From the NCBI RefSeq assembly GCF_947488135.1, contig NZ_CANKYW010000003.1:124001-188000 (forward strand): 64,000 nt of DNA, read 5' to 3'. Positions within the stretch are counted from its first letter, which is position 1, and each line of letters starts with the position of its first letter. This stretch comes from an uncultured Marivita sp. (lineage in GTDB: Bacteria > Pseudomonadota > Alphaproteobacteria > Rhodobacterales > Rhodobacteraceae). This document shows, in pieces, positions 1-64,000 of this stretch. The notes beneath the pieces were generated by a model. It had not been told where the DNA came from. It ran no database searches and saw only the letters and a list, made by a program, of their open reading frames with translations. A program made the translations under genes and the position numbers.

Positions 1-177
1 GTCTTACTCATGTTTACAACATTACAAAAAATAAAAATGTGTTGGCAAGAATTAACATATCGACCGCATTAAAGGTGAAATTATATTTCGTAGCGGTATC
101 AATCTCGCAAGTCCGGTGGAGGTGTGGTTGCAGGAGCGGCTGACAGGAGCGGGCTTTTTTGATCGGGAGGATATTAC

Positions 178-1167
178 ATGATCTACAAAATGACACGTCG
201 TGCAGCCCTGGCGGGTGTTGCGTCCATCGCAATGATCGCAGCGGGTGCAACATCCGCGCTGGCCGAAGGCTGGAAGCCGCAGAAACCGATCGAAATGGTC
301 ATCATGGCCGGTCAGGGTGGCGGCGCCGACCGTCTGGCCCGTCTGTTCCAGTCGATGATCCAGAAGGAGGGCCTCGCGTCGATGCCGATGCTGCCGGTGA
401 ACAAGGGCGGTGGCTCTGGCGCAGAGGCGCTGCGCTATCTCAAGGACAATGAAGGCGACGCGCACAAGATCATGGCGACGCTGAACAGCTATTTCACCAC
501 ACCGCTGCGCACCGACATCGGCGTCGATATCGAAGAGTTCACGCCGATTGCCCGGATGGCGGTCGACACCTTCGTGCTGTGGGTGAACGCCGACAGCGAC
601 ATCCAGACGATGGAAGACTGGGTCGCGGCGGTGCAGGCCTCGGGCGGGTCGTGGAAGATGGGCGGCACCGGCACCGGGCAGGAGGACAGCCTGCTGACCG
701 CGATGCTGGAAAAGGAATTCGGCATTGAAGTTACCTACGTGCCCTTCGACGGCGGCGGCGATGTGGCCAAGAACCTTGTCGGCGGTCATATCGACAGCAC
801 GGTCAACAACCCGTCCGAACAGATGGGATTCTTCAAGGCGGGCAAGTCGCGCCCGATCGCGGCGTTTACGACCGAACGGATCGACGCCTTCCCGGATGTG
901 CCGACGGCGCGCGAATTGGGGCATGACATCGTCTATTCGATGCAGCGGTCCTTTGTCGGGCCAAAGGACATGCCGGCCGAAGCGGTGGCCTATTACACCG
1001 AGATGTTCAGCAAGCTGAACGAACTGCCGGAATGGCAGGCCTATACCGAAGACGAAGCGCTGGATCGCGACTTCCTGACGGGGGATGCGTTGCAGGCGTA
1101 TTTCCTCGAAGAGCGGGAAAAGCATGCAGCCATTCTCGCGGATATGGACGCTGACGGGGCGTCCTGA
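178..1167 (+). CDS. tctC: TTT transporter substrate-binding protein (TctC family)
   Basis: Periplasmic solute receptor of a tripartite tricarboxylate transporter; it would bind a di/tricarboxylate or related organic acid and deliver it to the TctAB permease encoded next. The 329-residue product starts with a signal peptide (arginines at 7-8, hydrophobic stretch, likely cleavage after Ala29 in the ALA-EG context). The Bug/TctC fold is recognisable from the glycine-rich loop near residue 45 and the late PDVPTARELG motif. GGGAGG at 165-170 sits 7 bases before the ATG. The 177 bases upstream are unusually AT-rich for this window and probably hold the promoter, but I see no clear operator. The gene is followed by two hairpin terminators before tctB, as expected if the binding protein is made in excess over the permease. 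Ligand unknown. Confidence 0.93.
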   Translation: MIYKMTRRAALAGVASIAMIAAGATSALAEGWKPQKPIEMVIMAGQGGGADRLARLFQSMIQKEGLASMPMLPVNKGGGSGAEALRYLKDNEGDAHKIMATLNSYFTTPLRTDIGVDIEEFTPIARMAVDTFVLWVNADSDIQTMEDWVAAVQASGGSWKMGGTGTGQEDSLLTAMLEKEFGIEVTYVPFDGGGDVAKNLVGGHIDSTVNNPSEQMGFFKAGKSRPIAAFTTERIDAFPDVPTARELGHDIVYSMQRSFVGPKDMPAEAVAYYTEMFSKLNELPEWQAYTEDEALDRDFLTGDALQAYFLEEREKHAAILADMDADGAS

Positions 1168-1201
1168 TCCCGAACCGAGACGTGTTCGACCTTTGAACGG
1201 T

Positions 1202-1232
1202 GGCCGGGATGCACAACATCCCGGCCGCTTTT
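1202..1232 (+). terminator. Intrinsic terminator/attenuator after tctC (first of two)
   Basis: Perfect 10-bp inverted repeat GGCCGGGATG (1202-1211) and CATCCCGGCC (1217-1226) with a 5-base loop, followed by GC and TTTT at 1229-1232. It lies 35 bases after the tctC stop and before tctB in the same orientation, so it probably causes partial termination that lowers permease mRNA relative to binding-protein mRNA. Confidence 0.85.
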
Positions 1233-1237
1233 CACCC

Positions 1238-1268
1238 TCCCGGATTGGGTGATCCGGGACCTATTTTT
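1238..1268 (+). terminator. Second tandem terminator hairpin before tctB
   Basis: Perfect 8-bp inverted repeat TCCCGGAT (1238-1245) and ATCCGGGA (1252-1259) with a 6-base loop, followed by CCTATTTTT ending at 1268. It lies directly behind the first hairpin and 21 bases before the tctB ATG. Two T-tailed stems in series make a read-through filter more likely than a chance structure. Confidence 0.75.
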
Positions 1269-1289
1269 CAGATCTTCGGGGAGGTTTCG

Positions 1290-1778
1290 ATGCTAGTCGC
1301 AGACAGAGTGATCGCCATCGCCATCATGGCGCTTTCAGCCTATTTCATGTGGCACGCCACGGCCTTGCCCATCGGGTGGAACGGCGTGACAGGTGGTCCG
1401 GGAGGCGGAGCGTTTCCGTTCTGGCTGTCTCTGGTGATGCTGCTGTCGGCGGCGGGTGTTCTGCTTCGGAGCCTGATGCAGGCGCCGTCGTCGCAACATT
1501 TCTTCGACAGTCAGATGCTGCGGAGCGTGATCGCGGTTGTGGTCGCGCTTTTCGTGACCATCGCGCTGATCCCGGTTGTGGGGGCCTATGTGGCGATCCC
1601 GCTGTTCATCTTCTGGTACATCCGCATCTATGGCGGGCACGCATGGGTTCTGACCACGAGCCTCGTGATCGGGACGCCGGTCTTTTTGTTCTTCTTCTTC
1701 GAAGTGACGCTGAAAATCCTGTTGCCCAAAGGGGTGACGGAGCCGCTCTTCTTCCCGCTTTACGCGATGTTCTTCTGA
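1290..1778 (+). CDS. tctB: TTT transporter small permease subunit (TctB)
   Basis: Small membrane subunit of the tripartite tricarboxylate transporter, 162 residues with about four hydrophobic segments, the usual TctB size and layout. I chose the ATG at 1290 because GGGGAGG lies just upstream; the same frame is open back to an ATG at 1200, but that codon lies inside the first terminator hairpin. A GGPGGGAFP segment lies near residues 33-41, matching the G-P-x-FP region common in TctB proteins. It is followed after 14 bases by tctA. TctB proteins are poorly conserved, so the call rests on length, topology and position between tctC and tctA. Confidence 0.9.
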   Translation: MLVADRVIAIAIMALSAYFMWHATALPIGWNGVTGGPGGGAFPFWLSLVMLLSAAGVLLRSLMQAPSSQHFFDSQMLRSVIAVVVALFVTIALIPVVGAYVAIPLFIFWYIRIYGGHAWVLTTSLVIGTPVFLFFFFEVTLKILLPKGVTEPLFFPLYAMFF

Positions 1779-1792
1779 TCGGGGTCTGAGAC

Positions 1793-3310
1793 ATGGATAC
1801 GCTAGCTCTTCTTGCCGACGGTTTTGCGACCTCATTGTCCCCGCTGAACCTGATGATCGTGATTCTGGGGGTGACCGCGGGTCTTTTCATAGGCGCGATG
1901 CCCGGGCTTGGATCGGTCAACGGGGTCGCCATCGTGCTGCCGCTGACCTTTATCGTGCCGCCCAGTTCGGCGATCATCCTGCTTTGTGCGATCTATTACG
2001 GGGCGATGTATGGCGGGGCGATTTCGTCGATCCTGCTGGGGATCCCCGGCGCATCGACGGCGGTGGCCACGACCTTTGACGGGCGCCCGATGGCGCAGCA
2101 GGGCAAGGCGGGTCTGGCGCTCATTGCGGCGGCTGTGGCGTCATTCATCGGTGGGACGATCTCGGTCGTGCTGTTCACGCTTTTCGCCGTGCCGCTGGCG
2201 GATCTCGCGCTGGCCTTCGGCCCGGCAGAGGAGTTCGCGCTGGTGCTGATGGCGTTCACCACGTTCGTGGGGCTCGGGGGTGACGACAAGCTCAAGACGA
2301 TCATCATGATCTGCCTTGGTCTGGTACTCAGCACCGTGGGGCTCGACCTGATTTCGGGGCAGCCGCGCCTGATCTTTGGCGATCTGCCGGGCTTTTATTC
2401 GGGCATCAGTTTCCTGGTGCTGGCGATCGGGGTCTACGGGATCGGTGAAATTCTTTACACCATCGAATCCTCGCGCACCGCGCCGCAGGTGACGCCCGCG
2501 AAAATCACGCTCAATGACCTGTGGTCCGGCATCAAGACGATGAACCGGATGTGGCGGACCATGAGCCTTGGGTCGTTCCTGGGCTTCTTCGTCGGCATGT
2601 TGCCGGCCGCCGGGGCGACCCCGGCCGCGCTGATGGCCTACGGGATGGCGCGGTCGACGTCGAAAGATCCCAAGAGCTTTGGAAAGGGCAATATCGAAGG
2701 TGTGGCAGCGCCCGAGACGGCGAACAATGCGGCGTCTACCGGATCGCTCTTGCCGATGCTGACGCTGGGCATTCCCGGATCGCCGACCACCGCGCTTTTG
2801 CTGGGCGGGATGGTGATGTGGGGGCTGATGCCGGGTCCGATGCTGTTCATCGAACAGCCGGATTTCGTCTGGGGACTGATCTCGTCGCTCTACACCGCGA
2901 ATTTTGCCGCCGTTGCGATCAACATCGCGCTGATCCCCTTGTTCGTCTGGGCGCTGCGGATGCCGTTCACCGTGCTCTGCGCCCTGGTGATGGTGCTGTG
3001 CATCGTGGGGGGCTTCGCGCCGAGCCAGAAAATGCATGACGTCTGGCTGATCGCGGGCTTCGGTGTCGCCGGCTATCTGTTGCGTAAGGCGGATTATCCG
3101 CTGGCGCCGCTTGTGCTTGCCCTGGTGCTGGGGCCGCTCATGGAAAAAAGCTTCCGTCAGACGCTGATTTCCGAGCAGGGGAACGTGCTGGCCTTTGTCG
3201 AACGGCCGCTCTCGGGGACGTTTATTGCCATCGCGGCACTTTTCTTTGTGCTTCCTTTGGTTAAGTATCTGCGCAAGGGCGGACGCCGGAGCATCGCACC
3301 GGCGGAATAA
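1793..3310 (+). CDS. tctA: TTT transporter large permease subunit (TctA)
   Basis: Large inner-membrane subunit that carries substrate through the membrane using an ion gradient, with TctC as receptor and TctB as partner. The 505-residue product has about 11-12 hydrophobic segments and the TctA signatures: GAMPGLG at residues 34-40 and a second conserved half with MLPAAGATPAALMAYG and LTLGIPGSPTTALLLGG. Full length for the family, with no disruption. It ends 32 bases before the acyl-CoA ligase gene, so the transporter and ligase may be co-transcribed, which would fit import of an acid that is activated to a CoA ester. Confidence 0.95.
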   Translation: MDTLALLADGFATSLSPLNLMIVILGVTAGLFIGAMPGLGSVNGVAIVLPLTFIVPPSSAIILLCAIYYGAMYGGAISSILLGIPGASTAVATTFDGRPMAQQGKAGLALIAAAVASFIGGTISVVLFTLFAVPLADLALAFGPAEEFALVLMAFTTFVGLGGDDKLKTIIMICLGLVLSTVGLDLISGQPRLIFGDLPGFYSGISFLVLAIGVYGIGEILYTIESSRTAPQVTPAKITLNDLWSGIKTMNRMWRTMSLGSFLGFFVGMLPAAGATPAALMAYGMARSTSKDPKSFGKGNIEGVAAPETANNAASTGSLLPMLTLGIPGSPTTALLLGGMVMWGLMPGPMLFIEQPDFVWGLISSLYTANFAAVAINIALIPLFVWALRMPFTVLCALVMVLCIVGGFAPSQKMHDVWLIAGFGVAGYLLRKADYPLAPLVLALVLGPLMEKSFRQTLISEQGNVLAFVERPLSGTFIAIAALFFVLPLVKYLRKGGRRSIAPAE

Positions 3311-3342
3311 TCGGAACATCTGAAGACGGAGGGGGACAGGGC

Positions 3343-4872
3343 ATGGCTACAAACGTCAAGGCACTGCTTGAGGGACATGACGCCGAGGCCAAGGCATTGG
3401 GCGCACCGGATCGGGACTGGCTGACCTACGGAGAGCTTCGCGATCTGTCGGCACAGGTGAGCGCCAGCTTGCGCGGGTTCGGGATCGGGGCAGGCGACCG
3501 GGTGGCGATCGTGCTGCCCAACGGCCCGGAAATGGCGGCGGCGTTCGTCACCATCGCGCAGGCCGCGGCCACGGCGCCGCTGAACCCGGCCTACCGCGAG
3601 GATGAGTACGCGTTCTACCTCGACGACCTTGGCGCGAAGGCCATTGTCCTGGCCGATGGCTATAACGGGCCTGCGCTGGCGGCGGCCAAGACGCTGGGTC
3701 TCATGGTGCTGCGCACCGTGGTGGCCGAAGGGGCGCCTGCGGGATCGTTCACGCTGTCCGCCGATGGGCAGACGGGAGACGCGCTACCTGCGAGCGATCC
3801 GGGCGATAGCGATGTGGCTCTGATCCTGCACACGTCCGGCACAACCTCGCGCCCGAAGATCGTGCCCTTGTTGCAGTCGAACGTCGCGGCATCGGCGCAT
3901 AACATCGCGGAATCGCTGAACCTGACGTCCGAGGACCGGTGTCTGAACGTCATGCCGCTGTTTCACATTCACGGGCTGTTGGCCGCCGTGTCGGCGTCGC
4001 TGTCGGTGGGCGCGTCGATCTGGTGCGCGCCGGGGTTTGACGCGCTGCGCTTCTTCGGCTGGATGAAGGACGCGCGGCCCACGTGGTACACGGCAGTGCC
4101 GACCATGCACCAAGCGATCCTGAGCCGCGCCGGGCGCAACGCGGACGTGATCGAAGAGGTGCCGCTGCGGTTCCTGCGGTCGTCGTCGGCATCCTTGCCC
4201 GCGCAGGTGATGGAGGCACTGCGCGAGACGTTCCATGCGCCGGTGATCGAAGCCTACGGCATGACCGAAGCCGCGCACCAGATGTGCTGCAACCCGTTTG
4301 AACGGCAGAAACCCGGCGCGGTTGGCGTGGCCGCCGGCCCCGAAGTGCGCGTGGCGCATGAAAGCGAGAACCGCCTGATCGACGGCACCGGCGAAGTGGT
4401 GATTTCCGGTCCCAACGTGACGCCGGGATACGAGAGCAACCCCGACGCCAATGCCAAGAACTTCTTTGATGCCGATGGCAAGCGCTGGTTCCGCACCGGT
4501 GACCAGGGCGCGTTCGATGCGGACGGGTTCCTGCATCTCACCGGGCGATTGAAAGAGATCATCAATCGCGGCGGCGAGAAAGTCTCGCCGCTGGAGGTGG
4601 ATGGCGTGCTCTTGGACCACCCGGCTATTGCGCAAGTTGTGACCTTTGCCCTGCCGCATCCGAAGCTGGGGGAAGAGGTGGCAGCCGCCGTTGTGCTCAA
4701 GGACGGGGCCGAGGCGAGCGAGCGCGACATCCGCGATTTCGCCGCGACCCGCATAGCCGATTTCAAGGTGCCGCGTAAAGTGGTGATCCTTGACGAAATT
4801 CCGAAAGGCGCCACCGGCAAGATGCAGCGGATCGGGCTGGCGGAGAAGCTGGGGTTGGTGGAACCGGCCTAA
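3343..4872 (+). CDS. Acyl-CoA synthetase (AMP-forming), oxalyl-CoA-synthetase-like
   Basis: ANL-superfamily ligase, 509 residues, that would activate a carboxylate to its CoA thioester through an acyl-adenylate. Visible motifs: the P-loop-like LHTSGTTSRPK near residue 163, YGMTEAAHQM in the middle, the TGDQG aspartate near 386, the hinge GRLKEIINRGGEKVSP near 401, and the C-terminal catalytic lysine in GATGKMQR near 490. Overall it resembles the short AAE3/FAT2 group, which includes oxalyl-CoA synthetases. Its position right behind a carboxylate importer suggests that it acts on the imported acid, but the substrate cannot be read from the sequence. It is followed by a hairpin and a short repeated intergenic element. 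Confidence 0.88.
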   Translation: MATNVKALLEGHDAEAKALGAPDRDWLTYGELRDLSAQVSASLRGFGIGAGDRVAIVLPNGPEMAAAFVTIAQAAATAPLNPAYREDEYAFYLDDLGAKAIVLADGYNGPALAAAKTLGLMVLRTVVAEGAPAGSFTLSADGQTGDALPASDPGDSDVALILHTSGTTSRPKIVPLLQSNVAASAHNIAESLNLTSEDRCLNVMPLFHIHGLLAAVSASLSVGASIWCAPGFDALRFFGWMKDARPTWYTAVPTMHQAILSRAGRNADVIEEVPLRFLRSSSASLPAQVMEALRETFHAPVIEAYGMTEAAHQMCCNPFERQKPGAVGVAAGPEVRVAHESENRLIDGTGEVVISGPNVTPGYESNPDANAKNFFDADGKRWFRTGDQGAFDADGFLHLTGRLKEIINRGGEKVSPLEVDGVLLDHPAIAQVVTFALPHPKLGEEVAAAVVLKDGAEASERDIRDFAATRIADFKVPRKVVILDEIPKGATGKMQRIGLAEKLGLVEPA

Positions 4873-4894
4873 ACCGCTTTGATGGAGCGCGGGT

Positions 4895-4940
4895 GGCTCC
4901 TGAGGGAGCCTCCGGCGGGAGTTTATTTGGCAAGATGAAG
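4895..4940 (+). repeat. Intergenic hairpin plus GGAGTTTA...CAAGATGAAG repeat, copy 1
   Basis: A perfect 6-bp hairpin, GGCTCC-TGAG-GGAGCC (4895-4910), is followed by a segment at 4917-4940 that begins GGGAGTTTA and ends GGCAAGATGAAG. The same arrangement recurs at 8656-8716 and 20196-20246. Each copy lies between a stop codon and the next same-strand gene. The hairpin may act as a terminator or 3-prime stabiliser. Its function is not known to me. Confidence 0.75.
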
Positions 4941-4985
4941 GAGGAGCGGTTCGCGGAATACTGGCGGATCGCTTTGGGGTGAGCG

Positions 4986-5963
4986 ATGAAGATTTGCGTA
5001 TTCGGAGCGGGCGCCATTGGCGGCTATATGGGTGTGAAGCTGGCGCAGGCGGGGGCCGATGTGAGCCTTGTGGCGCGCGGGCCGCATCTGGCGGCGATGA
5101 AAGCCAACGGTCTCAAGCTGATCGAAGAGGGTGGCGAAGAGACGGTGGTGTCGGTGACGGCGTCGGACACTCCCGCCGATCTGGGGGAACAGGATTACGT
5201 CATCGTCACGCTCAAGGCACATTCGGTGCCGCCGGTGGTCGACAAGATGAAGCCGCTCATCGGGCCGAACACAACGATCGTGTCGGGCGTGAACGGGGTG
5301 CCGTGGTGGTATTTCCACAAGCTGGGTGGGGCGTACGAAGGCACGCGGCTCGAGTCGGTCGATCCGGGCAATGCACAATGGGACGGGTTCGGCCCGGACC
5401 GGGTGCTGGGCTGTGTCGTCTATCCTGCTGCGGAGGTGATCGAGCCGGGAGTGGTCAAGCATATCGAGGGCAACCGCTTTTCCCTAGGCGAGCCGGACGG
5501 GTCGAAATCCGAGCGGGCGATGGCGTTGTCGAAGGCGCTGTCCTCGGCCGGGTTGAAGGCGCCAGTGCGGCCGCGTTTGCGGGACGAGATTTGGGTGAAG
5601 CTGTGGGGGAACCTGTCGTTCAATCCGATTTCGGCGCTGACCCATGCGACGCTGGATATGCTTTGTACCGATCCGGGGACGCGCGGTGTGGCGCGTGGCA
5701 TGATGCTCGAGGCGCAGGAGATTGCCGAGGCGCTTGGGGTGAAGTTCCCGATCGATGTGGAGCGGCGGATCGACGGCGGGGCGGCGGTGGGCGCGCACCG
5801 CACGTCGATGTTGCAGGATCTCGATCAGGGTCGTCCGATGGAGATCGACGCTTTGGTGGGATCGGTGCAGGAGCTTGGCCGAATCGTGGGCGTGCCGACA
5901 CCGACGATCGATACGGTGCTGGCGCTGGTGCAGTTGCGCGCGAAGACGGCAGGGTTGTACTAG
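4986..5963 (+). CDS. 2-dehydropantoate 2-reductase family protein (PanE/ApbA-like)
   Basis: NAD(P)H-dependent 2-ketoacid reductase fold, 325 residues. The Rossmann motif GAGAIGG is at residues 7-13, ARG follows the second strand as a likely NADP-phosphate contact, and the C-terminal ApbA_C helical domain is present (LWGNLSFNPISALT near 207-220; DVERRID near 258). True PanE reduces ketopantoate for pantothenate synthesis. Here the gene sits in a catabolic cluster with an acyl-CoA ligase, a sugar-acid dehydratase and an SDR, so a different 2-oxo acid is at least as likely as ketopantoate. The ATG is preceded by GGGGTGAG. The gene converges on the VOC gene 12 bases downstream. Confidence 0.85.
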   Translation: MKICVFGAGAIGGYMGVKLAQAGADVSLVARGPHLAAMKANGLKLIEEGGEETVVSVTASDTPADLGEQDYVIVTLKAHSVPPVVDKMKPLIGPNTTIVSGVNGVPWWYFHKLGGAYEGTRLESVDPGNAQWDGFGPDRVLGCVVYPAAEVIEPGVVKHIEGNRFSLGEPDGSKSERAMALSKALSSAGLKAPVRPRLRDEIWVKLWGNLSFNPISALTHATLDMLCTDPGTRGVARGMMLEAQEIAEALGVKFPIDVERRIDGGAAVGAHRTSMLQDLDQGRPMEIDALVGSVQELGRIVGVPTPTIDTVLALVQLRAKTAGLY

Positions 5964-5975
5964 GCAAGGGGCGCG

Positions 5976-6404
5976 TCACGCCTCGGGGTGGTCGTCGCGC
6001 TTCGGGTCATCCGGGTTGGTTGAGAACAGGGCAATCTTGTTGCCCTGCGGGTCGCGAAGGTAGCCGACGTAAAAATCCTCGCTGTAGGCTGCGCGAAAAC
6101 CCGGGGCGCCTTCGTCTGTGCCGCCTGCTTTCAGGCCTGCGACATGTAGTTTGCGCACCTGCGCTTGAGTGCGCGCTTGAAAAGCCACCATGTTGCCGTT
6201 TCCGGCAGTTGCAGGATGTCCGTCAACGGGTTTTTTCACGTAAAAATCCGGTAGAAGCGGGGCCGTGCCGGGGTCTTGAGGCAAGGCATAGCTCAGGTCG
6301 CCGTGGTAGAACTCCAACTGATAGCCGAGCGCGGGAAGAATGGCCGAGTAGAACCGCTCTGCGCGCGGAATGTCGTCTGCACCGACGGTGACGTAAGCGA
6401 TCAT
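5976..6404 (-). CDS. VOC (glyoxalase/bleomycin-resistance) family protein
   Basis: Small vicinal-oxygen-chelate protein of 142 residues, with the typical opening IAYVTVGADDIPRAERFYSAIL and closing FYVGYLRDPQGNKIALF. Members are metal-dependent lyases or dioxygenases, or binding proteins. The substrate cannot be assigned. AAAGGA lies about 10 bases before the start. It lies 30 bases behind the RidA-like gene on the - strand, and the pair forms an island inside a + strand block. Confidence 0.85.
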   Translation of the reverse strand: MIAYVTVGADDIPRAERFYSAILPALGYQLEFYHGDLSYALPQDPGTAPLLPDFYVKKPVDGHPATAGNGNMVAFQARTQAQVRKLHVAGLKAGGTDEGAPGFRAAYSEDFYVGYLRDPQGNKIALFSTNPDDPKRDDHPEA

Positions 6405-6434
6405 GCGACACGGTCCTTTCGCTTTGCTGTGGTG

Positions 6435-6776
6435 CTATGAGTAAGCTGCGGTCACGATCACTTCGACCTTGAGTTCGGGGCGGGCCAGTTTGGCCTCGCC
6501 GCAGGCGCGGGCGGGGGCGTGGCCTTCGGGGACCCAGGCATCCCAGACCGCGTTCATTTCCGCGAAATCGGCCATGTCGGCGACCCAGATGATCGCTTGC
6601 AGGATCTGTTCGCGGGAGGATCCGGCCTGTTTCAGCAGGGCATCGACGCGGGCGAGGCAATCCTGCGTCTGTTCGGTGACGGTCTCGCCTGCGCCAACCT
6701 GTCCGCACAGGTACGCCGTGCCGTTATGTTTGACGATCTTGCTCATCCGCTGGCCGATTTCCTGGCGTTGGATCAT
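6435..6776 (-). CDS. RidA/YjgF family protein (enamine/imine deaminase type)
   Basis: 113-residue RidA-superfamily protein. Canonical RidA hydrolyses reactive 2-aminoacrylate-type enamines; many paralogues act in catabolic operons on related imines. The conserved parts are the early AYLCGQVG strand, [15 protein letters not shown], and the C-terminal [15 protein letters not shown] segment with the substrate-binding arginine. The frame stays open far upstream, antisense to the dehydratase gene. The start is fixed at 6776 by AGAGGAGA just before the ATG and by alignment to the family N-terminus. It is divergent from the dehydratase gene with about 90 bases between. Confidence 0.9.
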
Positions 6777-6866
6777 GGGGTGTCTCCTCTGGTGTGTTTG
6801 CGCTGACACTTGCCGTTGGCGCGCGGATTGTCCAGAACGCTTGGGACAGATGAGGGGAGAGATCAG

Positions 6867-8648
6867 ATGTCCGACACGCGCGCGAACAGGCGGTTCCGGT
6901 CGCAGGAATGGTTCGACAATCCCAACAATCCGGGCATGACGGCGCTTTATCTGGAGCGGTATCAGAACCAGTCTTTCACCCAAGGGGAATTGCAGGCCGA
7001 GAAGCCGATCATCGGGATTGCGAATACCGGGTCGGATCTGGCGCCGTGCAACAAGATCCACGTGTTCCTGATGGATCGGATCAAGGCGGGCATTCGCGAT
7101 GGTGGCGGCATACCGATGGAGTTCCCGGTGCATCCGATCCAGGAGACCGGCAAGCGGCCGACGGCGGCTTTGGACCGGAACCTGGCCTATCTGAGTTTGG
7201 TCGAGGTGCTGCACGGCTATCCGATCGACGGGGTGGTGTTGACCACGGGATGTGACAAGACCACGCCGGCGCAGCTTATGGGGGCGGCGACGGTGGATAT
7301 TCCGGCGATTGCGCTCAATGGCGGGCCCATGCTCGATGGGTGGTACAAGGGCAAGCGCGCGGGGTCCGGCACGACGATCTGGGAAGGGCGGCGGCTGATG
7401 GCGCGCGGTGAGATCGGGTATGCGGAGTTCATGGAGCTGGCCTGTGCCTCGTCCCCGTCCCTGGGCCATTGCAACACGATGGGCACGGCCTCGACGATGA
7501 ACGCGATGGCCGAGGCGTTGGGCATGACGCTGCCCGGGTCGTCGGCGATCCCGGCGCCGTTCCGCGAGCGGATGGCGATGGCTTATGAGACCGGCAAGCG
7601 TTGCGTGCAAATGGTGCTGGATGATCTGAAGCCGTCTGACATTCTTACGCGCGAGGCGTTCGAGAATGCGATTGTGGTCAATGCCGCTATTGGCGGGTCG
7701 ACCAATGCGCCGCCGCATTTGCAGGCGATTGCGCGCCATGCGGGGGTGGCGTTGGACGTGACCGATTGGGAGACCATCGGGTTCGACGTGCCGCTCATGG
7801 TGAACATGCAGCCTGCGGGCGAATACCTGGGCGAGAGCTTCTACCGCGCGGGCGGGGTGCCTGCGGTGATGGGGGAATTGCGGAAAGCCGGGCGCTTGCA
7901 CGACGGGGCGATGACGGCCTCGGGCGTGACGATGGGTGAGGTTTTGGCGTCGTGGGAGAGCCGTGATCGCGACGTCATCACGACCCACGACGCGCCGCTG
8001 CGCGACAGGGCGGGGTTCAAGGTGCTGTCGGGGAACCTGTTCGACTCGGCACTGATGAAGACCTCCGTCATCTCGCCGGATTTCCGCAAGCGGTTCCTGT
8101 CGACGCCGGGGGCGGAAGGTGTGTTCGAGGCGCGGGCCATCGTGTTCGAGGGGCCGGAGGATTATCACGACCGGATCAACGATCCTGACTTGGCCATCGA
8201 CGAAGAGTGTATGCTGTTCATTCGCAATGTGGGCTGTGTTGGATACCCCGGATCGGCGGAGGTGGTGAACATGCAGCCGCCGGATGCGCTGGTGAAAGCG
8301 GGGATCAACCATCTGCCCACGGTGGGCGACGGGCGGCAGTCCGGCACGTCGGAAAGCCCGTCGATCCTGAACGCCTCGCCGGAGGCGGTTGTGGGCGGGG
8401 GGCTGGCCTATTTGCGCACGGGGGACCGGGTGCGGCTGGATCTCAATGCCTCGACGCTGAACGCGTTGGTCGATGAGGCGGAGTGGGAGGCGCGCAAGGC
8501 GGCGTGGGAGCCGCCCGAGATCGTCAACCAGACGCCGTGGCAGGAGATCTATCGCCGCCATGTCGGGCAATTGGCGGATGGCGGTTGTCTGGAATTGGCG
8601 ACGGCGTATCAGCGCATCGCCAAGGATTTGCCGCGCGACAATCACTGA
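6867..8648 (+). CDS. IlvD/Edd-family dehydratase, sugar-acid type
   Basis: 593-residue Fe-S dehydratase that removes water from a 2,3-dihydroxy acid to give a 2-keto-3-deoxy acid. Cysteine ligands are visible in TTGCDKTTP (near residue 128) and LGHCNTMG (near 201), with a third in NVGCVGYPG. Active-site segments PGSSAIPAP and [20 protein letters not shown] follow. Length and the [15 protein letters not shown] region fit the L-arabinonate/D-xylonate/galactonate dehydratase branch better than the branched-chain IlvD enzyme. GGGGAG precedes the ATG at 6867; an upstream in-frame TTG at 6810 is less likely. It is followed by a double hairpin and the second copy of the intergenic repeat, then the SDR gene. 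Confidence 0.9.
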
Positions 8649-8655
8649 CCGGGTC

Positions 8656-8716
8656 GGGGGCGCTGCCCCCGGTCGCCCGTCGGGCGACTCCCCCGGAGTT
8701 TACGGGCAAGATGAAG
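8656..8716 (+). repeat. Double hairpin plus GGAGTTTA...CAAGATGAAG repeat, copy 2
   Basis: After the dehydratase stop come two perfect stems: GGGGGC-GCT-GCCCCC (8656-8670) and GTCGCCC-GTC-GGGCGAC (8672-8688). The repeated segment then runs from GGAGTTTA to CAAGATGAAG (8695-8716). It ends 14 bases before the SDR start. Same layout as the copies at 4895 and 20196. Confidence 0.78.
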
Positions 8717-8730
8717 CAGGGGACAGTAAA

Positions 8731-9462
8731 ATGGGACAGACGATCATCATCACGGGGGCAGGTAGTGGGATCGGCCGCGCCTGTGCCGAGGCGTTTCTTG
8801 AGGCCGGGTGGCGGGTCGGTCTGATCGGGCGGCGGGCCGCGCCTTTGGAGGAAATCGCCGCCGGGTCGGACCATGCGCTGGCATTGCCCTGCGATGTGAC
8901 CGACGAGGCCGAGGTTTCAGCGGCTTTTGATGCGGTGGTTGACCGCTGGGGGCGGCTCGATGCGCTGTTCAATAATGCGGGCACAGGCGTGTTCGGGGCG
9001 ACCATTGACGAGATCCCGCTGGAGGACTGGAAGCGCTGCATCGACATCAATCTGACTGGGAGTTTCATCTGTGCGCGGGCGGCGTTTGCGCGGATGCGGG
9101 CGCAGGACCCGCAGGGCGGGCGGATCATCAACAACGGGTCGGTGTCTGCCCATGTGCCGCGCTGGGGATCGGCGCCCTATACCGCATCGAAACATGGCAT
9201 AACCGGGCTGACGCGGACGATTTCGCTGGACGGGCGGGCGTTCAATATCGCCTGCGGGCAGATCGACATCGGCAATGCCGAAACCGAGATCGTGCACGGG
9301 TTGCGCCGCCAGGCAGAGGAGGCGGGCAAGCCGGTGGAGCCGGTGATGGATGTGGCGCATGTGGCATCGTCGGTTTTGCACATGGCCAGCCTGCCGCTTG
9401 ATGCCAATATTCAGTTCATGACTGTGATGGCGACGACCATGCCCTATATCGGGCGCGGCTAG
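8731..9462 (+). CDS. Short-chain dehydrogenase/reductase (SDR)
   Basis: Classical SDR of 243 residues that would oxidise or reduce a hydroxyl/carbonyl group with NAD(P). The cofactor motif TGAGSGIG is at residues 8-15, [10 protein letters not shown] follows the fourth strand, and the catalytic Y-x3-K is Tyr150 and Lys154, preceded by the serine in [14 protein letters not shown] sits 8 bases before the ATG at 8731. A longer in-frame extension back to 8473 overlaps the dehydratase and is not supported. Placed between the sugar-acid dehydratase and a TRAP importer, it probably works on the same catabolic route. Confidence 0.92.
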
Positions 9463-9528
9463 ATTTTCCTTGGATTCGGCGCGCGCTTCGTGCGTTTATG
9501 CCCTCAGAAAAACAGGGAGGAATAATCA

Positions 9529-10563
9529 ATGATCAAGCGCGCATTTCTCAAGCTCGCCGGGACCACGGCGCTGGCGACGATGCTGGCGACCGGAGCCTTG
9601 GCCCAGGAGGTCACGTTGCGGATGCACCAGTTTCTGCCGGCGCAGGCCAATGTGCCCAAGAACGTGCTGGTGCCTTGGGCCGACCGGGTGATGGAAGCGT
9701 CGGACGGGCGGATCGAGATCCAGCATTTTCCGTCGATGCAGCTTGGCGGCACACCGCCGCAACTGATCGACCAGGCGATTGATGGCGTGGCCGATATCAT
9801 CTGGACCGTGGCGGGCTACACGCCGGGGCGCTTTCCGCGTGCCGAGGTGTTCGAACTGCCGTTCCTGATGACCGATGCGGGCGATATGTCGGCGGCTTAT
9901 TGGGAGCTGGTCGAGGAGCAGATGCTCGATCAGGATTTTGCCGATTTCAAGGTTCTGGGTGTCTGGGTGCATGGCCCCGGCGTGATCCATTCCACCGACC
10001 CGGTGACGACGCCGGACGACCTTAACGGGATGAAGCTGCGCGCGCCGACGCGGGTGACGACCAAGCTGTTCTCCGACCTTGGCGCGACCACGGTGGGGAT
10101 GCCGGTTCCGGCCATCCCTGAATCGCTGTCCAAGGGCGTGGTCGACGGGGCCGTGATCCCGTGGGAGGTGACGGGGGCTTTGAAAGTGCCTGAATTGGTT
10201 GAGAACCATACGGAATTCGAGGGTCCCGCGCTCTATACCACCACCTTCATCTTTGCCATGAACCGCGATGCCTACGAGGCGCTGCCGGACGATCTCAAGG
10301 CTGTCATCGACGCGCAATCGGGCGCCGAGTTCAGCCGCATGGCGGGCACCCAGATGCAGGCCGACGATGGTCCGTCGCGCGAGGCGGCGCTGGATGCGGG
10401 CAACAACATCATCACGATTTCCGAGGCGGATGCCGCGCCGTGGCGCTCGGCGGCCGAGGCGACGACCGCCGAATGGATCGCCGAGATGGACGAAAAAGGC
10501 ATCGACGGTGCGGCGCTTCTGGCGCGGGCGCAGGAGTTGCTGGACAAGCACAACACGCAGTAA
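9529..10563 (+). CDS. dctP: TRAP transporter substrate-binding protein (DctP family)
   Basis: Periplasmic receptor of a TRAP transporter, 344 residues, with a signal peptide cleaved probably after Ala25 (ALA-QEV). Family features are the early RMHQFLPAQANVPK segment, MKLRAPTR with the conserved carboxylate-binding arginine, and the KGVVDGAVIPWEV region. It would bind an organic or sugar acid for the DctQ/DctM permease encoded next. GGGAGGA lies 7-8 bases before the ATG. The 64-base gap to dctQ holds GC-rich inverted repeats but no T-run, so it is not a clear terminator. Confidence 0.94.
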   Translation: MIKRAFLKLAGTTALATMLATGALAQEVTLRMHQFLPAQANVPKNVLVPWADRVMEASDGRIEIQHFPSMQLGGTPPQLIDQAIDGVADIIWTVAGYTPGRFPRAEVFELPFLMTDAGDMSAAYWELVEEQMLDQDFADFKVLGVWVHGPGVIHSTDPVTTPDDLNGMKLRAPTRVTTKLFSDLGATTVGMPVPAIPESLSKGVVDGAVIPWEVTGALKVPELVENHTEFEGPALYTTTFIFAMNRDAYEALPDDLKAVIDAQSGAEFSRMAGTQMQADDGPSREAALDAGNNIITISEADAAPWRSAAEATTAEWIAEMDEKGIDGAALLARAQELLDKHNTQ

Positions 10564-10627
10564 TGTGTGGCGCGTCGCCCGGGCCTGTGGCTTTGGGCGG
10601 CGCGACGATAGCAGGGGGCAGAGCGGC

Positions 10628-11209
10628 ATGAAAACGGCGATCGAGCGCCTTGCACGGGCGATGGCGGTCCTGGGTGGCGTCGTGCTCACGGCGCTGGTCG
10701 TGCTGACCTGCGTGTCGGTCCTGGGCCGGGGACTCAATTCGATGGGGCATTCCGATTGGCTGAGTGCGGTGTCGCAATCGCTGGCGGATGGCCTGATCGC
10801 GGCGGGTGTCGGGCCAATCACCGGGGATTTCGAACTGGTCGAAGCGGGGATCGCCTTTGCCATTTTCGCCTTCCTGCCAATCTGTCAGCTTTATGCTGGG
10901 CACGCGACGGTGGACGTGTTTACCTCGCGCCTGTCGGATCGGGTGAACACCTGGCTGATGGCGTTCTGGGACGTGGTCTTGACGCTTGTGATCCTGCTCA
11001 TCACCTGGCGTCTGGGGGCCGGTCTGGCGGATAAATTCGGCAACGGAGAGACGACCTTCCTGCTGCAATTCCCCATCTGGTGGTCCTATGCGGCAAGCTT
11101 TGCGGCGGCGGTGGTGGCGTCGGTGACGGCGATCTACTGTTCGGTCGGGCGCGTCACCTATGCCGTTACGGGCCGGTCGATCCTGCCGCCGTCGGGGGCT
11201 GACGCATGA
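10628..11209 (+). CDS. dctQ: TRAP transporter small permease (DctQ)
   Basis: 193-residue membrane protein with four hydrophobic segments, the standard DctQ topology; it scaffolds the large subunit. The ATG at 10628 starts just before the first membrane segment, and the frame is also open further upstream, antisense-free but overlapping dctP in another frame, which I reject. A loop of about 25 residues after the first membrane segment (GHSDWL...GPITGDFELVEAG) is longer than in many DctQ proteins. Its stop overlaps the dctM start in ATGA, indicating translational coupling. Confidence 0.88.
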   Translation: MKTAIERLARAMAVLGGVVLTALVVLTCVSVLGRGLNSMGHSDWLSAVSQSLADGLIAAGVGPITGDFELVEAGIAFAIFAFLPICQLYAGHATVDVFTSRLSDRVNTWLMAFWDVVLTLVILLITWRLGAGLADKFGNGETTFLLQFPIWWSYAASFAAAVVASVTAIYCSVGRVTYAVTGRSILPPSGADA

Positions 11210-12702
11210 CCATGCTCGAATTGGGCATGTGGTCCTTTCCGGTCCTTCTGACGCTGATCTTTCTGCGCGCGCCCATCGGGCTTGCGATGATGCTGTGCGG
11301 GATCGGTGGTCTGTGGTTGGCGCTGGGCACGCCGGACGTGGTGCTGGCGCGGCTCAAATCCGAGACATATTCAACGTTTTCCAGCTATTCGCTGTCGATT
11401 ATTCCGATTTTCTTGTTAATGGGCCAGTTCGCGACGCTGTCGGGCATGTCTTCGGCGCTGTTCAAGGCGGCGGAGTCCTGGCTGGGCCATCGCAAGGGTG
11501 GGGTCGCGATGGCATCGGTCGGGGCCTGTGCGGGCTTCGGTGCGATCTGTGGCTCGTCACTCGCGACCGCCGCCACCATGAGCCGTGTGGCGCTGCCGGA
11601 GTTGCGGCGGAACGGGTATTCCGGCGGATTTTCCACCGCAACGCTGGCGGCGGGCGGCACGCTGGGTATCCTGATCCCGCCGTCGGTGATCCTCGTGATC
11701 TACGCGATCCTGACGGAACAGAATATCGCCAAACTGTTCCTTGCGGCCTTCGTTCCGGGGGTTCTAGCGGCTATTGGCTATATCTTAACGATTTCGCTCT
11801 ACGTTCGGCGACATCCGGAGGCGGCAGGGCATCGGGACCCTGTGCCGTTTGCGGATCGCTGGCGCGCGCTGTTCGACGTGTGGCCTGTCTTGTTGGTCTT
11901 TGGACTGGTTGTCGGAGGGATTTATGCAGGTTGGTTCACACCAACGGAAGGTGCCGCCGTGGGTGCTGCGGGCACGGGCGTGATCGCGCTGGTGTCGGGC
12001 AACCTGACCTGGGATGTGTTCAAGCAGAGCATCATCCAGACCGCCGTGAGCACCGCGATGATCTTTTTCATCGTGCTGGGGGCTGCGTTCTACAACGGCT
12101 TTCTGGCGCTCACGCAGGTGCCGCAGGAATTGTCGAACTGGGTGGTGGAAATGAGCCTCAGCCCGTTCATGGTGCTGTCGCTGATCCTTCTGTTCTACCT
12201 TGTCTTCGGCTGCCTGATGGACAGCTTGTCGATGATCCTGCTGACGATCCCGATCTTTTTCCCGGTGATCTCGGTCATGGATTTCGGCTTTGTCGATCTG
12301 GCGGTGATGCAGGCGGACGCCGCGCGCGAGGTGTTGGCTGCGGGCATTCCCGAGGGCATGACGCAAGACATGCTGGCGTCGATCAACGCCGCGATTGCCG
12401 GCGGTGTCGAACTGACGCGCGAGCAGATGGCCGCGCTCGACATCCGGGTGACGCAGGGCATGGCGAACCGGATCGAGGCGGAATGGGTGGCGATCTGGTT
12501 CGGTATTCTTGTCCTGATCGTAGTTGAGGTGGGTCTCATCACGCCGCCCGTTGGAATGAATCTTTTCATCATCAATTCGATGGATCGCGACACGCCGATG
12601 ATGGACACCTACCGCGCGGTGATCTGGTTCGTGGCCTCTGACATTGTGCGGGTGATCCTGCTGGTGCTTTTTCCTGCGATCACGCTCTTTTGGCTCTATT
12701 GA
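11206..12702 (+). CDS. dctM: TRAP transporter large permease (DctM)
   Basis: 498-residue integral membrane protein of the DctM family, about 12 membrane segments, that moves the substrate using a sodium gradient. Typical motifs are PIGLAMMLCGIGGL near the N-terminus, GSSLATAATMSRVALPEL, GGTLGILIPPSVILVIYA, GWFTPTEGAAVGA and the late EVGLITPPVGMNLF. A loop of roughly 60 residues near 360-420 (AVMQADAAREVLAAG...) is an insert compared with the usual 425-430-residue length. Last gene of the dctPQM unit. Confidence 0.94.
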   Translation: MTMLELGMWSFPVLLTLIFLRAPIGLAMMLCGIGGLWLALGTPDVVLARLKSETYSTFSSYSLSIIPIFLLMGQFATLSGMSSALFKAAESWLGHRKGGVAMASVGACAGFGAICGSSLATAATMSRVALPELRRNGYSGGFSTATLAAGGTLGILIPPSVILVIYAILTEQNIAKLFLAAFVPGVLAAIGYILTISLYVRRHPEAAGHRDPVPFADRWRALFDVWPVLLVFGLVVGGIYAGWFTPTEGAAVGAAGTGVIALVSGNLTWDVFKQSIIQTAVSTAMIFFIVLGAAFYNGFLALTQVPQELSNWVVEMSLSPFMVLSLILLFYLVFGCLMDSLSMILLTIPIFFPVISVMDFGFVDLAVMQADAAREVLAAGIPEGMTQDMLASINAAIAGGVELTREQMAALDIRVTQGMANRIEAEWVAIWFGILVLIVVEVGLITPPVGMNLFIINSMDRDTPMMDTYRAVIWFVASDIVRVILLVLFPAITLFWLY

Positions 12703-12712
12703 TGTGTGAGTC

Positions 12713-12746
12713 TGCGCATATGCGCACATCGTAATTTGCGATATGC
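12713..12746. promoter_or_regulatory. Palindromic segment after dctM
   Basis: TGCGCATATGCGCA (12713-12726) is a perfect 14-base palindrome and overlaps a second imperfect inverted repeat, GCACATCG (12724-12731) with CGATATGC (12739-12746). There is no T-run, so it may be a protein-binding site or an mRNA end structure rather than an intrinsic terminator. Confidence 0.4.
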
Positions 12747-12763
12747 ACAAAGTTTTCGCTGGA

Positions 12764-12782
12764 AAACTGAACCGATCAGTTT
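12764..12782 (+). promoter_or_regulatory. Candidate TetR-type operator in the RND efflux promoter
   Basis: AAACTGA-ACCGA-TCAGTTT is a perfect 7-bp inverted repeat with a 5-base spacer, 82 bases before the adaptor start. TAGATA at 12782-12787 could be a -10 element and TGGAAA at 12760-12765 a weak -35, so the palindrome would fill the spacer of the promoter, a classic repressor position. The symmetry resembles operators of TetR-family efflux regulators. No TetR gene lies in this window next to it. Confidence 0.55.
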
Positions 12783-12863
12783 AGATACGGCTCCAAGATG
12801 CGGGAGCGTCATAGGACATATTCCGTTCATCCGTGAGTTCTGAGCCATATGTGGAGTGCCGTC

Positions 12864-13895
12864 ATGGGCCGCCTGTTCATTTTCCTGTTTCTGCTGATCA
12901 GCCCGGTCATGGCGGTCGCGCAGGACATGCGCCTTGCCAAGATCATCGAAGTGCAATCCGGCGACTCTGCCGTGACGCGGCAGTTCTTCGGGCATGTCGT
13001 CGCCAAGGAAACGGTGGATCTCGCCTTTCAGGTCGGTGGCCAGATCGTCGAACTGCCGTTGATCGAGGGCGAGCGGATCGAGGAGGGCACGATGGTGGCG
13101 CAGCTTGATCTTGAGCCGTTTCAATTGGCGCTCGATCAGGCGCGGGTGCAACGGGATCAGGCCGAACGCACGCTGGAACGCCTGCAAAAGCTGGAGGGCA
13201 GCACGGTGAGCGAGGTGTCGGTGGACGATGCCGAAACCTCTTTGCAACTGGCGGAAATCGCGGTGCGCAACGCCGAACGCGAATTGCAGAACGCAACGCT
13301 GGTGGCGCCGTTCGACGCGCTGGTGGCGGCGCGCAATGTCGCGAATTTCTCGACCATTTCGGCGGGCACACCGATCGCGCGGCTGCACGATATGTCCGAA
13401 CTGCGGATCGAGATTGACGTGCCGGAAGTGCTGTTTCAACGCGCGGGCACCGATCCCAGTGTGGAGCTTTGGGCGAAATTCCCGACCGATGATGAACGCT
13501 ACGCGGTCACGCCGCGCGAATTCAACGCCGAAACCTCCCAGGTGGGGCAGACCTACCGCATCACCCTTGGCATGACCCCGCCCGAGGACCGAACCATCCT
13601 GCCCGGATCGTCGGTCACGGTGTACGCGACGCTGACCGGTGGCGCGCAGGACATCGTGATCCCGGCCTCGGCCGTCAGCACCGCCAATGACGGCAGCACC
13701 AACGTGATGGTGTTCACGCCGACCGGCGCCGATGAAGGCACGGTCGCCCGCCGCCCCGTCGCGGTCGAGCCGACCATCCGCGGCGATGTGCGCGTGACCG
13801 AAGGTCTGGAACCGGGCGAAGAGATCGTCGCGAGCGGGGCCAGCCAACTAAGCGACGGGGACCGTGTAAAGCGGTTCTCCGGTTTCTCGAACTGA
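12864..13895 (+). CDS. RND efflux periplasmic adaptor subunit
   Basis: Membrane-fusion protein linking an RND pump to an outer-membrane channel. From the ATG at 12864 it has 343 residues with a signal peptide cut probably after Ala19 (AVA-QD). The order is first barrel/lipoyl half (VGGQIVELPLIEGERIEEG), a coiled-coil hairpin (residues about 80-130, EADQ-rich), the second lipoyl half (LVAPFDALVAARNV), a beta-barrel and a membrane-proximal domain. GGAG at 12853-12856 favours this start over the in-frame ATG at 12849. It lies 10 bases before the pump gene. No outer-membrane factor is adjacent, so the pair must borrow one, possibly one of the two in this window. Confidence 0.9.
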   Translation: MGRLFIFLFLLISPVMAVAQDMRLAKIIEVQSGDSAVTRQFFGHVVAKETVDLAFQVGGQIVELPLIEGERIEEGTMVAQLDLEPFQLALDQARVQRDQAERTLERLQKLEGSTVSEVSVDDAETSLQLAEIAVRNAERELQNATLVAPFDALVAARNVANFSTISAGTPIARLHDMSELRIEIDVPEVLFQRAGTDPSVELWAKFPTDDERYAVTPREFNAETSQVGQTYRITLGMTPPEDRTILPGSSVTVYATLTGGAQDIVIPASAVSTANDGSTNVMVFTPTGADEGTVARRPVAVEPTIRGDVRVTEGLEPGEEIVASGASQLSDGDRVKRFSGFSN

Positions 13896-13905
13896 GCGGC
13901 GCGCC

Positions 13906-16900
13906 ATGAATATCGCGAAATCCTCCATCGACCGCCCGATCATCACGTGGCTGATCATCCTTGGTGCGCTTCTGGGCGGGATTTGGGGCTTCTTCTCGCT
14001 TGGGCGTCTGGAAGATCCGGCCTTCACGATCAAGACCGCCGTGGTGATCACCGAATACCCCGGCGCCAGCGCGCAGCAAGTCGCGCGCGAAGTGTCGGAA
14101 CCGCTCGAGTCGGAAATCCAGAAGATGTCCGAGGTCAAGGAGGTCCGGTCGGTGAACCAGCCGGGCCTGTCGCGGATCACGGTGGACATGAAGGACCAGT
14201 ATGATGGCGAGGAATTGCCGGAGATCTGGACCAAGCTGCGCAACCGGGTGAATGCCGCGCGTTTGCCGTCCGGGGTGGGGCAGCCCTTCGTCAATGACGG
14301 GTTCGGCGATGTGTACGGCATCTACTACGCCGTCACCGCGCCGGGGTTTTCGGATGCCGAGATTTACGAATTGTCCACTTTCCTGCGCCGCGAATTGCTC
14401 ACGGTCGAGGGTGTCGCGGATGTGAGCCTTGCCGGAGTGCCGAGCGAGGTGATATATGTGGAGCCGGACCTGACCCTGACCACCAACCTCAACGTGCCGC
14501 CCGCCGCCATCCAAAGCGCGCTGGCGACGTCGAATTCGGTGGTGGATGGTGGGTCGATCCAGGAGGAAAACGGTCGCACGCTGATCCAGGGGCCAGACGG
14601 CTATGACACGGTGCAGGAAATCGCCGGTCTGACCGTGGGTGTTGACGGAGAGATCCTCAACCTGTTCGACTTCGCCGAAGTGCGGCGCGCGCGGGAAGAG
14701 ACGCCCGACCTGATCATCCGGCACAATGGTGTCGAGGCATTCACTCTCGGAATTGCAGGGATCGGGTCGGAAAACATCGTCGATGTGGGCAAACGCGCCG
14801 ATGCCAAACTGGCCGAATTGTCGCCGCAGATCCCGGTGGGGGTCGAGCTCTTGCCGATCTACCAGCAACACGTCGTGGTCGAGGAAGCGTCGAACGCGTT
14901 TCTGCTGAACCTCGCCATGTCGGTGTCGATCGTGGTGATCGTGCTGGCGCTGTTCATGGGCTGGCGAGCCGCCGTCGTGGTGGGTGTGACGCTGCTGCTC
15001 ACGGTGGTGGGCACGTTGTTCTTCATGGCGATCTTCTCGATCGAGATGGAGCGGATTTCACTTGGCGCGCTGATCATCGCGATGGGGATGCTGGTGGACA
15101 ACGCCATCGTCGTGGCCGAGGGGATGCAGATCGCCATGCGGCGGGGCAAGGATTCCCGCGCGGCGGCGGACGAGGCGGCGAGCAAGACGCAAATCCCGCT
15201 ACTGGGGGCGACGGTGATCGGCATCATGGCCTTTGCCGGGATCGGGCTCAGCCCCGATGCGACGGGCGAATTCCTGTTCTCGCTGTTTGCGGTGATCGGG
15301 ATTTCGCTCTTGCTGTCCTGGGTGCTGGCCCTGACCGCGACACCGCTTCTGGGGCACTATTTTTTCAAGCGTGGCAGCGGCACTGAAGATGACGCTTATG
15401 GCGGGTTCTTTTTCCGGCTGTACGGCACGACCCTGCGCGGCGCGTTGCGCGCGTGGTGGTTGGTGATCCTTGGGCTCGTGGGAATCACCGTCGTGTGCTT
15501 CATGCTGTTCGGCCAGATCAAGCAGCAGTTCTTCCCCGATAGCAACACGCCACTTTTCTTCGTGCACTACAAGCTCGACCAGGGGGCGTCGATTGCCGAA
15601 ACCTCGCGCGATATCAGGGTCTTCGAGGAGTGGCTGGCCGAACAGGAGGACGTGGTGTCTGCCACGTCCTTCGTCGGGCGCGGCGCGGATCGGTTCATGC
15701 TGACCTACCAGGCCGAAGATCCGAACCCGAGCTACGGACATATCATCGTGCGGACCAATACCATCGACGAGATCGCGCCGTTGATCGCCGAACTTGAGGA
15801 TTTCGCGGCCCAGACCCTGCCACAAGGGGAATTCCGCGCCAAGCGTCTGGCCTTTGGTCCGGGCGGTGGAGATCCGATCCAGGCGCGGTTCTCGGGGTCG
15901 GACCCGGAGGTGCTCCGCGATCTGGCGGATGAGGCGATGGGGCGGCTGCTGGAGGCGTCCGACAACATCGTCGCCCCGCGCATCGACTGGCGCGAGCAGG
16001 AGTTGGTGCTCAAACCCGTTTACGCGACGGATCGTGCGCAGGAGGCCGGGATCACGCGGGACGACATCACCTCGATCCTGCGGTTCGCAACGACCGGGAT
16101 CGACGCCGGAGTGTATCGCGAGGGCGACCGACAGATTCCCATCGTTCTCAGGGCCGATCCGAGGGACGAATTGGCGCTGACCGATCACGTCGTCTATTCG
16201 CAGAACGCCCAAAGCTTCGTACCGCTGGAACAGGTCACGGACGGTCTGACCTTCGAGGCGCAGAACACGCTTGTCATGCGGCGCGACAGGTTGCTGACCA
16301 TCACCGTGGGCGCCGACATCGCCAAGGGGTTGACGGCGGCACAGGTGCAGGCCGAAGTGACGGACGCGATCGAGTCGATGGAGCTTCCCACCGGGTACAA
16401 GATGGAATGGGGGGGAGAACTTGAGAGTTCGAGCCAGGCACAAGAAAGTCTGGGGCGGCAATTGCCGCTGAGCCTCATCATCATGGTTCTGATTTCGGTC
16501 CTGCTCTTCAACGCATTGCGACAGCCGCTGATCATCTGGCTTTTGGTGCCGATGTCGGTGAACGGTGTCAGCCTGGCTCTTTTGGGCACCGGGTTTCCGT
16601 TCACATTCACCGCGCTCTTGGGGCTTCTGTCGCTGTCGGGGATGTTGATCAAGAACGGAATCGTCCTCGTCGAAGAAATCGACATCGTGCGCGCGGAAAA
16701 ACCGGAGCAGTCGTTGAAGGAGTCGATTGTCGAGGCGTCGACCTCGCGTCTGCGGCCGGTGGTTCTTGCCGCCGCCACGACGATCCTTGGAATGACGCCG
16801 CTGATCTGGGACGCGTTCTTCCGGTCGATGGCGGTGACGATCATGGGCGGTCTGGCCTTTGCGTCGATCCTGACTTTGGTCGCGGCTCCGGTATTTTACT

Positions 16901-16947
16901 ACGCCTTCTTCATGCGCAGCGCGAAGACCGCAGGCGATCCGGCCTGA
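13906..16947 (+). CDS. RND efflux transporter permease subunit
   Basis: Proton-driven inner-membrane pump of 1013 residues with the duplicated RND layout: one membrane helix, a large periplasmic loop, five or six helices, then the same again. In the fourth membrane segment the proton-relay motif reads MLVDNAIVVAEG, with Asp-Asn where AcrB has Asp-Asp. This DN form occurs in a distinct RND branch that includes TriC-like pumps (family knowledge). Other landmarks are GASAQQVAREVSEPLE near the start and FPFTFTALLGLLSLSGMLIKNGIVLVEE in the second half. Full length, no disruption. Substrate not predictable. Confidence 0.92.
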   Translation: MNIAKSSIDRPIITWLIILGALLGGIWGFFSLGRLEDPAFTIKTAVVITEYPGASAQQVAREVSEPLESEIQKMSEVKEVRSVNQPGLSRITVDMKDQYDGEELPEIWTKLRNRVNAARLPSGVGQPFVNDGFGDVYGIYYAVTAPGFSDAEIYELSTFLRRELLTVEGVADVSLAGVPSEVIYVEPDLTLTTNLNVPPAAIQSALATSNSVVDGGSIQEENGRTLIQGPDGYDTVQEIAGLTVGVDGEILNLFDFAEVRRAREETPDLIIRHNGVEAFTLGIAGIGSENIVDVGKRADAKLAELSPQIPVGVELLPIYQQHVVVEEASNAFLLNLAMSVSIVVIVLALFMGWRAAVVVGVTLLLTVVGTLFFMAIFSIEMERISLGALIIAMGMLVDNAIVVAEGMQIAMRRGKDSRAAADEAASKTQIPLLGATVIGIMAFAGIGLSPDATGEFLFSLFAVIGISLLLSWVLALTATPLLGHYFFKRGSGTEDDAYGGFFFRLYGTTLRGALRAWWLVILGLVGITVVCFMLFGQIKQQFFPDSNTPLFFVHYKLDQGASIAETSRDIRVFEEWLAEQEDVVSATSFVGRGADRFMLTYQAEDPNPSYGHIIVRTNTIDEIAPLIAELEDFAAQTLPQGEFRAKRLAFGPGGGDPIQARFSGSDPEVLRDLADEAMGRLLEASDNIVAPRIDWREQELVLKPVYATDRAQEAGITRDDITSILRFATTGIDAGVYREGDRQIPIVLRADPRDELALTDHVVYSQNAQSFVPLEQVTDGLTFEAQNTLVMRRDRLLTITVGADIAKGLTAAQVQAEVTDAIESMELPTGYKMEWGGELESSSQAQESLGRQLPLSLIIMVLISVLLFNALRQPLIIWLLVPMSVNGVSLALLGTGFPFTFTALLGLLSLSGMLIKNGIVLVEEIDIVRAEKPEQSLKESIVEASTSRLRPVVLAAATTILGMTPLIWDAFFRSMAVTIMGGLAFASILTLVAAPVFYYAFFMRSAKTAGDPA

Positions 16948-16960
16948 GAGGCAAGGCTTG

Positions 16961-16978
16961 AATTCATCATGATAAATT
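16961..16978. promoter_or_regulatory. Palindromic operator before the FadR/GntR gene
   Basis: AATTCATCATGATAAATT differs from the perfect palindrome AATTTATCATGATAAATT at one base. Two related copies lie at 18512-18529 and 18540-18557 in the divergent promoter of the neighbouring DUF1028 and peptide-ABC genes. Short palindromes of this size are usual for FadR-type GntR regulators, so this site probably mediates autoregulation. Confidence 0.72.
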
Positions 16979-17032
16979 GCTTGCATGGCAGGGCTGCCGG
17001 TTCCGGGGCAGCCGAATGCGAGGCAGGCCGCG

Positions 17033-17803
17033 ATGACCTCAGGCACCAAAGCTGACCCCCCAGCGCGCCCGCAGCGCCGGTCCCGCCCGGTGCGGGTGGC
17101 CGAGGCGATCAAGGATTGGGTGGTCGAGCAGGGGCTCATGCCGGGCGACCGTCTTCCCGGCGAGGCGGACCTGATCGAACGCTTCCAGATGTCCAAGGGC
17201 ACCATCCGCGAAGCGATGCGGATTTTGCAGGCCCAGGGGTTGGTGGAGACCAAGACGGGGCCGGGCGGGGGCAGTTTCGTCGGAGAGGTATCGCGCGACC
17301 GGGCGCACGCGCTTTTGGCCAATTACTTTTACTTCCAGAACGTCACGATCGCGGACATCTACGCGGTGCGCCTGTCGCTTGAACCTCAGATGGCGGCGTC
17401 GCTGGCGGGCAAGCTGACCGAGGCGCAACTGTCCGAGTTGGAAGCGATTATGGAGAACTACGCCGCCCCCGCAAAGGACGCGCGGGAAGAGCGGTTGCAG
17501 CACGTCGCCTCATTGCGGTTTCACGCGCGGTTGTCGGATTTCGGGGAAAATGCGCTCTTGAGTTTCTTTATAAGCTTCATGGCGCAGATCCTCACGGACC
17601 TGACGGTCTACAAGCGGCTTTACGCGACGCCGAACCATGATCTTTGGAAGCGCGGGCGCGATCACCAGTTGGAGTTGATTGCGGCGCTGCGGTCGGGCGA
17701 TGCCGACGCGGCACGGGCTGTGATGGCGAGCCATATGGAGATGGCGCGCGACCTGATGGAGGATCAGGAGGCCGAGGTCATGAAACGCTTTATCGCGGAG
17801 TGA
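17033..17803 (+). CDS. FadR-subfamily GntR transcriptional regulator
   Basis: DNA-binding repressor/activator with an N-terminal winged helix-turn-helix (DRLPGEADLIERFQMSKGTIREAMRILQAQGLVE in outline) and a C-terminal all-helical FCD ligand-binding domain. The FCD shows RLSLEPQMAASLA, FHARLSDFGENALL and a late DHQLELIAAL...ASHMEMAR segment carrying His residues that bind metal in this family. I place the start at 17033 (256 residues), where GAGGCAGG precedes the ATG; an in-frame ATG at 16985 lies only 7 bases from the operator and has no ribosome site. The shared palindromes make the flanking ABC/DUF1028 genes its likely targets. Its 3-prime end overlaps the convergent DUF1028 gene by 14 bases. 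Confidence 0.9.
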   Translation: MTSGTKADPPARPQRRSRPVRVAEAIKDWVVEQGLMPGDRLPGEADLIERFQMSKGTIREAMRILQAQGLVETKTGPGGGSFVGEVSRDRAHALLANYFYFQNVTIADIYAVRLSLEPQMAASLAGKLTEAQLSELEAIMENYAAPAKDAREERLQHVASLRFHARLSDFGENALLSFFISFMAQILTDLTVYKRLYATPNHDLWKRGRDHQLELIAALRSGDADAARAVMASHMEMARDLMEDQEAEVMKRFIAE

Positions 17804-18485
17804 CCGGGTCATTGGTCGCCGTGAACGGCACGCTGCGCTGCGGGTCGTCGAGCGTGGGCACGTAAGTGACCCAATCGCCGTAAAGCCCCGAGGTGGCGCG
17901 CTGGTGGAGACTGCGCAGATCGGCCAGTGGCGTTTCGGAATGGTCGATGCGCAGGGTGATCGGCGGCTGCGCGCGGCTGACCACGAGGAGGGCGGCCGAG
18001 AGCAGGCCCCGGCTGTCGCCCCCGGCGCGTGCTGCGGCGTCGAGTGCCGCCAAGAGGCGGGTGTCGAAAGGACCGGTGGCGTTGAGAAAGCCGTCGAGAC
18101 AGGCGTCCAACACGCCCGCCGACGCCAGAAGGTTGCCGGTCACGACCACATGGCGGGCGGTGCGCGCATCGGCAACGGGGATGCTGTTGGCGCCGGTGAA
18201 ATGGCCGGTACCGCCTTCGGGATCGAGCGCGGCAAGCTGGCGTTCGGCGCGGCCCGTGTCGGCGGAGGTGATCTGCTGCACCGCCTCTGCCGCTCCCGTA
18301 CCGCCGCGCATGAGGGCCAGAACCTCATTGCCCCACATCGTGCTGGGCAGGGAGCCTTGCGAGGCCGACATACCCGATTCGGGATCGCCGCGCAGGACCC
18401 AGCCGCCCACGCAGAGGCTCCCGGTGGTTGCGGCCCCGCCATAAGCGCCCGTTTTTTCATCGAAAGCGAGGATTGAAATGGTCAC
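17790..18485 (-). CDS. DUF1028 family protein (Ntn-hydrolase-like)
   Basis: 231-residue DUF1028 protein, a family predicted to have the Ntn-hydrolase fold and often found beside peptide transporters and peptidases. Signatures: the N-terminal ISILAFDEKTGAYGGAATTG, GMSASQGSLP, and the C-terminal ITLRIDHSETPLADLRSLH. I choose the GTG at 18485, which gives the usual family N-terminus and has GGAG 9 bases upstream; an in-frame ATG at 18521 lies inside an operator. It is divergent from the peptide-binding-protein gene. Activity is unproven; hydrolysis of an imported amide or peptide is an inference from context. Confidence 0.85.
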   Translation of the reverse strand: MTISILAFDEKTGAYGGAATTGSLCVGGWVLRGDPESGMSASQGSLPSTMWGNEVLALMRGGTGAAEAVQQITSADTGRAERQLAALDPEGGTGHFTGANSIPVADARTARHVVVTGNLLASAGVLDACLDGFLNATGPFDTRLLAALDAAARAGGDSRGLLSAALLVVSRAQPPITLRIDHSETPLADLRSLHQRATSGLYGDWVTYVPTLDDPQRSVPFTATNDPVTPR

Positions 18486-18511
18486 TGCGGGCTCCGTTCT
18501 CGGTGGACTTG

Positions 18512-18557
18512 AATTTATCATGAAAATTTGGCCTGATGCAATTTATCATGATAAATA
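18512..18557. promoter_or_regulatory. Two regulator palindromes in the DUF1028/dpp divergent promoter
   Basis: Site one, AATTTATCATGAAAATTT (18512-18529), matches the palindrome at 16 of 18 bases. Site two (18540-18557) contains the perfect 16-base palindrome ATTTATCATGATAAAT (18541-18556). Their centres are 28 bases apart, near three helical turns. On the - strand TTGCAT (18541-18536) and GATAAA (18519-18514) could form the DUF1028 promoter with a 16-base spacer; on the + strand GATAAA at 18550-18555 could be the dpp -10. Each site thus covers a core promoter element, as expected for repression by the adjacent FadR-type regulator. Confidence 0.72.
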
Positions 18558-18588
18558 AAAACTGAAGTCTCAGGAGAGGAAGTCCCCC

Positions 18589-20166
18589 ATGTTGCTTTTC
18601 CACGTCACCCGCCGCAGCCTGTTGGCCGCTGGCACCACTTTGGCGTTGACCCTTGGCGGGGTCGCGCCGGTTGCCGCACAAACCCCGCCCGGTGTTCTGA
18701 TCGTCGGGCAGATCGCCGAACCCAAGGCGCTTGATCCCGCTGCTGTCACCGCGGTCAACGATTTCCGCATCCTGATGAACGTCTATGACGGGCTGGTGCG
18801 CTACAAGGACGGCACGCTGGAGGTGGAACCGGCGCTGGCGACCGATTGGGAAATCAGCGAGGACGGCACGGTTTACACCTTCACGCTGCGCGAAGGCGTG
18901 ACATTTCACGATGGCAGCGCGTTCAACGCCGAGGCGGTGAAGTTCAACTTCGAGCGGATGCTGAACGAGGACCATCCCTATCACGACACCGGCCCGTTTC
19001 CGCTGGCCTTCTTCTTCTCGTCGATCGAGTCGGTCGAGGCGGTGGATGACCTGACCGTGCGGTTCACGCTGAACGGACCCTATGCGCCGTTCCTGTCGAA
19101 CCTCGCCTATCCCACGGGTCTGATCGTGTCGCCTGCGGCTGTCGAACAGCATGGGGCGGATTTCGGACGCAACCCGTCGGGCACCGGGCCGTTCACCTTT
19201 GCGGAATGGCGCTCGAACGAGGCGGTGGTGATCGAGGCGAACCCCGATTACTGGGACGGCGCGCCGGAATTGCAGGCGGTGGTGTTCCGCCCGATCACGG
19301 ACGCAAACACCCGCACGGCAGAGATGCTGGCGGGCGGGATCGACCTGATGGTCGAGGTGCCGCCGGTGGCCTTGTCCGAATTCCAGGGCGACGCCTACAC
19401 CGTGCACGAACAGGCAGGCCCGCATGTGTGGTTCCTGATCCTGAACGCCAAGGAAGGCCCCTTCGCGGATGTGCGCGTGCGTCAGGCGGCGAACTATGCG
19501 GTGAACAAGACAGCATTGGTTGAGGAGGTGCTTGAAGGCACGGCAGAGGTTGCAGCCGGGCCGACGCCGCCCGCCTTTGCCTGGGCCTATAACGAGGATC
19601 TGGAGCCTTACCCCTACGATCCCGACCGCGCGCGTGAGTTGATCGCCGAAGCCGGGGCCGAGGGGGCGGAGCTGACCTTCTTCGTGACCGAAGGCGGGTC
19701 GGGAATGCTGGACCCGGTGGCGATGGGCACGGCGATCCAAGCCGATCTGGAAGCGGTCGGGTTCGATGTGAGCATCGAGACCTATGAGTGGAACACGTTT
19801 CTGGGCGAGGTCAATCCGGGGCTGGAAGGCAAGGCCGACATGGCCGAGATGGCGTGGATGACGAACGATCCCGACACGCTGCCCTTCCTGGCCCTGCGCA
19901 CGGCGGCCTGGCCGGATCAGGGCGGGTTCAACTCGGGCTATTATTCGAACCCCGAGGTGGACGAATTGCTCGAGGCGGCGCGGGTGGCGACCGATCAGGA
20001 CGAACGCGCGCGGCTTTACAAGGAGATGCAGGTGATCGTGCAGGAGGATGCGCCCTGGGTCTTTGTCGCGAACTGGAAGCAGAACGCGGTGACGAGTGCG
20101 GCGGTCGAGAACTTCGCGTTGCAGCCGTCGTTTTTCCTGCTGCTGGATGACGTGGTGAAGAACTGA
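18589..20166 (+). CDS. ABC transporter substrate-binding protein (peptide/nickel, family 5)
   Basis: Periplasmic receptor of the DppA/OppA class, 525 residues, with a signal peptide carrying TRRSLLA (possible Tat character) and likely cleavage after Ala30. Family marks are the opening ILIVGQIAEPKALDPA, LATDWEISEDGTVYTFTLREGVTFHDG (the SBP_bac_5 region) and NPSGTGPFTFAEW. AGGAGAGGA precedes the ATG. It is the first gene of a four-gene import operon and lies directly downstream of two regulator palindromes. Substrate could be a peptide, an opine-like compound or another amide; the sequence does not decide. Confidence 0.92.
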   Translation: MLLFHVTRRSLLAAGTTLALTLGGVAPVAAQTPPGVLIVGQIAEPKALDPAAVTAVNDFRILMNVYDGLVRYKDGTLEVEPALATDWEISEDGTVYTFTLREGVTFHDGSAFNAEAVKFNFERMLNEDHPYHDTGPFPLAFFFSSIESVEAVDDLTVRFTLNGPYAPFLSNLAYPTGLIVSPAAVEQHGADFGRNPSGTGPFTFAEWRSNEAVVIEANPDYWDGAPELQAVVFRPITDANTRTAEMLAGGIDLMVEVPPVALSEFQGDAYTVHEQAGPHVWFLILNAKEGPFADVRVRQAANYAVNKTALVEEVLEGTAEVAAGPTPPAFAWAYNEDLEPYPYDPDRARELIAEAGAEGAELTFFVTEGGSGMLDPVAMGTAIQADLEAVGFDVSIETYEWNTFLGEVNPGLEGKADMAEMAWMTNDPDTLPFLALRTAAWPDQGGFNSGYYSNPEVDELLEAARVATDQDERARLYKEMQVIVQEDAPWVFVANWKQNAVTSAAVENFALQPSFFLLLDDVVKN

Positions 20167-20195
20167 GTTTCGGCCGGGCGAGGCCCGACCGACCC

Positions 20196-20246
20196 GCGGG
20201 GGGCCAGCCCCCCGCACCCCCCCGGAGTTTACCGGGCAAGATGAAG
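20196..20246 (+). repeat. Hairpin plus GGAGTTTA...CAAGATGAAG repeat, copy 3
   Basis: The perfect 8-bp hairpin GCGGGGGG-CCAG-CCCCCCGC (20196-20215) is followed by the segment GGAGTTTA to CAAGATGAAG (20224-20246). The ATG inside this segment (20241) has been available as a start for the permease gene, but the same ATG occurs in the copies at 4917-4940 and 8695-8716 where it starts no gene. This argues for the GTG at 20256 as the real start. Confidence 0.78.
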
Positions 20247-20255
20247 GGGTCTTGG

Positions 20256-21203
20256 GTGAGCGGCTATATCCTCAAGCGGTTGCTGTCGGCGATCCCGGTG
20301 TTGCTGGGGATCACGGTGATCGTGTTCCTGATCATGGCGCTTATTCCCGGCGATCCGGCCACGGCGATCCTCGGCAGCTATGCGACGCCCGAGAATGTCG
20401 AGAAGCTCAACCGGGATTTGGGTTTGGATAAGGGATTGGTGCAGCAGTATTTCATCTGGCTGGGCAATATGCTCACCGGGGATTTCGGGACCAGTTTCGC
20501 GCTCAACCGGCCGGTGTTGGACGAAGTGCTGGAGCGGTTCAACGCAACATTGATCCTTGCCGGGACGGCGTTCGTGTTGTGTTCGGTGCTGGGCATAGTC
20601 GCGGGCGTGGTGTCGGCGGCGAACCAGTATGGCTGGGCGGACCGGGCGATCACCTTTGTGGTGCTCTTGGGCATTTCGATCCCGTCGTTTTTCCTTGGCA
20701 TGATGATGATCCTCTTCTTCGCGGTGAACTTGCGCTGGTTCCCGGTGTCGGGCATGTGGCCGATTTATGGCGCGCGGGACATCTGGGCGTTGCTGTCGCA
20801 TCTGACCATGCCCGCCTTGGCACTTGCGGTGGTGGCGACCGGGGTGATCGCGCGGCTGTCGCGGTCGGCCATGCTCGAGGTGTTGCGGCAGGATTTCATC
20901 CGCACGGCGCGCGCCAAGGGCGTGCATGAACGCGGCGTGATCTGGCGCCATGCGCTGCGTGCGGCGATGGTGTCGATCATCCCGGTGTTGGGCATTCAGG
21001 CCGGGTTCGTGCTGTCAGGGGCGGTCTATATCGAGATCGTGTTCCAGTGGCCCGGCGTCGGGCGGATGCTGGTCGATGCGATTCTCAAGCGCGACATCCT
21101 CTTGGTGCAGGGCGGTGTGGTGTTCGTTGCGGCCTGTTACGTGCTCTTCAACATCGCAGTGGACGTGGCGCAGAGCCTGCTTGATCCGAGGATCAAGACG
21201 TGA
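20256..21203 (+). CDS. dppB: Peptide-type ABC transporter permease (DppB)
   Basis: Inner-membrane permease of the BPD_transp_1 family, 315 residues from the GTG at 20256, with the DppB N-terminus GYILKRLLSAIPVLLGITVIVF. The cytoplasmic EAA-type loop reads LRQDFIRTARAKGVHERGVIWRHA. AAGGGG lies 6-7 bases before the GTG. An in-frame ATG at 20241 belongs to the intergenic repeat. The stop overlaps the next start (GTGAGG/ACGTGA junction, 4 bases), so the two permease genes are coupled. Confidence 0.92.
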   Translation: MSGYILKRLLSAIPVLLGITVIVFLIMALIPGDPATAILGSYATPENVEKLNRDLGLDKGLVQQYFIWLGNMLTGDFGTSFALNRPVLDEVLERFNATLILAGTAFVLCSVLGIVAGVVSAANQYGWADRAITFVVLLGISIPSFFLGMMMILFFAVNLRWFPVSGMWPIYGARDIWALLSHLTMPALALAVVATGVIARLSRSAMLEVLRQDFIRTARAKGVHERGVIWRHALRAAMVSIIPVLGIQAGFVLSGAVYIEIVFQWPGVGRMLVDAILKRDILLVQGGVVFVAACYVLFNIAVDVAQSLLDPRIKT

Positions 21204-23083
21204 GGGCATTTCTGATTTTACTTGCGCGCAATCGGCTGGCCCTGGCGGGGGGTATCGTGATGGCCGTGGTGGTGCTGCTGGCGCTTTTGACGCCTGTGCT
21301 TTCGCTGGCGGACCCGGACGTGACCGACACGAGCAACCGCTTTCAGCCGATCTTTTCCGAAGGTGCGTTGTTGGGGACCGACCATCTGGGGCGCGATTTG
21401 CTGTCGCGGTTGATGTGGGGCACGCGGTTGTCGCTTGCCGTGGGGTTCGCGGCGGCGATCGTTGCGGCGACGCTTGGTGCGGCCATCGGGATTATTGCGG
21501 GCTTCTACGGTGGACGCACCGACAACATCATCATGCGCGGCGTCGATATGTTGATGGCGTTTCCCTATATCCTTCTGGCGCTGGCGATTGTCGCGGCGCT
21601 GGGGCCGGGGCTTTTTAACGCGCTGATTGCGGTGGCGGCAGTGAACGTGCCGTTCTTTGCGCGCAACATCCGGGGGATCACCGTGGGCATCGCGCATAAG
21701 GAATTCGTCGATGCGGCGCGGCTGGCGGGGCTGTCGAACACCCGTATCATCCTGTCCGAGATCCTGCCCAACGTGGTGCCCGTGATCGTGATCGCCATGT
21801 CCACCACGATCGGTTGGATGATCCTCGAGACCGCCGGTCTGTCCTTCCTCGGTCTCGGCAGTCAGCCGCCACAGGCCGATCTCGGCTCGATGCTGGGCGA
21901 GGCGCGGTCGGCGCTGATCACTAATCCCCATACCTCGATCGTGCCGGGGGTGATGATCCTGATCATCGTCATGTCGATCAACCTGTTGGGCGACGGGGTG
22001 CGGGATGCGTTGGATCCCCGGCTGAAATCCGGGGCGCTGTCGCGGCCCATGGCGGCGACGCGGGTGGATCGACGCTGGCCTGTGCCGGAGCCTGTGGGCA
22101 AGGGGTTGCTCGAGGTGCAGGGGCTTGAGACGCAGTTCCATGTCAAGGATCGCGTCTACCGTGCCGTGGGCGGTGTCGATCTGCACGTGGAGACGGGCGA
22201 ATGCCTTGGCATCATCGGGGAAAGCGGGTCGGGCAAGTCGGTCACGGCGCTGTCGCTGATGGGCTTGGTGGCCTCGCCCCCCGGGGTGATCACCGGCGGG
22301 GCGGTGCATTACGACGGCGAAGACCTGATTGGGGCGCCCTATGGTCGGTTGCGGGATATGCGCGGGCGGAACGTCGCCTATATCTTTCAGGATCCGCTCT
22401 CGACCCTGCACCCGCTCTACCGCGTGGGTGATCAGTTGATCGAGGCGATCCGGGCGCATCGCTCGATCGGCAAGGCGGAAGGTCAGGCCAAGGCGGTTGA
22501 ATTGCTCAAGGCGGTGCGGATTCCGAACGCGGAACAGCGCGTCACGGATTACCCGCACGAAATGTCCGGCGGGATGCGGCAGCGGGTCGGTATCGCGATG
22601 GCACTGGCGAATGACCCGGACATCATCATCGCGGACGAGCCGACGACGGCGCTGGACGTGACGGTGCAGGCGCAGATCTTGACTATTCTGGACGATTTGC
22701 GGCGGTCGCGCGGGCTTGCGATTGTGTTCATCACCCATGATTTCGGCGTCGTGGCGCAGCTCTGTGACCGGGTGGCGGTGATGTATGCGGGGCGTATCGT
22801 CGAAGAGGGCAGCACGGAGGACATTCTTCAAGCGCCGCGGCATCCGTATACCGCGCGGCTGATGGCCTGTGTGCCCGAACTGGGTGGCGGCAAGCGGCGG
22901 CTCGAGGCGATTGGCGGGCTGCCCCCGGTCGTTGATAAGCTGCCCGAGGGATGTGCCTTTGCGGATCGGTGCCTCAAGGTGCGGCCCGAGTGCCGGGCGG
23001 GAGAGATCCCGCTGGACCGTGTTGGCGATCGCAAGGTGCGGTGCCTTTACCCCGAGGACGGCGCGCGGGAGGCGGCGGAATGA
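21200..23083 (+). CDS. DppC-DppD fusion: ABC permease joined to ABC ATPase
   Basis: A single 627-residue protein carries the second permease and the first ATPase of the importer. Residues 1 to about 285 form a DppC-type permease (LLGTDHLGRDLLSRLMWGTR; EAA loop EFVDAARLAGLSNTRI). A linker of about 20 residues (near 285-310) follows, then an ATPase with Walker A GESGSGKS (340-347), Q-loop YIFQDPLSTLHP, signature MSGGMRQR (near 455) and Walker B IIIADEPTTALD (near 474), ending with the oligopeptide-transporter C-terminal Cys motif (CAFADRCLKVRPEC). There is no stop or frameshift at the junction. In most Dpp/Opp systems these are separate genes. The start codon is GTG at 21200. Confidence 0.93.
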   Translation: MRAFLILLARNRLALAGGIVMAVVVLLALLTPVLSLADPDVTDTSNRFQPIFSEGALLGTDHLGRDLLSRLMWGTRLSLAVGFAAAIVAATLGAAIGIIAGFYGGRTDNIIMRGVDMLMAFPYILLALAIVAALGPGLFNALIAVAAVNVPFFARNIRGITVGIAHKEFVDAARLAGLSNTRIILSEILPNVVPVIVIAMSTTIGWMILETAGLSFLGLGSQPPQADLGSMLGEARSALITNPHTSIVPGVMILIIVMSINLLGDGVRDALDPRLKSGALSRPMAATRVDRRWPVPEPVGKGLLEVQGLETQFHVKDRVYRAVGGVDLHVETGECLGIIGESGSGKSVTALSLMGLVASPPGVITGGAVHYDGEDLIGAPYGRLRDMRGRNVAYIFQDPLSTLHPLYRVGDQLIEAIRAHRSIGKAEGQAKAVELLKAVRIPNAEQRVTDYPHEMSGGMRQRVGIAMALANDPDIIIADEPTTALDVTVQAQILTILDDLRRSRGLAIVFITHDFGVVAQLCDRVAVMYAGRIVEEGSTEDILQAPRHPYTARLMACVPELGGGKRRLEAIGGLPPVVDKLPEGCAFADRCLKVRPECRAGEIPLDRVGDRKVRCLYPEDGAREAAE

Positions 23084-24045
23084 GCGACGCGCTGAAGCTG
23101 ACGGAGGTGTCAAAGACCTTCCCGGTGGGGCGGACCTTGTTCGGGGCGGTGAAGGGGGCGGTGAAGGCGGTGCATCCGATCACGCTCTCGGTGCGGCAGG
23201 GGGAAACGCTGGGCATCGTGGGGGAATCCGGTTGCGGGAAGTCGACGCTGGCGCGGATGCTGGTGGGTCTGTTGGAGCCGACAAGCGGGACCATCGAGAT
23301 CGAGGGTGAGGCGTTGGATACGGCGGACCCGGCGCTCTTCGGCAAAAAGATCCAATATGTGTTTCAGGACCCGATTTCGTCACTCAACCCGCGCAAGACA
23401 ATCCGGCAAGTCATGGAAGCGCCTTTGAAGCACCTCTACGGGATGGGTGTGGCGGACCGCGCCACGCGGATCGCCGAGATTTTCGACAGCGTGAACCTGC
23501 GGGAAGAGTTTCTTGACCGCTATCCGCATGAATTCTCCGGCGGGCAGGCGCAGCGGATTGGGATCGCGCGGGCGCTGGCGGCGAAGGCGCGGATCCTGAT
23601 CCTGGACGAGCCTGTGTCGGCGCTGGACGTTTCGGTGCAGGCGCAGGTGCTGAACCTGTTGGCGGATCTCAAGGCGCAGTTCGATCTGACCTATCTTTTC
23701 ATCAGCCATGACCTTGCCGTGGTGGAGGCGGTGAGCGACCGGATCGCGGTGCTGTATTTTGGGTCGGTGGTCGAGATTGGCCCGGCGGAGGAGATCTTTG
23801 CCAAGCCGCGCCATCCCTACACGCGGCTGTTGGCGCAAAGCGCGCCCGTGGTGGGGCGCCCGCTGACCGAACCCGAGGCGAAGGGTATGGAGTTGCCCGA
23901 CCCGCTGAACCCGCCACCCGGATGTGCCTTTGCGGCGCGGTGTCCGAAAGCGCAGGACAGGTGCCGGTCGGAGGTGCCGCGGCTTGAGCGCGGGGAAGGT
24001 GCGACAGAGGTGGCCTGTTTCTATCCGTTAAGTGATGCGCCCTAG
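23080..24045 (+). CDS. dppF: Peptide-type ABC transporter ATPase (DppF)
   Basis: Second ATPase of the importer, 321 residues: Walker A GESGCGKST (near 46-54), YVFQDPISSLNPRKTI, signature FSGGQAQRIGIARAL, Walker B ILILDEPVSALD, H-loop ISHDLAVV, and the C-terminal CAFAARCPKAQDRC cysteine motif of the OppD/F family. The ATG at 23080 overlaps the preceding stop as ATGA. It ends in TAG at 24043-24045, sharing CTAG with the convergent oxidoreductase stop, so no terminator separates the two operons. Confidence 0.94.
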   Translation: MSDALKLTEVSKTFPVGRTLFGAVKGAVKAVHPITLSVRQGETLGIVGESGCGKSTLARMLVGLLEPTSGTIEIEGEALDTADPALFGKKIQYVFQDPISSLNPRKTIRQVMEAPLKHLYGMGVADRATRIAEIFDSVNLREEFLDRYPHEFSGGQAQRIGIARALAAKARILILDEPVSALDVSVQAQVLNLLADLKAQFDLTYLFISHDLAVVEAVSDRIAVLYFGSVVEIGPAEEIFAKPRHPYTRLLAQSAPVVGRPLTEPEAKGMELPDPLNPPPGCAFAARCPKAQDRCRSEVPRLERGEGATEVACFYPLSDAP

Positions 24046-25283
24046 GAAAAGCGGTTCGGCTTGTAGGGGGATAGGTCAATATTCATGGGCGTATTGGTGG
24101 CGATATCCGCAACGATGCGGCCGGTCTTGGGGGCCATCATCAGGCCCCAGTGGCTGTGCCCGAAGGCGGCGATCAGGTTCGGGAAGCCGTCGAAGGTGCC
24201 GATGCAGGGCAGGCTGTCCGGCAGGCTGGGGCGTTGGCCGGACCAGGTGGTATAGGCGTCCGCGTTCAGATCGGGCGACAGCCTGCTGGCCAGCTTGACC
24301 AGACCTTTGGCCCGTTTCTCGTTCGGGGGAGCGTCCAGCCCCGCAAATTCGGCTGTTCCGGCGACGCGCAGGCCGTCGTTCATCGAGGAGGCCACGAATT
24401 TCATGTCCACGTCCATGATCGAATTGTTCAGCGATATCCCCGGATCGGTAAAGTTGACGTGATAGCCGCGCTCGGCCTCGAGCGGGATCCTGATGCCCAA
24501 GGGTTTGAGCAGTTCCGCCGACCATGCGCCCATGGCAACGATCAGTTTCTGCGCAGTGTGTTCCCCGGTATCAGTGACGTAGCGCCATGCGCCGTCCTCC
24601 TGCGGGAGGATCGCGCGGACGTTGGCCTGTTCGATGGTGCCGCCGAGGCGTTTGAATTTCTCGGCCAGCGCGGTGCCGATCTGTCCGGGTGACAGGGCGC
24701 GGGCCTGGCCCTTGATGACGATGGCGGCTTTGAAGTCTTCCGTCAGGTGCGGCTCCAACTCTAGCAGGGTCGGGCCGTCGATCCGCTCTACATCGGCCCC
24801 GGCAGAGCGGCGCAGTTCATTGTCGAGCGTGTCGAGCCGGGCCTCATCCGCGTTGCGGAAAGCGTGGATGTAGTAGCTGTCGCGGACCAAATGTTCTTGC
24901 CCGGTGCCGTTCAGGTGGTGCCGGTACAGCGTGATGCAATCAGAGTTCAGGGTATCCATCGCGGCGGACACCGCGCGGACACGGGCTTCGCTGCCTTGAG
25001 CGAGAAACGTCAATCCCCATCCGGCGAACCGGGGCAGATAGCTTGGTTTCACCGAGACCGGACCCAGCGGGTCGATCAGCCAGCCGGGGATCTTTTTCCA
25101 GAGACCGGGCACGGATTGCGGCACGATGGACCAGGGCGAGATCACACCGGCATTGCCGAAGGACGTCGCCTGTCCCGGCTCCGACCGGTCGATCAATCGC
25201 ACGGAGGCACCGCGTTCGATCAGGGAGAGGCCCGTGCAGATGCCGACGATGCCGGCGCCGAGTATGGTGATGTCTGTGGTCAT
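24042..25283 (-). CDS. D-amino acid dehydrogenase-like FAD oxidoreductase (DadA family)
   Basis: 413-residue DAO-superfamily flavoprotein. The dinucleotide motif GAGIVG is at residues 9-14 followed by RLIDRSEPGQATSFGNAGVISP, close to DadA where it leads to the FAD site; the C-terminus has the conserved CIGTFDGFPNLIAAFGHSHWGLMMAP. DadA oxidises D-amino acids to 2-oxo acids and ammonia and passes electrons to the respiratory chain. It lies 3 bases behind a TRAP permease gene, so the TAXI transporter probably feeds it its substrate. Oxidation of another amino or imino acid remains possible. Confidence 0.88.
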   Translation of the reverse strand: MTTDITILGAGIVGICTGLSLIERGASVRLIDRSEPGQATSFGNAGVISPWSIVPQSVPGLWKKIPGWLIDPLGPVSVKPSYLPRFAGWGLTFLAQGSEARVRAVSAAMDTLNSDCITLYRHHLNGTGQEHLVRDSYYIHAFRNADEARLDTLDNELRRSAGADVERIDGPTLLELEPHLTEDFKAAIVIKGQARALSPGQIGTALAEKFKRLGGTIEQANVRAILPQEDGAWRYVTDTGEHTAQKLIVAMGAWSAELLKPLGIRIPLEAERGYHVNFTDPGISLNNSIMDVDMKFVASSMNDGLRVAGTAEFAGLDAPPNEKRAKGLVKLASRLSPDLNADAYTTWSGQRPSLPDSLPCIGTFDGFPNLIAAFGHSHWGLMMAPKTGRIVADIATNTPMNIDLSPYKPNRFS

Positions 25284-25286
25284 GGG

Positions 25287-27500
25287 TCAGGCCGGTTGTG
25301 CGAGGCGTTTTCGGTGTAGCACCTGGCTGATGATCGCGGGGCTTGCAATGGCAAGAGCCACCAGATCGGCCTGGAACGAGGGCGCAATGAAGACCAGCCC
25401 GGCCAACGCCATGAGCCAGCGATACCCCGCCCCCATCGGCGCAAGCCAGTACCCGACCACCGCCGCCGAGAGGCAGATGACCCCTGCGATGCAACTGGTG
25501 GCGGTGTAGCTGAATTCGAGCAGGTCGAACCCGGTCGAGGACACGAGGAGCAGGACCGGTGCGTAGACGAAGGCCATCGGAGCCACCACCTTGCCCAGAC
25601 CAAGCGTGAAGGCCGATATGCCGGTGCGGAAAGGATTGGACCCGGCGATGGCTGCGGCGGCATAGGCCGAGGTGCAGACCGGCGGTGTGATCTCGGCCAC
25701 GACGCCGTAGTAGAGCACGAACATATGGCTTGCGATAGGCGGGATGCCAAGCTGCGCCAAGGCCGGTTGGGCGACCGAAACCAGCATGATGTAAAGCGCC
25801 GTCGTCGGCACACCTGCTCCCATGAGGATACAGGCCAGCGCGATGAAGACGAGGCTGATAAAGAGCGTCAGATCGGCGATCGAGAACAGCTCCCACGCGC
25901 CGAAGGTGAAGAGCCAGTGCAGATCGGTTCCCAGGTTCGACGCGGCCTGCGTGACCATGAAGCCGATGCGAAAGCCGACGCCGGTGGTGTTGATGACGCC
26001 GATCACGATACCGACTGCGGCAGAGGCTGCACCGACGGCCAGCGCGTATTTCACGCCGGTTTCGAACGTGTCCGCCATTTCGATCAGGGTGGTGCGCTGC
26101 TGCGGGTTGAACGGTGCGATCACCGCGCCCGCGATCAGGATGGCGGACATGGTCAGGTCGAACCCGCCGCCCGTGTATTTCCAGATGACAAAGGCGATGA
26201 AGGCCGCCGAATAGATCAGCGTGATCGGCTCCCGCACCCGTGACATCCCGGCGATGATCGCCAGCGAGATGCCGCAGAAGGCGGACATATAAGGCGTGTA
26301 CCCCGAGAACAACACGACCAGAAGCCCGATGAGAGGCACGATATTGGCCCAGCCGTGGCTCCAGACCGCCTTGAGCTTTGGCAACTTGTCGGCGGAGAGA
26401 CCCTGAAGGTTCAGCTTTCGCGCCATCAGGTGCACCACGGCGAACACGCCGACGTAATGCAGCAGCGCCGGGAAGATCGCGGCGATGACGATGGTGGTGT
26501 AGGGAAGCTCCAGGAATTCGGCCATGATGAAGGCCGCAGCGCCCATGATCGGCGGGGTGATCTGCCCGCCGGCCGAGGCCGCCGCTTCGACGCCACCGGC
26601 AAAGTGCCCGGGATAGCCGAGGCGCTTCATGTTGGGGATCGTCAGCGCGCCGGTGGACACGGTGTTGGCGACGGACGATCCCGAGATCGTGCCGAAAAAG
26701 GCCGACGATACCACCGACACCTTGGCCGGACCGCCGGTGTAGCGGCCCGCGAGAATGGTCGCGTTGTCGATGAACAGCTGCCCCAGCCCGGTGCGCTGCG
26801 CGATCACACCGAACAGGACGAAGTGGAACACGATGGTCGAGACGACCCAGAGCGTGACGCCGAAAATGCCTTCGGACGGGAAGTACATAGAGCTTACGAA
26901 AGTGCGGAAATTGACACCGGGGTGTTGCAGCAGGCCCGGAAAGACCGGACCGAAGAGCGCGTAGCTCATGAAGATGCCGATGATGAGCGGCAGGATCCAA
27001 CCCAGCGTGCGCCGCGCGATATCGAGTACCAGCACGATCAGGATACAGCCGAAAACCATGTCATAGGTGTTCGGATTGCCCATGCGGAAGGTCTGTTCCT
27101 CGATCCCGAGCCATTCGATCCCGCGCCAAGCGAGGCCGAGATAGAGCGCCGATGCGGTGCCGAGGATCATCAGGAGGATGTCGAAATAGGGCACGCCCCC
27201 CAATCGAAGCCCCCCGGTGTTCAGGTCGAACGCGGTCTTCGTCTTGATCAGCGGGAACAGGGCGTAGGTCAGGATGAACAGGCCCGACAGATGCCAGCCC
27301 ATGTGCCAGTAATCGGTTGGCAGCCCAAAGCCCGCCGTCAGGTAATGGTAGATTGCGAAAGTGAGAGCGACATATCGCAGAAGTTTGCCGAAGCCCGGAG
27401 ACACTTGCCGTGTGGCCGCGCCTTCGTCGTACTTCTTTTCGATATCCGCCAAGTCTTCGGCGGAAAGCTCACGCGCGTCCTGCTCGGATGAGTTCGACAT
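25287..27500 (-). CDS. TRAP transporter fused permease (DctQ-DctM type, TAXI system)
   Basis: 737-residue membrane protein that joins the small and large TRAP permease subunits in one chain, the usual form for TAXI-type TRAP systems. A hydrophilic N-terminus of about 40 residues precedes many membrane segments. DctM motifs are GSSVANTVSTGALTIP, GGQITPPIMGAAAFIMAEF and the late GVVAEITPPVCTSAYAAAAI. I use the ATG at 27500, with AGAGGCG just upstream, rather than an in-frame codon at 27524. It lies between its TAXI binding-protein gene (79 bases upstream) and the oxidoreductase gene (3 bases downstream), forming one operon. Confidence 0.92.
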   Translation of the reverse strand: MSNSSEQDARELSAEDLADIEKKYDEGAATRQVSPGFGKLLRYVALTFAIYHYLTAGFGLPTDYWHMGWHLSGLFILTYALFPLIKTKTAFDLNTGGLRLGGVPYFDILLMILGTASALYLGLAWRGIEWLGIEEQTFRMGNPNTYDMVFGCILIVLVLDIARRTLGWILPLIIGIFMSYALFGPVFPGLLQHPGVNFRTFVSSMYFPSEGIFGVTLWVVSTIVFHFVLFGVIAQRTGLGQLFIDNATILAGRYTGGPAKVSVVSSAFFGTISGSSVANTVSTGALTIPNMKRLGYPGHFAGGVEAAASAGGQITPPIMGAAAFIMAEFLELPYTTIVIAAIFPALLHYVGVFAVVHLMARKLNLQGLSADKLPKLKAVWSHGWANIVPLIGLLVVLFSGYTPYMSAFCGISLAIIAGMSRVREPITLIYSAAFIAFVIWKYTGGGFDLTMSAILIAGAVIAPFNPQQRTTLIEMADTFETGVKYALAVGAASAAVGIVIGVINTTGVGFRIGFMVTQAASNLGTDLHWLFTFGAWELFSIADLTLFISLVFIALACILMGAGVPTTALYIMLVSVAQPALAQLGIPPIASHMFVLYYGVVAEITPPVCTSAYAAAAIAGSNPFRTGISAFTLGLGKVVAPMAFVYAPVLLLVSSTGFDLLEFSYTATSCIAGVICLSAAVVGYWLAPMGAGYRWLMALAGLVFIAPSFQADLVALAIASPAIISQVLHRKRLAQPA

Positions 27501-27579
27501 GGTCGCCTCTTTCACAACAGTCAATCAGGGGTATGAGGGCGACGGACGGTTCCGCCCGCCGCCCGTGTCGCGTGGTGGC

Positions 27580-28590
27580 TTATTCCAGAAGCCCGGCTTC
27601 CTTGTAGAACTTCTCGGCACCGGGGTGCAGCGGAACACCCAGCGCTTGAATCCCGTCAAGCGCGGTATCCGGCGTGATCTGCTTGCCCTTGGCGTGCCCG
27701 TTGTCCAGCAGCGTGCGGGTGTTGTCGTTCCAGAGCGCCTTGGTGATGCCGTAGACCAACTCTTCACTCAGGTCCGAAGACACGACCAGAAGCGCGGACA
27801 CGGCAGGGGTCTTGACGTCGTAATCGACCCCTTCATAGACGCCCGCGGGGATAGTGGACGGGATGTAGGCCGGGATGGTTTCGTTGATGATGGCAAGGTC
27901 TTCATCGGAAAAGCTGTGCAATTCCATGCCCTTGGTTGTCGCCAATTGGACCATGGCCGAAACCGGCCATCCTGCGGCGTAGAAATAGGCGTCGATCTGG
28001 CCGTCCGCGAGACGCTCGGCAGACTGGCTGTTGTTCAACTCGGCCTCGTCGATGTTATCGCGGGTGATGCCCCATTTTTCGAGCATCTGAAGCACCGCGA
28101 CCTGTGTGCCGGACCCGGCCTGCGCGATACCCACGCGCTTGCCCTCGAGATCGGCAAGGCTTTCGATCGAGGTGCCCTTGGGCAGAACGAGGTGCAAATC
28201 CTCGGGAAAGAGGTTGGCCACGATCCGCAGCTTATCGTGCGGTTTGCCCTCGAACTTGTCCTCGCCCAGATACATTGACCGGGTGACGTCGGCTGCGGCC
28301 ATGCCGGCCTCGAGCTCTCCGTTCTGAACGGCGGTGTTGTTGAAGACCGACGCCGTGGTCGACTGCGCGATGGCGATCAGGCCCGGCACGCCGCATTGGC
28401 CACCCTCGTCGCAGGGGCGCGATCCGGGAGGGGCGGAAATGCCGTTGGCGATTGTGCCGCCGATTGGGAAGTACGTGCCGCCCGCCGATCCGGTACCGAT
28501 CCGAAAGAATGTCGGGTCCTGCGCGGCAGCGACGCCGGCCGTCAGGGCCGTGGCGATCGCTGCTGCGGTGATTTTTGTAAAGAGTCCCAT
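27580..28590 (-). CDS. TAXI family TRAP transporter solute-binding protein
   Basis: 336-residue periplasmic receptor with a signal peptide cut probably after Ala23 (AAA-QD). TAXI-family marks: FRIGTGSAGGTYFPIGGTIANGIS directly after the leader, and VGIAQAGSGTQVAVLQML with KGTSIESLADLEGKRVG before it. TAXI receptors bind glutamate-type or other small acids; the operon partner is DadA-like, which suggests an amino acid or related substrate. GGGAG lies 8 bases before the ATG. It is divergent from a LysR gene, which probably regulates it. Confidence 0.93.
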   Translation of the reverse strand: MGLFTKITAAAIATALTAGVAAAQDPTFFRIGTGSAGGTYFPIGGTIANGISAPPGSRPCDEGGQCGVPGLIAIAQSTTASVFNNTAVQNGELEAGMAAADVTRSMYLGEDKFEGKPHDKLRIVANLFPEDLHLVLPKGTSIESLADLEGKRVGIAQAGSGTQVAVLQMLEKWGITRDNIDEAELNNSQSAERLADGQIDAYFYAAGWPVSAMVQLATTKGMELHSFSDEDLAIINETIPAYIPSTIPAGVYEGVDYDVKTPAVSALLVVSSDLSEELVYGITKALWNDNTRTLLDNGHAKGKQITPDTALDGIQALGVPLHPGAEKFYKEAGLLE

Positions 28591-28688
28591 ATTTTATCTC
28601 CCTGTTGGAAAGGCGGCCCGCCGTGGACGCAGGCCGCATGGTGTTGGACCAGGTTCAGATCAGAGGGCAAGACTTGGATAAAAGCAAA

Positions 28689-28712
28689 TTTGAAATTTAT
28701 TTGTTGTTCAAA
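28689..28712. promoter_or_regulatory. Inverted repeat in the TAXI/LysR divergent promoter
   Basis: TTTGAA (28689-28694) and TTCAAA (28707-28712) form an inverted repeat with a 12-base spacer in a very AT-rich stretch between the divergent TAXI (start 28590) and LysR (start 28735) genes. The dyad lies 23-46 bases before the LysR start, a normal position for an autoregulatory LysR site. The spacing is near the T-N11-A type. AT-richness makes a chance match more likely than for the GntR sites. Confidence 0.45.
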
Positions 28713-28734
28713 ATTTTTCTTATATCAGGATTGC

Positions 28735-29685
28735 ATGAATTTGCAGCAACTCGCCGTCTTCCGCGAAATCATGACGACCGGTTCCATGAGTGCCGCGGCG
28801 CGCAATCTCAACCGGACGCAGCCTGCGGTCAGCGCCTCGCTCAAAGCGCTTGAAGCGACGCTCGGGATGCAGTTGTTCCACCGCGAAGGGCGGCGGCTCG
28901 TTCCGGTTCCCGAAGCGCGGTATCTGCTGTCCGAAGCGTCGGAGATCCTGGACCGGCTGTCCGCCACGCGGTCCAACATGGAGGGTATGCGCAACCGCAT
29001 CCGGGGATCGTTGCGGATCGTCGCCATGCCAGGGCCGTCCGCTTACCTGATGCCGGATTTCGTCAGCCGTTTCGCGCAGGGCGCGCCGGACATCCGTGTC
29101 ACGCTGTCCACAAGAAGCTCGCCGCAGATCCTCAACCTGATCGCGGCCCAGAGTTTCGATATCGGGTTTTGCGATATTGGCGTGAACGACAGCGCGAACG
29201 GAACCTTGCCGGACGAGCTGTTCAAGTCGTTCACCTTGGATTGCGATTGCCTGTGTGCGGTGCCGATCGACCATCCGCTGGCTGCGCGCGCGACCATTTC
29301 GGCGGGTGATCTCAACGGTCAGCCCATGGGTGCGTTGCAGCCCGGCCATTCCACGGTGAAAGACACGCAGGCGGTCTTTGATCAATGCGGCGCCACCTTC
29401 AACGTGGCCGTCGACGCGCAGTACTTCCTGCCGTTGTTCCACTTCGTCGAAGCGCGTCAGATCTGCGCCGTGGTCGACCCGCTCAGCGCGAAAAGCTACC
29501 TGCTGCAAAAGGGGCAGGAGCGTCGGATCAAGTTCATCCGGTTCGAACCCCGCGTGCCATTCCGCTACGCCCTGATCACCCCCCAACGCCGCCCGCCCTC
29601 GCTCTTGGCCGACACATTCGCGCGGCAATGGCAGGGCTATGTTCAAGCCATCGTCGACAACAGCGACGCGCTTTGCGGCGCGTGA
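28735..29685 (+). CDS. LysR family transcriptional regulator
   Basis: 316-residue LysR-type regulator: N-terminal helix-turn-helix (FREIMTTGSMSAAARNLNRTQPAVSASLKALE in outline, residues about 8-40), a linker helix, and a periplasmic-binding-like co-inducer domain starting near residue 90 (GSLRIVAMPGPSAYLMPDF). AGGA lies 5 bases before the ATG at 28735. It is divergent from the TAXI-TRAP-DadA operon by 144 bases, the classic arrangement for control of the neighbouring operon, and a dyad in the gap supports that. Confidence 0.93.
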   Translation: MNLQQLAVFREIMTTGSMSAAARNLNRTQPAVSASLKALEATLGMQLFHREGRRLVPVPEARYLLSEASEILDRLSATRSNMEGMRNRIRGSLRIVAMPGPSAYLMPDFVSRFAQGAPDIRVTLSTRSSPQILNLIAAQSFDIGFCDIGVNDSANGTLPDELFKSFTLDCDCLCAVPIDHPLAARATISAGDLNGQPMGALQPGHSTVKDTQAVFDQCGATFNVAVDAQYFLPLFHFVEARQICAVVDPLSAKSYLLQKGQERRIKFIRFEPRVPFRYALITPQRRPPSLLADTFARQWQGYVQAIVDNSDALCGA

Positions 29686-29810
29686 CAGCAGCGTGCGGGG
29701 CCGCTCGCGTGGCGGTCTCGTCGCATCCGTCGGAAAGCCTGTCATCTGTCGCTATCGGTGCATTTCCACGCATCCTTCCGACTATCCGCAAGTATCTGAT
29801 GCTAAAAGTG

Positions 29811-29838
29811 CCACCTTGGGGAGTCTTACAAGTGGTTA
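29811..29838. terminator. Possible bidirectional terminator between convergent genes
   Basis: CCACCTTG (29811-29818) pairs with CAAGTGG (29829-29835) except for one bulged base. Reading + strand it is followed by TTATT, reading - strand by CACTTTT. It lies between the LysR gene end and the stop of the convergent secreted-protein gene. Confidence 0.5.
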
Positions 29839-30384
29839 TTCCGGCCAGTCCTGAATACCCCATTGCTTGAAGGCCGGGTCCAGATCGGCACAGGCTGCGA
29901 GTAGGAGATCGCGGGACTGGAAGGGGCCGGCGTCGTCGATGGTGGGCGCGACGGTCACGCATTGCGACGGGTCTGAAACCAGAGAGAGTTCCATGCTGGT
30001 ATCGTCGTAGGCAAACAGCTGGGCCTCATCCGCTGCGTCGCAGGCGACCAGACCGAAGGGGTTTTCGGAATTGTTCGGTGCGTTATAGGCCATGCACATA
30101 TCCGTGTAGGTCGCCGATTGGATCAAGCCGCTGTCAGCCGTGAACGTGAAGAGCACGTCGTCACCGGTGGGCTTGCAGGAATGGGCGTGAAGCTGGTCGC
30201 TCACCCCGCGGCCTTCGGTGTCGATGCACCATCCGAGCATGGCTTCCTCGCCGAGGTTGTCGGCGAGGTGGATCACCGGTCCTTGGGTCTGGATGGTCGG
30301 AGCCTCGGCAAGTGAGACCTGGGGGATGGTCAGGCCCAGTGCAGTGGCAATGAGGGCGGTGTGGATTGTGGTGCTGTATGTCAT
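29836..30384 (-). CDS. Small secreted protein, predicted ricin-type beta-trefoil
   Basis: 182-residue exported protein; the signal peptide probably ends at Ala26 (SLA-EA). No family is recognised by name, but the mature part shows a three-fold pattern: Cys53/Cys70, Cys97/Cys115 and Cys142/Cys165, each opening as CID, CMA or CVT, closing as HSC, VAC or AAC, and followed 7-11 residues later by an aromatic motif (LFTF, LFAY, KQWGI). This is the layout of a ricin B-type trefoil with one disulfide per lobe and Q-x-W-like ends. Such domains often bind glycans. Its start overlaps the stop of the disrupted ABC gene as ATGA, so the two were translated together. Function unknown. Confidence 0.75.
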
Positions 30385-32270
30385 GGGGCAGTCCTTTCCA
30401 GGGTGTTCCGGGGTTCAGGGATGTCTCGTGAAGGTCGACCTTGCGCGCCGCTCTGGAGCTGCCAGTAACCGCCACGCAACGCCATGAGTTGGTCATGCGT
30501 GCCGGTTTCGCGCACGTTTCCGCTCTCCATGTAAACGATCATGTCCGCGTCGCGGGTGGTTGACAGACGGTGCGCGATGACGAAGCTGGTGCGGCCCTCG
30601 CGCAGGTCGGCCATGGCGGTCTGGATTTGCAGTTCGGTGCGCGTGTCGACCGAACTTGTCGCCTCGTCCAGGATGAGGATCGGGGCATCCAGCAGGAAAG
30701 CGCGCGCAATCGTCATCAGCTAGCGCTGACCCTGCGAGAGGCTCCCGCCGCCGTTCTCCAGAACCGTGTCGTAGCCGTCCGGCAAGGTGCGCACGAAGTC
30801 GTCCACATGGCAGCGTTTCGCGGCGGCGATGACCTGCGCGCGGGTCGCATCCGGGCGGCCATAGGCGATGTTGTCATGCACCGTTCCGGTAAAGAGCCAG
30901 GTATCCTGCAACACCATCGCCATGGCGCGACGCAGGTCCTTTCGGGACAGAGTGGCGATGTCTTCGCCGTCCAGCCGGATCGTCCCGCTGTCGATCTCGT
31001 AGAAGCGGATCAGAAGATTGACCAGTGTCGTCTTGCCCGCGCCGGTGGGACCGACGATGGCCAGCATCTGGCCCGGCTTTGCCTCGAGGCTGACATCCTC
31101 GAACAGCGGCTGGTCGGGGACGTAGCGAAACCCGACATGCTCGAAGCGCACGTCGCCCTTGACCGGCAGGGCGAGATGTGTCGTCACCTCCGTGTCGGTG
31201 GACAATTCAGGCGCGTCCAGCAGCTCGAAAACCCGTTCGGCTGACGCGAGGGCCGACTGGACCTGCGCAGCCATGCTGCCAAGCTGCGAGATCGGCTGGC
31301 CGACCTGGCGGATGTACTGGATGAAGGCCTGCACGCCGCCGAGGCTCAGTGCACCCGACAGGACCTGGAGCGCCCCGACGACGACCACCGCGATATAGGC
31401 GACGTTGTTCACGAACATCGTGGTCGGCTGGATCAGGCTGGCGAAGATCTGCGCGCGCATGCTCGCGGCGGTCAGGGTGCTGTTTTTCTCGGCGAACTGC
31501 CGGTCCACACGGTCGCGCGCGCCGAACACCCGGATCAGCGTCTGGCCGGTGAAGGTTTCTTCCACCAGCGCATTCAGGTGGCCGGTTTCACGCCATTGCT
31601 CGGCATATTTGGGCTGTGCGGCGCGGCTGAGCAAGCGCGTCGCCGCAAGCGAGACCCCAATGGCTGCGAGCGCCGCGGCCGCCAGCGGAACAGACAGCCA
31701 GAGCATCATGGCCAGCACGCCCACGATGGTCATCAACATCAACATCGCCTGGCTGGCGACCTGCTGAATATTCTGAATCATGTTGTCGATATCATTGGTG
31801 AACCGCGAAAGAACTTCGCCGCGCGGTTGCGCATCGAACCACTTGAGCGGCACCCGCGACAGCTTGGCCTGCGCGGCCTCGCGCAGGTCACGCCCCATGT
31901 TCTGCACCAGATCGTTGATCAGCCACGCCTGTACGAAGTTGAGGCCCGAGGCGACGAGATAGATCGCCGCCACCACCAGAAGCTGGCGCCTAAGAGCCGA
32001 CCACGTATAGCCGTCGCTGACCAGAAGATCGGTCGCAAGGCCAAGCTGCCAGGGGCCGAGGGTGCTGCCGATCACGCTGCCGACGCTGAGCAACAGCGTG
32101 ACGATCAGGATCTTGCGGTTGCTGCCAAAGGCCGTCCAGACCCGCCGAGCGGCATCTCTGGCTGCTTTTGGTTTCTCCCCGGCGATCGAACCGCCCGGCG
32201 TTCGCGGTCCGGGCGCGCTGTCTTGTGTCCTTGAGACGGTTTCAAGTTTCAACTCTGACGTCGCGGTCAT
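30381..32270 (-). pseudogene. ABC exporter half-transporter B, interrupted by in-frame TAG
   Basis: Type IV (MsbA/MDR-like) half-transporter. Membrane domain with six helices spans residues about 50-345, then the ATPase: Walker A GPTGAGKTT, Q-loop VLQDTWLFTGTV, signature LSQGQR. The signature is followed at once by TAG (plus positions 30720-30722, codon 517), where homologues have Gln. The same frame then continues for 112 codons with the rest of the ATPase: [13 protein letters not shown]-loop [12 protein letters not shown]. Without read-through the product lacks Walker B and H-loop and cannot hydrolyse ATP. It has the consensus catalytic Glu, so it would be the active-site partner of half A. 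Start ATG 32270 overlaps the half-A stop as ATGA. Confidence 0.85.
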
Positions 32271-34050
32271 GCTGCGTCCTCCTCGGGCATGGCCTGCGAG
32301 TTGACGGTTTCCGCGTAGACGGGGCACTCCCGCATCAGGGAGTCGTGCGGCCCAAGGCCCACCATGCGGCCCTTGTCGATGACGACAATCCGGTCCGCAT
32401 CCCGGATCGAGGCCACGCGCTGGCTGACAATCACGGTGGCGGCATGGCTGACGGCCCCCCGCAGTGCCGCGCGCAGTTTGCGATCCGTCGCCTGATCGAG
32501 CGCGGAGAAGCTGTCGTCGAACAGATAGAGATCGGCATCGCACACAAGCGCCCGCGTGATCGCGAGCCTTTGGCGCTGCCCGCCCGAGAAATTGGCGCCG
32601 CCCTGCGCCACTGGTGCCCCGAGCCCGTCGGGCATGGCGCGGACGAAATCGGCGGCCTGCGCGATCTCCAGCGCAGTCCAGAGCGTGGCCTCGTCCGCCT
32701 GCGGGTTTCCAAGCCGCAGCGTATCCGCAACGGTGCCCGAAAACAGGTAGGCCTTCTGCGGCACGTAGCCGATATGGGAGGAGAACTCCTGCGGCGCGAT
32801 CTGACGCAGATCGACACCCCCCAGCGTGATCCGCCCGGTGTTGGGATCATTGAGCCGCGCGATCAGGTTGAGAATTGTGGATTTCCCCGAGCCCGTCGCG
32901 CCGATGATGCCCAGCACTTCGCCGGGGCCGAGATCGAAGCTGATCTCTTCGATGACCATCGCTTCCGCGCCGGGATAGCCAAAGCCCACGTCCTCGAGCC
33001 GCAGGTGCAGTCCCTCGCCATGGGGCGGCAGGGATCTGGGATGCGGGGACGGGCGACTTCGACCGGACTTTGCAGCAGCGTCGTGATGCGGCGGGCACTG
33101 ACAAGCGCACGGGGCAGCATGACGATCATCAGGCCCAACATCATTACGGCGATGAGGATCAGCGCAACATAGGACAGAAAGGCAATCAGCGATCCGATCT
33201 CCAGAACGCCGTTGCGCACGCGGCTGGCGCCGGCCCAGATCAGGGCGACGGATGTCAGCTGCATCACCGCCGTCAGCGACGGCATGATCATCGCCATCAA
33301 CCGGCCGGACCGGATCGCCGTGTCGGTCAGGTCGGTGTTCGCCGTCTCGAAACGCGTGCTTTCCCGGGATTGTTGCAGAAAGGCGCGGATGACGCGGATG
33401 CCTTCGATCTGTTCGCGCAGGATGCTGTTCACACCGTCGAGTTGCCGCTGCATGCGCTGGTAGAGCGGGATGGCCTTGAAGGTCAGAAACCCGATGATGC
33501 CCGCCAAGACCGGCACCGCGACCACCATCAGCCATGAGAGCTGCACATCCTGCCGCACCGCCATGATCGCACTTCCCACACCCATGATGGGGGCGACCAC
33601 GATCATCGTGAATGTCATGATCAGCATCGACTGGACCTGCAAGACATCATTGGTGCAGCGGGTGATGAGCGAGCCGACGGTAAAGCCCTGCACCTGCGAC
33701 AGGGCGAGGCTGTGCACCTTGCCGAACACATCGGCGCGCAGGCTCTGGCCGATCCGGTAGGCGACCGATGCGCCGAGAAAGACCGCCACGGCACTCAGCA
33801 CGAGTTGTACCCCGGCGGCGATCCCCATGAGCCCGCCATAATAGCGGATGACCGAGATGTCTGCGGCCGCGATCCCGGTGTCGATGACATCGGCGCTGAA
33901 GCTCGGCAAGAGCAGCGAGGCGGTCACCTGGCCCACCTGGCACAGCAACAGGGCGAGGAGGGTCCACTTGTGGTCCATGAACCTGTCGCGCCAAGTTGGT
34001 GCGCCCGGGAGGCGAACGTCATCGCTTGCTGCATTTGTCGCATCAATCAT
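32267..34050 (-). pseudogene. ABC exporter half-transporter A, frameshifted
   Basis: Partner half-transporter of the heterodimeric (TM287/288- or BmrCD-like) type. The membrane domain reads normally from the ATG at 34050 to the IPDP linker. The frame then breaks at a CCC run (plus positions 33031-33033, about codon 340); restoring one C gives IPDPLPPHGEG and the ATPase continues in the other frame. The ATPase has Walker A GATGSGKST, signature FSGGQRQR, Walker B LYLFDDSFSALD with Asp in place of the catalytic Glu, and a VSQR H-loop with Gln for His. That is the normal degenerate site of such heterodimers, not decay. The 97-base gap upstream has a GGCCAC/GTGGCC dyad (34099-34120) and may hold a separate promoter. 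Confidence 0.85.
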
Positions 34051-34133
34051 GCCGAGACGCGCCCTGTTCGGAGTTCGATTGCAGGGCTCTGCATGCGCGG
34101 CCACAGCTGTACAGGTGGCCCTGCGGGGGTTTG

Positions 34134-34156
34134 AAAAAACGCGAAGGTCATTCGCG
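34134..34156 (-). terminator. Intrinsic terminator at the end of the RND/DUF1499 operon
   Basis: Read on the - strand, CGCGAA-TGACC-TTCGCG is a perfect 6-bp stem with a 5-base loop, followed directly by TTTTTT. The stop codon of the DUF1499 gene lies in the loop. It separates the intact efflux operon from the damaged ABC pair. Confidence 0.82.
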
Positions 34157-34873
34157 GAAGCGTTGCTGAAAGTCGCGGATCCGCGCGGCGTTGACGCCCT
34201 GGTCGCTGCGCCCGACCCGCGAGACGCCGCGCATATCGACGCGGCTTCCGTCTTCAAGCGGCGTCACGACGACCACCACATCGTCCGCGAAATAGAAAAC
34301 AGAGGTGCGGGCGGTGGCCTCGAAACGGAGACGGTCGGCATCCGCGGCGACGATCTCCCATCCCAGGTCCTGAGCGACCGTCAGCGCGCGCTGGAAGGCC
34401 TCATCCGCGGAGAGGTCCGTTTCGAGCGGCGCGATATCCGGATAGGCGGCGGCCTGGGCCTCGGCGAGTTCGGGCCCGCCATAGTCGAGCGTATTGCTGG
34501 CTCCCGCGCGGGTGTCGTCCAGAACCTCGAAAAGCGGCGGGTTCACCGTGTCGGTCGAGATGTCGTGGATCGGTGCCGCGCGGGTCGTCGGGTTGAATGA
34601 GCTGGCGATCAGCGGGATCAAGAGGGCGACACCAATGAACGCAGCCACGCCGCCAAGCAAGGCCTGTGCTTTTTCCTTGCGGACAAGATGAATGACCAGC
34701 GCAAGCAGCCCTGCACCCGCAATGACCGCCGCCAGCGGATTGAAATAGGTACGATAGAGCCCAAAACCCGTGATCGGCTCCCACAGCCCCAAGCGTGCGC
34801 CAAACAGCATCAAGGCCGCGCATAATGTACCGATACCGGCGATCAAAAGGGCGATTTTCCCAAGATGTTTCAT
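34148..34873 (-). CDS. DUF1499 membrane protein
   Basis: 241-residue protein with three or four hydrophobic segments in the first 110 residues (IALLIAGIGTLCAALMLFGA; PLAAVIAGAGLLALVIHLV; GGVAAFIGVALLIPLIA) and a C-terminal soluble DUF1499 domain (LSADEAFQRALTVAQDLGWEIVAADADRLRFEATA; FYFADDVVVVVTP; DMRGVSRVGRSDQGVNAARIRDF). DUF1499 has no known function. A TTG at 34906 overlapping the stop of the upstream channel gene would add 11 residues; the ATG at 34873 is the more conventional start. Co-directional with the tripartite efflux genes and followed by a terminator, so probably the last gene of that operon. Confidence 0.8.
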   Translation of the reverse strand: MKHLGKIALLIAGIGTLCAALMLFGARLGLWEPITGFGLYRTYFNPLAAVIAGAGLLALVIHLVRKEKAQALLGGVAAFIGVALLIPLIASSFNPTTRAAPIHDISTDTVNPPLFEVLDDTRAGASNTLDYGGPELAEAQAAAYPDIAPLETDLSADEAFQRALTVAQDLGWEIVAADADRLRFEATARTSVFYFADDVVVVVTPLEDGSRVDMRGVSRVGRSDQGVNAARIRDFQQRFRE

Positions 34874-34902
34874 CAGTTTCACAGGCCTTTCACTGCCAAA
34901 TT

Positions 34903-36261
34903 TCAATTGCTCAGCGGGCCTGTCACGTCAGAGCCTGCACCCGTGGCGATCTTCAGTGTCGCCCAGGCTTGTGCTGCGTCATTCACCGCAGACGCCGCTG
35001 AAATCCGTGCCGCGTTGGTGTTCCGATCCGTCTCGAGGAGGTCCAGAAGCGTGATCGCGCCGCTGCGGTAGTTTTCCTGTGCAAGAGCGAGAGCACGGCC
35101 GTAGTCGTTCGCCGCCGTGCGCAACAACGCTGCCCGCTGGCGGTAGCGGGACAGGTTGGATTGCGCGACCTGCACATCTTCCACGGCCCCGCTGATCGAT
35201 GCACGCCATGTGATTTCCGCCTGCCTGGCGACGGAAACCTGCGCATCACGGCTCGCTTGAAGAAGGCCCTGATTGAAGACGGGAAATGTCAGGTACGGCC
35301 CGAAACCCCAGGCATCCGCACCCTCGGTGCGCCCGACCGTTCCGGTCAGCGAGAGCGACGGGTAAAGCGCGGCCTCAGCCACGCCAATCTCGGCCACGGC
35401 GGCGGCCAGATCAGCTTCGGCATTGCGCACATCCGGGCGGTTGCGCAGGAGTTCTGCGGGCACACCCGTGCGCGCGCCGCCGGGCGTGGGAAGCTGCGGC
35501 GCGCCCTGTTGCATCTGCGCCATGATCGGACCGGCAGGTTCGTTGAGCAGGGTCGCGATGGCATAGACATTGGCATCGAACAGCGCCGCATATTGCGGCA
35601 GGCTGGCCCGCGCCGTTGAGAGCAGCGCCTGCGCCTCGGCGACCTCGTATTCCGTGGCCGCTCCGGCTTCGAGTTGGCTGCGGGTGATATTCACCGTCTC
35701 CTCGCGCGCTCTGACCGTCGTGCGGGTCAGGGCCAAAACCTCCTGATAAAACCGCGCATCCGAATAGGCGGCCAGAAGCTCGGCCAGCCAGGCAAGCCGG
35801 ACCGTTTCGGCCTCGGCACGCGCCCCGGTCAGCGATGCGGCGGCAGCTTCGCGTTCACGTCGGATCCGCCCAAAGAGATCAATGACGAATGATGCGCCCA
35901 ATTCACCGGTTTCTGTCGTATTCGTTCCGCTGATGTCGTCACCGCCGGATCGTGTCGCCGAGCCGGACAGCAACCCGTCCAACGCCGCATTGACGCCGGT
36001 TACGCGCAATTCTGCCTGCGCCTGTCGGATTGCCTCGGTGGCGGTCATCACATCGAGGTTCTGTGCCAGACCACGGGCGACGAACTGGCTCAACGTGGCA
36101 TCCTTGTAGCTCAGCCACCACTGTTCCGTGGCAACCGCGCCAATCGCTTCGGCGTTGCCCCCGACAAAGCGGGTTTGCATCGGAACTTCCGGGCGCTGAT
36201 AGTCGGGACCGACAGCGCACCCGGCGAGAAGCAGGCCCATCACGAGGTAATATGGTTTCAT
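34903..36261 (-). CDS. Outer-membrane efflux factor (OprM/NodT family)
   Basis: 452-residue TolC-type trimeric channel with a lipoprotein signal (LLLAGCAVGPDYQRP), so the N-terminal Cys would be lipidated. Two duplicated OEP repeats are visible, the first ending near residue 210 (TEYEVAEAQALLSTARASL) and the second carrying the RNRPDVRNAEADLAAA motif and the GAITLLDLLETDRNTNAARIS end. Its start overlaps the RND pump stop as ATGA. It completes the adaptor-pump-channel efflux system and could also serve the channel-less RND pair at 12.9-16.9 kb. Confidence 0.92.
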   Translation of the reverse strand: MKPYYLVMGLLLAGCAVGPDYQRPEVPMQTRFVGGNAEAIGAVATEQWWLSYKDATLSQFVARGLAQNLDVMTATEAIRQAQAELRVTGVNAALDGLLSGSATRSGGDDISGTNTTETGELGASFVIDLFGRIRREREAAAASLTGARAEAETVRLAWLAELLAAYSDARFYQEVLALTRTTVRAREETVNITRSQLEAGAATEYEVAEAQALLSTARASLPQYAALFDANVYAIATLLNEPAGPIMAQMQQGAPQLPTPGGARTGVPAELLRNRPDVRNAEADLAAAVAEIGVAEAALYPSLSLTGTVGRTEGADAWGFGPYLTFPVFNQGLLQASRDAQVSVARQAEITWRASISGAVEDVQVAQSNLSRYRQRAALLRTAANDYGRALALAQENYRSGAITLLDLLETDRNTNAARISAASAVNDAAQAWATLKIATGAGSDVTGPLSN

Positions 36262-39200
36262 TGAACCGTCTCCTTTCGAATACGGAACAGTTCCGTGGTC
36301 TTGTTGACGGCGACATAGAAGACCGGCACCATCACGATCCCGATCACGGCCGAGAAAATGATCCCGCCGAGCATCCCTGTGCCGATGGATTTTTGCGCGT
36401 TCGCGCCCGCCCCGGAGGCCAGAACCAGAGGCGTGATGCCAAAGCCGAAGGCCAGCGATGTCATGAGGATGGGGCGCAGCCGCTGGCGGGCTGCCGTCAC
36501 GGTCGCTTCCAGCAATGCCTTGCCGTCCGATCGCAGGGATTCCGCGAATTCGACGATCAGGATGGCGTTTCTTGCGGCAAGACCGATCGTGGTCAGCAAG
36601 CCCACCTTGAAGTACACGTCATTCGACTGGCCGAAATACCAGGTCGTCAACAACGCGCCCAAGATGCCCACCGGTACAGAGAGCATGACGGCAAAGGGCA
36701 CGGTCCAGCTTTCGTAAAGCGCGGCGAGGCACAGGAACACGACCAGCGCTGAGATCGCGTAGAGAACGGCTTCCTGATCGCCGGACAGCCTTTCCTGATA
36801 ACTCAAATCCGTCCAGGCTACCGCGTAAGAGCCATCGAGATCGGCGGTGAGTTGCTCCATCACATCCATCGCGTCGCCCGAGCTTGTTCCCGATGCCGCC
36901 TCTCCGGAAAGCTCCATCGCGCGCGTGCCGCCATATCGGGCGAGTGACGGCGTGATCGTTTCCCATTCTTCGCTGACAAAGGCCGAGAGGGGGACCATTT
37001 CGGAGCCGTCATTGCTGACATACCAGTGATTAACATCGTCCGGCTGCATGCGCCATTCGGCACCGCCCTGCACGATGACCTCGCGCAAGTCGTTTCCGAG
37101 TGGGAAATCGTTGACATAGGTGCCCGAGAAGATGGTGGAGAGCATGGAATTCACGCTCGTCAGGGACACGCCGAAGGCTTCGGCCTTTTGCTGGTCGATC
37201 ACCAGCTTCAGCGCCGGTTCGGTGGCCGCATCGTTGCCACGCAGGTTGGTCACGCGCCCGTCTTGCGTCCCGTTCGCCACGAGCTGATCGGCCGCCGCGG
37301 TCAGGGCGTCCAGCCCCGCACCGCTCTGGTCGACAAGATACATCGTAAAGCCGGACGAGGTTCCCAACCCCTGAATGGCGGGCGGTTGCAGAACAAAGAC
37401 GCTGCCGAGCCGGGACTGGAAGAATTTCATGTTGGCCCGCATCATCAGATCTGCGGCATCCAGTCCGGGTCGGTCATCGTAATCCTTGAGGCGAATGAAC
37501 ATCATCCCGTAATTCTGTCCCGTTCCGCCAAAGCTGTAACCGACATTGGCGAAGACGCCATCCACGATGTCGGTTTCCTCGGTCAGCAGGTATTTCTCAA
37601 TTTGCGTGATCATGTATTGCGTCTGCTGGACGGTCGATCCTTGCGGCAGTTCGACCATTGCCATCAGCACGCCCTGATCTTCGGTCGGCAGGAAAGACGA
37701 CGGCAGGCGGTCATAGATCCAATAGGCGCCAAGGCCCACAAGCCCGAGGACGACGATCATCCGGAATGGCCGTAGGGCGAACCGCCCGACCACGGCGCTA
37801 TATCCGCCGGTCAAACGGTCGAGCCCGCTATTGAACCAGCGCAGGGGGGCGAAAATGGTCTTGCTGTGGTTGAGCTTGAGCAGCTGCGCGCACATCGCGG
37901 GCGTGAGGATCAGGGCCACGAACAGCGACAGCACCATGGCCGAAATGATCGTGACCGAGAACTGTTTGTAGATCACCCCGGTCGACCCGTCCATGAAGGC
38001 CATCGGCAGGAACACCGCAGACAGCACCATCACGATCCCGACCAGCGCGGGTGAGATTTCGCCCATGCTCTTTTCCGTCGCGCCGACGGCATCGAGTCCT
38101 TCTTCCTCCATGACCCGTTCGACATTCTCGACCACAACGATCGCGTCATCGACCAGCAGGCCGATGGCCAGCACCAGCGCGAACATTGTCAGGGTATTGA
38201 TCGACATTCCGAAGGCCGACAAGACGCCGAACGTTCCCAGCAGAACCACCGGTACCGCAATGGTCGGAATAAGCGTCGCGCGCCAGCTTTGCAGGAACAG
38301 GAGGATCACCAGAAAGACCAGAAAGATCGCCTCGATCAGCGTCTCATAGACCTGGTCGATGGATTCTTCGACAAAGGGCGACGTGTCATAGGGGTATTCG
38401 ACGGTCACGCCCGCCGGCAGGGCAGAGGACAGGCCGTCGACCACGGCGCGCACCGCTTCGGCGGTATCGACCGCATTGGCGCCGGTGGAAAGGTTGACGG
38501 AAAAACCCGCTGCAGGATGGCCGTTGAAGCGGCTGACACTGCCATAGTCTTCCTCGGCCAGCTCGATTGTCGCGACATCGGCAAGATAGATTGCCGATCC
38601 GTCCGCATTGGTTTTCAACAGGATGTTCTCGAAGTCCTCGACCGATTCAAGCTGGGATTGCGCGGAGAGCGACACCGTGAACTGCTGGCCTTTGACAACG
38701 GGTTGATCCCCCAGACTTCCAACGGTGACGTTGGTGTTCTGTTCGGAGACGGCCGAGGTCACATCGTTTGGGGTCAGTTGGTATTGATACAAGCGCTCCG
38801 GGTTCAGCCAGATGCGCATCGCATATTCAGTCCCGAACGTGTTGACCGAGCCCACACCATCCGTACGCTGGACGGCATCCTGGATCGTGCTGCTTAGAAT
38901 GTCGCCCAGTTCCAGCGAGGAATAGCTGTCATCCTCGCTGACCAAAGCACCGACGAGGAGGATCGACGTTGTCGAGCGGGTGACGGAGATACCCAGGTTC
39001 GTCACCACATCCGGCAGTTGCGACTCCACCAGTTGCAGTTTGTTCTGCACCTGCACCTGCGCCATGTCAGGATCGATGCTGTCGTCGAAGGTCAGGGAAA
39101 TACTGGAGTTTCCTTCGTTCGATGTCGAGGTCATGTAGGTCAGACCGTCCAATCCGGTCATTCCGTCCTCGATGACCGTGGTGACCGAATTCTCGACCGT

Positions 39201-39365
39201 CGCGGCCGATGCACCCGTGTAGGACGCCGTGATCCGCACCGTCGTCGGCGCGATGTCGGGGTATTGGGAAATCGGGAGGCTGGTCAGGCTGTAGGCGCCG
39301 AGAAGCATGGTCGCAATGGCAAGCACCCAGGCAAAGACAGGGCGGTGAATGAAGAAGGAGGCCAT
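36258..39365 (-). CDS. RND multidrug efflux pump (AcrB/MexB, HAE1 type)
   Basis: 1035-residue proton-driven pump. HAE1 features: FFIHRPVFAWVLAIATMLLGAYSL at the N-terminus, the proton-relay pair Asp-Asp in GLLVDDAIVVVENVERVM, the porter domain, and the second-half GLLTTIGLAARNAILIVEFAESL. Size and motifs match AcrB/MexB-type pumps for hydrophobic drugs, dyes and detergents, and nothing is missing. The start is 3 bases behind the adaptor stop. Confidence 0.95.
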   Translation of the reverse strand: MASFFIHRPVFAWVLAIATMLLGAYSLTSLPISQYPDIAPTTVRITASYTGASAATVENSVTTVIEDGMTGLDGLTYMTSTSNEGNSSISLTFDDSIDPDMAQVQVQNKLQLVESQLPDVVTNLGISVTRSTTSILLVGALVSEDDSYSSLELGDILSSTIQDAVQRTDGVGSVNTFGTEYAMRIWLNPERLYQYQLTPNDVTSAVSEQNTNVTVGSLGDQPVVKGQQFTVSLSAQSQLESVEDFENILLKTNADGSAIYLADVATIELAEEDYGSVSRFNGHPAAGFSVNLSTGANAVDTAEAVRAVVDGLSSALPAGVTVEYPYDTSPFVEESIDQVYETLIEAIFLVFLVILLFLQSWRATLIPTIAVPVVLLGTFGVLSAFGMSINTLTMFALVLAIGLLVDDAIVVVENVERVMEEEGLDAVGATEKSMGEISPALVGIVMVLSAVFLPMAFMDGSTGVIYKQFSVTIISAMVLSLFVALILTPAMCAQLLKLNHSKTIFAPLRWFNSGLDRLTGGYSAVVGRFALRPFRMIVVLGLVGLGAYWIYDRLPSSFLPTEDQGVLMAMVELPQGSTVQQTQYMITQIEKYLLTEETDIVDGVFANVGYSFGGTGQNYGMMFIRLKDYDDRPGLDAADLMMRANMKFFQSRLGSVFVLQPPAIQGLGTSSGFTMYLVDQSGAGLDALTAAADQLVANGTQDGRVTNLRGNDAATEPALKLVIDQQKAEAFGVSLTSVNSMLSTIFSGTYVNDFPLGNDLREVIVQGGAEWRMQPDDVNHWYVSNDGSEMVPLSAFVSEEWETITPSLARYGGTRAMELSGEAASGTSSGDAMDVMEQLTADLDGSYAVAWTDLSYQERLSGDQEAVLYAISALVVFLCLAALYESWTVPFAVMLSVPVGILGALLTTWYFGQSNDVYFKVGLLTTIGLAARNAILIVEFAESLRSDGKALLEATVTAARQRLRPILMTSLAFGFGITPLVLASGAGANAQKSIGTGMLGGIIFSAVIGIVMVPVFYVAVNKTTELFRIRKETVQ

Positions 39366-39368
39366 TGA

Positions 39369-40553
39369 TCACTCCTCCACGGCTGTGGTGTCGGCATCGA
39401 GCGCAACGCCATCTTCGTTGATCGTCACGGCGACCGGTGTCACCGCCTGTCCCGCGCTCAGCGAGGAGAGACCGTCCACGATCAATTGGTCCCCTTCGCT
39501 CAATCCCTCGCGCACGATCCACGCGTTTTCATAGCTGCCATCATCGTCCAGGGTGACTTGCCCTGCCGTTCCGTCGTCGCCCACGATGTAGACGGTCAGT
39601 TGGCCGGAATTTCCACGTGTGGCCGCGCGTTGCGGCACGAGAAAGGCTTGCGTCGTGCCAAGAGTGACTTCGCCGCGCACGAACATGCCCGGGATGATGA
39701 CATGCTCGGGGTTGTCGAATTCGAACCGGATGGTCACCGTGCCTGTTGACGTCGAGACATCGTTGCCGGGCGTGACCAATTTGCCCGTACCGCGAAAGAC
39801 GTCGCCGTTTTCCAGCGTCAGCGTCGCCTCAAGGACGTCGTTCTGTGTGAGGGTGCCTTCGGAAATGCCCTTGCGAAAGGACAGGATCCGTGCGCTGGCT
39901 TCCATCATATCCACATAGATCGGGTCGGACCGGACAATGGTGGTCAACGCATCCGCCTGTCCGGCGGTCACGAGATCCCCGACAGAAACCGTCGCAACAT
40001 CGGCGCGCCCGGCAATCGGGCTTTGCAGCGTGGTCCATGACAGCTCGGTCTGCGCATAGTCCAACGCGGCCCTGGTCGAGTCCAGCGTTGCCTCGGCCTC
40101 CGCAAGACTTGCGCGCGCGGCCTCGACTTCGGCCTCGGTATAACCTCGGCCCGCCAATTGCTCGGCCCGCTCAAAGGCCGCCTGCATTACGGGAAGATTG
40201 GCTTCTGCCGTGGCGACGTTCGCACGAGCGGTCGCGACAGCCGCGATATACGACGCATCGTCGATCCTGAAGAGGGGATCGCCAACCTCAAGCGACCGGC
40301 CCGGAGTGTAGAGGATTTCTTCGATCACACCGCCTACTCGGGGGCGCACCTCGACCTCCTGAAATGCGACAGCGCGCCCTGGGGAGGTCACGACCTGCGG
40401 AACGTCCTGCATCGTCATTTCGACGACACCGACTTCGATATCCATCGGCCCAGACGGCGCGCCTTGGGCATGTGCCATTGTGGAGAGCGCTGTCAACGCG
40501 ATGATAGCGCCGAGCGTTGACCAAATGCTCGCGTTCAGTTGAGGGCCAATCAT
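39369..40553 (-). CDS. RND efflux periplasmic adaptor (AcrA/MexA type)
   Basis: 394-residue membrane-fusion protein, first gene of the tripartite efflux operon. I use the ATG at 40553 (GGGTGGA 8 bases upstream), which gives a clean signal peptide cut probably after Ala29 (AHA-QG); an open extension to 40673 is not supported. Domains in order: lipoyl half (VEVRPRVGGVIEEILYTPGRSLEVGDPLF), coiled-coil hairpin (about 95-150), second lipoyl half (LQSPIAGRADVATVSVGDLV), beta-barrel and membrane-proximal part. No repressor gene is adjacent. A FNR-type box lies 274 bases upstream, probably too far for direct control. Confidence 0.92.
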   Translation of the reverse strand: MIGPQLNASIWSTLGAIIALTALSTMAHAQGAPSGPMDIEVGVVEMTMQDVPQVVTSPGRAVAFQEVEVRPRVGGVIEEILYTPGRSLEVGDPLFRIDDASYIAAVATARANVATAEANLPVMQAAFERAEQLAGRGYTEAEVEAARASLAEAEATLDSTRAALDYAQTELSWTTLQSPIAGRADVATVSVGDLVTAGQADALTTIVRSDPIYVDMMEASARILSFRKGISEGTLTQNDVLEATLTLENGDVFRGTGKLVTPGNDVSTSTGTVTIRFEFDNPEHVIIPGMFVRGEVTLGTTQAFLVPQRAATRGNSGQLTVYIVGDDGTAGQVTLDDDGSYENAWIVREGLSEGDQLIVDGLSSLSAGQAVTPVAVTINEDGVALDADTTAVEE

Positions 40554-40826
40554 TGAACAATTCCACCCTGACTGAATGCGCGGCAATTCTGAACCGGCCC
40601 CGTTTGATCGGATCGGTCGCTGCCCCGAATACCGTTCGAAAAGGCTGACCCACCGGCGCTTCGACCTGCACACGATGTCGCTGAAACGACGGCGGCTGGG
40701 GTGATCAGGGAAATTCCCGAATTCCTGTTCATATTCTACAATCCATCCAAATGGGTCCGATGCGGGACAATGCCCTGTCCCAGCGCCTTCATCGGACGTC
40801 AGATGCCATCCGCACCCTTCAGAAAA

Positions 40827-40840
40827 TTGACAAAGGTCAA
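40827..40840. promoter_or_regulatory. FNR/FnrL-type box (distal)
   Basis: TTGAC-AAAG-GTCAA: a perfect 5-bp inverted repeat with the 4-base spacer of FNR/CRP-superfamily oxygen or NO sensors. It lies 217 bases before the stress-protein operon and 274 bases from the efflux adaptor, so its target is unclear. Confidence 0.65.
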
Positions 40841-40990
40841 TTGCCGAACAGGTCCGGAGTGCATCGACGTCGACCTCTGCGCGCGGGTTGCTTCCGGAGA
40901 ACGTCAGGTCGCAGGGACGCGCCGCGTCCCATCTGCCAGTCGGGGCCGGAGCGATAATCGGGATCGCGCCTTGCGCCGGAAGTCCGGCAA

Positions 40991-41004
40991 TTGATGAATG
41001 TCAA
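40991..41004. promoter_or_regulatory. FNR/FnrL-type box of the stress-protein/FtsH operon
   Basis: TTGAT-GAAT-GTCAA (TTGAC-ATTC-ATCAA on the other strand) is centred 59 bases before the ATG at 41057. A start of transcription about 41 bases downstream, near 41039, would place TAGACC near 41026-41031 as a -10. This is the class II FNR promoter geometry. Confidence 0.72.
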
Positions 41005-41056
41005 TCCCGACATGAAACGACGGGCTAGACCGCAATGACATTGCAGGAGCCTCGCC

Positions 41057-41632
41057 ATGATGGACGTACAGGATTCTCACCGGACCACTTACATCAACAT
41101 CCCCGAGGCTGTGGGGGTGTTCGACAGCTTCGAAACCTTGCAACAAGCGATCTACGATCTGCGCATGGCCGGATTCAGCCGCTATGACATCAGTCTTCTG
41201 GGCAGTAAGGAAACCATGACCGAGAAGCTTGGATCGGCCTATTGGCGTGCCGAGGATCTGGAAGACGATCCCAACGCCCCGCGGGCGGCCTTCGTGTCGG
41301 AGGAAGCGATTGGAGAACTGGAAGGCGCCATCGCAGGCGGTTTCTTCTTTCTTGGCTCCTACATCGCAATGGCCGCTATGCTGACACCCTTGTCGACGCT
41401 GGCGGCCTCAATCGCCGCGATCGCCATCGGGGGTGGACCTGCGGCTGTCGTCGGGGCGCTTCTGGCCCGACGGGTGGGAAAACACCACAAGGATTACTAC
41501 GCGCAACAGATCAGCAACGGTGGCATCCTCCTTTGGGTCAGGACGGTCGACAAGGAGCATGAGGACTTGGCCGTGAAGATCCTGAAAGGCCATTCGGGCC
41601 GGGATGTGCACGTACACGATTGGAGCGAATAG
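41057..41632 (+). CDS. Membrane protein with general-stress-protein-like N-terminal domain
   Basis: 191 residues. The N-terminus (VGVFDSFETLQQAIYDLRMAGFSRYDISLLG, residues 19-49) resembles the small alpha/beta domain of general stress protein 17M/YflT-like proteins. A hydrophobic hairpin rich in Gly/Ala follows (about 91-136), then a soluble tail that ends ILKGHSGRDVHVHDW. I do not recognise a named family with certainty. GGAG lies 7 bases before the ATG. It is the first gene of a six-gene + strand run with ferritin, HdeD, CMD and FtsH genes, behind a FNR-type box, so a role in stress at low oxygen is plausible. Confidence 0.8.
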   Translation: MMDVQDSHRTTYINIPEAVGVFDSFETLQQAIYDLRMAGFSRYDISLLGSKETMTEKLGSAYWRAEDLEDDPNAPRAAFVSEEAIGELEGAIAGGFFFLGSYIAMAAMLTPLSTLAASIAAIAIGGGPAAVVGALLARRVGKHHKDYYAQQISNGGILLWVRTVDKEHEDLAVKILKGHSGRDVHVHDWSE

Positions 41633-41676
41633 CGATCGACCATCGTGGATTTAATCAGAACGGAAAGGTCAGAAAG

Positions 41677-42159
41677 ATGAGCGACATCCAAAAGACACTT
41701 GAAAACCTGCAAACGGCCCTGTCGATGGAGCTCTCAGCGGTCAGCCAGTACCTCCATCACATCCTGACCACCGAGGATTGGGGCCTCGACAAGCTGGCCG
41801 AAAAGATGCGTGCCGAAATGCTCGAAGAGCTGGGCCATGCCGAGGAATACGCAAGACGGATGATCTTTCTCGGCGGCGTTCCCGAAATGAAACCGGCAAA
41901 GATACCGGCCCAGGCGCAATCCTTGCAGGACATGTTCGAAGCCGATCTGGCCGATGAAAAGGAGGCGATCAGCTTTTATTCCCGCGCCGCGCGGGAGGCG
42001 GATCAGGCCCATGACATCGGGACGCGCACATTGTTCGAGCGCACGGCAATGGACGAGGAAGGCCACATGGCGTGGTTGGACCTACAATTGTCGCTCTTGA
42101 ACCGAATGGGAGAACCGGCCTTCATCGCGATGCAAATCGGCCAGCCCAACGCTGAGTGA
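41677..42159 (+). CDS. Bacterioferritin-like ferritin lacking the haem methionine
   Basis: 160-residue four-helix ferritin-like protein. All ferroxidase positions of bacterioferritin align by number: Glu18, Tyr25, Glu51, His54, Glu94, Glu127, His130. The haem axial ligand Met52 of classical Bfr is Leu here (EELGHAEE), so the shell probably does not bind haem. It would oxidise and store iron, or detoxify peroxide, in the cytoplasm. GGAAAGG lies about 9 bases before the ATG. Second gene of the FNR-box operon. A Dps-like role is less likely given the exact Bfr residue spacing. Confidence 0.9.
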   Translation: MSDIQKTLENLQTALSMELSAVSQYLHHILTTEDWGLDKLAEKMRAEMLEELGHAEEYARRMIFLGGVPEMKPAKIPAQAQSLQDMFEADLADEKEAISFYSRAAREADQAHDIGTRTLFERTAMDEEGHMAWLDLQLSLLNRMGEPAFIAMQIGQPNAE

Positions 42160-42212
42160 CACGGCGCGTCTGCGATGATGTAAACGACCAAACTGAAGAG
42201 GGATGCAAATCC

Positions 42213-42770
42213 ATGGCCCATGACCCGAACGCCGACCCGAATGAAAGCGTGTTGCAGCGACTTCAAAAAATCTGGCTTTGGGTCGGGATCGTGATGATCG
42301 TCCTTGGGGCAGGGGCCTTGATCATGCCTGTGCTCAGTTCGCTGGTCATCGGCATCCTGATTGGCTGGCTGTTATTCATCAGTGGCGTGATAGCCGTGGC
42401 TTCGGCGTTTTCGGTTCGGGGCACCGGGCTGTTCGTATGGCAGCTTGCGGCTGGTCTGGTCCCGCTGCTGGCGGGCGCGTTGCTGATCGTGTACCCGGCG
42501 CAGGGGCTGATCGCGCTGACGCTTATCGTCGGCATCGTTTTCCTTTTGACCGGCGTTGCGCAGTCCTCTTTTGCGGTCTGGATGCGTCCGGCTCCCGGCT
42601 GGGGCTGGATGCTTGCTTCGGCCGTGGTGAGTATCGGGCTGGGTGTCTTCATTCTCGTCGCGCTTCCCGAAGCCTCGGCCGTGATGCTGGGCATCCTGTT
42701 CGGTTTCGATTTTCTGAGCACGGGTCTTGCCATGGTTTTGATAGCGACATCCGCCCGCCAAAATCCCTGA
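42213..42770 (+). CDS. HdeD family membrane protein (DUF308)
   Basis: 185-residue inner-membrane protein with six hydrophobic segments and the DUF308/HdeD repeat pattern (ALIMPVLSSLVIGILIGWLLFISGVIAVASAF; ALLIVYPAQGLIALTLIVGIVFLLTGVAQ). In enterobacteria HdeD contributes to acid resistance at high cell density. Here it lies in an operon with ferritin and FtsH and 20 kb from a glutamate decarboxylase, both behind FNR-type boxes. GAGGG precedes the ATG at 42213. Mechanism unknown for the family. Confidence 0.88.
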   Translation: MAHDPNADPNESVLQRLQKIWLWVGIVMIVLGAGALIMPVLSSLVIGILIGWLLFISGVIAVASAFSVRGTGLFVWQLAAGLVPLLAGALLIVYPAQGLIALTLIVGIVFLLTGVAQSSFAVWMRPAPGWGWMLASAVVSIGLGVFILVALPEASAVMLGILFGFDFLSTGLAMVLIATSARQNP

Positions 42771-42875
42771 TCGGGACAAATGATTGAATGCGGAGAGACC
42801 GGCGTCCAAACATGGTCTCGGCACCCCGCATGTGCATGGCGGGCGGAACCTCAAGGAAACGGAAAGGCGACTATC

Positions 42876-43232
42876 GTGAAAGACTATCAGACCATCGCCC
42901 GCGAATATCGTATGGGCTACGCCGATCTGGCGGCCGAGATCCCGGACCCGACCGCTGCCTTCGGGCGGTTGGTGATGGGCGCGACCGCAGGTGGGGCGCT
43001 GTCGACCAAAGTCAAGGAACTGATCGCGTTCGCCATTGCGATCTCGGTCCGGTGCGACGGTTGTATGGCGCATCACTCGCAGGCTGTCGTCAAGGCCGGT
43101 GCCACGCGGCGGGAAGTGGCCGAGATGATCGGCGTTGCCATTGTCATGGGAGGCGGTCCTGCTTCGGTTTACGGCGCTGAGGCTCTGCGCGCCTACGACG
43201 AAGCGGCAGGGTCCAAGTCCGCTTCGACATAG
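42876..43232 (+). CDS. Carboxymuconolactone decarboxylase family protein (AhpD-like)
   Basis: 118-residue CMD-domain protein with the AhpD-type redox motif: Glu48, then Cys60-x2-Cys63 and His66/His67 (RCDGCMAHH). Such proteins are thiol peroxidase/disulfide reductase partners rather than lactone decarboxylases. The start is GTG at 42876 with GGAAAGG 8 bases upstream. Position between the HdeD and FtsH genes suggests a redox-stress function. Confidence 0.88.
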   Translation: MKDYQTIAREYRMGYADLAAEIPDPTAAFGRLVMGATAGGALSTKVKELIAFAIAISVRCDGCMAHHSQAVVKAGATRREVAEMIGVAIVMGGGPASVYGAEALRAYDEAAGSKSAST

Positions 43233-43262
43233 GCATGTGGACCGGGGGAAGAGGAAGCCGCA

Positions 43263-45104
43263 ATGGAAAAGCGAAATCAATTCAACTGGGGCTTCTGGCT
43301 GATTGCGGCGCTTGTCTGGCTGGGGATACAGGCGTGGATCGGGTATCGTGATGTCGTGTCGATGTCTTACAGCGACTTCCTCGCCGCTCTCGAAGAGGGC
43401 AGCGTCGCCGAGTTGATTGTTACCGAAAGCATGATCGAAGGCAGCTTCACCACGCCGCGCGATGGCCGCGACCGCTTTATCGTGCATCGTGTGGACCCGG
43501 ATTTCGCGGAGCAGCTGGAGCAATACGATGTCTCCATCACCGGCGCATCTGACCAGACGTGGCTGACAACTCTGCTGTCCTGGTTTCTGCCGGTCTTGCT
43601 GTTCTTCGGCCTCTGGATGATCCTCATCCGTCGCATGTCAGGGTCGCAGGGGTTCGGAAGCCTCGTCAATATCGGCAAGTCGAAGGCCAAGGTCTACCTG
43701 GAGACGAAGACCGGCGTGACCTTTGACGATGTGGCCGGGGTCGACGAGGCCAAGGGCGAATTGCAGGAGATCGTCGCATTCCTCAAAGACAAGGAGAAAT
43801 ACGGTCGCCTCGGGGCGCATATCCCCAAGGGTATTCTGCTCGTGGGTCCGCCGGGAACCGGCAAGACGCTGCTGGCGCGCGCAGTGGCGGGCGAGGCGGG
43901 CGTGCCGTTCTTTTCGATCTCGGGATCGGAATTCGTCGAGATGTTCGTGGGCGTCGGGGCCGCCCGCGTGCGCGACTTGTTCGAACAGGCGCGTCAGGCC
44001 GCGCCCTGCATCATCTTCATCGACGAGTTGGACGCGCTTGGCCGCGCGCGCTCGGCCGTGTCGGGCTATGGCGGTGGCGACGAGAAGGAGCAGACGCTGA
44101 ACCAGCTTCTGTCCGAGTTGGACGGGTTCGACCCACGCGTGGGCATCGTCCTGCTGGCGGCGACCAACCGGCCCGAGGTGCTGGACGCGGCGCTTCTACG
44201 GGCAGGCCGCTTTGACCGGCAGATCGTCGTGGACCGGCCCGAGCGCAAGGGGCGTACGGCGATCCTGAAGGTTCATGCCAAGCGCGTGAAACTTGCCGCC
44301 GATGTCGATCTGGATCAGGTCGCCGCGATCACCGCAGGGTTTACCGGTGCCGATCTTTCCAATCTGGTCAACGAGGCGGCCATCGTCGCCACGCGGCGTG
44401 ACGGCGACACGGTGACGATGGAGGATCTGACGGCGGCGGTCGAACGGATCGTCGCGGGCGTTGAACGCAAGTCTCGGGTTCTGGGCACGGAGGAACGTGC
44501 GCGCGTCGCCCATCACGAGATGGGTCATGGGCTTGTCGCGGCGCACGTGGTGCATGCCGACCCGGTCCACAAGGTCTCGATCATTCCGCGTTCCATCGGG
44601 GCGCTTGGCTACACCATGCAACGCCCGACCGAGGATCGCTTTCTTATCACGTTTTCCGAGCTGAAGGACCGCATGGCCGTTCTCATGGCGGGCCGCGCGG
44701 CGGAGGAGTTGATCTTCGACGAGGTTTCGACCGGTGCCTCGGACGATCTGGCGAAGGCGACGGACATCGCCCGCGAATGCGTGACCCGCTTCGGGATGAC
44801 GGCGGAGGTCGGCCAGGCCGTTCTCGAGGACAAACCCGGCCAGTATCTTGACCAGCATGGTCCCATGTTGACGACCCGTGACTACGCGGAAGAAACGGCA
44901 CGGGAGATCGATCTTGCGGTGCGGGAATTGATTGAACAGGCTTACGAGCAGGCCAAATCCATCCTGGCCGCGCATCTGGCCGATCTCAAGACAGGGGCTG
45001 CCCTGCTGCTGGACCGCGAGACGATCACCCCGGAAAATTTTCCGCCGATTGCCCGCCGGTCGAAGATCGTTGCTGGCGCGGCAATTGTCGACCGGGCCGG
45101 TTGA
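43263..45104 (+). CDS. ftsH: ATP-dependent zinc metalloprotease FtsH (accessory paralogue)
   Basis: 613-residue membrane-anchored AAA protease that extracts and degrades membrane and regulatory proteins. Two membrane segments (about 11-28 and 102-122) flank a small periplasmic domain. The AAA module has Walker A GPPGTGKT (195-202), Walker [13 protein letters not shown] and the second-region-of-homology [14 protein letters not shown]. The zinc site is HEMGH (418-422), with the usual Ala replaced by Met, and the third ligand in [11 protein letters not shown]. It is shorter than housekeeping FtsH (about 640 residues) and sits in a stress operon, so I think it is an extra copy. Fifth gene of the FNR-box operon. 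Confidence 0.93.
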
Positions 45105-45135
45105 TCGGGTTCAGGATCAACAGAGGAGACACGCA

Positions 45136-45714
45136 ATGAGCGACAGAATATCCGGCCTTGTCCAGCGCATCCGTGATCTGGAAAGCGAGCTTGAGGAAGA
45201 GATCGACCGTCGGCGTGCCGCCTTCGAATACACGGTCGAAAAGCGCCGGGTCGTTTTCGAGACAGAGGTCAGGGAGCGCCATCGCGCATTGCGGCAGACG
45301 CTGACCTCCTATCTCTCCGAGGCCCGCCCGATGGTCATCCTGACGGCGCCGGTCATCTATTCGGTTATCGTACCGCTGGTCTTGCTCGATCTTTTCGTAA
45401 CGCTCTATCAGGCGATCTGTTTTCCGGTTTACCGGATCGAAAAGGTGCGCCGTGCCGATTACGTCTCGATCGACCGTCGTCATCTGGCCTATTTGAACGG
45501 CCTTGAAAAACTGAATTGCGTCTACTGTGGCTACGGCAACGGCCTTCTGGCCTATGCGTCCGAGATTGCCGCCAGAACCGAAGCTCATTGGTGCCCGATC
45601 AAGCACGCAGCGCGTATGAAAGGCACCCACGCGCATTACGCCGGTTTTCTCGATTATGGCGATGCCGAAGGGTACAAGCAGAAAAAACGCGAACTGCGCG
45701 AAAGCACGCGATGA
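45136..45714 (+). CDS. Membrane protein with coiled coil and CxxC/CxxxH zinc-binding tail
   Basis: 192 residues, family not recognised. Residues about 5-62 form a highly charged coiled coil (LESELEEEIDRRR). One or two membrane segments follow (67-98, MVILTAPVIYSVIVPLVLLDLFVTL). The C-terminal part has Cys128-x2-Cys131, then Cys153 and His157, a plausible zinc-ribbon. GAGGAG precedes the ATG. It lies 31 bases behind ftsH; the stop region of ftsH contains a TTGATC/GATCAA stem. A substrate adaptor or regulator of FtsH is one possibility, but this is only inferred from position. Confidence 0.75.
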   Translation: MSDRISGLVQRIRDLESELEEEIDRRRAAFEYTVEKRRVVFETEVRERHRALRQTLTSYLSEARPMVILTAPVIYSVIVPLVLLDLFVTLYQAICFPVYRIEKVRRADYVSIDRRHLAYLNGLEKLNCVYCGYGNGLLAYASEIAARTEAHWCPIKHAARMKGTHAHYAGFLDYGDAEGYKQKKRELRESTR

Positions 45715-45717
45715 TCT

Positions 45718-45745
45718 GCACCCGACCCTGACTCGGATCGGGTGC
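45718..45745. terminator. Possible bidirectional terminator between convergent units
   Basis: GCACCCGA (45718-45725) and TCGGGTGC (45738-45745) form a perfect 8-bp stem with a 12-base loop between the convergent zinc-finger and universal-stress-protein genes. No T-run follows on either strand, so it may slow polymerase or protect mRNA ends rather than terminate. Confidence 0.5.
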
Positions 45746-45775
45746 CTTACGCATCACCGGACGGGAGCGGGCCGG

Positions 45776-46630
45776 TCAATGCGCCAGGAATACGGGTTGA
45801 TCCCTCTGATCGATCAGTGTTCGCGTGGTGCCACCGAACAGAGCCTCGCGCGCACGGGAATGGCTGTAGGCGCCCATGACGATCAGATCGGAACCGATCT
45901 CTCCGGACCGCTCGAGAATGCACTGCCCGACATCGTGGCCGCCAGAGGGATACTGCTGGACGGTCACATTGCACCCATGATGCGTGAGCCATTTCGCGAC
46001 ATCGACACCAGGGTCTTCCCCGGAACGGTCTTCGTTCATGACCGGGTCGATGATCCCGATTGTGACCTCTTGGGCCGCGCGCAGAAGGGGCAAAGACTGA
46101 TGAACCGCACGCGCCGTATGCAGGTGCGTCGTCCAGGCGACAAAGATACGCTTCGGCCGATCAAGTGTCGCGGCCGCCGCGTCGTTCAATAGAACGCCGA
46201 CTGGAGATTGGAAGAGCACGCCGTGAACAACCTCCCGAAACAGCGCGTCGGTATCGCGCAGATCGTCGCTGATTAACGCGATGTCGCTTACCATAGCGTG
46301 TTGTGCGACTGCGTCGGAAATGCGCGATGGATCGGTCGAAACAACGCTTACACCGCCAGTGACATCGTGTTTCTCAAGAAGCTCTTCGATCGCGTCCTGT
46401 TTGGCTTTCAGATCGGATTTGGTCTTGGCCAGGGCGTCTTGCCACTCCGAGGGAATGCTCACCTCTCCATACGGGGGCACACCAATGGCGTAGTAAGGAA
46501 ACTGCGGCACCTCGCCGACGACAACAATGGCAACCTGTGCCGGGATCGCCCGAATGGTTTCGAGTTTGTCGGCCAAAGCATCCATCGAGACTTGCTTGCC
46601 GACGGCAATCAGTACGGTGCTGTCTTTCAT
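45776..46630 (-). CDS. Tandem-domain universal stress protein (UspA family)
   Basis: 284 residues with two Usp domains (about 1-145 and 150-284). The second ends in MGAYSHSRAREALFGGTTRTLI, a variant of the Gly-rich ATP loop. Double-Usp proteins are typical survival factors in starvation and anoxia. I take the ATG at 46630, with GGGAG 8 bases upstream; a TTG at 46636 is in frame. It has its own FNR-type box and a good -10 in class II spacing, so induction at low oxygen is likely. Confidence 0.9.
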   Translation of the reverse strand: MKDSTVLIAVGKQVSMDALADKLETIRAIPAQVAIVVVGEVPQFPYYAIGVPPYGEVSIPSEWQDALAKTKSDLKAKQDAIEELLEKHDVTGGVSVVSTDPSRISDAVAQHAMVSDIALISDDLRDTDALFREVVHGVLFQSPVGVLLNDAAAATLDRPKRIFVAWTTHLHTARAVHQSLPLLRAAQEVTIGIIDPVMNEDRSGEDPGVDVAKWLTHHGCNVTVQQYPSGGHDVGQCILERSGEIGSDLIVMGAYSHSRAREALFGGTTRTLIDQRDQPVFLAH

Positions 46631-46655
46631 TTTCAATCTCCCTACCGTCTAAGCC

Positions 46656-46696
46656 TGTATAAACCGAGCGCCACCCTGCCGTTTGACATTCGTCAC
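46656..46696 (-). promoter_or_regulatory. Class II FNR-type promoter of the universal stress protein gene
   Basis: Box TTGAC-ATTC-GTCAC (46683-46696, one mismatch in the dyad). On the - strand a -10 TATACA lies at 46661-46656, giving a predicted start near 46649 and a box centre about 41 bases upstream, the exact geometry of FNR-activated class II promoters. Confidence 0.75.
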
Positions 46697-46814
46697 TTGC
46701 AGGTCACACAGGGTTGCTATGTCCAGCGTCTGTCGCCCATTCCACGTCAGAGTGAAATGACCGCAGGACTCTTTCTCTGTCTCCGAGCCTTAGCCCGCCA
46801 GCGTTGGGGCGACC

Positions 46815-47240
46815 TCAAACAGGCTCGGATTTCGCCGACTTTGTTGCACTTTTCGCACTGGCGACGGTTTCATCCACCGCCTCGACTTCGTTCGAGATCA
46901 CGGCGGCGGCGCAGCCTGTCATCATGGCAAGGTAGTCCCGCGCATCCTCGGCAAGACGCTCCATGGAATGAGTTTGCCATTCTGCGAGGATACTCATCGC
47001 AGCCATCGGATCGCCCATTGAACGCTCGGCCAATTTCTTGGTGGCGTCCAGTGCGCTTTGAGTGGCCTCGTGGCGGCGTTTGAACCAGGCTTCCGAGAAT
47101 GCCTCGCACTCCTTGAGAACGGTATCCTGCGCTTTCCAGAAGTGGGCGCCTTGAGACCCTGCCGCCGGTATCGCCGTAGCAAATGATTGCGTTGATTTCG
47201 CAAATTGCTCCAAGGTCTTGACTGCTGTGCTCAATTCCAC
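46815..47240 (-). CDS. Phasin family protein (PHA granule-associated)
   Basis: About 141 residues, helical and amphipathic, with a phasin-like core (FWKAQDTVLKECEAFSEAWFKRRHEATQSALDATKKL in outline; MERLAEDARDYLAMM) and an Ala/Ser/Lys-rich tail. Phasins coat polyhydroxyalkanoate granules; the PHA synthase gene is 6.7 kb away in the same island. The ATG at 47249 directly abuts AGGAGG (plus positions 47250-47255) with no spacer, whereas the GTG at 47240 is 9 bases from it, so I choose GTG. A perfect FNR-consensus box lies upstream. Confidence 0.82.
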   Translation of the reverse strand: MELSTAVKTLEQFAKSTQSFATAIPAAGSQGAHFWKAQDTVLKECEAFSEAWFKRRHEATQSALDATKKLAERSMGDPMAAMSILAEWQTHSMERLAEDARDYLAMMTGCAAAVISNEVEAVDETVASAKSATKSAKSEPV

Positions 47241-47347
47241 AAGCTTCATCCTCCTGCATGTTCAAATTCGTTGAAAGACACGACAGGACGGGCCGCAGCG
47301 CGACTCGACTGCCTGAAGGTATCGTATCAAATCCGCACGGCCCTGTT

Positions 47348-47361
47348 TTGATTAACATCAA
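47348..47361. promoter_or_regulatory. Perfect FNR-consensus box of the phasin gene
   Basis: TTGAT-TAAC-ATCAA matches the FNR consensus TTGAT-N4-ATCAA at every fixed position. It is centred about 108-114 bases before the phasin start. On the - strand GATACGAT (47328-47321) lies about 30 bases downstream of the box centre and could be the -10. Confidence 0.78.
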
Positions 47362-47457
47362 TTTGCTGACCGAAGAAGGATTGCGGCCGTCATTCTCGGT
47401 ACACAGACCATCTTCCAGAGCAGCACCCCGCAGTAGCGAGGGAGGCGACCGCTCAGA

Positions 47458-48903
47458 TCACTCTGCCTGCGCGCTTGCGCTTGATCGCGACACCGAAGCC
47501 CACCCGCTCCCCGTTGCGATCTGCAATGCCAGCCATTCGGACGCGGATTGTTGCACCGCTTGCGCCAGACCGACACGCGCTTCGGTCAGCGTCAGTTCGG
47601 CCGAAAGCAGGTCCAAAAGCGGGATGGCCCCGTCCTCGAAGGCGCGTTCGGTCAAGGTGAAGGCCGTGCGCGTTGCAGAGACTGCCTCCTGCAACTGGCT
47701 GACCCGCCGCCGCGACAATCTATAGGCGCTTTGGGCCGTCTGAACATCCCGTACCGCGCCGAGAACGGACGCGCGCCACGCCGTTTCGGCCTTCTGCGCA
47801 GTGGCTTTGGCTGCATCACGCCGGGCCGTCAGCGCGCCGCGGTTGAAGACGGGAAGCGCGAGACTCGGACCGAACAGCGATGCATCGAGACTGTCTGACG
47901 CCGAAATGGTCCCACTGAGCGTGAGCGTGGGATAGAGCTGTGCCTCGGCGACGCCGATGGCGGCGACGGCCGAAGCGTAGCGCCGTTCGGTCGCGCGGAT
48001 GTCGGGACGGTTGCGCAACAGGTTGGCGGGCGTTCCCACTTGCGGTGCGCTGCGTGGGATCGGCTGCGGTGCGCCCGCCTGCAAGGTCTTGATCAACGGT
48101 TCTGCCGGTTCCGACAGAAGTGCGGCAATGCCATAGACATTCGCCAGAAACGCGGATTCAAGGCTGGGTTGCTCCGCCGATACGCTGGCAAGCTGCGCCT
48201 TGGCCCGAGCCACGTCGAGTTCGGCAGCTTGGCCAAGGCTGCGTTCGCGTTCGACGATCCGAAGGATACGGGTGTTGTCGACGATGGATTGGCGCGTCAG
48301 TTCAAGAGTTTCCTGGAAATACCGCGCGTCGATATAGGCCCCGACGAGGCTCGACAGATAGGCCAGCCGTGCGGTGCCCACATCCAGTTCGGCCGCCTCG
48401 AGCCCGGCAAGGGCCGCTTCCTGTCGGCGGTCCATGCCCGCAAGGGCCGTACCGGCACTCAGAGTGGCGGAGCGGACCTGATCCGGGATGATGCCAAGCG
48501 CATCCTCGCTGACATCAACGCCTGTCACCGAGGCTCTGACGCCGCCGCTGATCTGATTTCCGAGACCCGCCGCGCGCGCGTTGGCCCGGGCTTCGTCGAC
48601 GGCTTGCAAGGCGGCTGTGACGCTGAGGTTTTGCGCAAGGCCGCGTGCCACGAGATCGTTCAATTTTTGGTCGCCAAGCTCGGTCCACCAGCGCGATACG
48701 GCAACATCACCTGTTTGCGCCGCAGCGTTTTCGGCAAAGCTGTCCGTCAGTGTGATGGTGGGTGGCACATAATCAGGACCAATACCGCTGCATGCCGCAA
48801 GGCCGGACAGGGACGCCAGCAGAAAGCCCCGTCTGTCCCAAGATGCGACATGGGCTGAAACCTGGTCGGGGCCGTCGGGCATCTCTCTGAAGTCGCCCTT
48901 CAT
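47458..48903 (-). CDS. Outer-membrane efflux factor (NodT family), Tat-like lipoprotein leader
   Basis: 481-residue TolC-type channel with two OEP repeats (TARLAYLSSLVGAYIDARYFQETLELTRQ in outline; RNRPDIRATERRYASA; GAIPLLDLLSAELTLTEARVG). The N-terminus has about 22 hydrophilic residues, then DRRGFLLASLSGLAAC: a twin-arginine-type leader with a lipobox, unusual for this family. It lies 27 bases behind ackA at the end of the PHA/Pta-Ack gene run, with no pump of its own nearby on this strand. It could serve the divergently transcribed HlyD-RbbA-YhhJ exporter at 55.9-60.8 kb, which lacks a channel. Confidence 0.88.
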   Translation of the reverse strand: MKGDFREMPDGPDQVSAHVASWDRRGFLLASLSGLAACSGIGPDYVPPTITLTDSFAENAAAQTGDVAVSRWWTELGDQKLNDLVARGLAQNLSVTAALQAVDEARANARAAGLGNQISGGVRASVTGVDVSEDALGIIPDQVRSATLSAGTALAGMDRRQEAALAGLEAAELDVGTARLAYLSSLVGAYIDARYFQETLELTRQSIVDNTRILRIVERERSLGQAAELDVARAKAQLASVSAEQPSLESAFLANVYGIAALLSEPAEPLIKTLQAGAPQPIPRSAPQVGTPANLLRNRPDIRATERRYASAVAAIGVAEAQLYPTLTLSGTISASDSLDASLFGPSLALPVFNRGALTARRDAAKATAQKAETAWRASVLGAVRDVQTAQSAYRLSRRRVSQLQEAVSATRTAFTLTERAFEDGAIPLLDLLSAELTLTEARVGLAQAVQQSASEWLALQIATGSGWASVSRSSASAQAE

Positions 48904-48930
48904 CGGATCGGTCCAGTTTGCGTCAGTGCT

Positions 48931-50175
48931 TCATCCATGTTCGGCAGCCTTTGAGGTGTTCTGTGAGGGAAGGGGCGCGCCTGCCTGGTCCGTGGATCGC
49001 AGGTGTTGCCGGCAGGCGGTTGCCATGACCGCCTCTTCATTGGTGGGCAGCACCAGGACATCTACGGCAGATGCGGCTGAACTGATCCTGACGGCATTTC
49101 CATCATTCGCCGCCGCGTCTATCTCTACGCCGAGCCAGTCAAGGCGGTCGCAGATCGCGCGCCGGATGTGGGGGGCGTTTTCCCCGATGCCCGCAGTGAA
49201 CACGATGGCGTCCAGCCCTCCAAGCGCGGGTATGAGGCCCGCAAGTGTTTGGGCGGCGCGGTAGACGAAGAGGTCTATCGCCTCACGCGCGGTCTGGGCG
49301 TCGCTGTTTTCGAGAACCTGCATGTTGTTGCTGATACCCGACACCCCCATCAGCCCGGATTGCGTGTAAAGCAACGCCTCGATCTGGGCGGCGTCCATGC
49401 CCTTGGCCTGCATCAGGTAGAGCACGACGCCGGGGTCCAATGCGCCGCAGCGTTGCCCCATGACAAGACCGTCGAGGGCTGTGAACCCCATGCTTGTGGC
49501 AACGCTCTTGCGGTCTTTCATCGCGCACATGCTGGCACCGTTGCCAAGATGGGCGACGACCACCCGGCCGTCCGCCTTTTCCCCGAGGTGATCGGGCAGC
49601 ACGCTTGCGATGTAATCGTAGGACAGGCCGTGAAACCCGTACCGGATGATCCCCTCATCGGTCAGGTCGCGGGGCAGGGCGAAGAGCGTGGACAGTCGAT
49701 CTTGCGTGCGGTGGAACCCGGTGTCGAAACAGGCGATCTGCGGCAGATCCGGTCGCCATGTCGCCACGGCTTGGATCGCCGCGAGGTTATGCGGCTGATG
49801 CAGCGGGGCAAGGGGAGCAAGCGCTTCGAGATCGCGCATGACACGGTCGTCGATGCGCACGGGTTGGCTGAAATGACGCCCGCCATGCACGACCCGGTGG
49901 CCGACGATCGCCAGCGGCTGGTCCCTGAGCTGCTGGTCGAGCCAATCCAAGAGCAGCGCGATCAGGTCTTCGTGGCTCGACGCCTTGTCAAGCTCATCGA
50001 ACTGCGCGCTGGACAAGGCGGCACCATCGGCATCCCTGGCCGAAAAGGCCGGCGCGCGTCCGATCCCCGCGATCTTGCCGGTGATGCGGGCCTCCGCGTC
50101 CGCGCTCTCGGCTGCGAACACTGCGAACTTCACGCTGGACGATCCGGCATTCAGGGTGAGGATATCCCCCGTCAT
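48931..50175 (-). CDS. ackA: Acetate kinase
   Basis: 414-residue acetate kinase: ADP plus acetyl phosphate gives ATP and acetate. Motifs: N-terminal LNAGSSSVKFAVF, HRVVHGG, CFDTGFHRT, YGFHGLSYDY, VVAHLGNGASMCA, and TAGIGENAPHIRR near the C-terminus. The start overlaps the pta stop as ATGA. With the fused phosphotransacetylase upstream it forms a route from acetyl-CoA to acetate with substrate-level phosphorylation, useful when respiration is limited. Confidence 0.95.
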   Translation of the reverse strand: MTGDILTLNAGSSSVKFAVFAAESADAEARITGKIAGIGRAPAFSARDADGAALSSAQFDELDKASSHEDLIALLLDWLDQQLRDQPLAIVGHRVVHGGRHFSQPVRIDDRVMRDLEALAPLAPLHQPHNLAAIQAVATWRPDLPQIACFDTGFHRTQDRLSTLFALPRDLTDEGIIRYGFHGLSYDYIASVLPDHLGEKADGRVVVAHLGNGASMCAMKDRKSVATSMGFTALDGLVMGQRCGALDPGVVLYLMQAKGMDAAQIEALLYTQSGLMGVSGISNNMQVLENSDAQTAREAIDLFVYRAAQTLAGLIPALGGLDAIVFTAGIGENAPHIRRAICDRLDWLGVEIDAAANDGNAVRISSAASAVDVLVLPTNEEAVMATACRQHLRSTDQAGAPLPSQNTSKAAEHG

Positions 50176-51569
50176 ACCCTGATCTCCGTCGCTCGCCGGT
50201 GCACGAAAAGCTGCGCCATCGCGGCGGAGGCCAAGCGGGACATCACCCCATCCGACCGGCTGGTCAGCACGATGGGGATCCGCGCGCCCAGCACGAGACC
50301 GGCGGCATCGGCGCCTGCGAGATAGATCAGCTGCTTGGCGATCATGTTGCCCGCCTCGAGATCCGGCACGATCAGGATGTCGGCGTCCCCGGCCACGTCA
50401 GAGAGGATCCCTTTGGTCTCTGCGGCAGTTTTGGAGATGGCGTTGTCGAAGGCCAGCGGGCCGTCCAGCAGACCCCCGGTGATCTGTCCGCGCGCCGCCA
50501 TCTTGCAGAGCGCCGCCGCGTCGACCGTTGAGGGGATGCTGGGCGTGACCGTCTCGACCGCAGACAGGATTGCCGTTTTCGGACAGTCGATCCCAAGCGC
50601 CTGTCCAAGGTCTATGGCGTTCTGAACGATATCCCGCTTGGCGGCGAGATCGGGGAAGATGTTGATGGCCGCGTCGCTGATCAGAAGCGGTTTGGGATAG
50701 TTCGGCACGTCGAGCACGAAGACATGGCTGATGCGGCGCTCCGTGCGCAGCCCGGTCTGTCCGTTGACCACGGGCTCGAGTAGTTCGTCGGTGTGGAGCT
50801 TGCCTTTCATCAGCATCTGCACCTTGCCCGCCCGCGCCAGTGCCACGGCCTGTTCGGCGGCGGCGTGGCTATGTGGCACGTCTACGATGTCGATATCGGT
50901 CAGGCTTTCTCCGATCTCCTCGGCGGCGGCCTCGATTTTTGACCTTGGGCCGACAAGGACAGGAATGATGATGCCCTGCGATCCCGCCTCCAAAGCGCCT
51001 TGCAGCGACAGCGCATCACAGGGGTGAACAACGGCCGTCGGCACCGGGGCCAATGCCGCCGTTGCGTCGATGAGGTCACGGAACCGGGCCGCGCGCGTGT
51101 GCAGGTGAACCTCCGGCAGGACGGCGCGCGGTCGGCGGACTTTCTCCGTCGGCGCAATCACCAAGGCTTGCCCCTCGATCACCGTCTCGCCGCTCTGGTT
51201 CAGGCACAGGCAGTCAAGGGTGACATGGTGGTGTTCGGGCCGCTTGTCAGTCACCGTGACCCGGACCGTGACCGTATCGCCAAGACCGACGGGGTGGCGG
51301 AAGCTCAGGTTCTGGTTGAGGTAGATCGTTCCGGGTCCGGGCAGTTCGGTCCCCAGCACCGCCGAAATCAATGCGCCGCCCCACATACCGTGGGCAATCA
51401 CCTTGTGGAAGATATCGGACTTGGCGAAGGCCTCATCAACATGGGCCGGGTTCACGTCACCGGACATGACCGCGAAGAGCTCGATGTCCTGCGCGGTCAG
51501 CTTGCGGGTCAATTCGGCACTGTCGCCGATCTCGATCTCGTCGAAGGTCCGGTTTTCGATGAATTGCAT
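50172..51569 (-). CDS. Bifunctional enoyl-CoA hydratase (MaoC)/phosphate acetyltransferase
   Basis: 465 residues. The N-terminal MaoC-like hot-dog domain (1 to about 150; DVNPAHVDEAFAKSDIFHKVIAHGMWGGAL) could hydrate enoyl-CoA, linking fatty-acid intermediates to hydroxyacyl-CoA. The C-terminal two-thirds is a phosphate acetyl/butyryltransferase (VDVPHSHAAAEQAVALARAG; FVLDVPNYPKPLLISDAAINIFPDL; DADILIVPDLEAGNMIAKQLIYLAGADAAG). This fused architecture is known. It makes acyl phosphate for the acetate kinase that follows with a 4-base overlap. The MaoC part may supply 3-hydroxyacyl-CoA to PhaC of the same operon. Confidence 0.92.
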   Translation of the reverse strand: MQFIENRTFDEIEIGDSAELTRKLTAQDIELFAVMSGDVNPAHVDEAFAKSDIFHKVIAHGMWGGALISAVLGTELPGPGTIYLNQNLSFRHPVGLGDTVTVRVTVTDKRPEHHHVTLDCLCLNQSGETVIEGQALVIAPTEKVRRPRAVLPEVHLHTRAARFRDLIDATAALAPVPTAVVHPCDALSLQGALEAGSQGIIIPVLVGPRSKIEAAAEEIGESLTDIDIVDVPHSHAAAEQAVALARAGKVQMLMKGKLHTDELLEPVVNGQTGLRTERRISHVFVLDVPNYPKPLLISDAAINIFPDLAAKRDIVQNAIDLGQALGIDCPKTAILSAVETVTPSIPSTVDAAALCKMAARGQITGGLLDGPLAFDNAISKTAAETKGILSDVAGDADILIVPDLEAGNMIAKQLIYLAGADAAGLVLGARIPIVLTSRSDGVMSRLASAAMAQLFVHRRATEIRV

Positions 51570-51599
51570 GGATGTATCGCCCTTTCCGGCGGCAGGGTT

Positions 51600-51869
51600 T
51601 CAGGACGCGTTTGGATCGCTGTCGGATTTCTGTCCCTCGATCTCTTCGGCGATATCCTCGACCGCACGGAAGGCATCGCCTTCGGAGCGCTTGCCCTCCA
51701 CATGCGCGGCCTGCTTGCCGTCGATCTTGAGATCGGCGTCACCCCAGGGATGCGTGTCGATTTCCAGATCGTCGCCGTTGGCAGAGGCGGTGAACCGCTG
51801 CTCGGTCGCCCCTTTCCCGGCCGGGTAGCTGAGGTCGGGTGTCCAGGTCAGTTTTTTCTTGTCGCTCAT
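51600..51869 (-). CDS. Small acidic protein of unknown function
   Basis: 89 residues, strongly hydrophilic, starting MSDKKKLTWTPDLSYPAG and ending with an acidic tail (AVEDIAEEIEGQKSDSD). No family recognised, no membrane segment, no cysteine. GGAG lies about 9 bases before the ATG at 51869. It fits tightly between the thiolase (34 bases) and pta (30 bases) genes of the same run, which supports it being real. Possibly a granule-associated or regulatory protein; this is only a guess from position. Confidence 0.75.
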   Translation of the reverse strand: MSDKKKLTWTPDLSYPAGKGATEQRFTASANGDDLEIDTHPWGDADLKIDGKQAAHVEGKRSEGDAFRAVEDIAEEIEGQKSDSDPNAS

Positions 51870-51903
51870 GGTTGTTCTCCGGAACAAAAATGCAAAAAAG
51901 TGG

Positions 51904-53091
51904 TCAGTCAAGCGTTTCCAATGCGAGAGCGATCCCCTGGCCACCACCGATGCAAAGCGTGACCAGACCGCGCTTGATACCGTCGCGCTTCATGGCGTGA
52001 ATGAGGCGGGTTGTCAGGATCGCGCCCGTCGCCCCGATCGGATGGCCATGAGCGATGGCGCCGCCTTCCACGTTTACCACATCCTCCGACAGACCCAGTT
52101 CGCGCGTTACGGCGATGGCGATGGCGGCAAAGGCCTCGTTGATTTCCACCCGCTCCAGATCGGCGACGCTCCAGCCCGCGCGCTCCAGCGCCTGATGCAC
52201 TGCCGGAACCGGGCCGAGGCCGAACATGCCGGGCTCGACCGCCCCGACGCCATAGGACACGAGGCGAACCAGCGGCTCGGCCCCATGCGTCTCGGCCCAG
52301 GCACGGTCGGCCACCAACATCGCCGCACCGGCGCTGTTCAGGCCCGGCGCATTGCCTGCGGTGATGGTGCCGTCTTTGCGGAAGGCGGGGCGCAGCTTGG
52401 CAAGGGACTCCGCCGTGGTGTCGGGGCGGTTGTGTTCGTCCTTGACGAATTCCGTGGTGCCCTTGCGGGACTTGATCTCGAACGGAGCGATCTCGGTCTC
52501 GAACAGGCCCGCCGCTTGCGCCTTCGCAAAGCGTTCCTGCGAGCGGAGCGCCCAGCGATCCTGATCCTCGCGGGTGATGTGGAATTTCTCTACCAGATCC
52601 TCGGTATGCCAACCGGAATGCTGGCCCGAAAATGCGTCGTTGAGCCCGTCGCGCAGCATGCTGTCCTGGATTTCGGCACTGCCCATGCGGTAGCCCCAGC
52701 GCCCACTGCCCAGCAGGTACGGGGCCTGGTCCATGTTCTCCATGCCGCCTGCCACAGCGCTGGCAATGTTGCCCAGCCAGACCTCTTGCGCGGCCGACGC
52801 GATGGCTTGCGCCCCCGACCCGCACACCCGGTTGACGGTCATCGCGGGTACCTCGACCGACAGACCCGCTCCGATTGCCGCCTGCCGGGCGGGGTTCATC
52901 CCGGCACCGGCCTGCACGACCTGGCCCATCACGACGCCCTCGATGTCGGCATCTGCGACACCCGCGCGATCCAGACTGGCCTTGATGGCCGCCGCGCCAA
53001 GATCGGTTGCCGGGCTGTCCTTGAGAGTGCCGCCATAGGTTCCGATGGCGGTGCGCACCGGGGCGCAGAGAACGACGTCTGATTTTTTCAT
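51904..53091 (-). CDS. Acetyl-CoA C-acyltransferase (thiolase)
   Basis: 395-residue thiolase. The acylated cysteine is in NRVCGSGAQAIASA, the His in GHPIGATGA and the second Cys in TLCIGGGQG. It can condense two acetyl-CoA to acetoacetyl-CoA for PHB synthesis, or work in the reverse direction. In this operon with phaC the biosynthetic direction is likely. No acetoacetyl-CoA reductase gene (phaB) lies in the island, so it must be elsewhere or the FabI-like enzyme next door contributes differently. Confidence 0.93.
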   Translation of the reverse strand: MKKSDVVLCAPVRTAIGTYGGTLKDSPATDLGAAAIKASLDRAGVADADIEGVVMGQVVQAGAGMNPARQAAIGAGLSVEVPAMTVNRVCGSGAQAIASAAQEVWLGNIASAVAGGMENMDQAPYLLGSGRWGYRMGSAEIQDSMLRDGLNDAFSGQHSGWHTEDLVEKFHITREDQDRWALRSQERFAKAQAAGLFETEIAPFEIKSRKGTTEFVKDEHNRPDTTAESLAKLRPAFRKDGTITAGNAPGLNSAGAAMLVADRAWAETHGAEPLVRLVSYGVGAVEPGMFGLGPVPAVHQALERAGWSVADLERVEINEAFAAIAIAVTRELGLSEDVVNVEGGAIAHGHPIGATGAILTTRLIHAMKRDGIKRGLVTLCIGGGQGIALALETLD

Positions 53092-53125
53092 GGGGGGTGG
53101 TCCTTTCAGGTCTTGAATGTCTGTC

Positions 53126-53896
53126 TCACGCGATCACGTGATAGCCGCCGTCGACATGGGTGATTTCGCCTGTCACCTTGGCCGAGAGATCACTGAAGAG
53201 GGCGGTGGCCGCATGTCCGATGTCGTCGAGCGTCACGAGGCTGCGTTCCGGCGCCCGTCTGCGGGCGTCGTCGATCAGTGCATCGAAATGCGCGATGCCC
53301 GACCCTGCGCGCGTCTGAACCGGACCGGGAGAGAGGGCGTTCACCCGGATCTGTTGCGGGCCAAGTTCGGCGGCGAGGTAGCGGACCGTGCCCTCGAGCG
53401 CGGATTTGACCGGACCCATGATGTTGTAATTGTCCACGACCTTTTCCGCGCCGTAGTAGCTCATCGTCAGGATGCTGCCGCCGTTCTGCATCAAGGGCAC
53501 GGCGGCCCGGGTCAGGCGAATGAGCGAATGAACCGAGATGTCCATGGCCCGCGCAAAGCCTTCTTTCGAGCATTGGCTGACAGGGCCATGGAGGTCGTCC
53601 TTCGGGCAGAAAGCGATTGAATGGAGCAGGAAATCCAGTTGGCCCCATTCGGCTTGAATGGCATCGAAGACGGCGGTCATTTCTCCGTCCTGCTCCACAT
53701 CCAGTGGCAGAAAGATCGATGCCTCCAAACCTTCGGCGACGGGCGCGACATAGGGTTTCGATGTCGTGTTGGCGTAGGTGACGGCAAGCTCGGCACCGGC
53801 GGCGCGGAGAACCCGCGCGCAGCCCGCCGCGATGGAATGCTCGTTGGCGATCCCCACGACCAGGCCGCGTTTGCCCTTCAGAAGTGTCCCCGACAT
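53126..53896 (-). CDS. fabI: Enoyl-ACP reductase (FabI family)
   Basis: 256-residue FabI-type reductase of the SDR superfamily that reduces enoyl-ACP with NADH. The cofactor motif is the FabI form GIANEHSIAAG, and the active site is SYYGAEKVVDNYNIMGPVKSALE (Tyr and Lys). Length is usual. It starts 6 bases after phaC, so it belongs to the same mRNA. A FabI in a PHA/fermentation operon may be a second copy that uses reducing power under oxygen limitation, whereas the housekeeping copy would be elsewhere. Confidence 0.92.
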   Translation of the reverse strand: MSGTLLKGKRGLVVGIANEHSIAAGCARVLRAAGAELAVTYANTTSKPYVAPVAEGLEASIFLPLDVEQDGEMTAVFDAIQAEWGQLDFLLHSIAFCPKDDLHGPVSQCSKEGFARAMDISVHSLIRLTRAAVPLMQNGGSILTMSYYGAEKVVDNYNIMGPVKSALEGTVRYLAAELGPQQIRVNALSPGPVQTRAGSGIAHFDALIDDARRRAPERSLVTLDDIGHAATALFSDLSAKVTGEITHVDGGYHVIA

Positions 53897-53902
53897 CTGC
53901 CG

Positions 53903-55747
53903 TCACTCTTGAAAAACGTAAGTGCCGGGCGCATCGCAGAGCGGCGGATAGCCGGTGTCCTTCGACCCCAGCGGCGGAGGCGGTACCGGATCGCCCGAGC
54001 GCGCGGCCAGCCAATCGGTCAAGGCGGGCCACCAGGACCCGTCTGTGACAGGCGTTTCCGCCATCCACCGATCCGGGCTGATATAGGGCGCATCTTCGGC
54101 GCGCGTCGCGATGCGGTAATGGCGATGCGGGTGGCCGGGTTCCGAAACGATGCCCGCATTATGCCCTCCGCTGGTCAGAACGAAGGTCACATCGGTGTCC
54201 GAGAGCAGATGGAACTTGTAGACCGAATGCCAAGGCGCAACATGGTCGCGTACTGTTCCGACACAGAACACCGGCGCGCGGATATCCGAGACGGTCACAG
54301 GCGCATCGCCGACCGTGTAGCGCCCTTCGGCAAGATCATTGTCGAGATAGAGTTTGCGCAGGTATTCAGAGTGCATTCGATAGGGCATGCGCGTGGCGTC
54401 TGCGTTCCACGCCATGAGGTCGATCATTGGCGTGCGTTCGCCCATCAAGTAATCGTGGATCATATATGACCAGATGAGGTCGTTCGACCGCAAAAGCTGA
54501 AACGTTCCGGCCATTTGGGTCGTGTCCAGATACCCCTGGTTCCACATCATGTCCTCGAGAAAGGTGAGCTGGCTGTCATTGATGAAGAGCTGCAACTCGC
54601 CCGCTTCCGTGAAGTCCGTCTGCGCGGCGAGAAGCGTCAGGGTCTTTAGACGCGCATCACCGTCGCGTGCCATGGCCGAAGCCGCGATGGACAGCAGCGT
54701 GCCGCCAAGGCAGTAGCCGATGCCGTGCATCTTGTCGCTCGCGGCGATGGTCTGCGCGGCGTCGAGCGCCGCCATCACCCCCTGAGACAGGTAATCGTCC
54801 ATGCCGAGATCGCGGTCCTCGGCATCGGGGTTTCTCCAGGAAACCATGAAGACGGTGAAGCCCTGATCGGTCAGGAAACGGACAAGCGAATTCTCCTCGC
54901 TCAGATCGAGAATGTAATATTTCATGATCCAGGCGGGCACGATCAGGATCGGCTCGGGCCGGACCGTGTCGGTCGTCGGCGCATATTGGATCAACTCGAT
55001 CAGATGGTTGCGATAGACGACTTGTCCGGGGGAGGTGGCAAGGTTGCGCCCGACCTCGAACGCCTCGGCCCCTACGGGCTTTGCACCGTTGGTTGCGCGA
55101 AGGGCATCTTCCATGAAGTTCTGCCAACCGCGCACCAGATTCCATCCGCCTTCGCGCAGCGTCTTGTGCAGGACTTCCGGGTTGGTCGCGATGGAATTGG
55201 CCGGTGAAAACACGTCGAGCATCTGGCGCGCGGCGAATTCGACGACGTTTTCATGCTGTTTGGTCATTCCGTCGACCCCGGTCGTGGCATTGTGCCACCA
55301 CTGCTGGTTTAGCAGAAAGCTCTGATGGATCACGTTCCAGGGCCATGTCTGCCACGCCTCGCCGCGAAAGCGTTTGTCCTGAGGCAAGGGGTCGATGCAG
55401 GTCTGCGGGGTCTCCGGATGAGCGGCGCAAAAGGCGGCGTATCTGGCCAGTTTGCCGGTCTTCTTCGCGGCCTTCTCGACCAGTTGCAGCTGCTTGCCCG
55501 GTGCTGTTGCGAGATGCAACGCCCAATCGGTGTAGGCCGCAGCCAACGCGATCGGCGAAAGACCCGCCGTGAACTTCGCAACCGCGGCTTTCAGCCCCTT
55601 GTCCAACGCCTCTTCCATGCTGGTATGCGCGTGCGGCAGCCGACCGATGTCCGAAACGGGAAGCGCTGCAGGCGATACGTGCTGCGCGACCTCGGGCAAA
55701 GCTGTTGCGACAGCCGGTCCTTCCTCGTGTTTTGCTGGGCGTGCCAT
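53903..55747 (-). CDS. phaC: Class I poly(3-hydroxyalkanoate) synthase
   Basis: 614-residue PHA synthase that polymerises 3-hydroxyacyl-CoA on granules. The lipase-like box is GIGYCLGG with the catalytic Cys near residue 346. PWIMKYYILDL comes before it; the Asp and His of the triad lie in the conserved later blocks (DHVAPWHSVYK; TSGGHNAGIV). Class I length with a slightly long N-terminus. GAAGGA precedes the ATG. First gene of a seven-gene - strand run; a perfect FNR-type dyad 87 bases upstream is shared with the divergent HlyD operon. Confidence 0.95.
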   Translation of the reverse strand: MARPAKHEEGPAVATALPEVAQHVSPAALPVSDIGRLPHAHTSMEEALDKGLKAAVAKFTAGLSPIALAAAYTDWALHLATAPGKQLQLVEKAAKKTGKLARYAAFCAAHPETPQTCIDPLPQDKRFRGEAWQTWPWNVIHQSFLLNQQWWHNATTGVDGMTKQHENVVEFAARQMLDVFSPANSIATNPEVLHKTLREGGWNLVRGWQNFMEDALRATNGAKPVGAEAFEVGRNLATSPGQVVYRNHLIELIQYAPTTDTVRPEPILIVPAWIMKYYILDLSEENSLVRFLTDQGFTVFMVSWRNPDAEDRDLGMDDYLSQGVMAALDAAQTIAASDKMHGIGYCLGGTLLSIAASAMARDGDARLKTLTLLAAQTDFTEAGELQLFINDSQLTFLEDMMWNQGYLDTTQMAGTFQLLRSNDLIWSYMIHDYLMGERTPMIDLMAWNADATRMPYRMHSEYLRKLYLDNDLAEGRYTVGDAPVTVSDIRAPVFCVGTVRDHVAPWHSVYKFHLLSDTDVTFVLTSGGHNAGIVSEPGHPHRHYRIATRAEDAPYISPDRWMAETPVTDGSWWPALTDWLAARSGDPVPPPPLGSKDTGYPPLCDAPGTYVFQE

Positions 55748-55827
55748 GGGAATGTCCTTCTCTCGTTATTGAACCACGAGGTAAGTCCGCGTTCAGTCAA
55801 TTGCTACCGCAGCGTCGCGTGCGGCGA

Positions 55828-55841
55828 TTGACATTCGTCAA
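55828..55841. promoter_or_regulatory. FNR/FnrL-type box shared by the phaC and hlyD-rbbA operons
   Basis: TTGAC-ATTC-GTCAA is a perfect dyad in the 194-base gap between the divergent phaC (55747) and HlyD (55942) starts. For phaC, TAGCAA on the - strand (55806-55801) gives a start near 55794 and a box centre about 41 bases upstream. On the + strand a start near 55876 would have the same spacing, with a weak -10. Confidence 0.75.
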
Positions 55842-55941
55842 TCTCCGGATCGGTGCGGATGGCACATGAAAGCCAAGCGAAAAGGCGCTCGGCTGATCGG
55901 TCGCCTGATGTCGAGGGCGCAAGAATGATGGGTAACGAACA

Positions 55942-56922
55942 ATGAAGCAGATTTGGCCGATCCTCGTGATCGCTGTGTTGGGTGCAGCAGGGGCGGGCGC
56001 CTATTGGTGGCAAAATGCCGTGGCCTCGGCGCTGCCCGATGGGATCAGCGCGTCCAACGGCCGGATCGAAGCCGAGCGGATCGAAATCGCCACCCGCCTT
56101 GCTGGGCGTATTGCCGAAGTGCTTGTGGACGAAGGCGATTGGGTTGAAGCCGGGGATCTGATCGCCCGGATGGACACGCTTGAACTCGACGCCCAGTTGC
56201 ACGCAGCTCAGGCCGCGGTGCGCCAGGCGGAGCAGCAGGAGCTTCAGGCAGAGGCCCTGTTGCGCCAGCGCCGGTCCGAGCTTGTGACTGCGCAGGCCGA
56301 ATTCGACCGGGTGGCCAAATTGTCCGATGACGGGTTCTTCAGTGAGGCGCAGGCGGATGCGCAACGCACCGTTCTGGAGACAGCACAGGCGGCGGTTGCG
56401 GCGGCGGAAGCGGGCATTTCCCTCGCCGAAGCGACGATTGCGGCCGCCGAGGCATCGGTCGAAAGACTCCAATCCTTGATCGACGACGCCAGCCTGACCG
56501 CGCCGCGGGCCGGACGTGTGCAATACGTCCTGGCGCAGGAAGGCGAGGTTCTGGGGGCAGGCGGGCGCGTGGTGACGCTCACCGACCTGTCGGACATGTA
56601 TATGTCTATTTTCCTGTCCACGGGGGACGCGGCAAGGCTGGCCATCGGTGACGAGGCCCGGATCATTCTGGATGCTATCCCCGACTATGTGATCCCGGCC
56701 ACCGTGACGTTTGTTGCGAGCACGGCGCAATTCACGCCGCGCTCTGTCGAGACGGCGGATGAGCGCACGCAACTGATGTTCCGGGTCAACCTGACGATCG
56801 CCCCGGAGATTTTGGCGGAATATCAGGACCGCGCACGCGCAGGCGTTCCCGGGATGGGCTATGTCCGTGTAGATCAAAGCATCGAGTGGCCCGACGATCT
56901 TGCCGTCAACCTGCCGCAATGA
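55942..56922 (+). CDS. HlyD family periplasmic adaptor (YhiI/YbhG-like)
   Basis: 326-residue membrane-fusion protein. One N-terminal membrane anchor (about 4-22), the split lipoyl domain (RIEIATRLAGRIAEVLVDEGDWVEAGDLIARMD and SLTAPRAGRVQYVLAQEGEVLGAGG in outline) around an Ala/Glu-rich coiled coil (about 70-180), then a barrel. It pairs with the ABC genes that follow; its stop overlaps the next start as ATGA. Together they form an adaptor-ABC export system that needs an outer-membrane channel. Confidence 0.92.
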   Translation: MKQIWPILVIAVLGAAGAGAYWWQNAVASALPDGISASNGRIEAERIEIATRLAGRIAEVLVDEGDWVEAGDLIARMDTLELDAQLHAAQAAVRQAEQQELQAEALLRQRRSELVTAQAEFDRVAKLSDDGFFSEAQADAQRTVLETAQAAVAAAEAGISLAEATIAAAEASVERLQSLIDDASLTAPRAGRVQYVLAQEGEVLGAGGRVVTLTDLSDMYMSIFLSTGDAARLAIGDEARIILDAIPDYVIPATVTFVASTAQFTPRSVETADERTQLMFRVNLTIAPEILAEYQDRARAGVPGMGYVRVDQSIEWPDDLAVNLPQ

Positions 56923-59651
56923 CATCTTCTGTCGTTTCCTTATCCGGCGTCACTCATCGCTACGGCGAGATCGCGGCGCTGGAAAACGTTAGCCTCGATG
57001 TGCCCGCCGGCTGCATGGCCGGTCTGATCGGGCCGGACGGCGTAGGCAAATCGACATTGCTGGCGCTCTCGGCCGGGGTTCGGCGGTTTCAGACCGGGGA
57101 TCTGCAGGTCTTGGGCGGCGACATCCGTTCGCCGCACCATCGCAAGGCCTGCACGCACCGCATCGCCTACATGCCGCAGGGGCTGGGGCGAAACCTCTAT
57201 CCGACGCTGACGGTCGCCGAGAACCTCGATTTCTTCGGCAGGCTCTTTGCGCAGCCCGCCGCTGAACGCCGGGCCCGCATCGCGGATCTGTTGCAGGCGA
57301 CGGGCCTTGACCCATTTCCCGACCGTCCGGCGGGCAAGCTTTCCGGGGGCATGAAGCAGAAACTGTCGCTCTGCTCTGCGCTGATTCACGACCCCGATCT
57401 TCTGATCCTCGACGAGCCGACGACGGGGGTTGACCCTCTGTCGCGGCAGCAGTTCTGGGACCTGATCGACCGCATCCGTGAAGGCCGTCCCGACATGAGC
57501 GTGATCGTCGCGACCGCCTATATGGAAGAGGCCGAGCGGTTCGATTGGCTGGCGGCCATGTCGGATGGGCAGGTGATCGCGACCGGATCGCCGGCCGAGT
57601 TGCGCGAGCGGACCGGACAGGAGACCCTCGACGGGGCCTTCATCGCCATGCTGCCCGAAGCCGCCCGGGCCGGTCACGAAGAGGTGCGCGTTCCCCCCTT
57701 CGCGCCCACCAGCGACGGCCCGGCGGTCGAAGCAAAGGCGCTGACGCGGAAGTTCGGCGATTTCACCGCCGTCGACAACGTCGATTTCAAGATCGCGAAG
57801 GGTGAGATTTTCGGCTTTCTGGGCTCCAATGGCTGCGGCAAGACGACGACGATGAAGATGTTGACTGGCCTGCTGCCCGCGAGCAGCGGCGAGGCGCTTT
57901 TGTTCGGTGAGCCCTTGGACGCAGGCGATATGGCGACCCGCCAGCGCGTTGGGTACATGTCGCAGTCCTTCTCGCTCTATAGCGAGTTGACCGTGCGCCA
58001 GAACCTTGACCTGCATGCAGATTTGTATCGATTGCCCAAGGAAACGCGGGCAGGTCGGGTGGCGGAGATGCTGGAGACGTTCGAACTGGTCGAGGAGGCG
58101 GATGAGCGGCCGGAGTCTTTGCCGCTGGGGCTGCGGCAGCGCCTGCAATTGGCCGTCGCGGTGATCCACAGCCCCGAGGTGCTGATCTTGGATGAACCGA
58201 CATCGGGGGTCGATCCCGTTGCGCGCGATGCCTTCTGGCGGCTTCTGGTCGGGCTGTCTCGTGAACAGGGCGTCACGATCTTTGTTTCGACCCATTTCAT
58301 GAACGAGGCCGAACGCTGCGACCGGATTTCGCTGATGCATGCGGGGCGTGTTTTGGCGATCGGCAAGCCGGACGAGATCGTTGCCGCAAAAGGCGCGACC
58401 AGCCTGAACGACGCCTTCATCAGCTACCTTCGTGAGGCGGATGCGGACGGGGACGCACCGCTCGGGGAGACGGCGCAACCTGTCGGGGCCGTTCCCGCGC
58501 ACCGGGCCGACAGCCGTGACCGCCTGTTCGACCCCGCCCGAATGTGGGCCTTCGCCCGGCGCGAGACGACGGAAATCCTGCGCGACCCGCTGCGGCTCGC
58601 TTTTGCCTTGCTCGGGCCGGTGATCCTGATGTTGACCTTCGGCTACGGCATCTCATTTGATGTGGAAGACCTGCCATATGCCGTGGCCGATCAGGACCAA
58701 ACAGCCGAAAGTCGAGAGCTTTTGCGGGCCTTTTCAGGATCGCGGTTTTTCGAAGAGCAATCCCCCGCCGCCGACACCGAGGATCTGGACGCCCGCCTTC
58801 GTGCGGGCGAGATCGCCATCGCCATCGAGATCCCGTCGGGTTTCGGGCGCGCGTTGCTGAAAGGTGAGACCCCGGAGGTCCGCGTCGCGCTCGACGCCGC
58901 CATGCCCTTCCGCGCCGAAACCGCGCGGGGTTATCTACAGGGATTGGCCTTGTCCTACATGGAAAGCCAAGTCGAGCAGACCTACGGCGAGGTCGTCGAT
59001 ACCTCCGGTGCCGGGATCGAAACGCGCTACCGCTACAACCAATCCTTTCAAAGCGTGAACGCCATGGTGCCCTCGGTCATCATGATGATGTTGGTGCTGA
59101 TCCCGTCGATGATGGCCGCGATGGGGGTGGTGCGAGAAAAGGAAACCGGGGCGATTGCCAATTTCCGTTCCACCCCGGTGACGCGGGGCGAGTTTCTGCT
59201 GGGTAAGCAACTTCCCTATGTCGTCATTGCGCTCATCAGCTTCGTGACGCTTCTGGCGATGTCTTATCTGGTGTTCGACGTTCCGATCAAAGGCTCTGTC
59301 GCGGCGTTGTTCCTCGGCACGTTCATCTACATTCTTGCGACGACAGGCTTCGGTGTCCTCGTCTCCACCTTCACCAAGACACAGGTCGCCGCGACCTTCG
59401 CGACCGCCGTCATCGCCATCATCCCGGCGGTCAACTTCTCGGGGTTGCTCGTTCCGGTCTCGTCGCTGTCCGGCGGCGCACGCCTGTTTGGCCTTGGCTT
59501 CCCGGCGGCGTGGTACCAGCAGATCAGCATCGGCACCTTTACCAAAGGGCTGGGCTTTGCCGAGCTTTGGGTGAACCACGTCGCCCTGGCCGTCTTCGCG
59601 GTCCTGTTTGTGGCGGCGTCCATCCTGCTGCTCAAGAAACAAGAGGCGTAA
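56919..59651 (+). CDS. rbbA: ABC transporter with two ATPase domains and ABC-2 permease (RbbA-like)
   Basis: 910 residues in the RbbA/YhiH order: ATPase 1 (Walker A GPDGVGKST at 38-46, signature LSGGMKQKLS, Walker B LLILDEPTTGVD), ATPase 2 (Walker A GSNGCGKTT at 302-310, non-canonical signature LPLGLRQRL, VLILDEPTSGVD), and a C-terminal ABC-2 membrane domain with six segments (NAMVPSVIMMMLVLIPSMMA; GAIANFRSTPVTRGEFLLGK). ATPase 1 has TAYMEEAE where a His is usual, as in RbbA itself; ATPase 2 keeps STHFMNEAE. E. coli RbbA is reported to associate with ribosomes; here the operon context favours export. Coupled to the HlyD gene by ATGA. Confidence 0.92.
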   Translation: MTSSVVSLSGVTHRYGEIAALENVSLDVPAGCMAGLIGPDGVGKSTLLALSAGVRRFQTGDLQVLGGDIRSPHHRKACTHRIAYMPQGLGRNLYPTLTVAENLDFFGRLFAQPAAERRARIADLLQATGLDPFPDRPAGKLSGGMKQKLSLCSALIHDPDLLILDEPTTGVDPLSRQQFWDLIDRIREGRPDMSVIVATAYMEEAERFDWLAAMSDGQVIATGSPAELRERTGQETLDGAFIAMLPEAARAGHEEVRVPPFAPTSDGPAVEAKALTRKFGDFTAVDNVDFKIAKGEIFGFLGSNGCGKTTTMKMLTGLLPASSGEALLFGEPLDAGDMATRQRVGYMSQSFSLYSELTVRQNLDLHADLYRLPKETRAGRVAEMLETFELVEEADERPESLPLGLRQRLQLAVAVIHSPEVLILDEPTSGVDPVARDAFWRLLVGLSREQGVTIFVSTHFMNEAERCDRISLMHAGRVLAIGKPDEIVAAKGATSLNDAFISYLREADADGDAPLGETAQPVGAVPAHRADSRDRLFDPARMWAFARRETTEILRDPLRLAFALLGPVILMLTFGYGISFDVEDLPYAVADQDQTAESRELLRAFSGSRFFEEQSPAADTEDLDARLRAGEIAIAIEIPSGFGRALLKGETPEVRVALDAAMPFRAETARGYLQGLALSYMESQVEQTYGEVVDTSGAGIETRYRYNQSFQSVNAMVPSVIMMMLVLIPSMMAAMGVVREKETGAIANFRSTPVTRGEFLLGKQLPYVVIALISFVTLLAMSYLVFDVPIKGSVAALFLGTFIYILATTGFGVLVSTFTKTQVAATFATAVIAIIPAVNFSGLLVPVSSLSGGARLFGLGFPAAWYQQISIGTFTKGLGFAELWVNHVALAVFAVLFVAASILLLKKQEA

Positions 59652-59652
59652 G

Positions 59653-60780
59653 GTGACACGCTGGCTCTTCAATATCTGGCTGCTGGGGGTGAAGGAGTTG
59701 CGCAGCCTGCTGGCCGACCCGATCCTGCTCTTGCTGGTGGCCTATATGTTCAGTGTCGCGATCTATGCCGTGGCAACTGGCGCGCGGACTGAAGTGCGCA
59801 ACGCCGCCGTGGCTTATGTGGATCTCGATCAATCCGGTCTGACCGGGCGGATTGTCGAAGCCATCCTGCCGCCCGAGTTCGAAGCCCCACAAGGGATCGA
59901 TCTCTCAGAGCTGGAGCAGGTGATGGACAGCGGCGATTTCGTCTTTGTCCTGTCCTTTCCACCACGGTTCGAGGCCGATGTTATCGACGGAAATTACCCG
60001 TCCGTGCAGCTGAACGTCGATGCGACGGCGATGACGCAGGCGGGGAATGGCGCAATTTATCTTCAGGAAATCATCACCGCCGAAGTGACCCGTTTCATCA
60101 CCGGCGATGATACTGCCAGCAGCCTTCCGATCGATCTGGTGGTCACGGCGCATTTCAACCCGAACCTGCAATCCATCTGGTTCACATCTGTCATGCAGAT
60201 CATCAACAACGTCACCATTCTGGCCGTCCTGCTGACGGGCGCGGCCCTGATCCGCGAACGCGAGCACGGCACGATCGAGCATCTTCTGGTCATGCCTGTG
60301 AATGCCTCCGAGATCATGCTGGCGAAGATTTGGGCCAATGGCCTCGTGATCGTCATCGGTGCGGTCTTGTCGCTCTGGCTCGTGGTGCAGGGGGTCCTTC
60401 AGGTGCCGGTGGCCGGGTCCATCCCGCTCTTCGTGGCGGGAACGGTGCTCTATCTGGTTGCGGTCACGGGACTTGGCATTCTGCTGGCCACCTTCACGAC
60501 GTCGATGCCGCAATTCGGTCTGCTGGTCATCCCGGTTCTCGTGATCATGAATCTGTTGTCGGGCTCCACGACACCGATGGAGAGCATTCCGGTCTGGTTG
60601 CAGACCATCATGCAGGCCTCGCCCTCGACCCATTTTGTCGCCTTTGCACAAGCGATACTCTACCGCGGCGCGGGGTTGGAGACGGTTTGGACGGATATGG
60701 TGGTTATGGCGTCGCTGAGCGCTTTTTTCTTCGCAGTTTCGCTCCTGCGGTTCCGTCAGACGATGGCGACGAGCCAATAA
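59653..60780 (+). CDS. yhhJ: ABC-2 type permease (YhhJ-like)
   Basis: 375-residue membrane protein of the YhhJ/YbhS type: one N-terminal helix, a large periplasmic region (about 45-170), then five or six helices with EHGTIEHLLVMPVNASEIMLAKIW and LLSGSTTPMESIPVWLQTIMQASPSTHFV. It is the second permease of the HlyD-RbbA system. The start is GTG at 59653, one base after the RbbA stop codon's last base, with AAGAGGCG upstream. The HlyD-RbbA-YhhJ trio as in E. coli yhiI-rbbA-yhhJ. Confidence 0.9.
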   Translation: MTRWLFNIWLLGVKELRSLLADPILLLLVAYMFSVAIYAVATGARTEVRNAAVAYVDLDQSGLTGRIVEAILPPEFEAPQGIDLSELEQVMDSGDFVFVLSFPPRFEADVIDGNYPSVQLNVDATAMTQAGNGAIYLQEIITAEVTRFITGDDTASSLPIDLVVTAHFNPNLQSIWFTSVMQIINNVTILAVLLTGAALIREREHGTIEHLLVMPVNASEIMLAKIWANGLVIVIGAVLSLWLVVQGVLQVPVAGSIPLFVAGTVLYLVAVTGLGILLATFTTSMPQFGLLVIPVLVIMNLLSGSTTPMESIPVWLQTIMQASPSTHFVAFAQAILYRGAGLETVWTDMVVMASLSAFFFAVSLLRFRQTMATSQ

Positions 60781-60802
60781 CCTTCCCGATATGTCCTTCG
60801 GA

Positions 60803-60816
60803 TTGATGATCGTCAA
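60803..60816. promoter_or_regulatory. FNR/FnrL-type box of the glutamate decarboxylase unit
   Basis: TTGAT-GATC-GTCAA is centred 79 bases before the ATG at 60889, in the 108-base gap behind the YhhJ gene. A second dyad, CTGATGATCAG, lies at 60864-60874 just before the gene. I cannot identify a clear -10. Confidence 0.68.
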
Positions 60817-60888
60817 ACCCGCACGCGCGGGGTGCGGCAGGTCTGGTCCAAGTGCCGACCAAACTGATGATCAGAAAAGGACACGCCC

Positions 60889-62271
60889 ATGCCCATCCAC
60901 ACAGTGACGGATCACGCGCATTCCGACATCGAGGATATCTACTCCACCAGATCGTCCGAACGCAGCCTGCCGAAGTACCGGATGCCCGACGGGCTGACCG
61001 AACCGCACGCGGCCTACGCGCTGGTGCGCGACGAACTGCTTCTGGACGGCAACGCGCGCCAGAACCTCGCGACCTTCTGCACCACATGGGTCGAGGACGA
61101 GGTCAAACAGCTCATGACTGACGCTGTCGACAAGAACATGATCGACAAGGACGAGTACCCCCAGACCGCCGAGATCGAGAGCCGCTGCGTCCATATCCTC
61201 GCCGATCTGTGGCACGCCGAGAAATCGTGGGACACAATCGGCTGTTCGACCACCGGGTCGAGCGAGGCCGCCATGCTGGGTGGGCTGGCGCTCAAGTGGA
61301 AATGGCGCGCCCGGCGCGAGGCCGAGGGCGAGGACACGAGCAAGCCCAACATCGTGACCGGCCCGGTTCAGATCTGCTGGAAGAAATTTGCGCGTTACTT
61401 CGATGTCGAAATTCGCGAAGTACCCTTGAAAGGTGACGCGCTCGGTCTTCAACCGGACGACCTGCGCGACTACTGCGACGAGAACACCATCGGCGTGGTG
61501 GCAACGCTGGGTGTCACTTTCACAGGCATCTACGAACCGGTAGAGGCGCTGGCCCGCGAGCTTGACGCGATGCAACGCGATCTGGGGCTGGATATTCCGA
61601 TCCATGTGGACGCGGCCTCGGGTGGATTCATCGCGCCTTTCATCCAGCGCGATCTGGTCTGGGATTTCCAGATCGAGCGGGTGCGGTCGATCAATGCGTC
61701 CGGGCATAAATACGGACTTGCCCCCTTGGGCGTCGGTTGGGTGGTCTGGGCCTCCAAGGACGATCTGCCCGACGATCTGGTTTTCTATGTCGACTACCTC
61801 GGCGGCAATATGCCCACCTTCGCGCTCAACTTCTCGCGCCCGGGCGGCGAGATCATCGCGCAATACTACAATTTCCTGCGGCTGGGGCGCGAAGGCTATA
61901 CCGCGATCCAGCAGAGTTGCTCGGATACGGCGCAATGGCTCGGCGCCGAGCTGGCGAAGCTCGGACCGTTCGACATGGTCTATGACGGCCATGGCGGCCT
62001 GCCCGCCGTTGCCTACAAGCTGACAGACGGCGATCACGGCTTCACGCTCTATGACCTGTCCGAACGGGTGCGGATGCGCGGCTGGCAGATCGCCTCCTAC
62101 CCGCTGCCTGCGGACCGGGAAAAGACCGTGGTTCAGCGTATCCTGATTCGCCATGGCGTCAGCCGCGATCTGGCCGCGCTGTTGCTGGAAGACATCAAAC
62201 GCGCGCTGGAACATCTGTCGCAAAACCCGGTCCCGAATTCGACCGCCGGGCCGGGGTTTCATCATGGCTGA
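60889..62271 (+). CDS. Glutamate decarboxylase
   Basis: 460-residue PLP enzyme of the GadA/B type: glutamate plus a proton gives GABA and CO2. The PLP lysine is Lys274 in NASGHKYG, matching E. coli Lys276 in position. Substrate and cofactor segments [22 protein letters not shown] and ARPGGE-like [14 protein letters not shown] are present. It ends GFHHG; a C-terminal His closes the active site at neutral pH in E. coli GadB, so pH gating may be conserved. Consuming a cytoplasmic proton, it would protect from acid made by the Pta-Ack pathway. Its stop overlaps the antiporter start by 8 bases. Confidence 0.94.
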
Positions 62272-64000
62272 CCGATTGAAGTATCGTCTGGCAGCTTTTG
62301 TGCCGGTCTCGCTTTTGGCCAAGCCGGCCTTTGCGCAGGAGGGGGCGGTTGCCGAAGCGGAACGGGTCATCGGACAGGTCTTTGACCGTGTCGAGCCGGT
62401 GACGGAAGAAGGCCTTCACGGCTTCTTCCAACTGCTCGGCAATCAGCCGATCGCTTTCATCCTGCTGGCGCTGGCCCTTGGGACGCTGATCGGCAAGGCC
62501 AGCGTCAAGGGCATCTCCCTCGGCTCCACGGCGGGCACGCTTCTGGTGGGGGTAATCCTGTCGATGATCGCCGAGGCCGCGTTCGACATCACCTATTCGA
62601 TCCCTGGCATCCTGTCGTCCTTCATGCTGCTTTTGTTCATGTATGCGCTTGGGCTGAAGGTCGGGCCACAATTCTTTTCCGGACTGCGCAAGGGCGGTCT
62701 GGCCTTCGTCGGGATCGGCCTCACGGTCTGGATCCTGAACTGGGTGATCTGCTATTTCGGCGCGGCGTTGGCGGGGCTGGACCCGGGTTACGCGACCGGC
62801 CTCATCTCGGGCAGTTACACGATCACCGCGATCCTCGGCGTCGGGCAAAGCGCGCTGGACAGTGGCGCCTATCTCCCGCCCGACGGGATCAGCGCGGAGG
62901 AGGTGGGTGCCAACATGGCCGCCGCCTATGCGATCAGCTACGTGCTTTCCAGCGTCGGGATCATCCTGCTGATCCGCTACCTGCCGCGCATCTTCGGGCA
63001 TGATGCGGCCGCCGACGCCAAGCTGGCCGAGGCGGAATATAGTGGCGGCGCCACCGATCCCGTGCCCGGCGCGCCCGGGGCGCTGACCATGGGCTTTTCC
63101 CCCTACGATCTGCGCGCCTTCACCGTGACCCACAAGGGCTTCATAGGTCGCAGTGTCGCGCAATTGGCATCGGACTTCCCCAAGGCTCCCATCCTGCGGG
63201 TCGTGCGGGATGGCGCAGTTCTGGACCCCGCCGATAATCCCACAATCGCGTCAGGCGACATCGTCACCGTACGCGCAAACGTGCATGATTTGATCCTCGA
63301 AGAGGGCGAGCTGATCGGACCGGAATCCGACGATATCCTCGCGCGAAACATCCCGATGGAGGTGGCCGACATCCATGTCGGATCCCATGCGGTCAGCGGG
63401 AAATCGTTGACGGAGCTGGAACGCGAAGGCCATGGCGGTGTGGAGGTACAGGCGCATTTTCGCGCGGGCAACGAACTGCCGCTCGGGCCGCAGAGCGACG
63501 TGCGCTTCGGCGATGTGCTGCGCCTGACGGGCCCTGATGCCGCGCTCAAGGCGGCGGCGCACCAGCTTGGCGGGCGGGCGATCCTGCCCTCGTTCAAGTC
63601 CGAGGTGCTTTACCTCGCGCTGGCCATGCTGGTGGGTTACCTCGTCGGTATCGTCACGGTGACGATCTCCGGCATCCCTTTCGCGCTCGGCACATCCGCG
63701 GGCTGCATCCTTGCGGGCGTCGCGGTCAGTTATGTCCGCAGCCGCAACCCCGAGTTCGGCGGCCCGGTGCATGAAGGCGCGCGCAGTTTCCTGCAAGATT
63801 TCGGCCTGAACACGTTTGTGGCCGTGCTGTCGGCGAATGTCGGACCCAAAGTCATCTCGGCCTTGGGGGGTGACACGATCCTCTGGCTGGCGCTGATCGG
63901 AACGGCCGGTGCGCTTATCCCGCCCCTGATCGCCTTCTGGGTCGGGATCAAGGTCTTTGGCCTGAATTCCGTCATCGCCGATGGGGCCACGACCGGCGGG
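62264..64000 (+). CDS. AspT/YidE-type antiporter (AAE family), 3-prime truncated by window end
   Basis: At least 579 residues, cut by the window edge. AAE-family layout: hydrophobic half one (about 45-240), a cytoplasmic part with two TrkA_C-like domains ([47 protein letters not shown]), then the second hydrophobic half with the [16 protein letters not shown]-like motif. AspT exchanges aspartate for alanine. Directly coupled to glutamate decarboxylase here, so glutamate/GABA exchange is the natural inference, replacing the usual GadC. The N-terminus ([19 protein letters not shown]) looks like a cleavable signal, unusual for the family. Start ATG 62264 overlaps the gad stop. Confidence 0.88.

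Follow-up and report, generated by a model that had tools for sequence, protein, structure and literature searches.

A compact gene island with clustered FNR-type boxes and its own FixK-like regulator gene in an uncultured Marivita species

Introduction

Which regulator of the FNR superfamily reads a cluster of FNR-type boxes lying in front of energy-storage, fermentation and stress genes? For alphaproteobacterial sites this assignment is hard, since those of FNR, FixK and DNR look alike (PMC2908626, available text). The question is raised by a stretch of 64,000 nucleotides, hereafter the window (contig C3, positions 124001-188000), from the genome of an uncultured Marivita sp. with an assembly of 4.468 Mb in 41 contigs. 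According to the original prediction, six boxes of the type TTGAY-N4-RTCA(A/C) mark every transcription unit of a 23-kb stress island and place it under an FNR-superfamily regulator, either FnrL or Dnr/Nnr, responding to low oxygen or NO. We analysed boxes, genes and candidate regulators in this genome, including L042, the stretch continuing past the window, and in the genomes of relatives labelled G096, G101, G116, G125, G134 and G189 (C denotes a contig; unlabelled positions are those of the window).

Boxes and genes of the island

A pattern scan of the window returned 11 strand hits for TTGAY-N4-RTCA(A/C) at six places and none elsewhere in the window, compared to a mean of 0.64 and a maximum of 4 strand hits in 100 dinucleotide shuffles. 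All six boxes are intergenic according to the list of open reading frames, scan and list agreeing with the predicted positions and with the lack of a match in the first 40 kb. Five of the six are full palindromes, the box at 46683 having a terminal C. Rfam gave no match within the window at gathering score.

The first operon, encoded on the plus strand behind a box at 40991..41004 (plus strand) with its centre 59.5 bp before the ATG, comprises the genes of a 191-aa protein lacking Pfam and NCBIfam matches (41057..41632), a ferritin-like protein (41620..42159, reading frame as listed; bacterioferritin model under cut-off), an HdeD-like DUF308 protein (42156..42770), a carboxymuconolactone decarboxylase (CMD)/AhpD-like protein (42780..43232) and the protease FtsH (43263..45104), the last four being supported by Pfam/NCBIfam. 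Between ftsH and usp a plus-strand reading frame of ~194 aa shows no Pfam/NCBIfam match (45130..45714). The genes of a Usp-type protein (45776..46636; Pfam Usp just under cut-off) and of a phasin (46815..47249; Pfam Phasin_2 just under cut-off) are on the minus strand, as are their boxes at 46683..46696, an imperfect palindrome with the final C, and at 47348..47361. The minus strand further encodes an outer-membrane efflux protein (OMF; 47458..48903), acetate kinase (AckA; 48931..50175), a MaoC-phosphate acetyltransferase (Pta) fusion (50172..51569), a thiolase (51904..53091) and a FabI-like enoyl reductase (SDR; 53126..53896), all with Pfam/NCBIfam matches, and a class I-like PHA synthase PhaC (53903..55747; under NCBIfam cut-off).

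The box at 55828..55841 lies between the divergent genes phaC and hlyD, the latter encoding an HlyD-type adaptor (55942..56922) and being followed on the plus strand by rbbA (56886..59651; ABC-ABC-permease, NF033858 with 1463 bits at a cut-off of 1050) and an ABC-2 permease gene (59608..60780); adaptor and permease were assigned by Pfam/NCBIfam. The ABC genes predicted as an exporter are present, their identity being that of an RbbA-type HlyD-RbbA-permease set. A second hlyD of this genome, with an RbbA relative, is located at C1:4615-5577. The box at 60803..60816 (plus strand) precedes the glutamate decarboxylase gene gad (60889..62271, plus strand; Pfam/NCBIfam match) and the gene of an AspT-type antiporter (62153..64000, plus strand; aspartate-alanine antiporter model under cut-off), which runs off the window and ends at L042:4138.

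Beyond the window, the antiporter gene is followed in L042 by the gene of an amino-acid permease, those of arginine deiminase, ornithine carbamoyltransferase and an amino-acid/carbamate kinase, an SDR gene, an operon for a second F1F0 ATPase and the genes of a Crp/Fnr regulator (P0001, the product of fixK) and of a TPR protein. The ATPase beta subunit has as its top model the alternate F1F0 ("N") ATPase with 731 bits, under the cut-off of 752, and passes the general AtpD model (593 bits, cut-off 463). With its start at 41.0 kb of the window and its end at C3:203 kb, the island measures ~38 kb instead of the predicted 23 kb, and the cluster reaches C3:203098, ~15 kb beyond the window end. Inside the window boxes do precede all apparent operons; past its end, fixK and the TPR gene divergent from it are boxless. 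Because fixK and its neighbour lack a box and have a different conserved dyad in common, a box at every transcription unit was too strong a claim.

In the whole 4.47-Mb genome the palindrome TTGAYN4RTCAA occurs 28 times, the reversed control pattern 5 times per strand. Seven of the 28, namely five in the window, one at C3:188184 and one at C3:203085, lie within the 38 kb of C3:164827-203098, where 0.24 are expected. A uniform-placement scan gave p = 1e-5 for this cluster (200,000 trials), the span being picked post hoc and gene structure being ignored, and we therefore put more weight on the relatives. Such boxes were not found at equal density elsewhere, the comparison covering the whole genome with intergenic and genic DNA together. 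The boxes are of the FNR-superfamily type and enriched here over the rest of the genome, supporting the prediction of one coherent FNR-superfamily regulon of the low-oxygen type.

Conservation of the island in relatives

Much of the island, together with clustered boxes, is found again in two other genera, and parts of it in two more. Using 32 proteins of the Marivita stretch as queries (one, the RND adaptor, from outside the island) and counting hits with 38% identity over 40% of the length, we obtained matches for 21 queries in G134, 17 in G189, 10 in G101 and 7 in G125, FixK of G125 being just outside the threshold at 38% identity. The arrangement of the common genes is largely kept. No match was present for ferritin or AckA in the G134 stretch, for FtsH, Usp, phasin, OMF, thiolase or FabI in the G189 stretch, and for glutamate decarboxylase, AspT or the permease in both.

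The palindromes cluster in G134 (8 of 31 in 26.6 kb) and in G101 (6 of 9 in 23.9 kb), each with 0 of 200,000 simulations, and weakly in G189 (4 of 39 in 16.4 kb; scan p 0.029), and the 60-kb island stretch of G125 holds 1 of 23 genome-wide. One of the eight G134 boxes (C8:373501) is inside the carbamate kinase gene, the remaining island palindromes being outside matched genes. Boxes are found at aligned positions before the 191-aa gene in three genera (Marivita, G134 and G189), between phaC and hlyD in Marivita and G189, with G134 being one letter off, and near usp and phasin in Marivita and G134. The incomplete genome G096 has a box before an hlyD 81% identical to that of Marivita, and G116, for which no P0001 homolog is listed, carries the island-like core TTGACGAACGTCAA before hlyD; altogether, a palindrome precedes hlyD at 8 of 30 loci.

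Upstream of the 191-aa gene the palindrome is present at 12 of 27 readable family loci, at 9 of 24 readable loci when only other family members are counted and at 3 of 28 loci on the class level; two of the 29 family rows (L100, L121) and one of the 28 class rows (L068) were unreadable. As a marker of the island this gene was rejected, since in 19 of 20 family stretches (~19 kb on the island side, two being shorter) it is not accompanied by a further island gene at thresholds of 38% identity and 40% length, the exception being G539 with a Pta relative. In G189 the 191-aa gene (C5:68610-69172) is read in two overlapping frames and may be frameshifted. Another cluster of FNR-type palindromes, in G125 (C12:329223-358023), is accompanied by two genes of the Crp/Fnr-like type and by a relative of PhaC; it was set aside as an island counterpart as it has other genes and other cores. 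Among plasmids, 68 records matched; in the 20 matches listed it is mostly pieces of rbbA, ftsH or pta that align, coverage of the query is 18% at best and none reaches 80%. The regulator matched 79 plasmid records, all under 60% identity.

Promoter spacing

In the islands of Marivita, G134 and G189, 12 of 38 box-directions have a TA located precisely 21 bp behind the box, whereas the remaining 49 offsets have 0.47 on average. The binomial p for offset 21 (2.5e-14) overstates the case because several of the promoters are orthologous and one (G134 28943, minus strand) has no gene assigned to it. The Marivita promoters with this spacing are those of the 191-aa gene, the phasin gene (as TANNNT), phaC, on whose side only the box at 55828 has the TA, and the one at L042:19171; usp shows it as well, its imperfect palindrome being outside the 38. 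The TA is absent at gad, the arginine operon and hlyD. In G101 and G125, none of 14 box-directions has a TA at offset 21 and two have one at offset 22. At class II FNR-activated promoters the box is centred near -41.5. The spacing of 21 bp would fit such an arrangement at part of the promoters.

The palindromic box at 40827..40840 exists as predicted; as an operon box it did not hold up, lacking a TA at 21 bp in either direction, being far from both gene starts and being unmatched at the corresponding alignment position of G134 and of G189. Just before the island are genes of an RND efflux-type pump and its adaptor (36258-40673, minus strand), to which this box has no promoter spacing.

The regulator encoded in the island

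The regulator P0001 is encoded near the far end of the island on the minus strand (L042:16371-17147, corresponding to C3:200371-201147). Its top match in the PDB is FixK2 (4i2o, E 9.9e-21), with FNR at 1e-12 and DNR at 7e-7, and the FixK model scores under its cut-off. Cysteines occur in the open frame only at positions 112, 113 and 224, the N-terminal Fe-S cysteines being absent. The FixK subfamily is defined as comprising those members of the FNR-FixK lineage in which at least one of the four Fe-S cysteines is missing (PMC2908626, available text). We read P0001 as a putative FixK, lacking these cysteines and placed in the FNR-FixK lineage by its best matches, i.e. the FixK2 structure and the FixK model under its cut-off. 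The recognition helix is of the E..SR type, with MESVSR in Marivita, LETVSR in G101 and G125 and EAVSR in G134; ESVCR of G189 departs at the Ser. The cysteine in the sequence LPMCRRDIG aligns with FixK2 chain position 183, at which the crystallised 4i2o protein carries a Ser as a C183S variant (PMC9104804, available text). In the alignment, a Cys is present at this position in Marivita, G189 and G134 and a Thr in G101 and G125.

Homologs of P0001 at E <= 1e-20 were found in five of 198 family genomes, Marivita included, and all five are beside island genes, fixK being linked to island genes in five genera. No FNR box is present before the Marivita fixK within two mismatches. FixL-like kinases and FixJ-like regulators are encoded within the G101 island region and, in G125, by neighbours of fixK, the kinases matching FixL PAS structures at ~1e-30 to 1e-33 with the NCBIfam FixL model as best model, under its cut-off. 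In the 120 kb around the Marivita island no FixLJ pair was found, apart from a kinase/regulator pair of weak similarity near 90-92 kb, and no FixL or FixJ was found in the island stretches of G134 and G189. In these three genomes the neighbour of fixK is the divergent gene of a TPR protein (L042:17393-19012 in Marivita) having a weak match to HilA/EilA (3e-5) and an N-terminal segment that looks winged-helix-like by eye. Between both genes lies the perfect dyad GACTCAC-A-GTGAGTC (C3:201329-201343), in the alignment the clearest conserved block of this intergenic region. The dyad GAYTCAC-N-GTGARTC has its sole exact copy here in Marivita, at C8:381365 in G134 and at C5:40341 in G189; it is absent from G101 and G125 even with one mismatch, and their stretches hold no match for the TPR protein.

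Candidate readers of the boxes

The boxes are probably activator sites, mostly near -41, of one low-oxygen survival regulon with the island FixK as main reader. All seven island palindromes of Marivita have an A/T-A/T centre, versus 1 of the 21 outside (p = 6.8e-6, post hoc). In G134 and G189 together the counts are 8 of 12 in the islands versus 7 of 42 outside (p = 0.0017; outside cores of 19 of 35 sites used for G189), and the G101 island has none among six. Reading of the open reading frames at eight loci of Marivita showed that some of the outside boxes lie at a cco-like gene divergent from a usp-like one, at a ccoG-like gene and at hemN/fnrL.

Among 19 HTH_Crp_2 matches in Marivita, 11 of them over the cut-off, we read the helices of nine Crp/Fnr proteins. 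Just two of these, LETVSR of FnrL and MESVSR of the island FixK, are FNR-like, a third helix, AREVISR, being Crp-like. G101 has 15 matches, 9 over the cut-off, with 7 clear Crp/Fnr proteins, three of which have E..SR helices. Two of these are in a Crp-like R-E-V-x-S-R context and FixK alone has the FNR-like LETVSR, making FixK the likeliest reader in G101. A Crp/Fnr-like gene of Marivita at C1:1011064-1011696 (L183) contains one internal TAA, and a similar gene on C13 has none.

An alternative that we regard as rather unlikely is that the island is part of the FnrL regulon, with FnrL binding the boxes directly and FixK as a side player. FnrL is encoded by a separate gene of Marivita (C1:236.6 kb; Rhodobacter-type FnrL model of NCBIfam, 461 bits, cut-off 300), has its cysteines and is present in G134, G189 and G125 as well; its score suggests a Rhodobacteraceae-like family. 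The sites bound by FNR, FixK and DNR have been described as all but identical (PMC2908626, available text), and FnrL of D. shibae directly activates usp genes (PMC5398030, available text). The boxes at 9 of 24 readable 191-aa loci elsewhere in the family, compared to P0001 homologs in 5 of 198 genomes in a search covering part of the genomes holding those loci, suggest that boxes of this kind can probably also serve FnrL or a different regulator. However, an FnrL ortholog is missing from G101, where the best match has 28% identity, and yet G101 keeps 6 of its 9 boxes in the island, which argues for FixK as reader, as does the linkage of fixK to island genes in five genera. FnrL, named in the original prediction, is only one candidate, because the island encodes its own FixK-type regulator and the box cores differ from those of the 21 other palindromes in Marivita. 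From sequence, we predict the island FixK as a more likely reader than FnrL, and FnrL may also bind some of the island sites. Points that weigh against FixK as main reader are the presence of FnrL in four of these genomes, the G116 core in front of hlyD, the lack of the A/T core in G101, the G134 box within a gene, the missing TA at some promoters of Marivita and in all box-directions of G101 and G125, the boxless fixK and the absence of a FixLJ pair from the 120 kb around the Marivita island.

Control by a NO sensor of the DNR/NnrR type, the other part of the original prediction, is very improbable. Its candidate would be the Crp/Fnr protein L023 with the helix TTLHTVSR, which is reminiscent of NnrR. 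The FNR/FixK/DNR helix has a Glu that is missing from L023, and NCBIfam gives this protein no NO-sensor name; NnrR proteins are said to differ at this Glu position, and DNR sites look alike (PMC2908626, available text). By reading, no denitrification genes are among the reading frames of window 38-64 kb and L042, and NO/Dnr control is unsupported with the FNR-like helix confined to FnrL and the island FixK among the nine proteins read. That the boxes are chance or relic sequence, their cluster reflecting gene content only, would fit the missing promoter spacing of box 40827 and several gene/box pairs, the intragenic box of G134 and the span chosen after the fact, and is likewise very improbable given the clusters in other genera, the aligned positions and the TA spacing.

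Discussion

A block of energy-storage, fermentation and stress genes with boxes at most promoters and its own adjoining FixK-like gene suggests joint induction at low oxygen. We propose a model according to which falling oxygen would lead to FixK being made and/or to reduction of its LPMCRRDIG cysteine, and the FixK dimer would bind the boxes and activate the operons via class II contacts. Pta-Ack and arginine deiminase-carbamate kinase could then supply ATP by substrate-level phosphorylation, the alternate F1F0 ATPase might use ATP for ion pumping, PHA could serve as a sink for electrons and carbon, glutamate decarboxylase could consume protons, and Usp, HdeD, FtsH and ferritin would provide protection. 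More tentatively, the island might be a portable, self-wired unit for anaerobic survival in which the FixLJ oxygen input is replaced, the HilA-like TPR protein possibly sensing stress and acting at the dyad and a cysteine-gated FixK driving the A/T-core boxes apart from FnrL. We connect TPR protein and dyad because each of the three TPR-carrying genomes has a single exact copy of the dyad, G101 and G125 have none, and it is the clearest conserved block between the two genes.

FixK is described as being in general confined to Rhizobiales, and conservation of its reactive cysteine as limited to Bradyrhizobium, Nitrobacter and Rhodopseudomonas (PMC2908626, available text). A Cys at the equivalent position of a protein from a Rhodobacteraceae-like family would extend this range. 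With the targets lying close to the gene of a FixK-type regulator and with the cluster being kept in G101, which has no FnrL ortholog, the assignment of sites to a regulator becomes testable. In open-licence PMC we found no literature treating RbbA and FixK together or joining four of FixK, Rhodobacteraceae, arginine deiminase, polyhydroxyalkanoate and anaerobic, and the N-ATPase is absent from the related literature among the matches listed.

Three known systems resemble the island. The Burkholderia cenocepacia lxa locus, by description a large locus activated at low oxygen with universal stress proteins, is a lead only, the main text of its description not mentioning phasin, FNR or acetate kinase (PMC6127331). 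The FnrL regulon of Rhodobacteraceae (R. sphaeroides, D. shibae) shares the TTGAY-N4-RTCAA boxes and usp targets (PMC2908626, PMC5398030, available texts), and Marivita has, as in this regulon, an fnrL gene and boxes at cco-like and hemN/fnrL genes. In contrast, among the core FNR targets compared in the available texts only usp recurs in the island, the box core differs in Marivita and the regulator is a separate one. The third is the FixK2 regulon of Bradyrhizobium diazoefficiens, with a FixK-type regulator and with the cysteine of FixK2 position 183 present in P0001 and the G134 and G189 homologs. Among its microoxic targets, which are partly clustered, are phaC2 and genes of a universal stress protein, of acetate/propionate kinase, of an HlyD-ABC set and of an RND adaptor (PMC9104804, Table 2, available text). 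They are spread over several genome loci and many of their boxes have CTG cores (PMC9104804, available text), whereas here targets and regulator are in one 38-kb block, which includes arginine deiminase, the N-ATPase and gad, and the stretches of Marivita, G134 and G189 have no FixLJ beside them. FixK2 targets of like kind are already known in B. diazoefficiens; new is the compact island with its own FixK.
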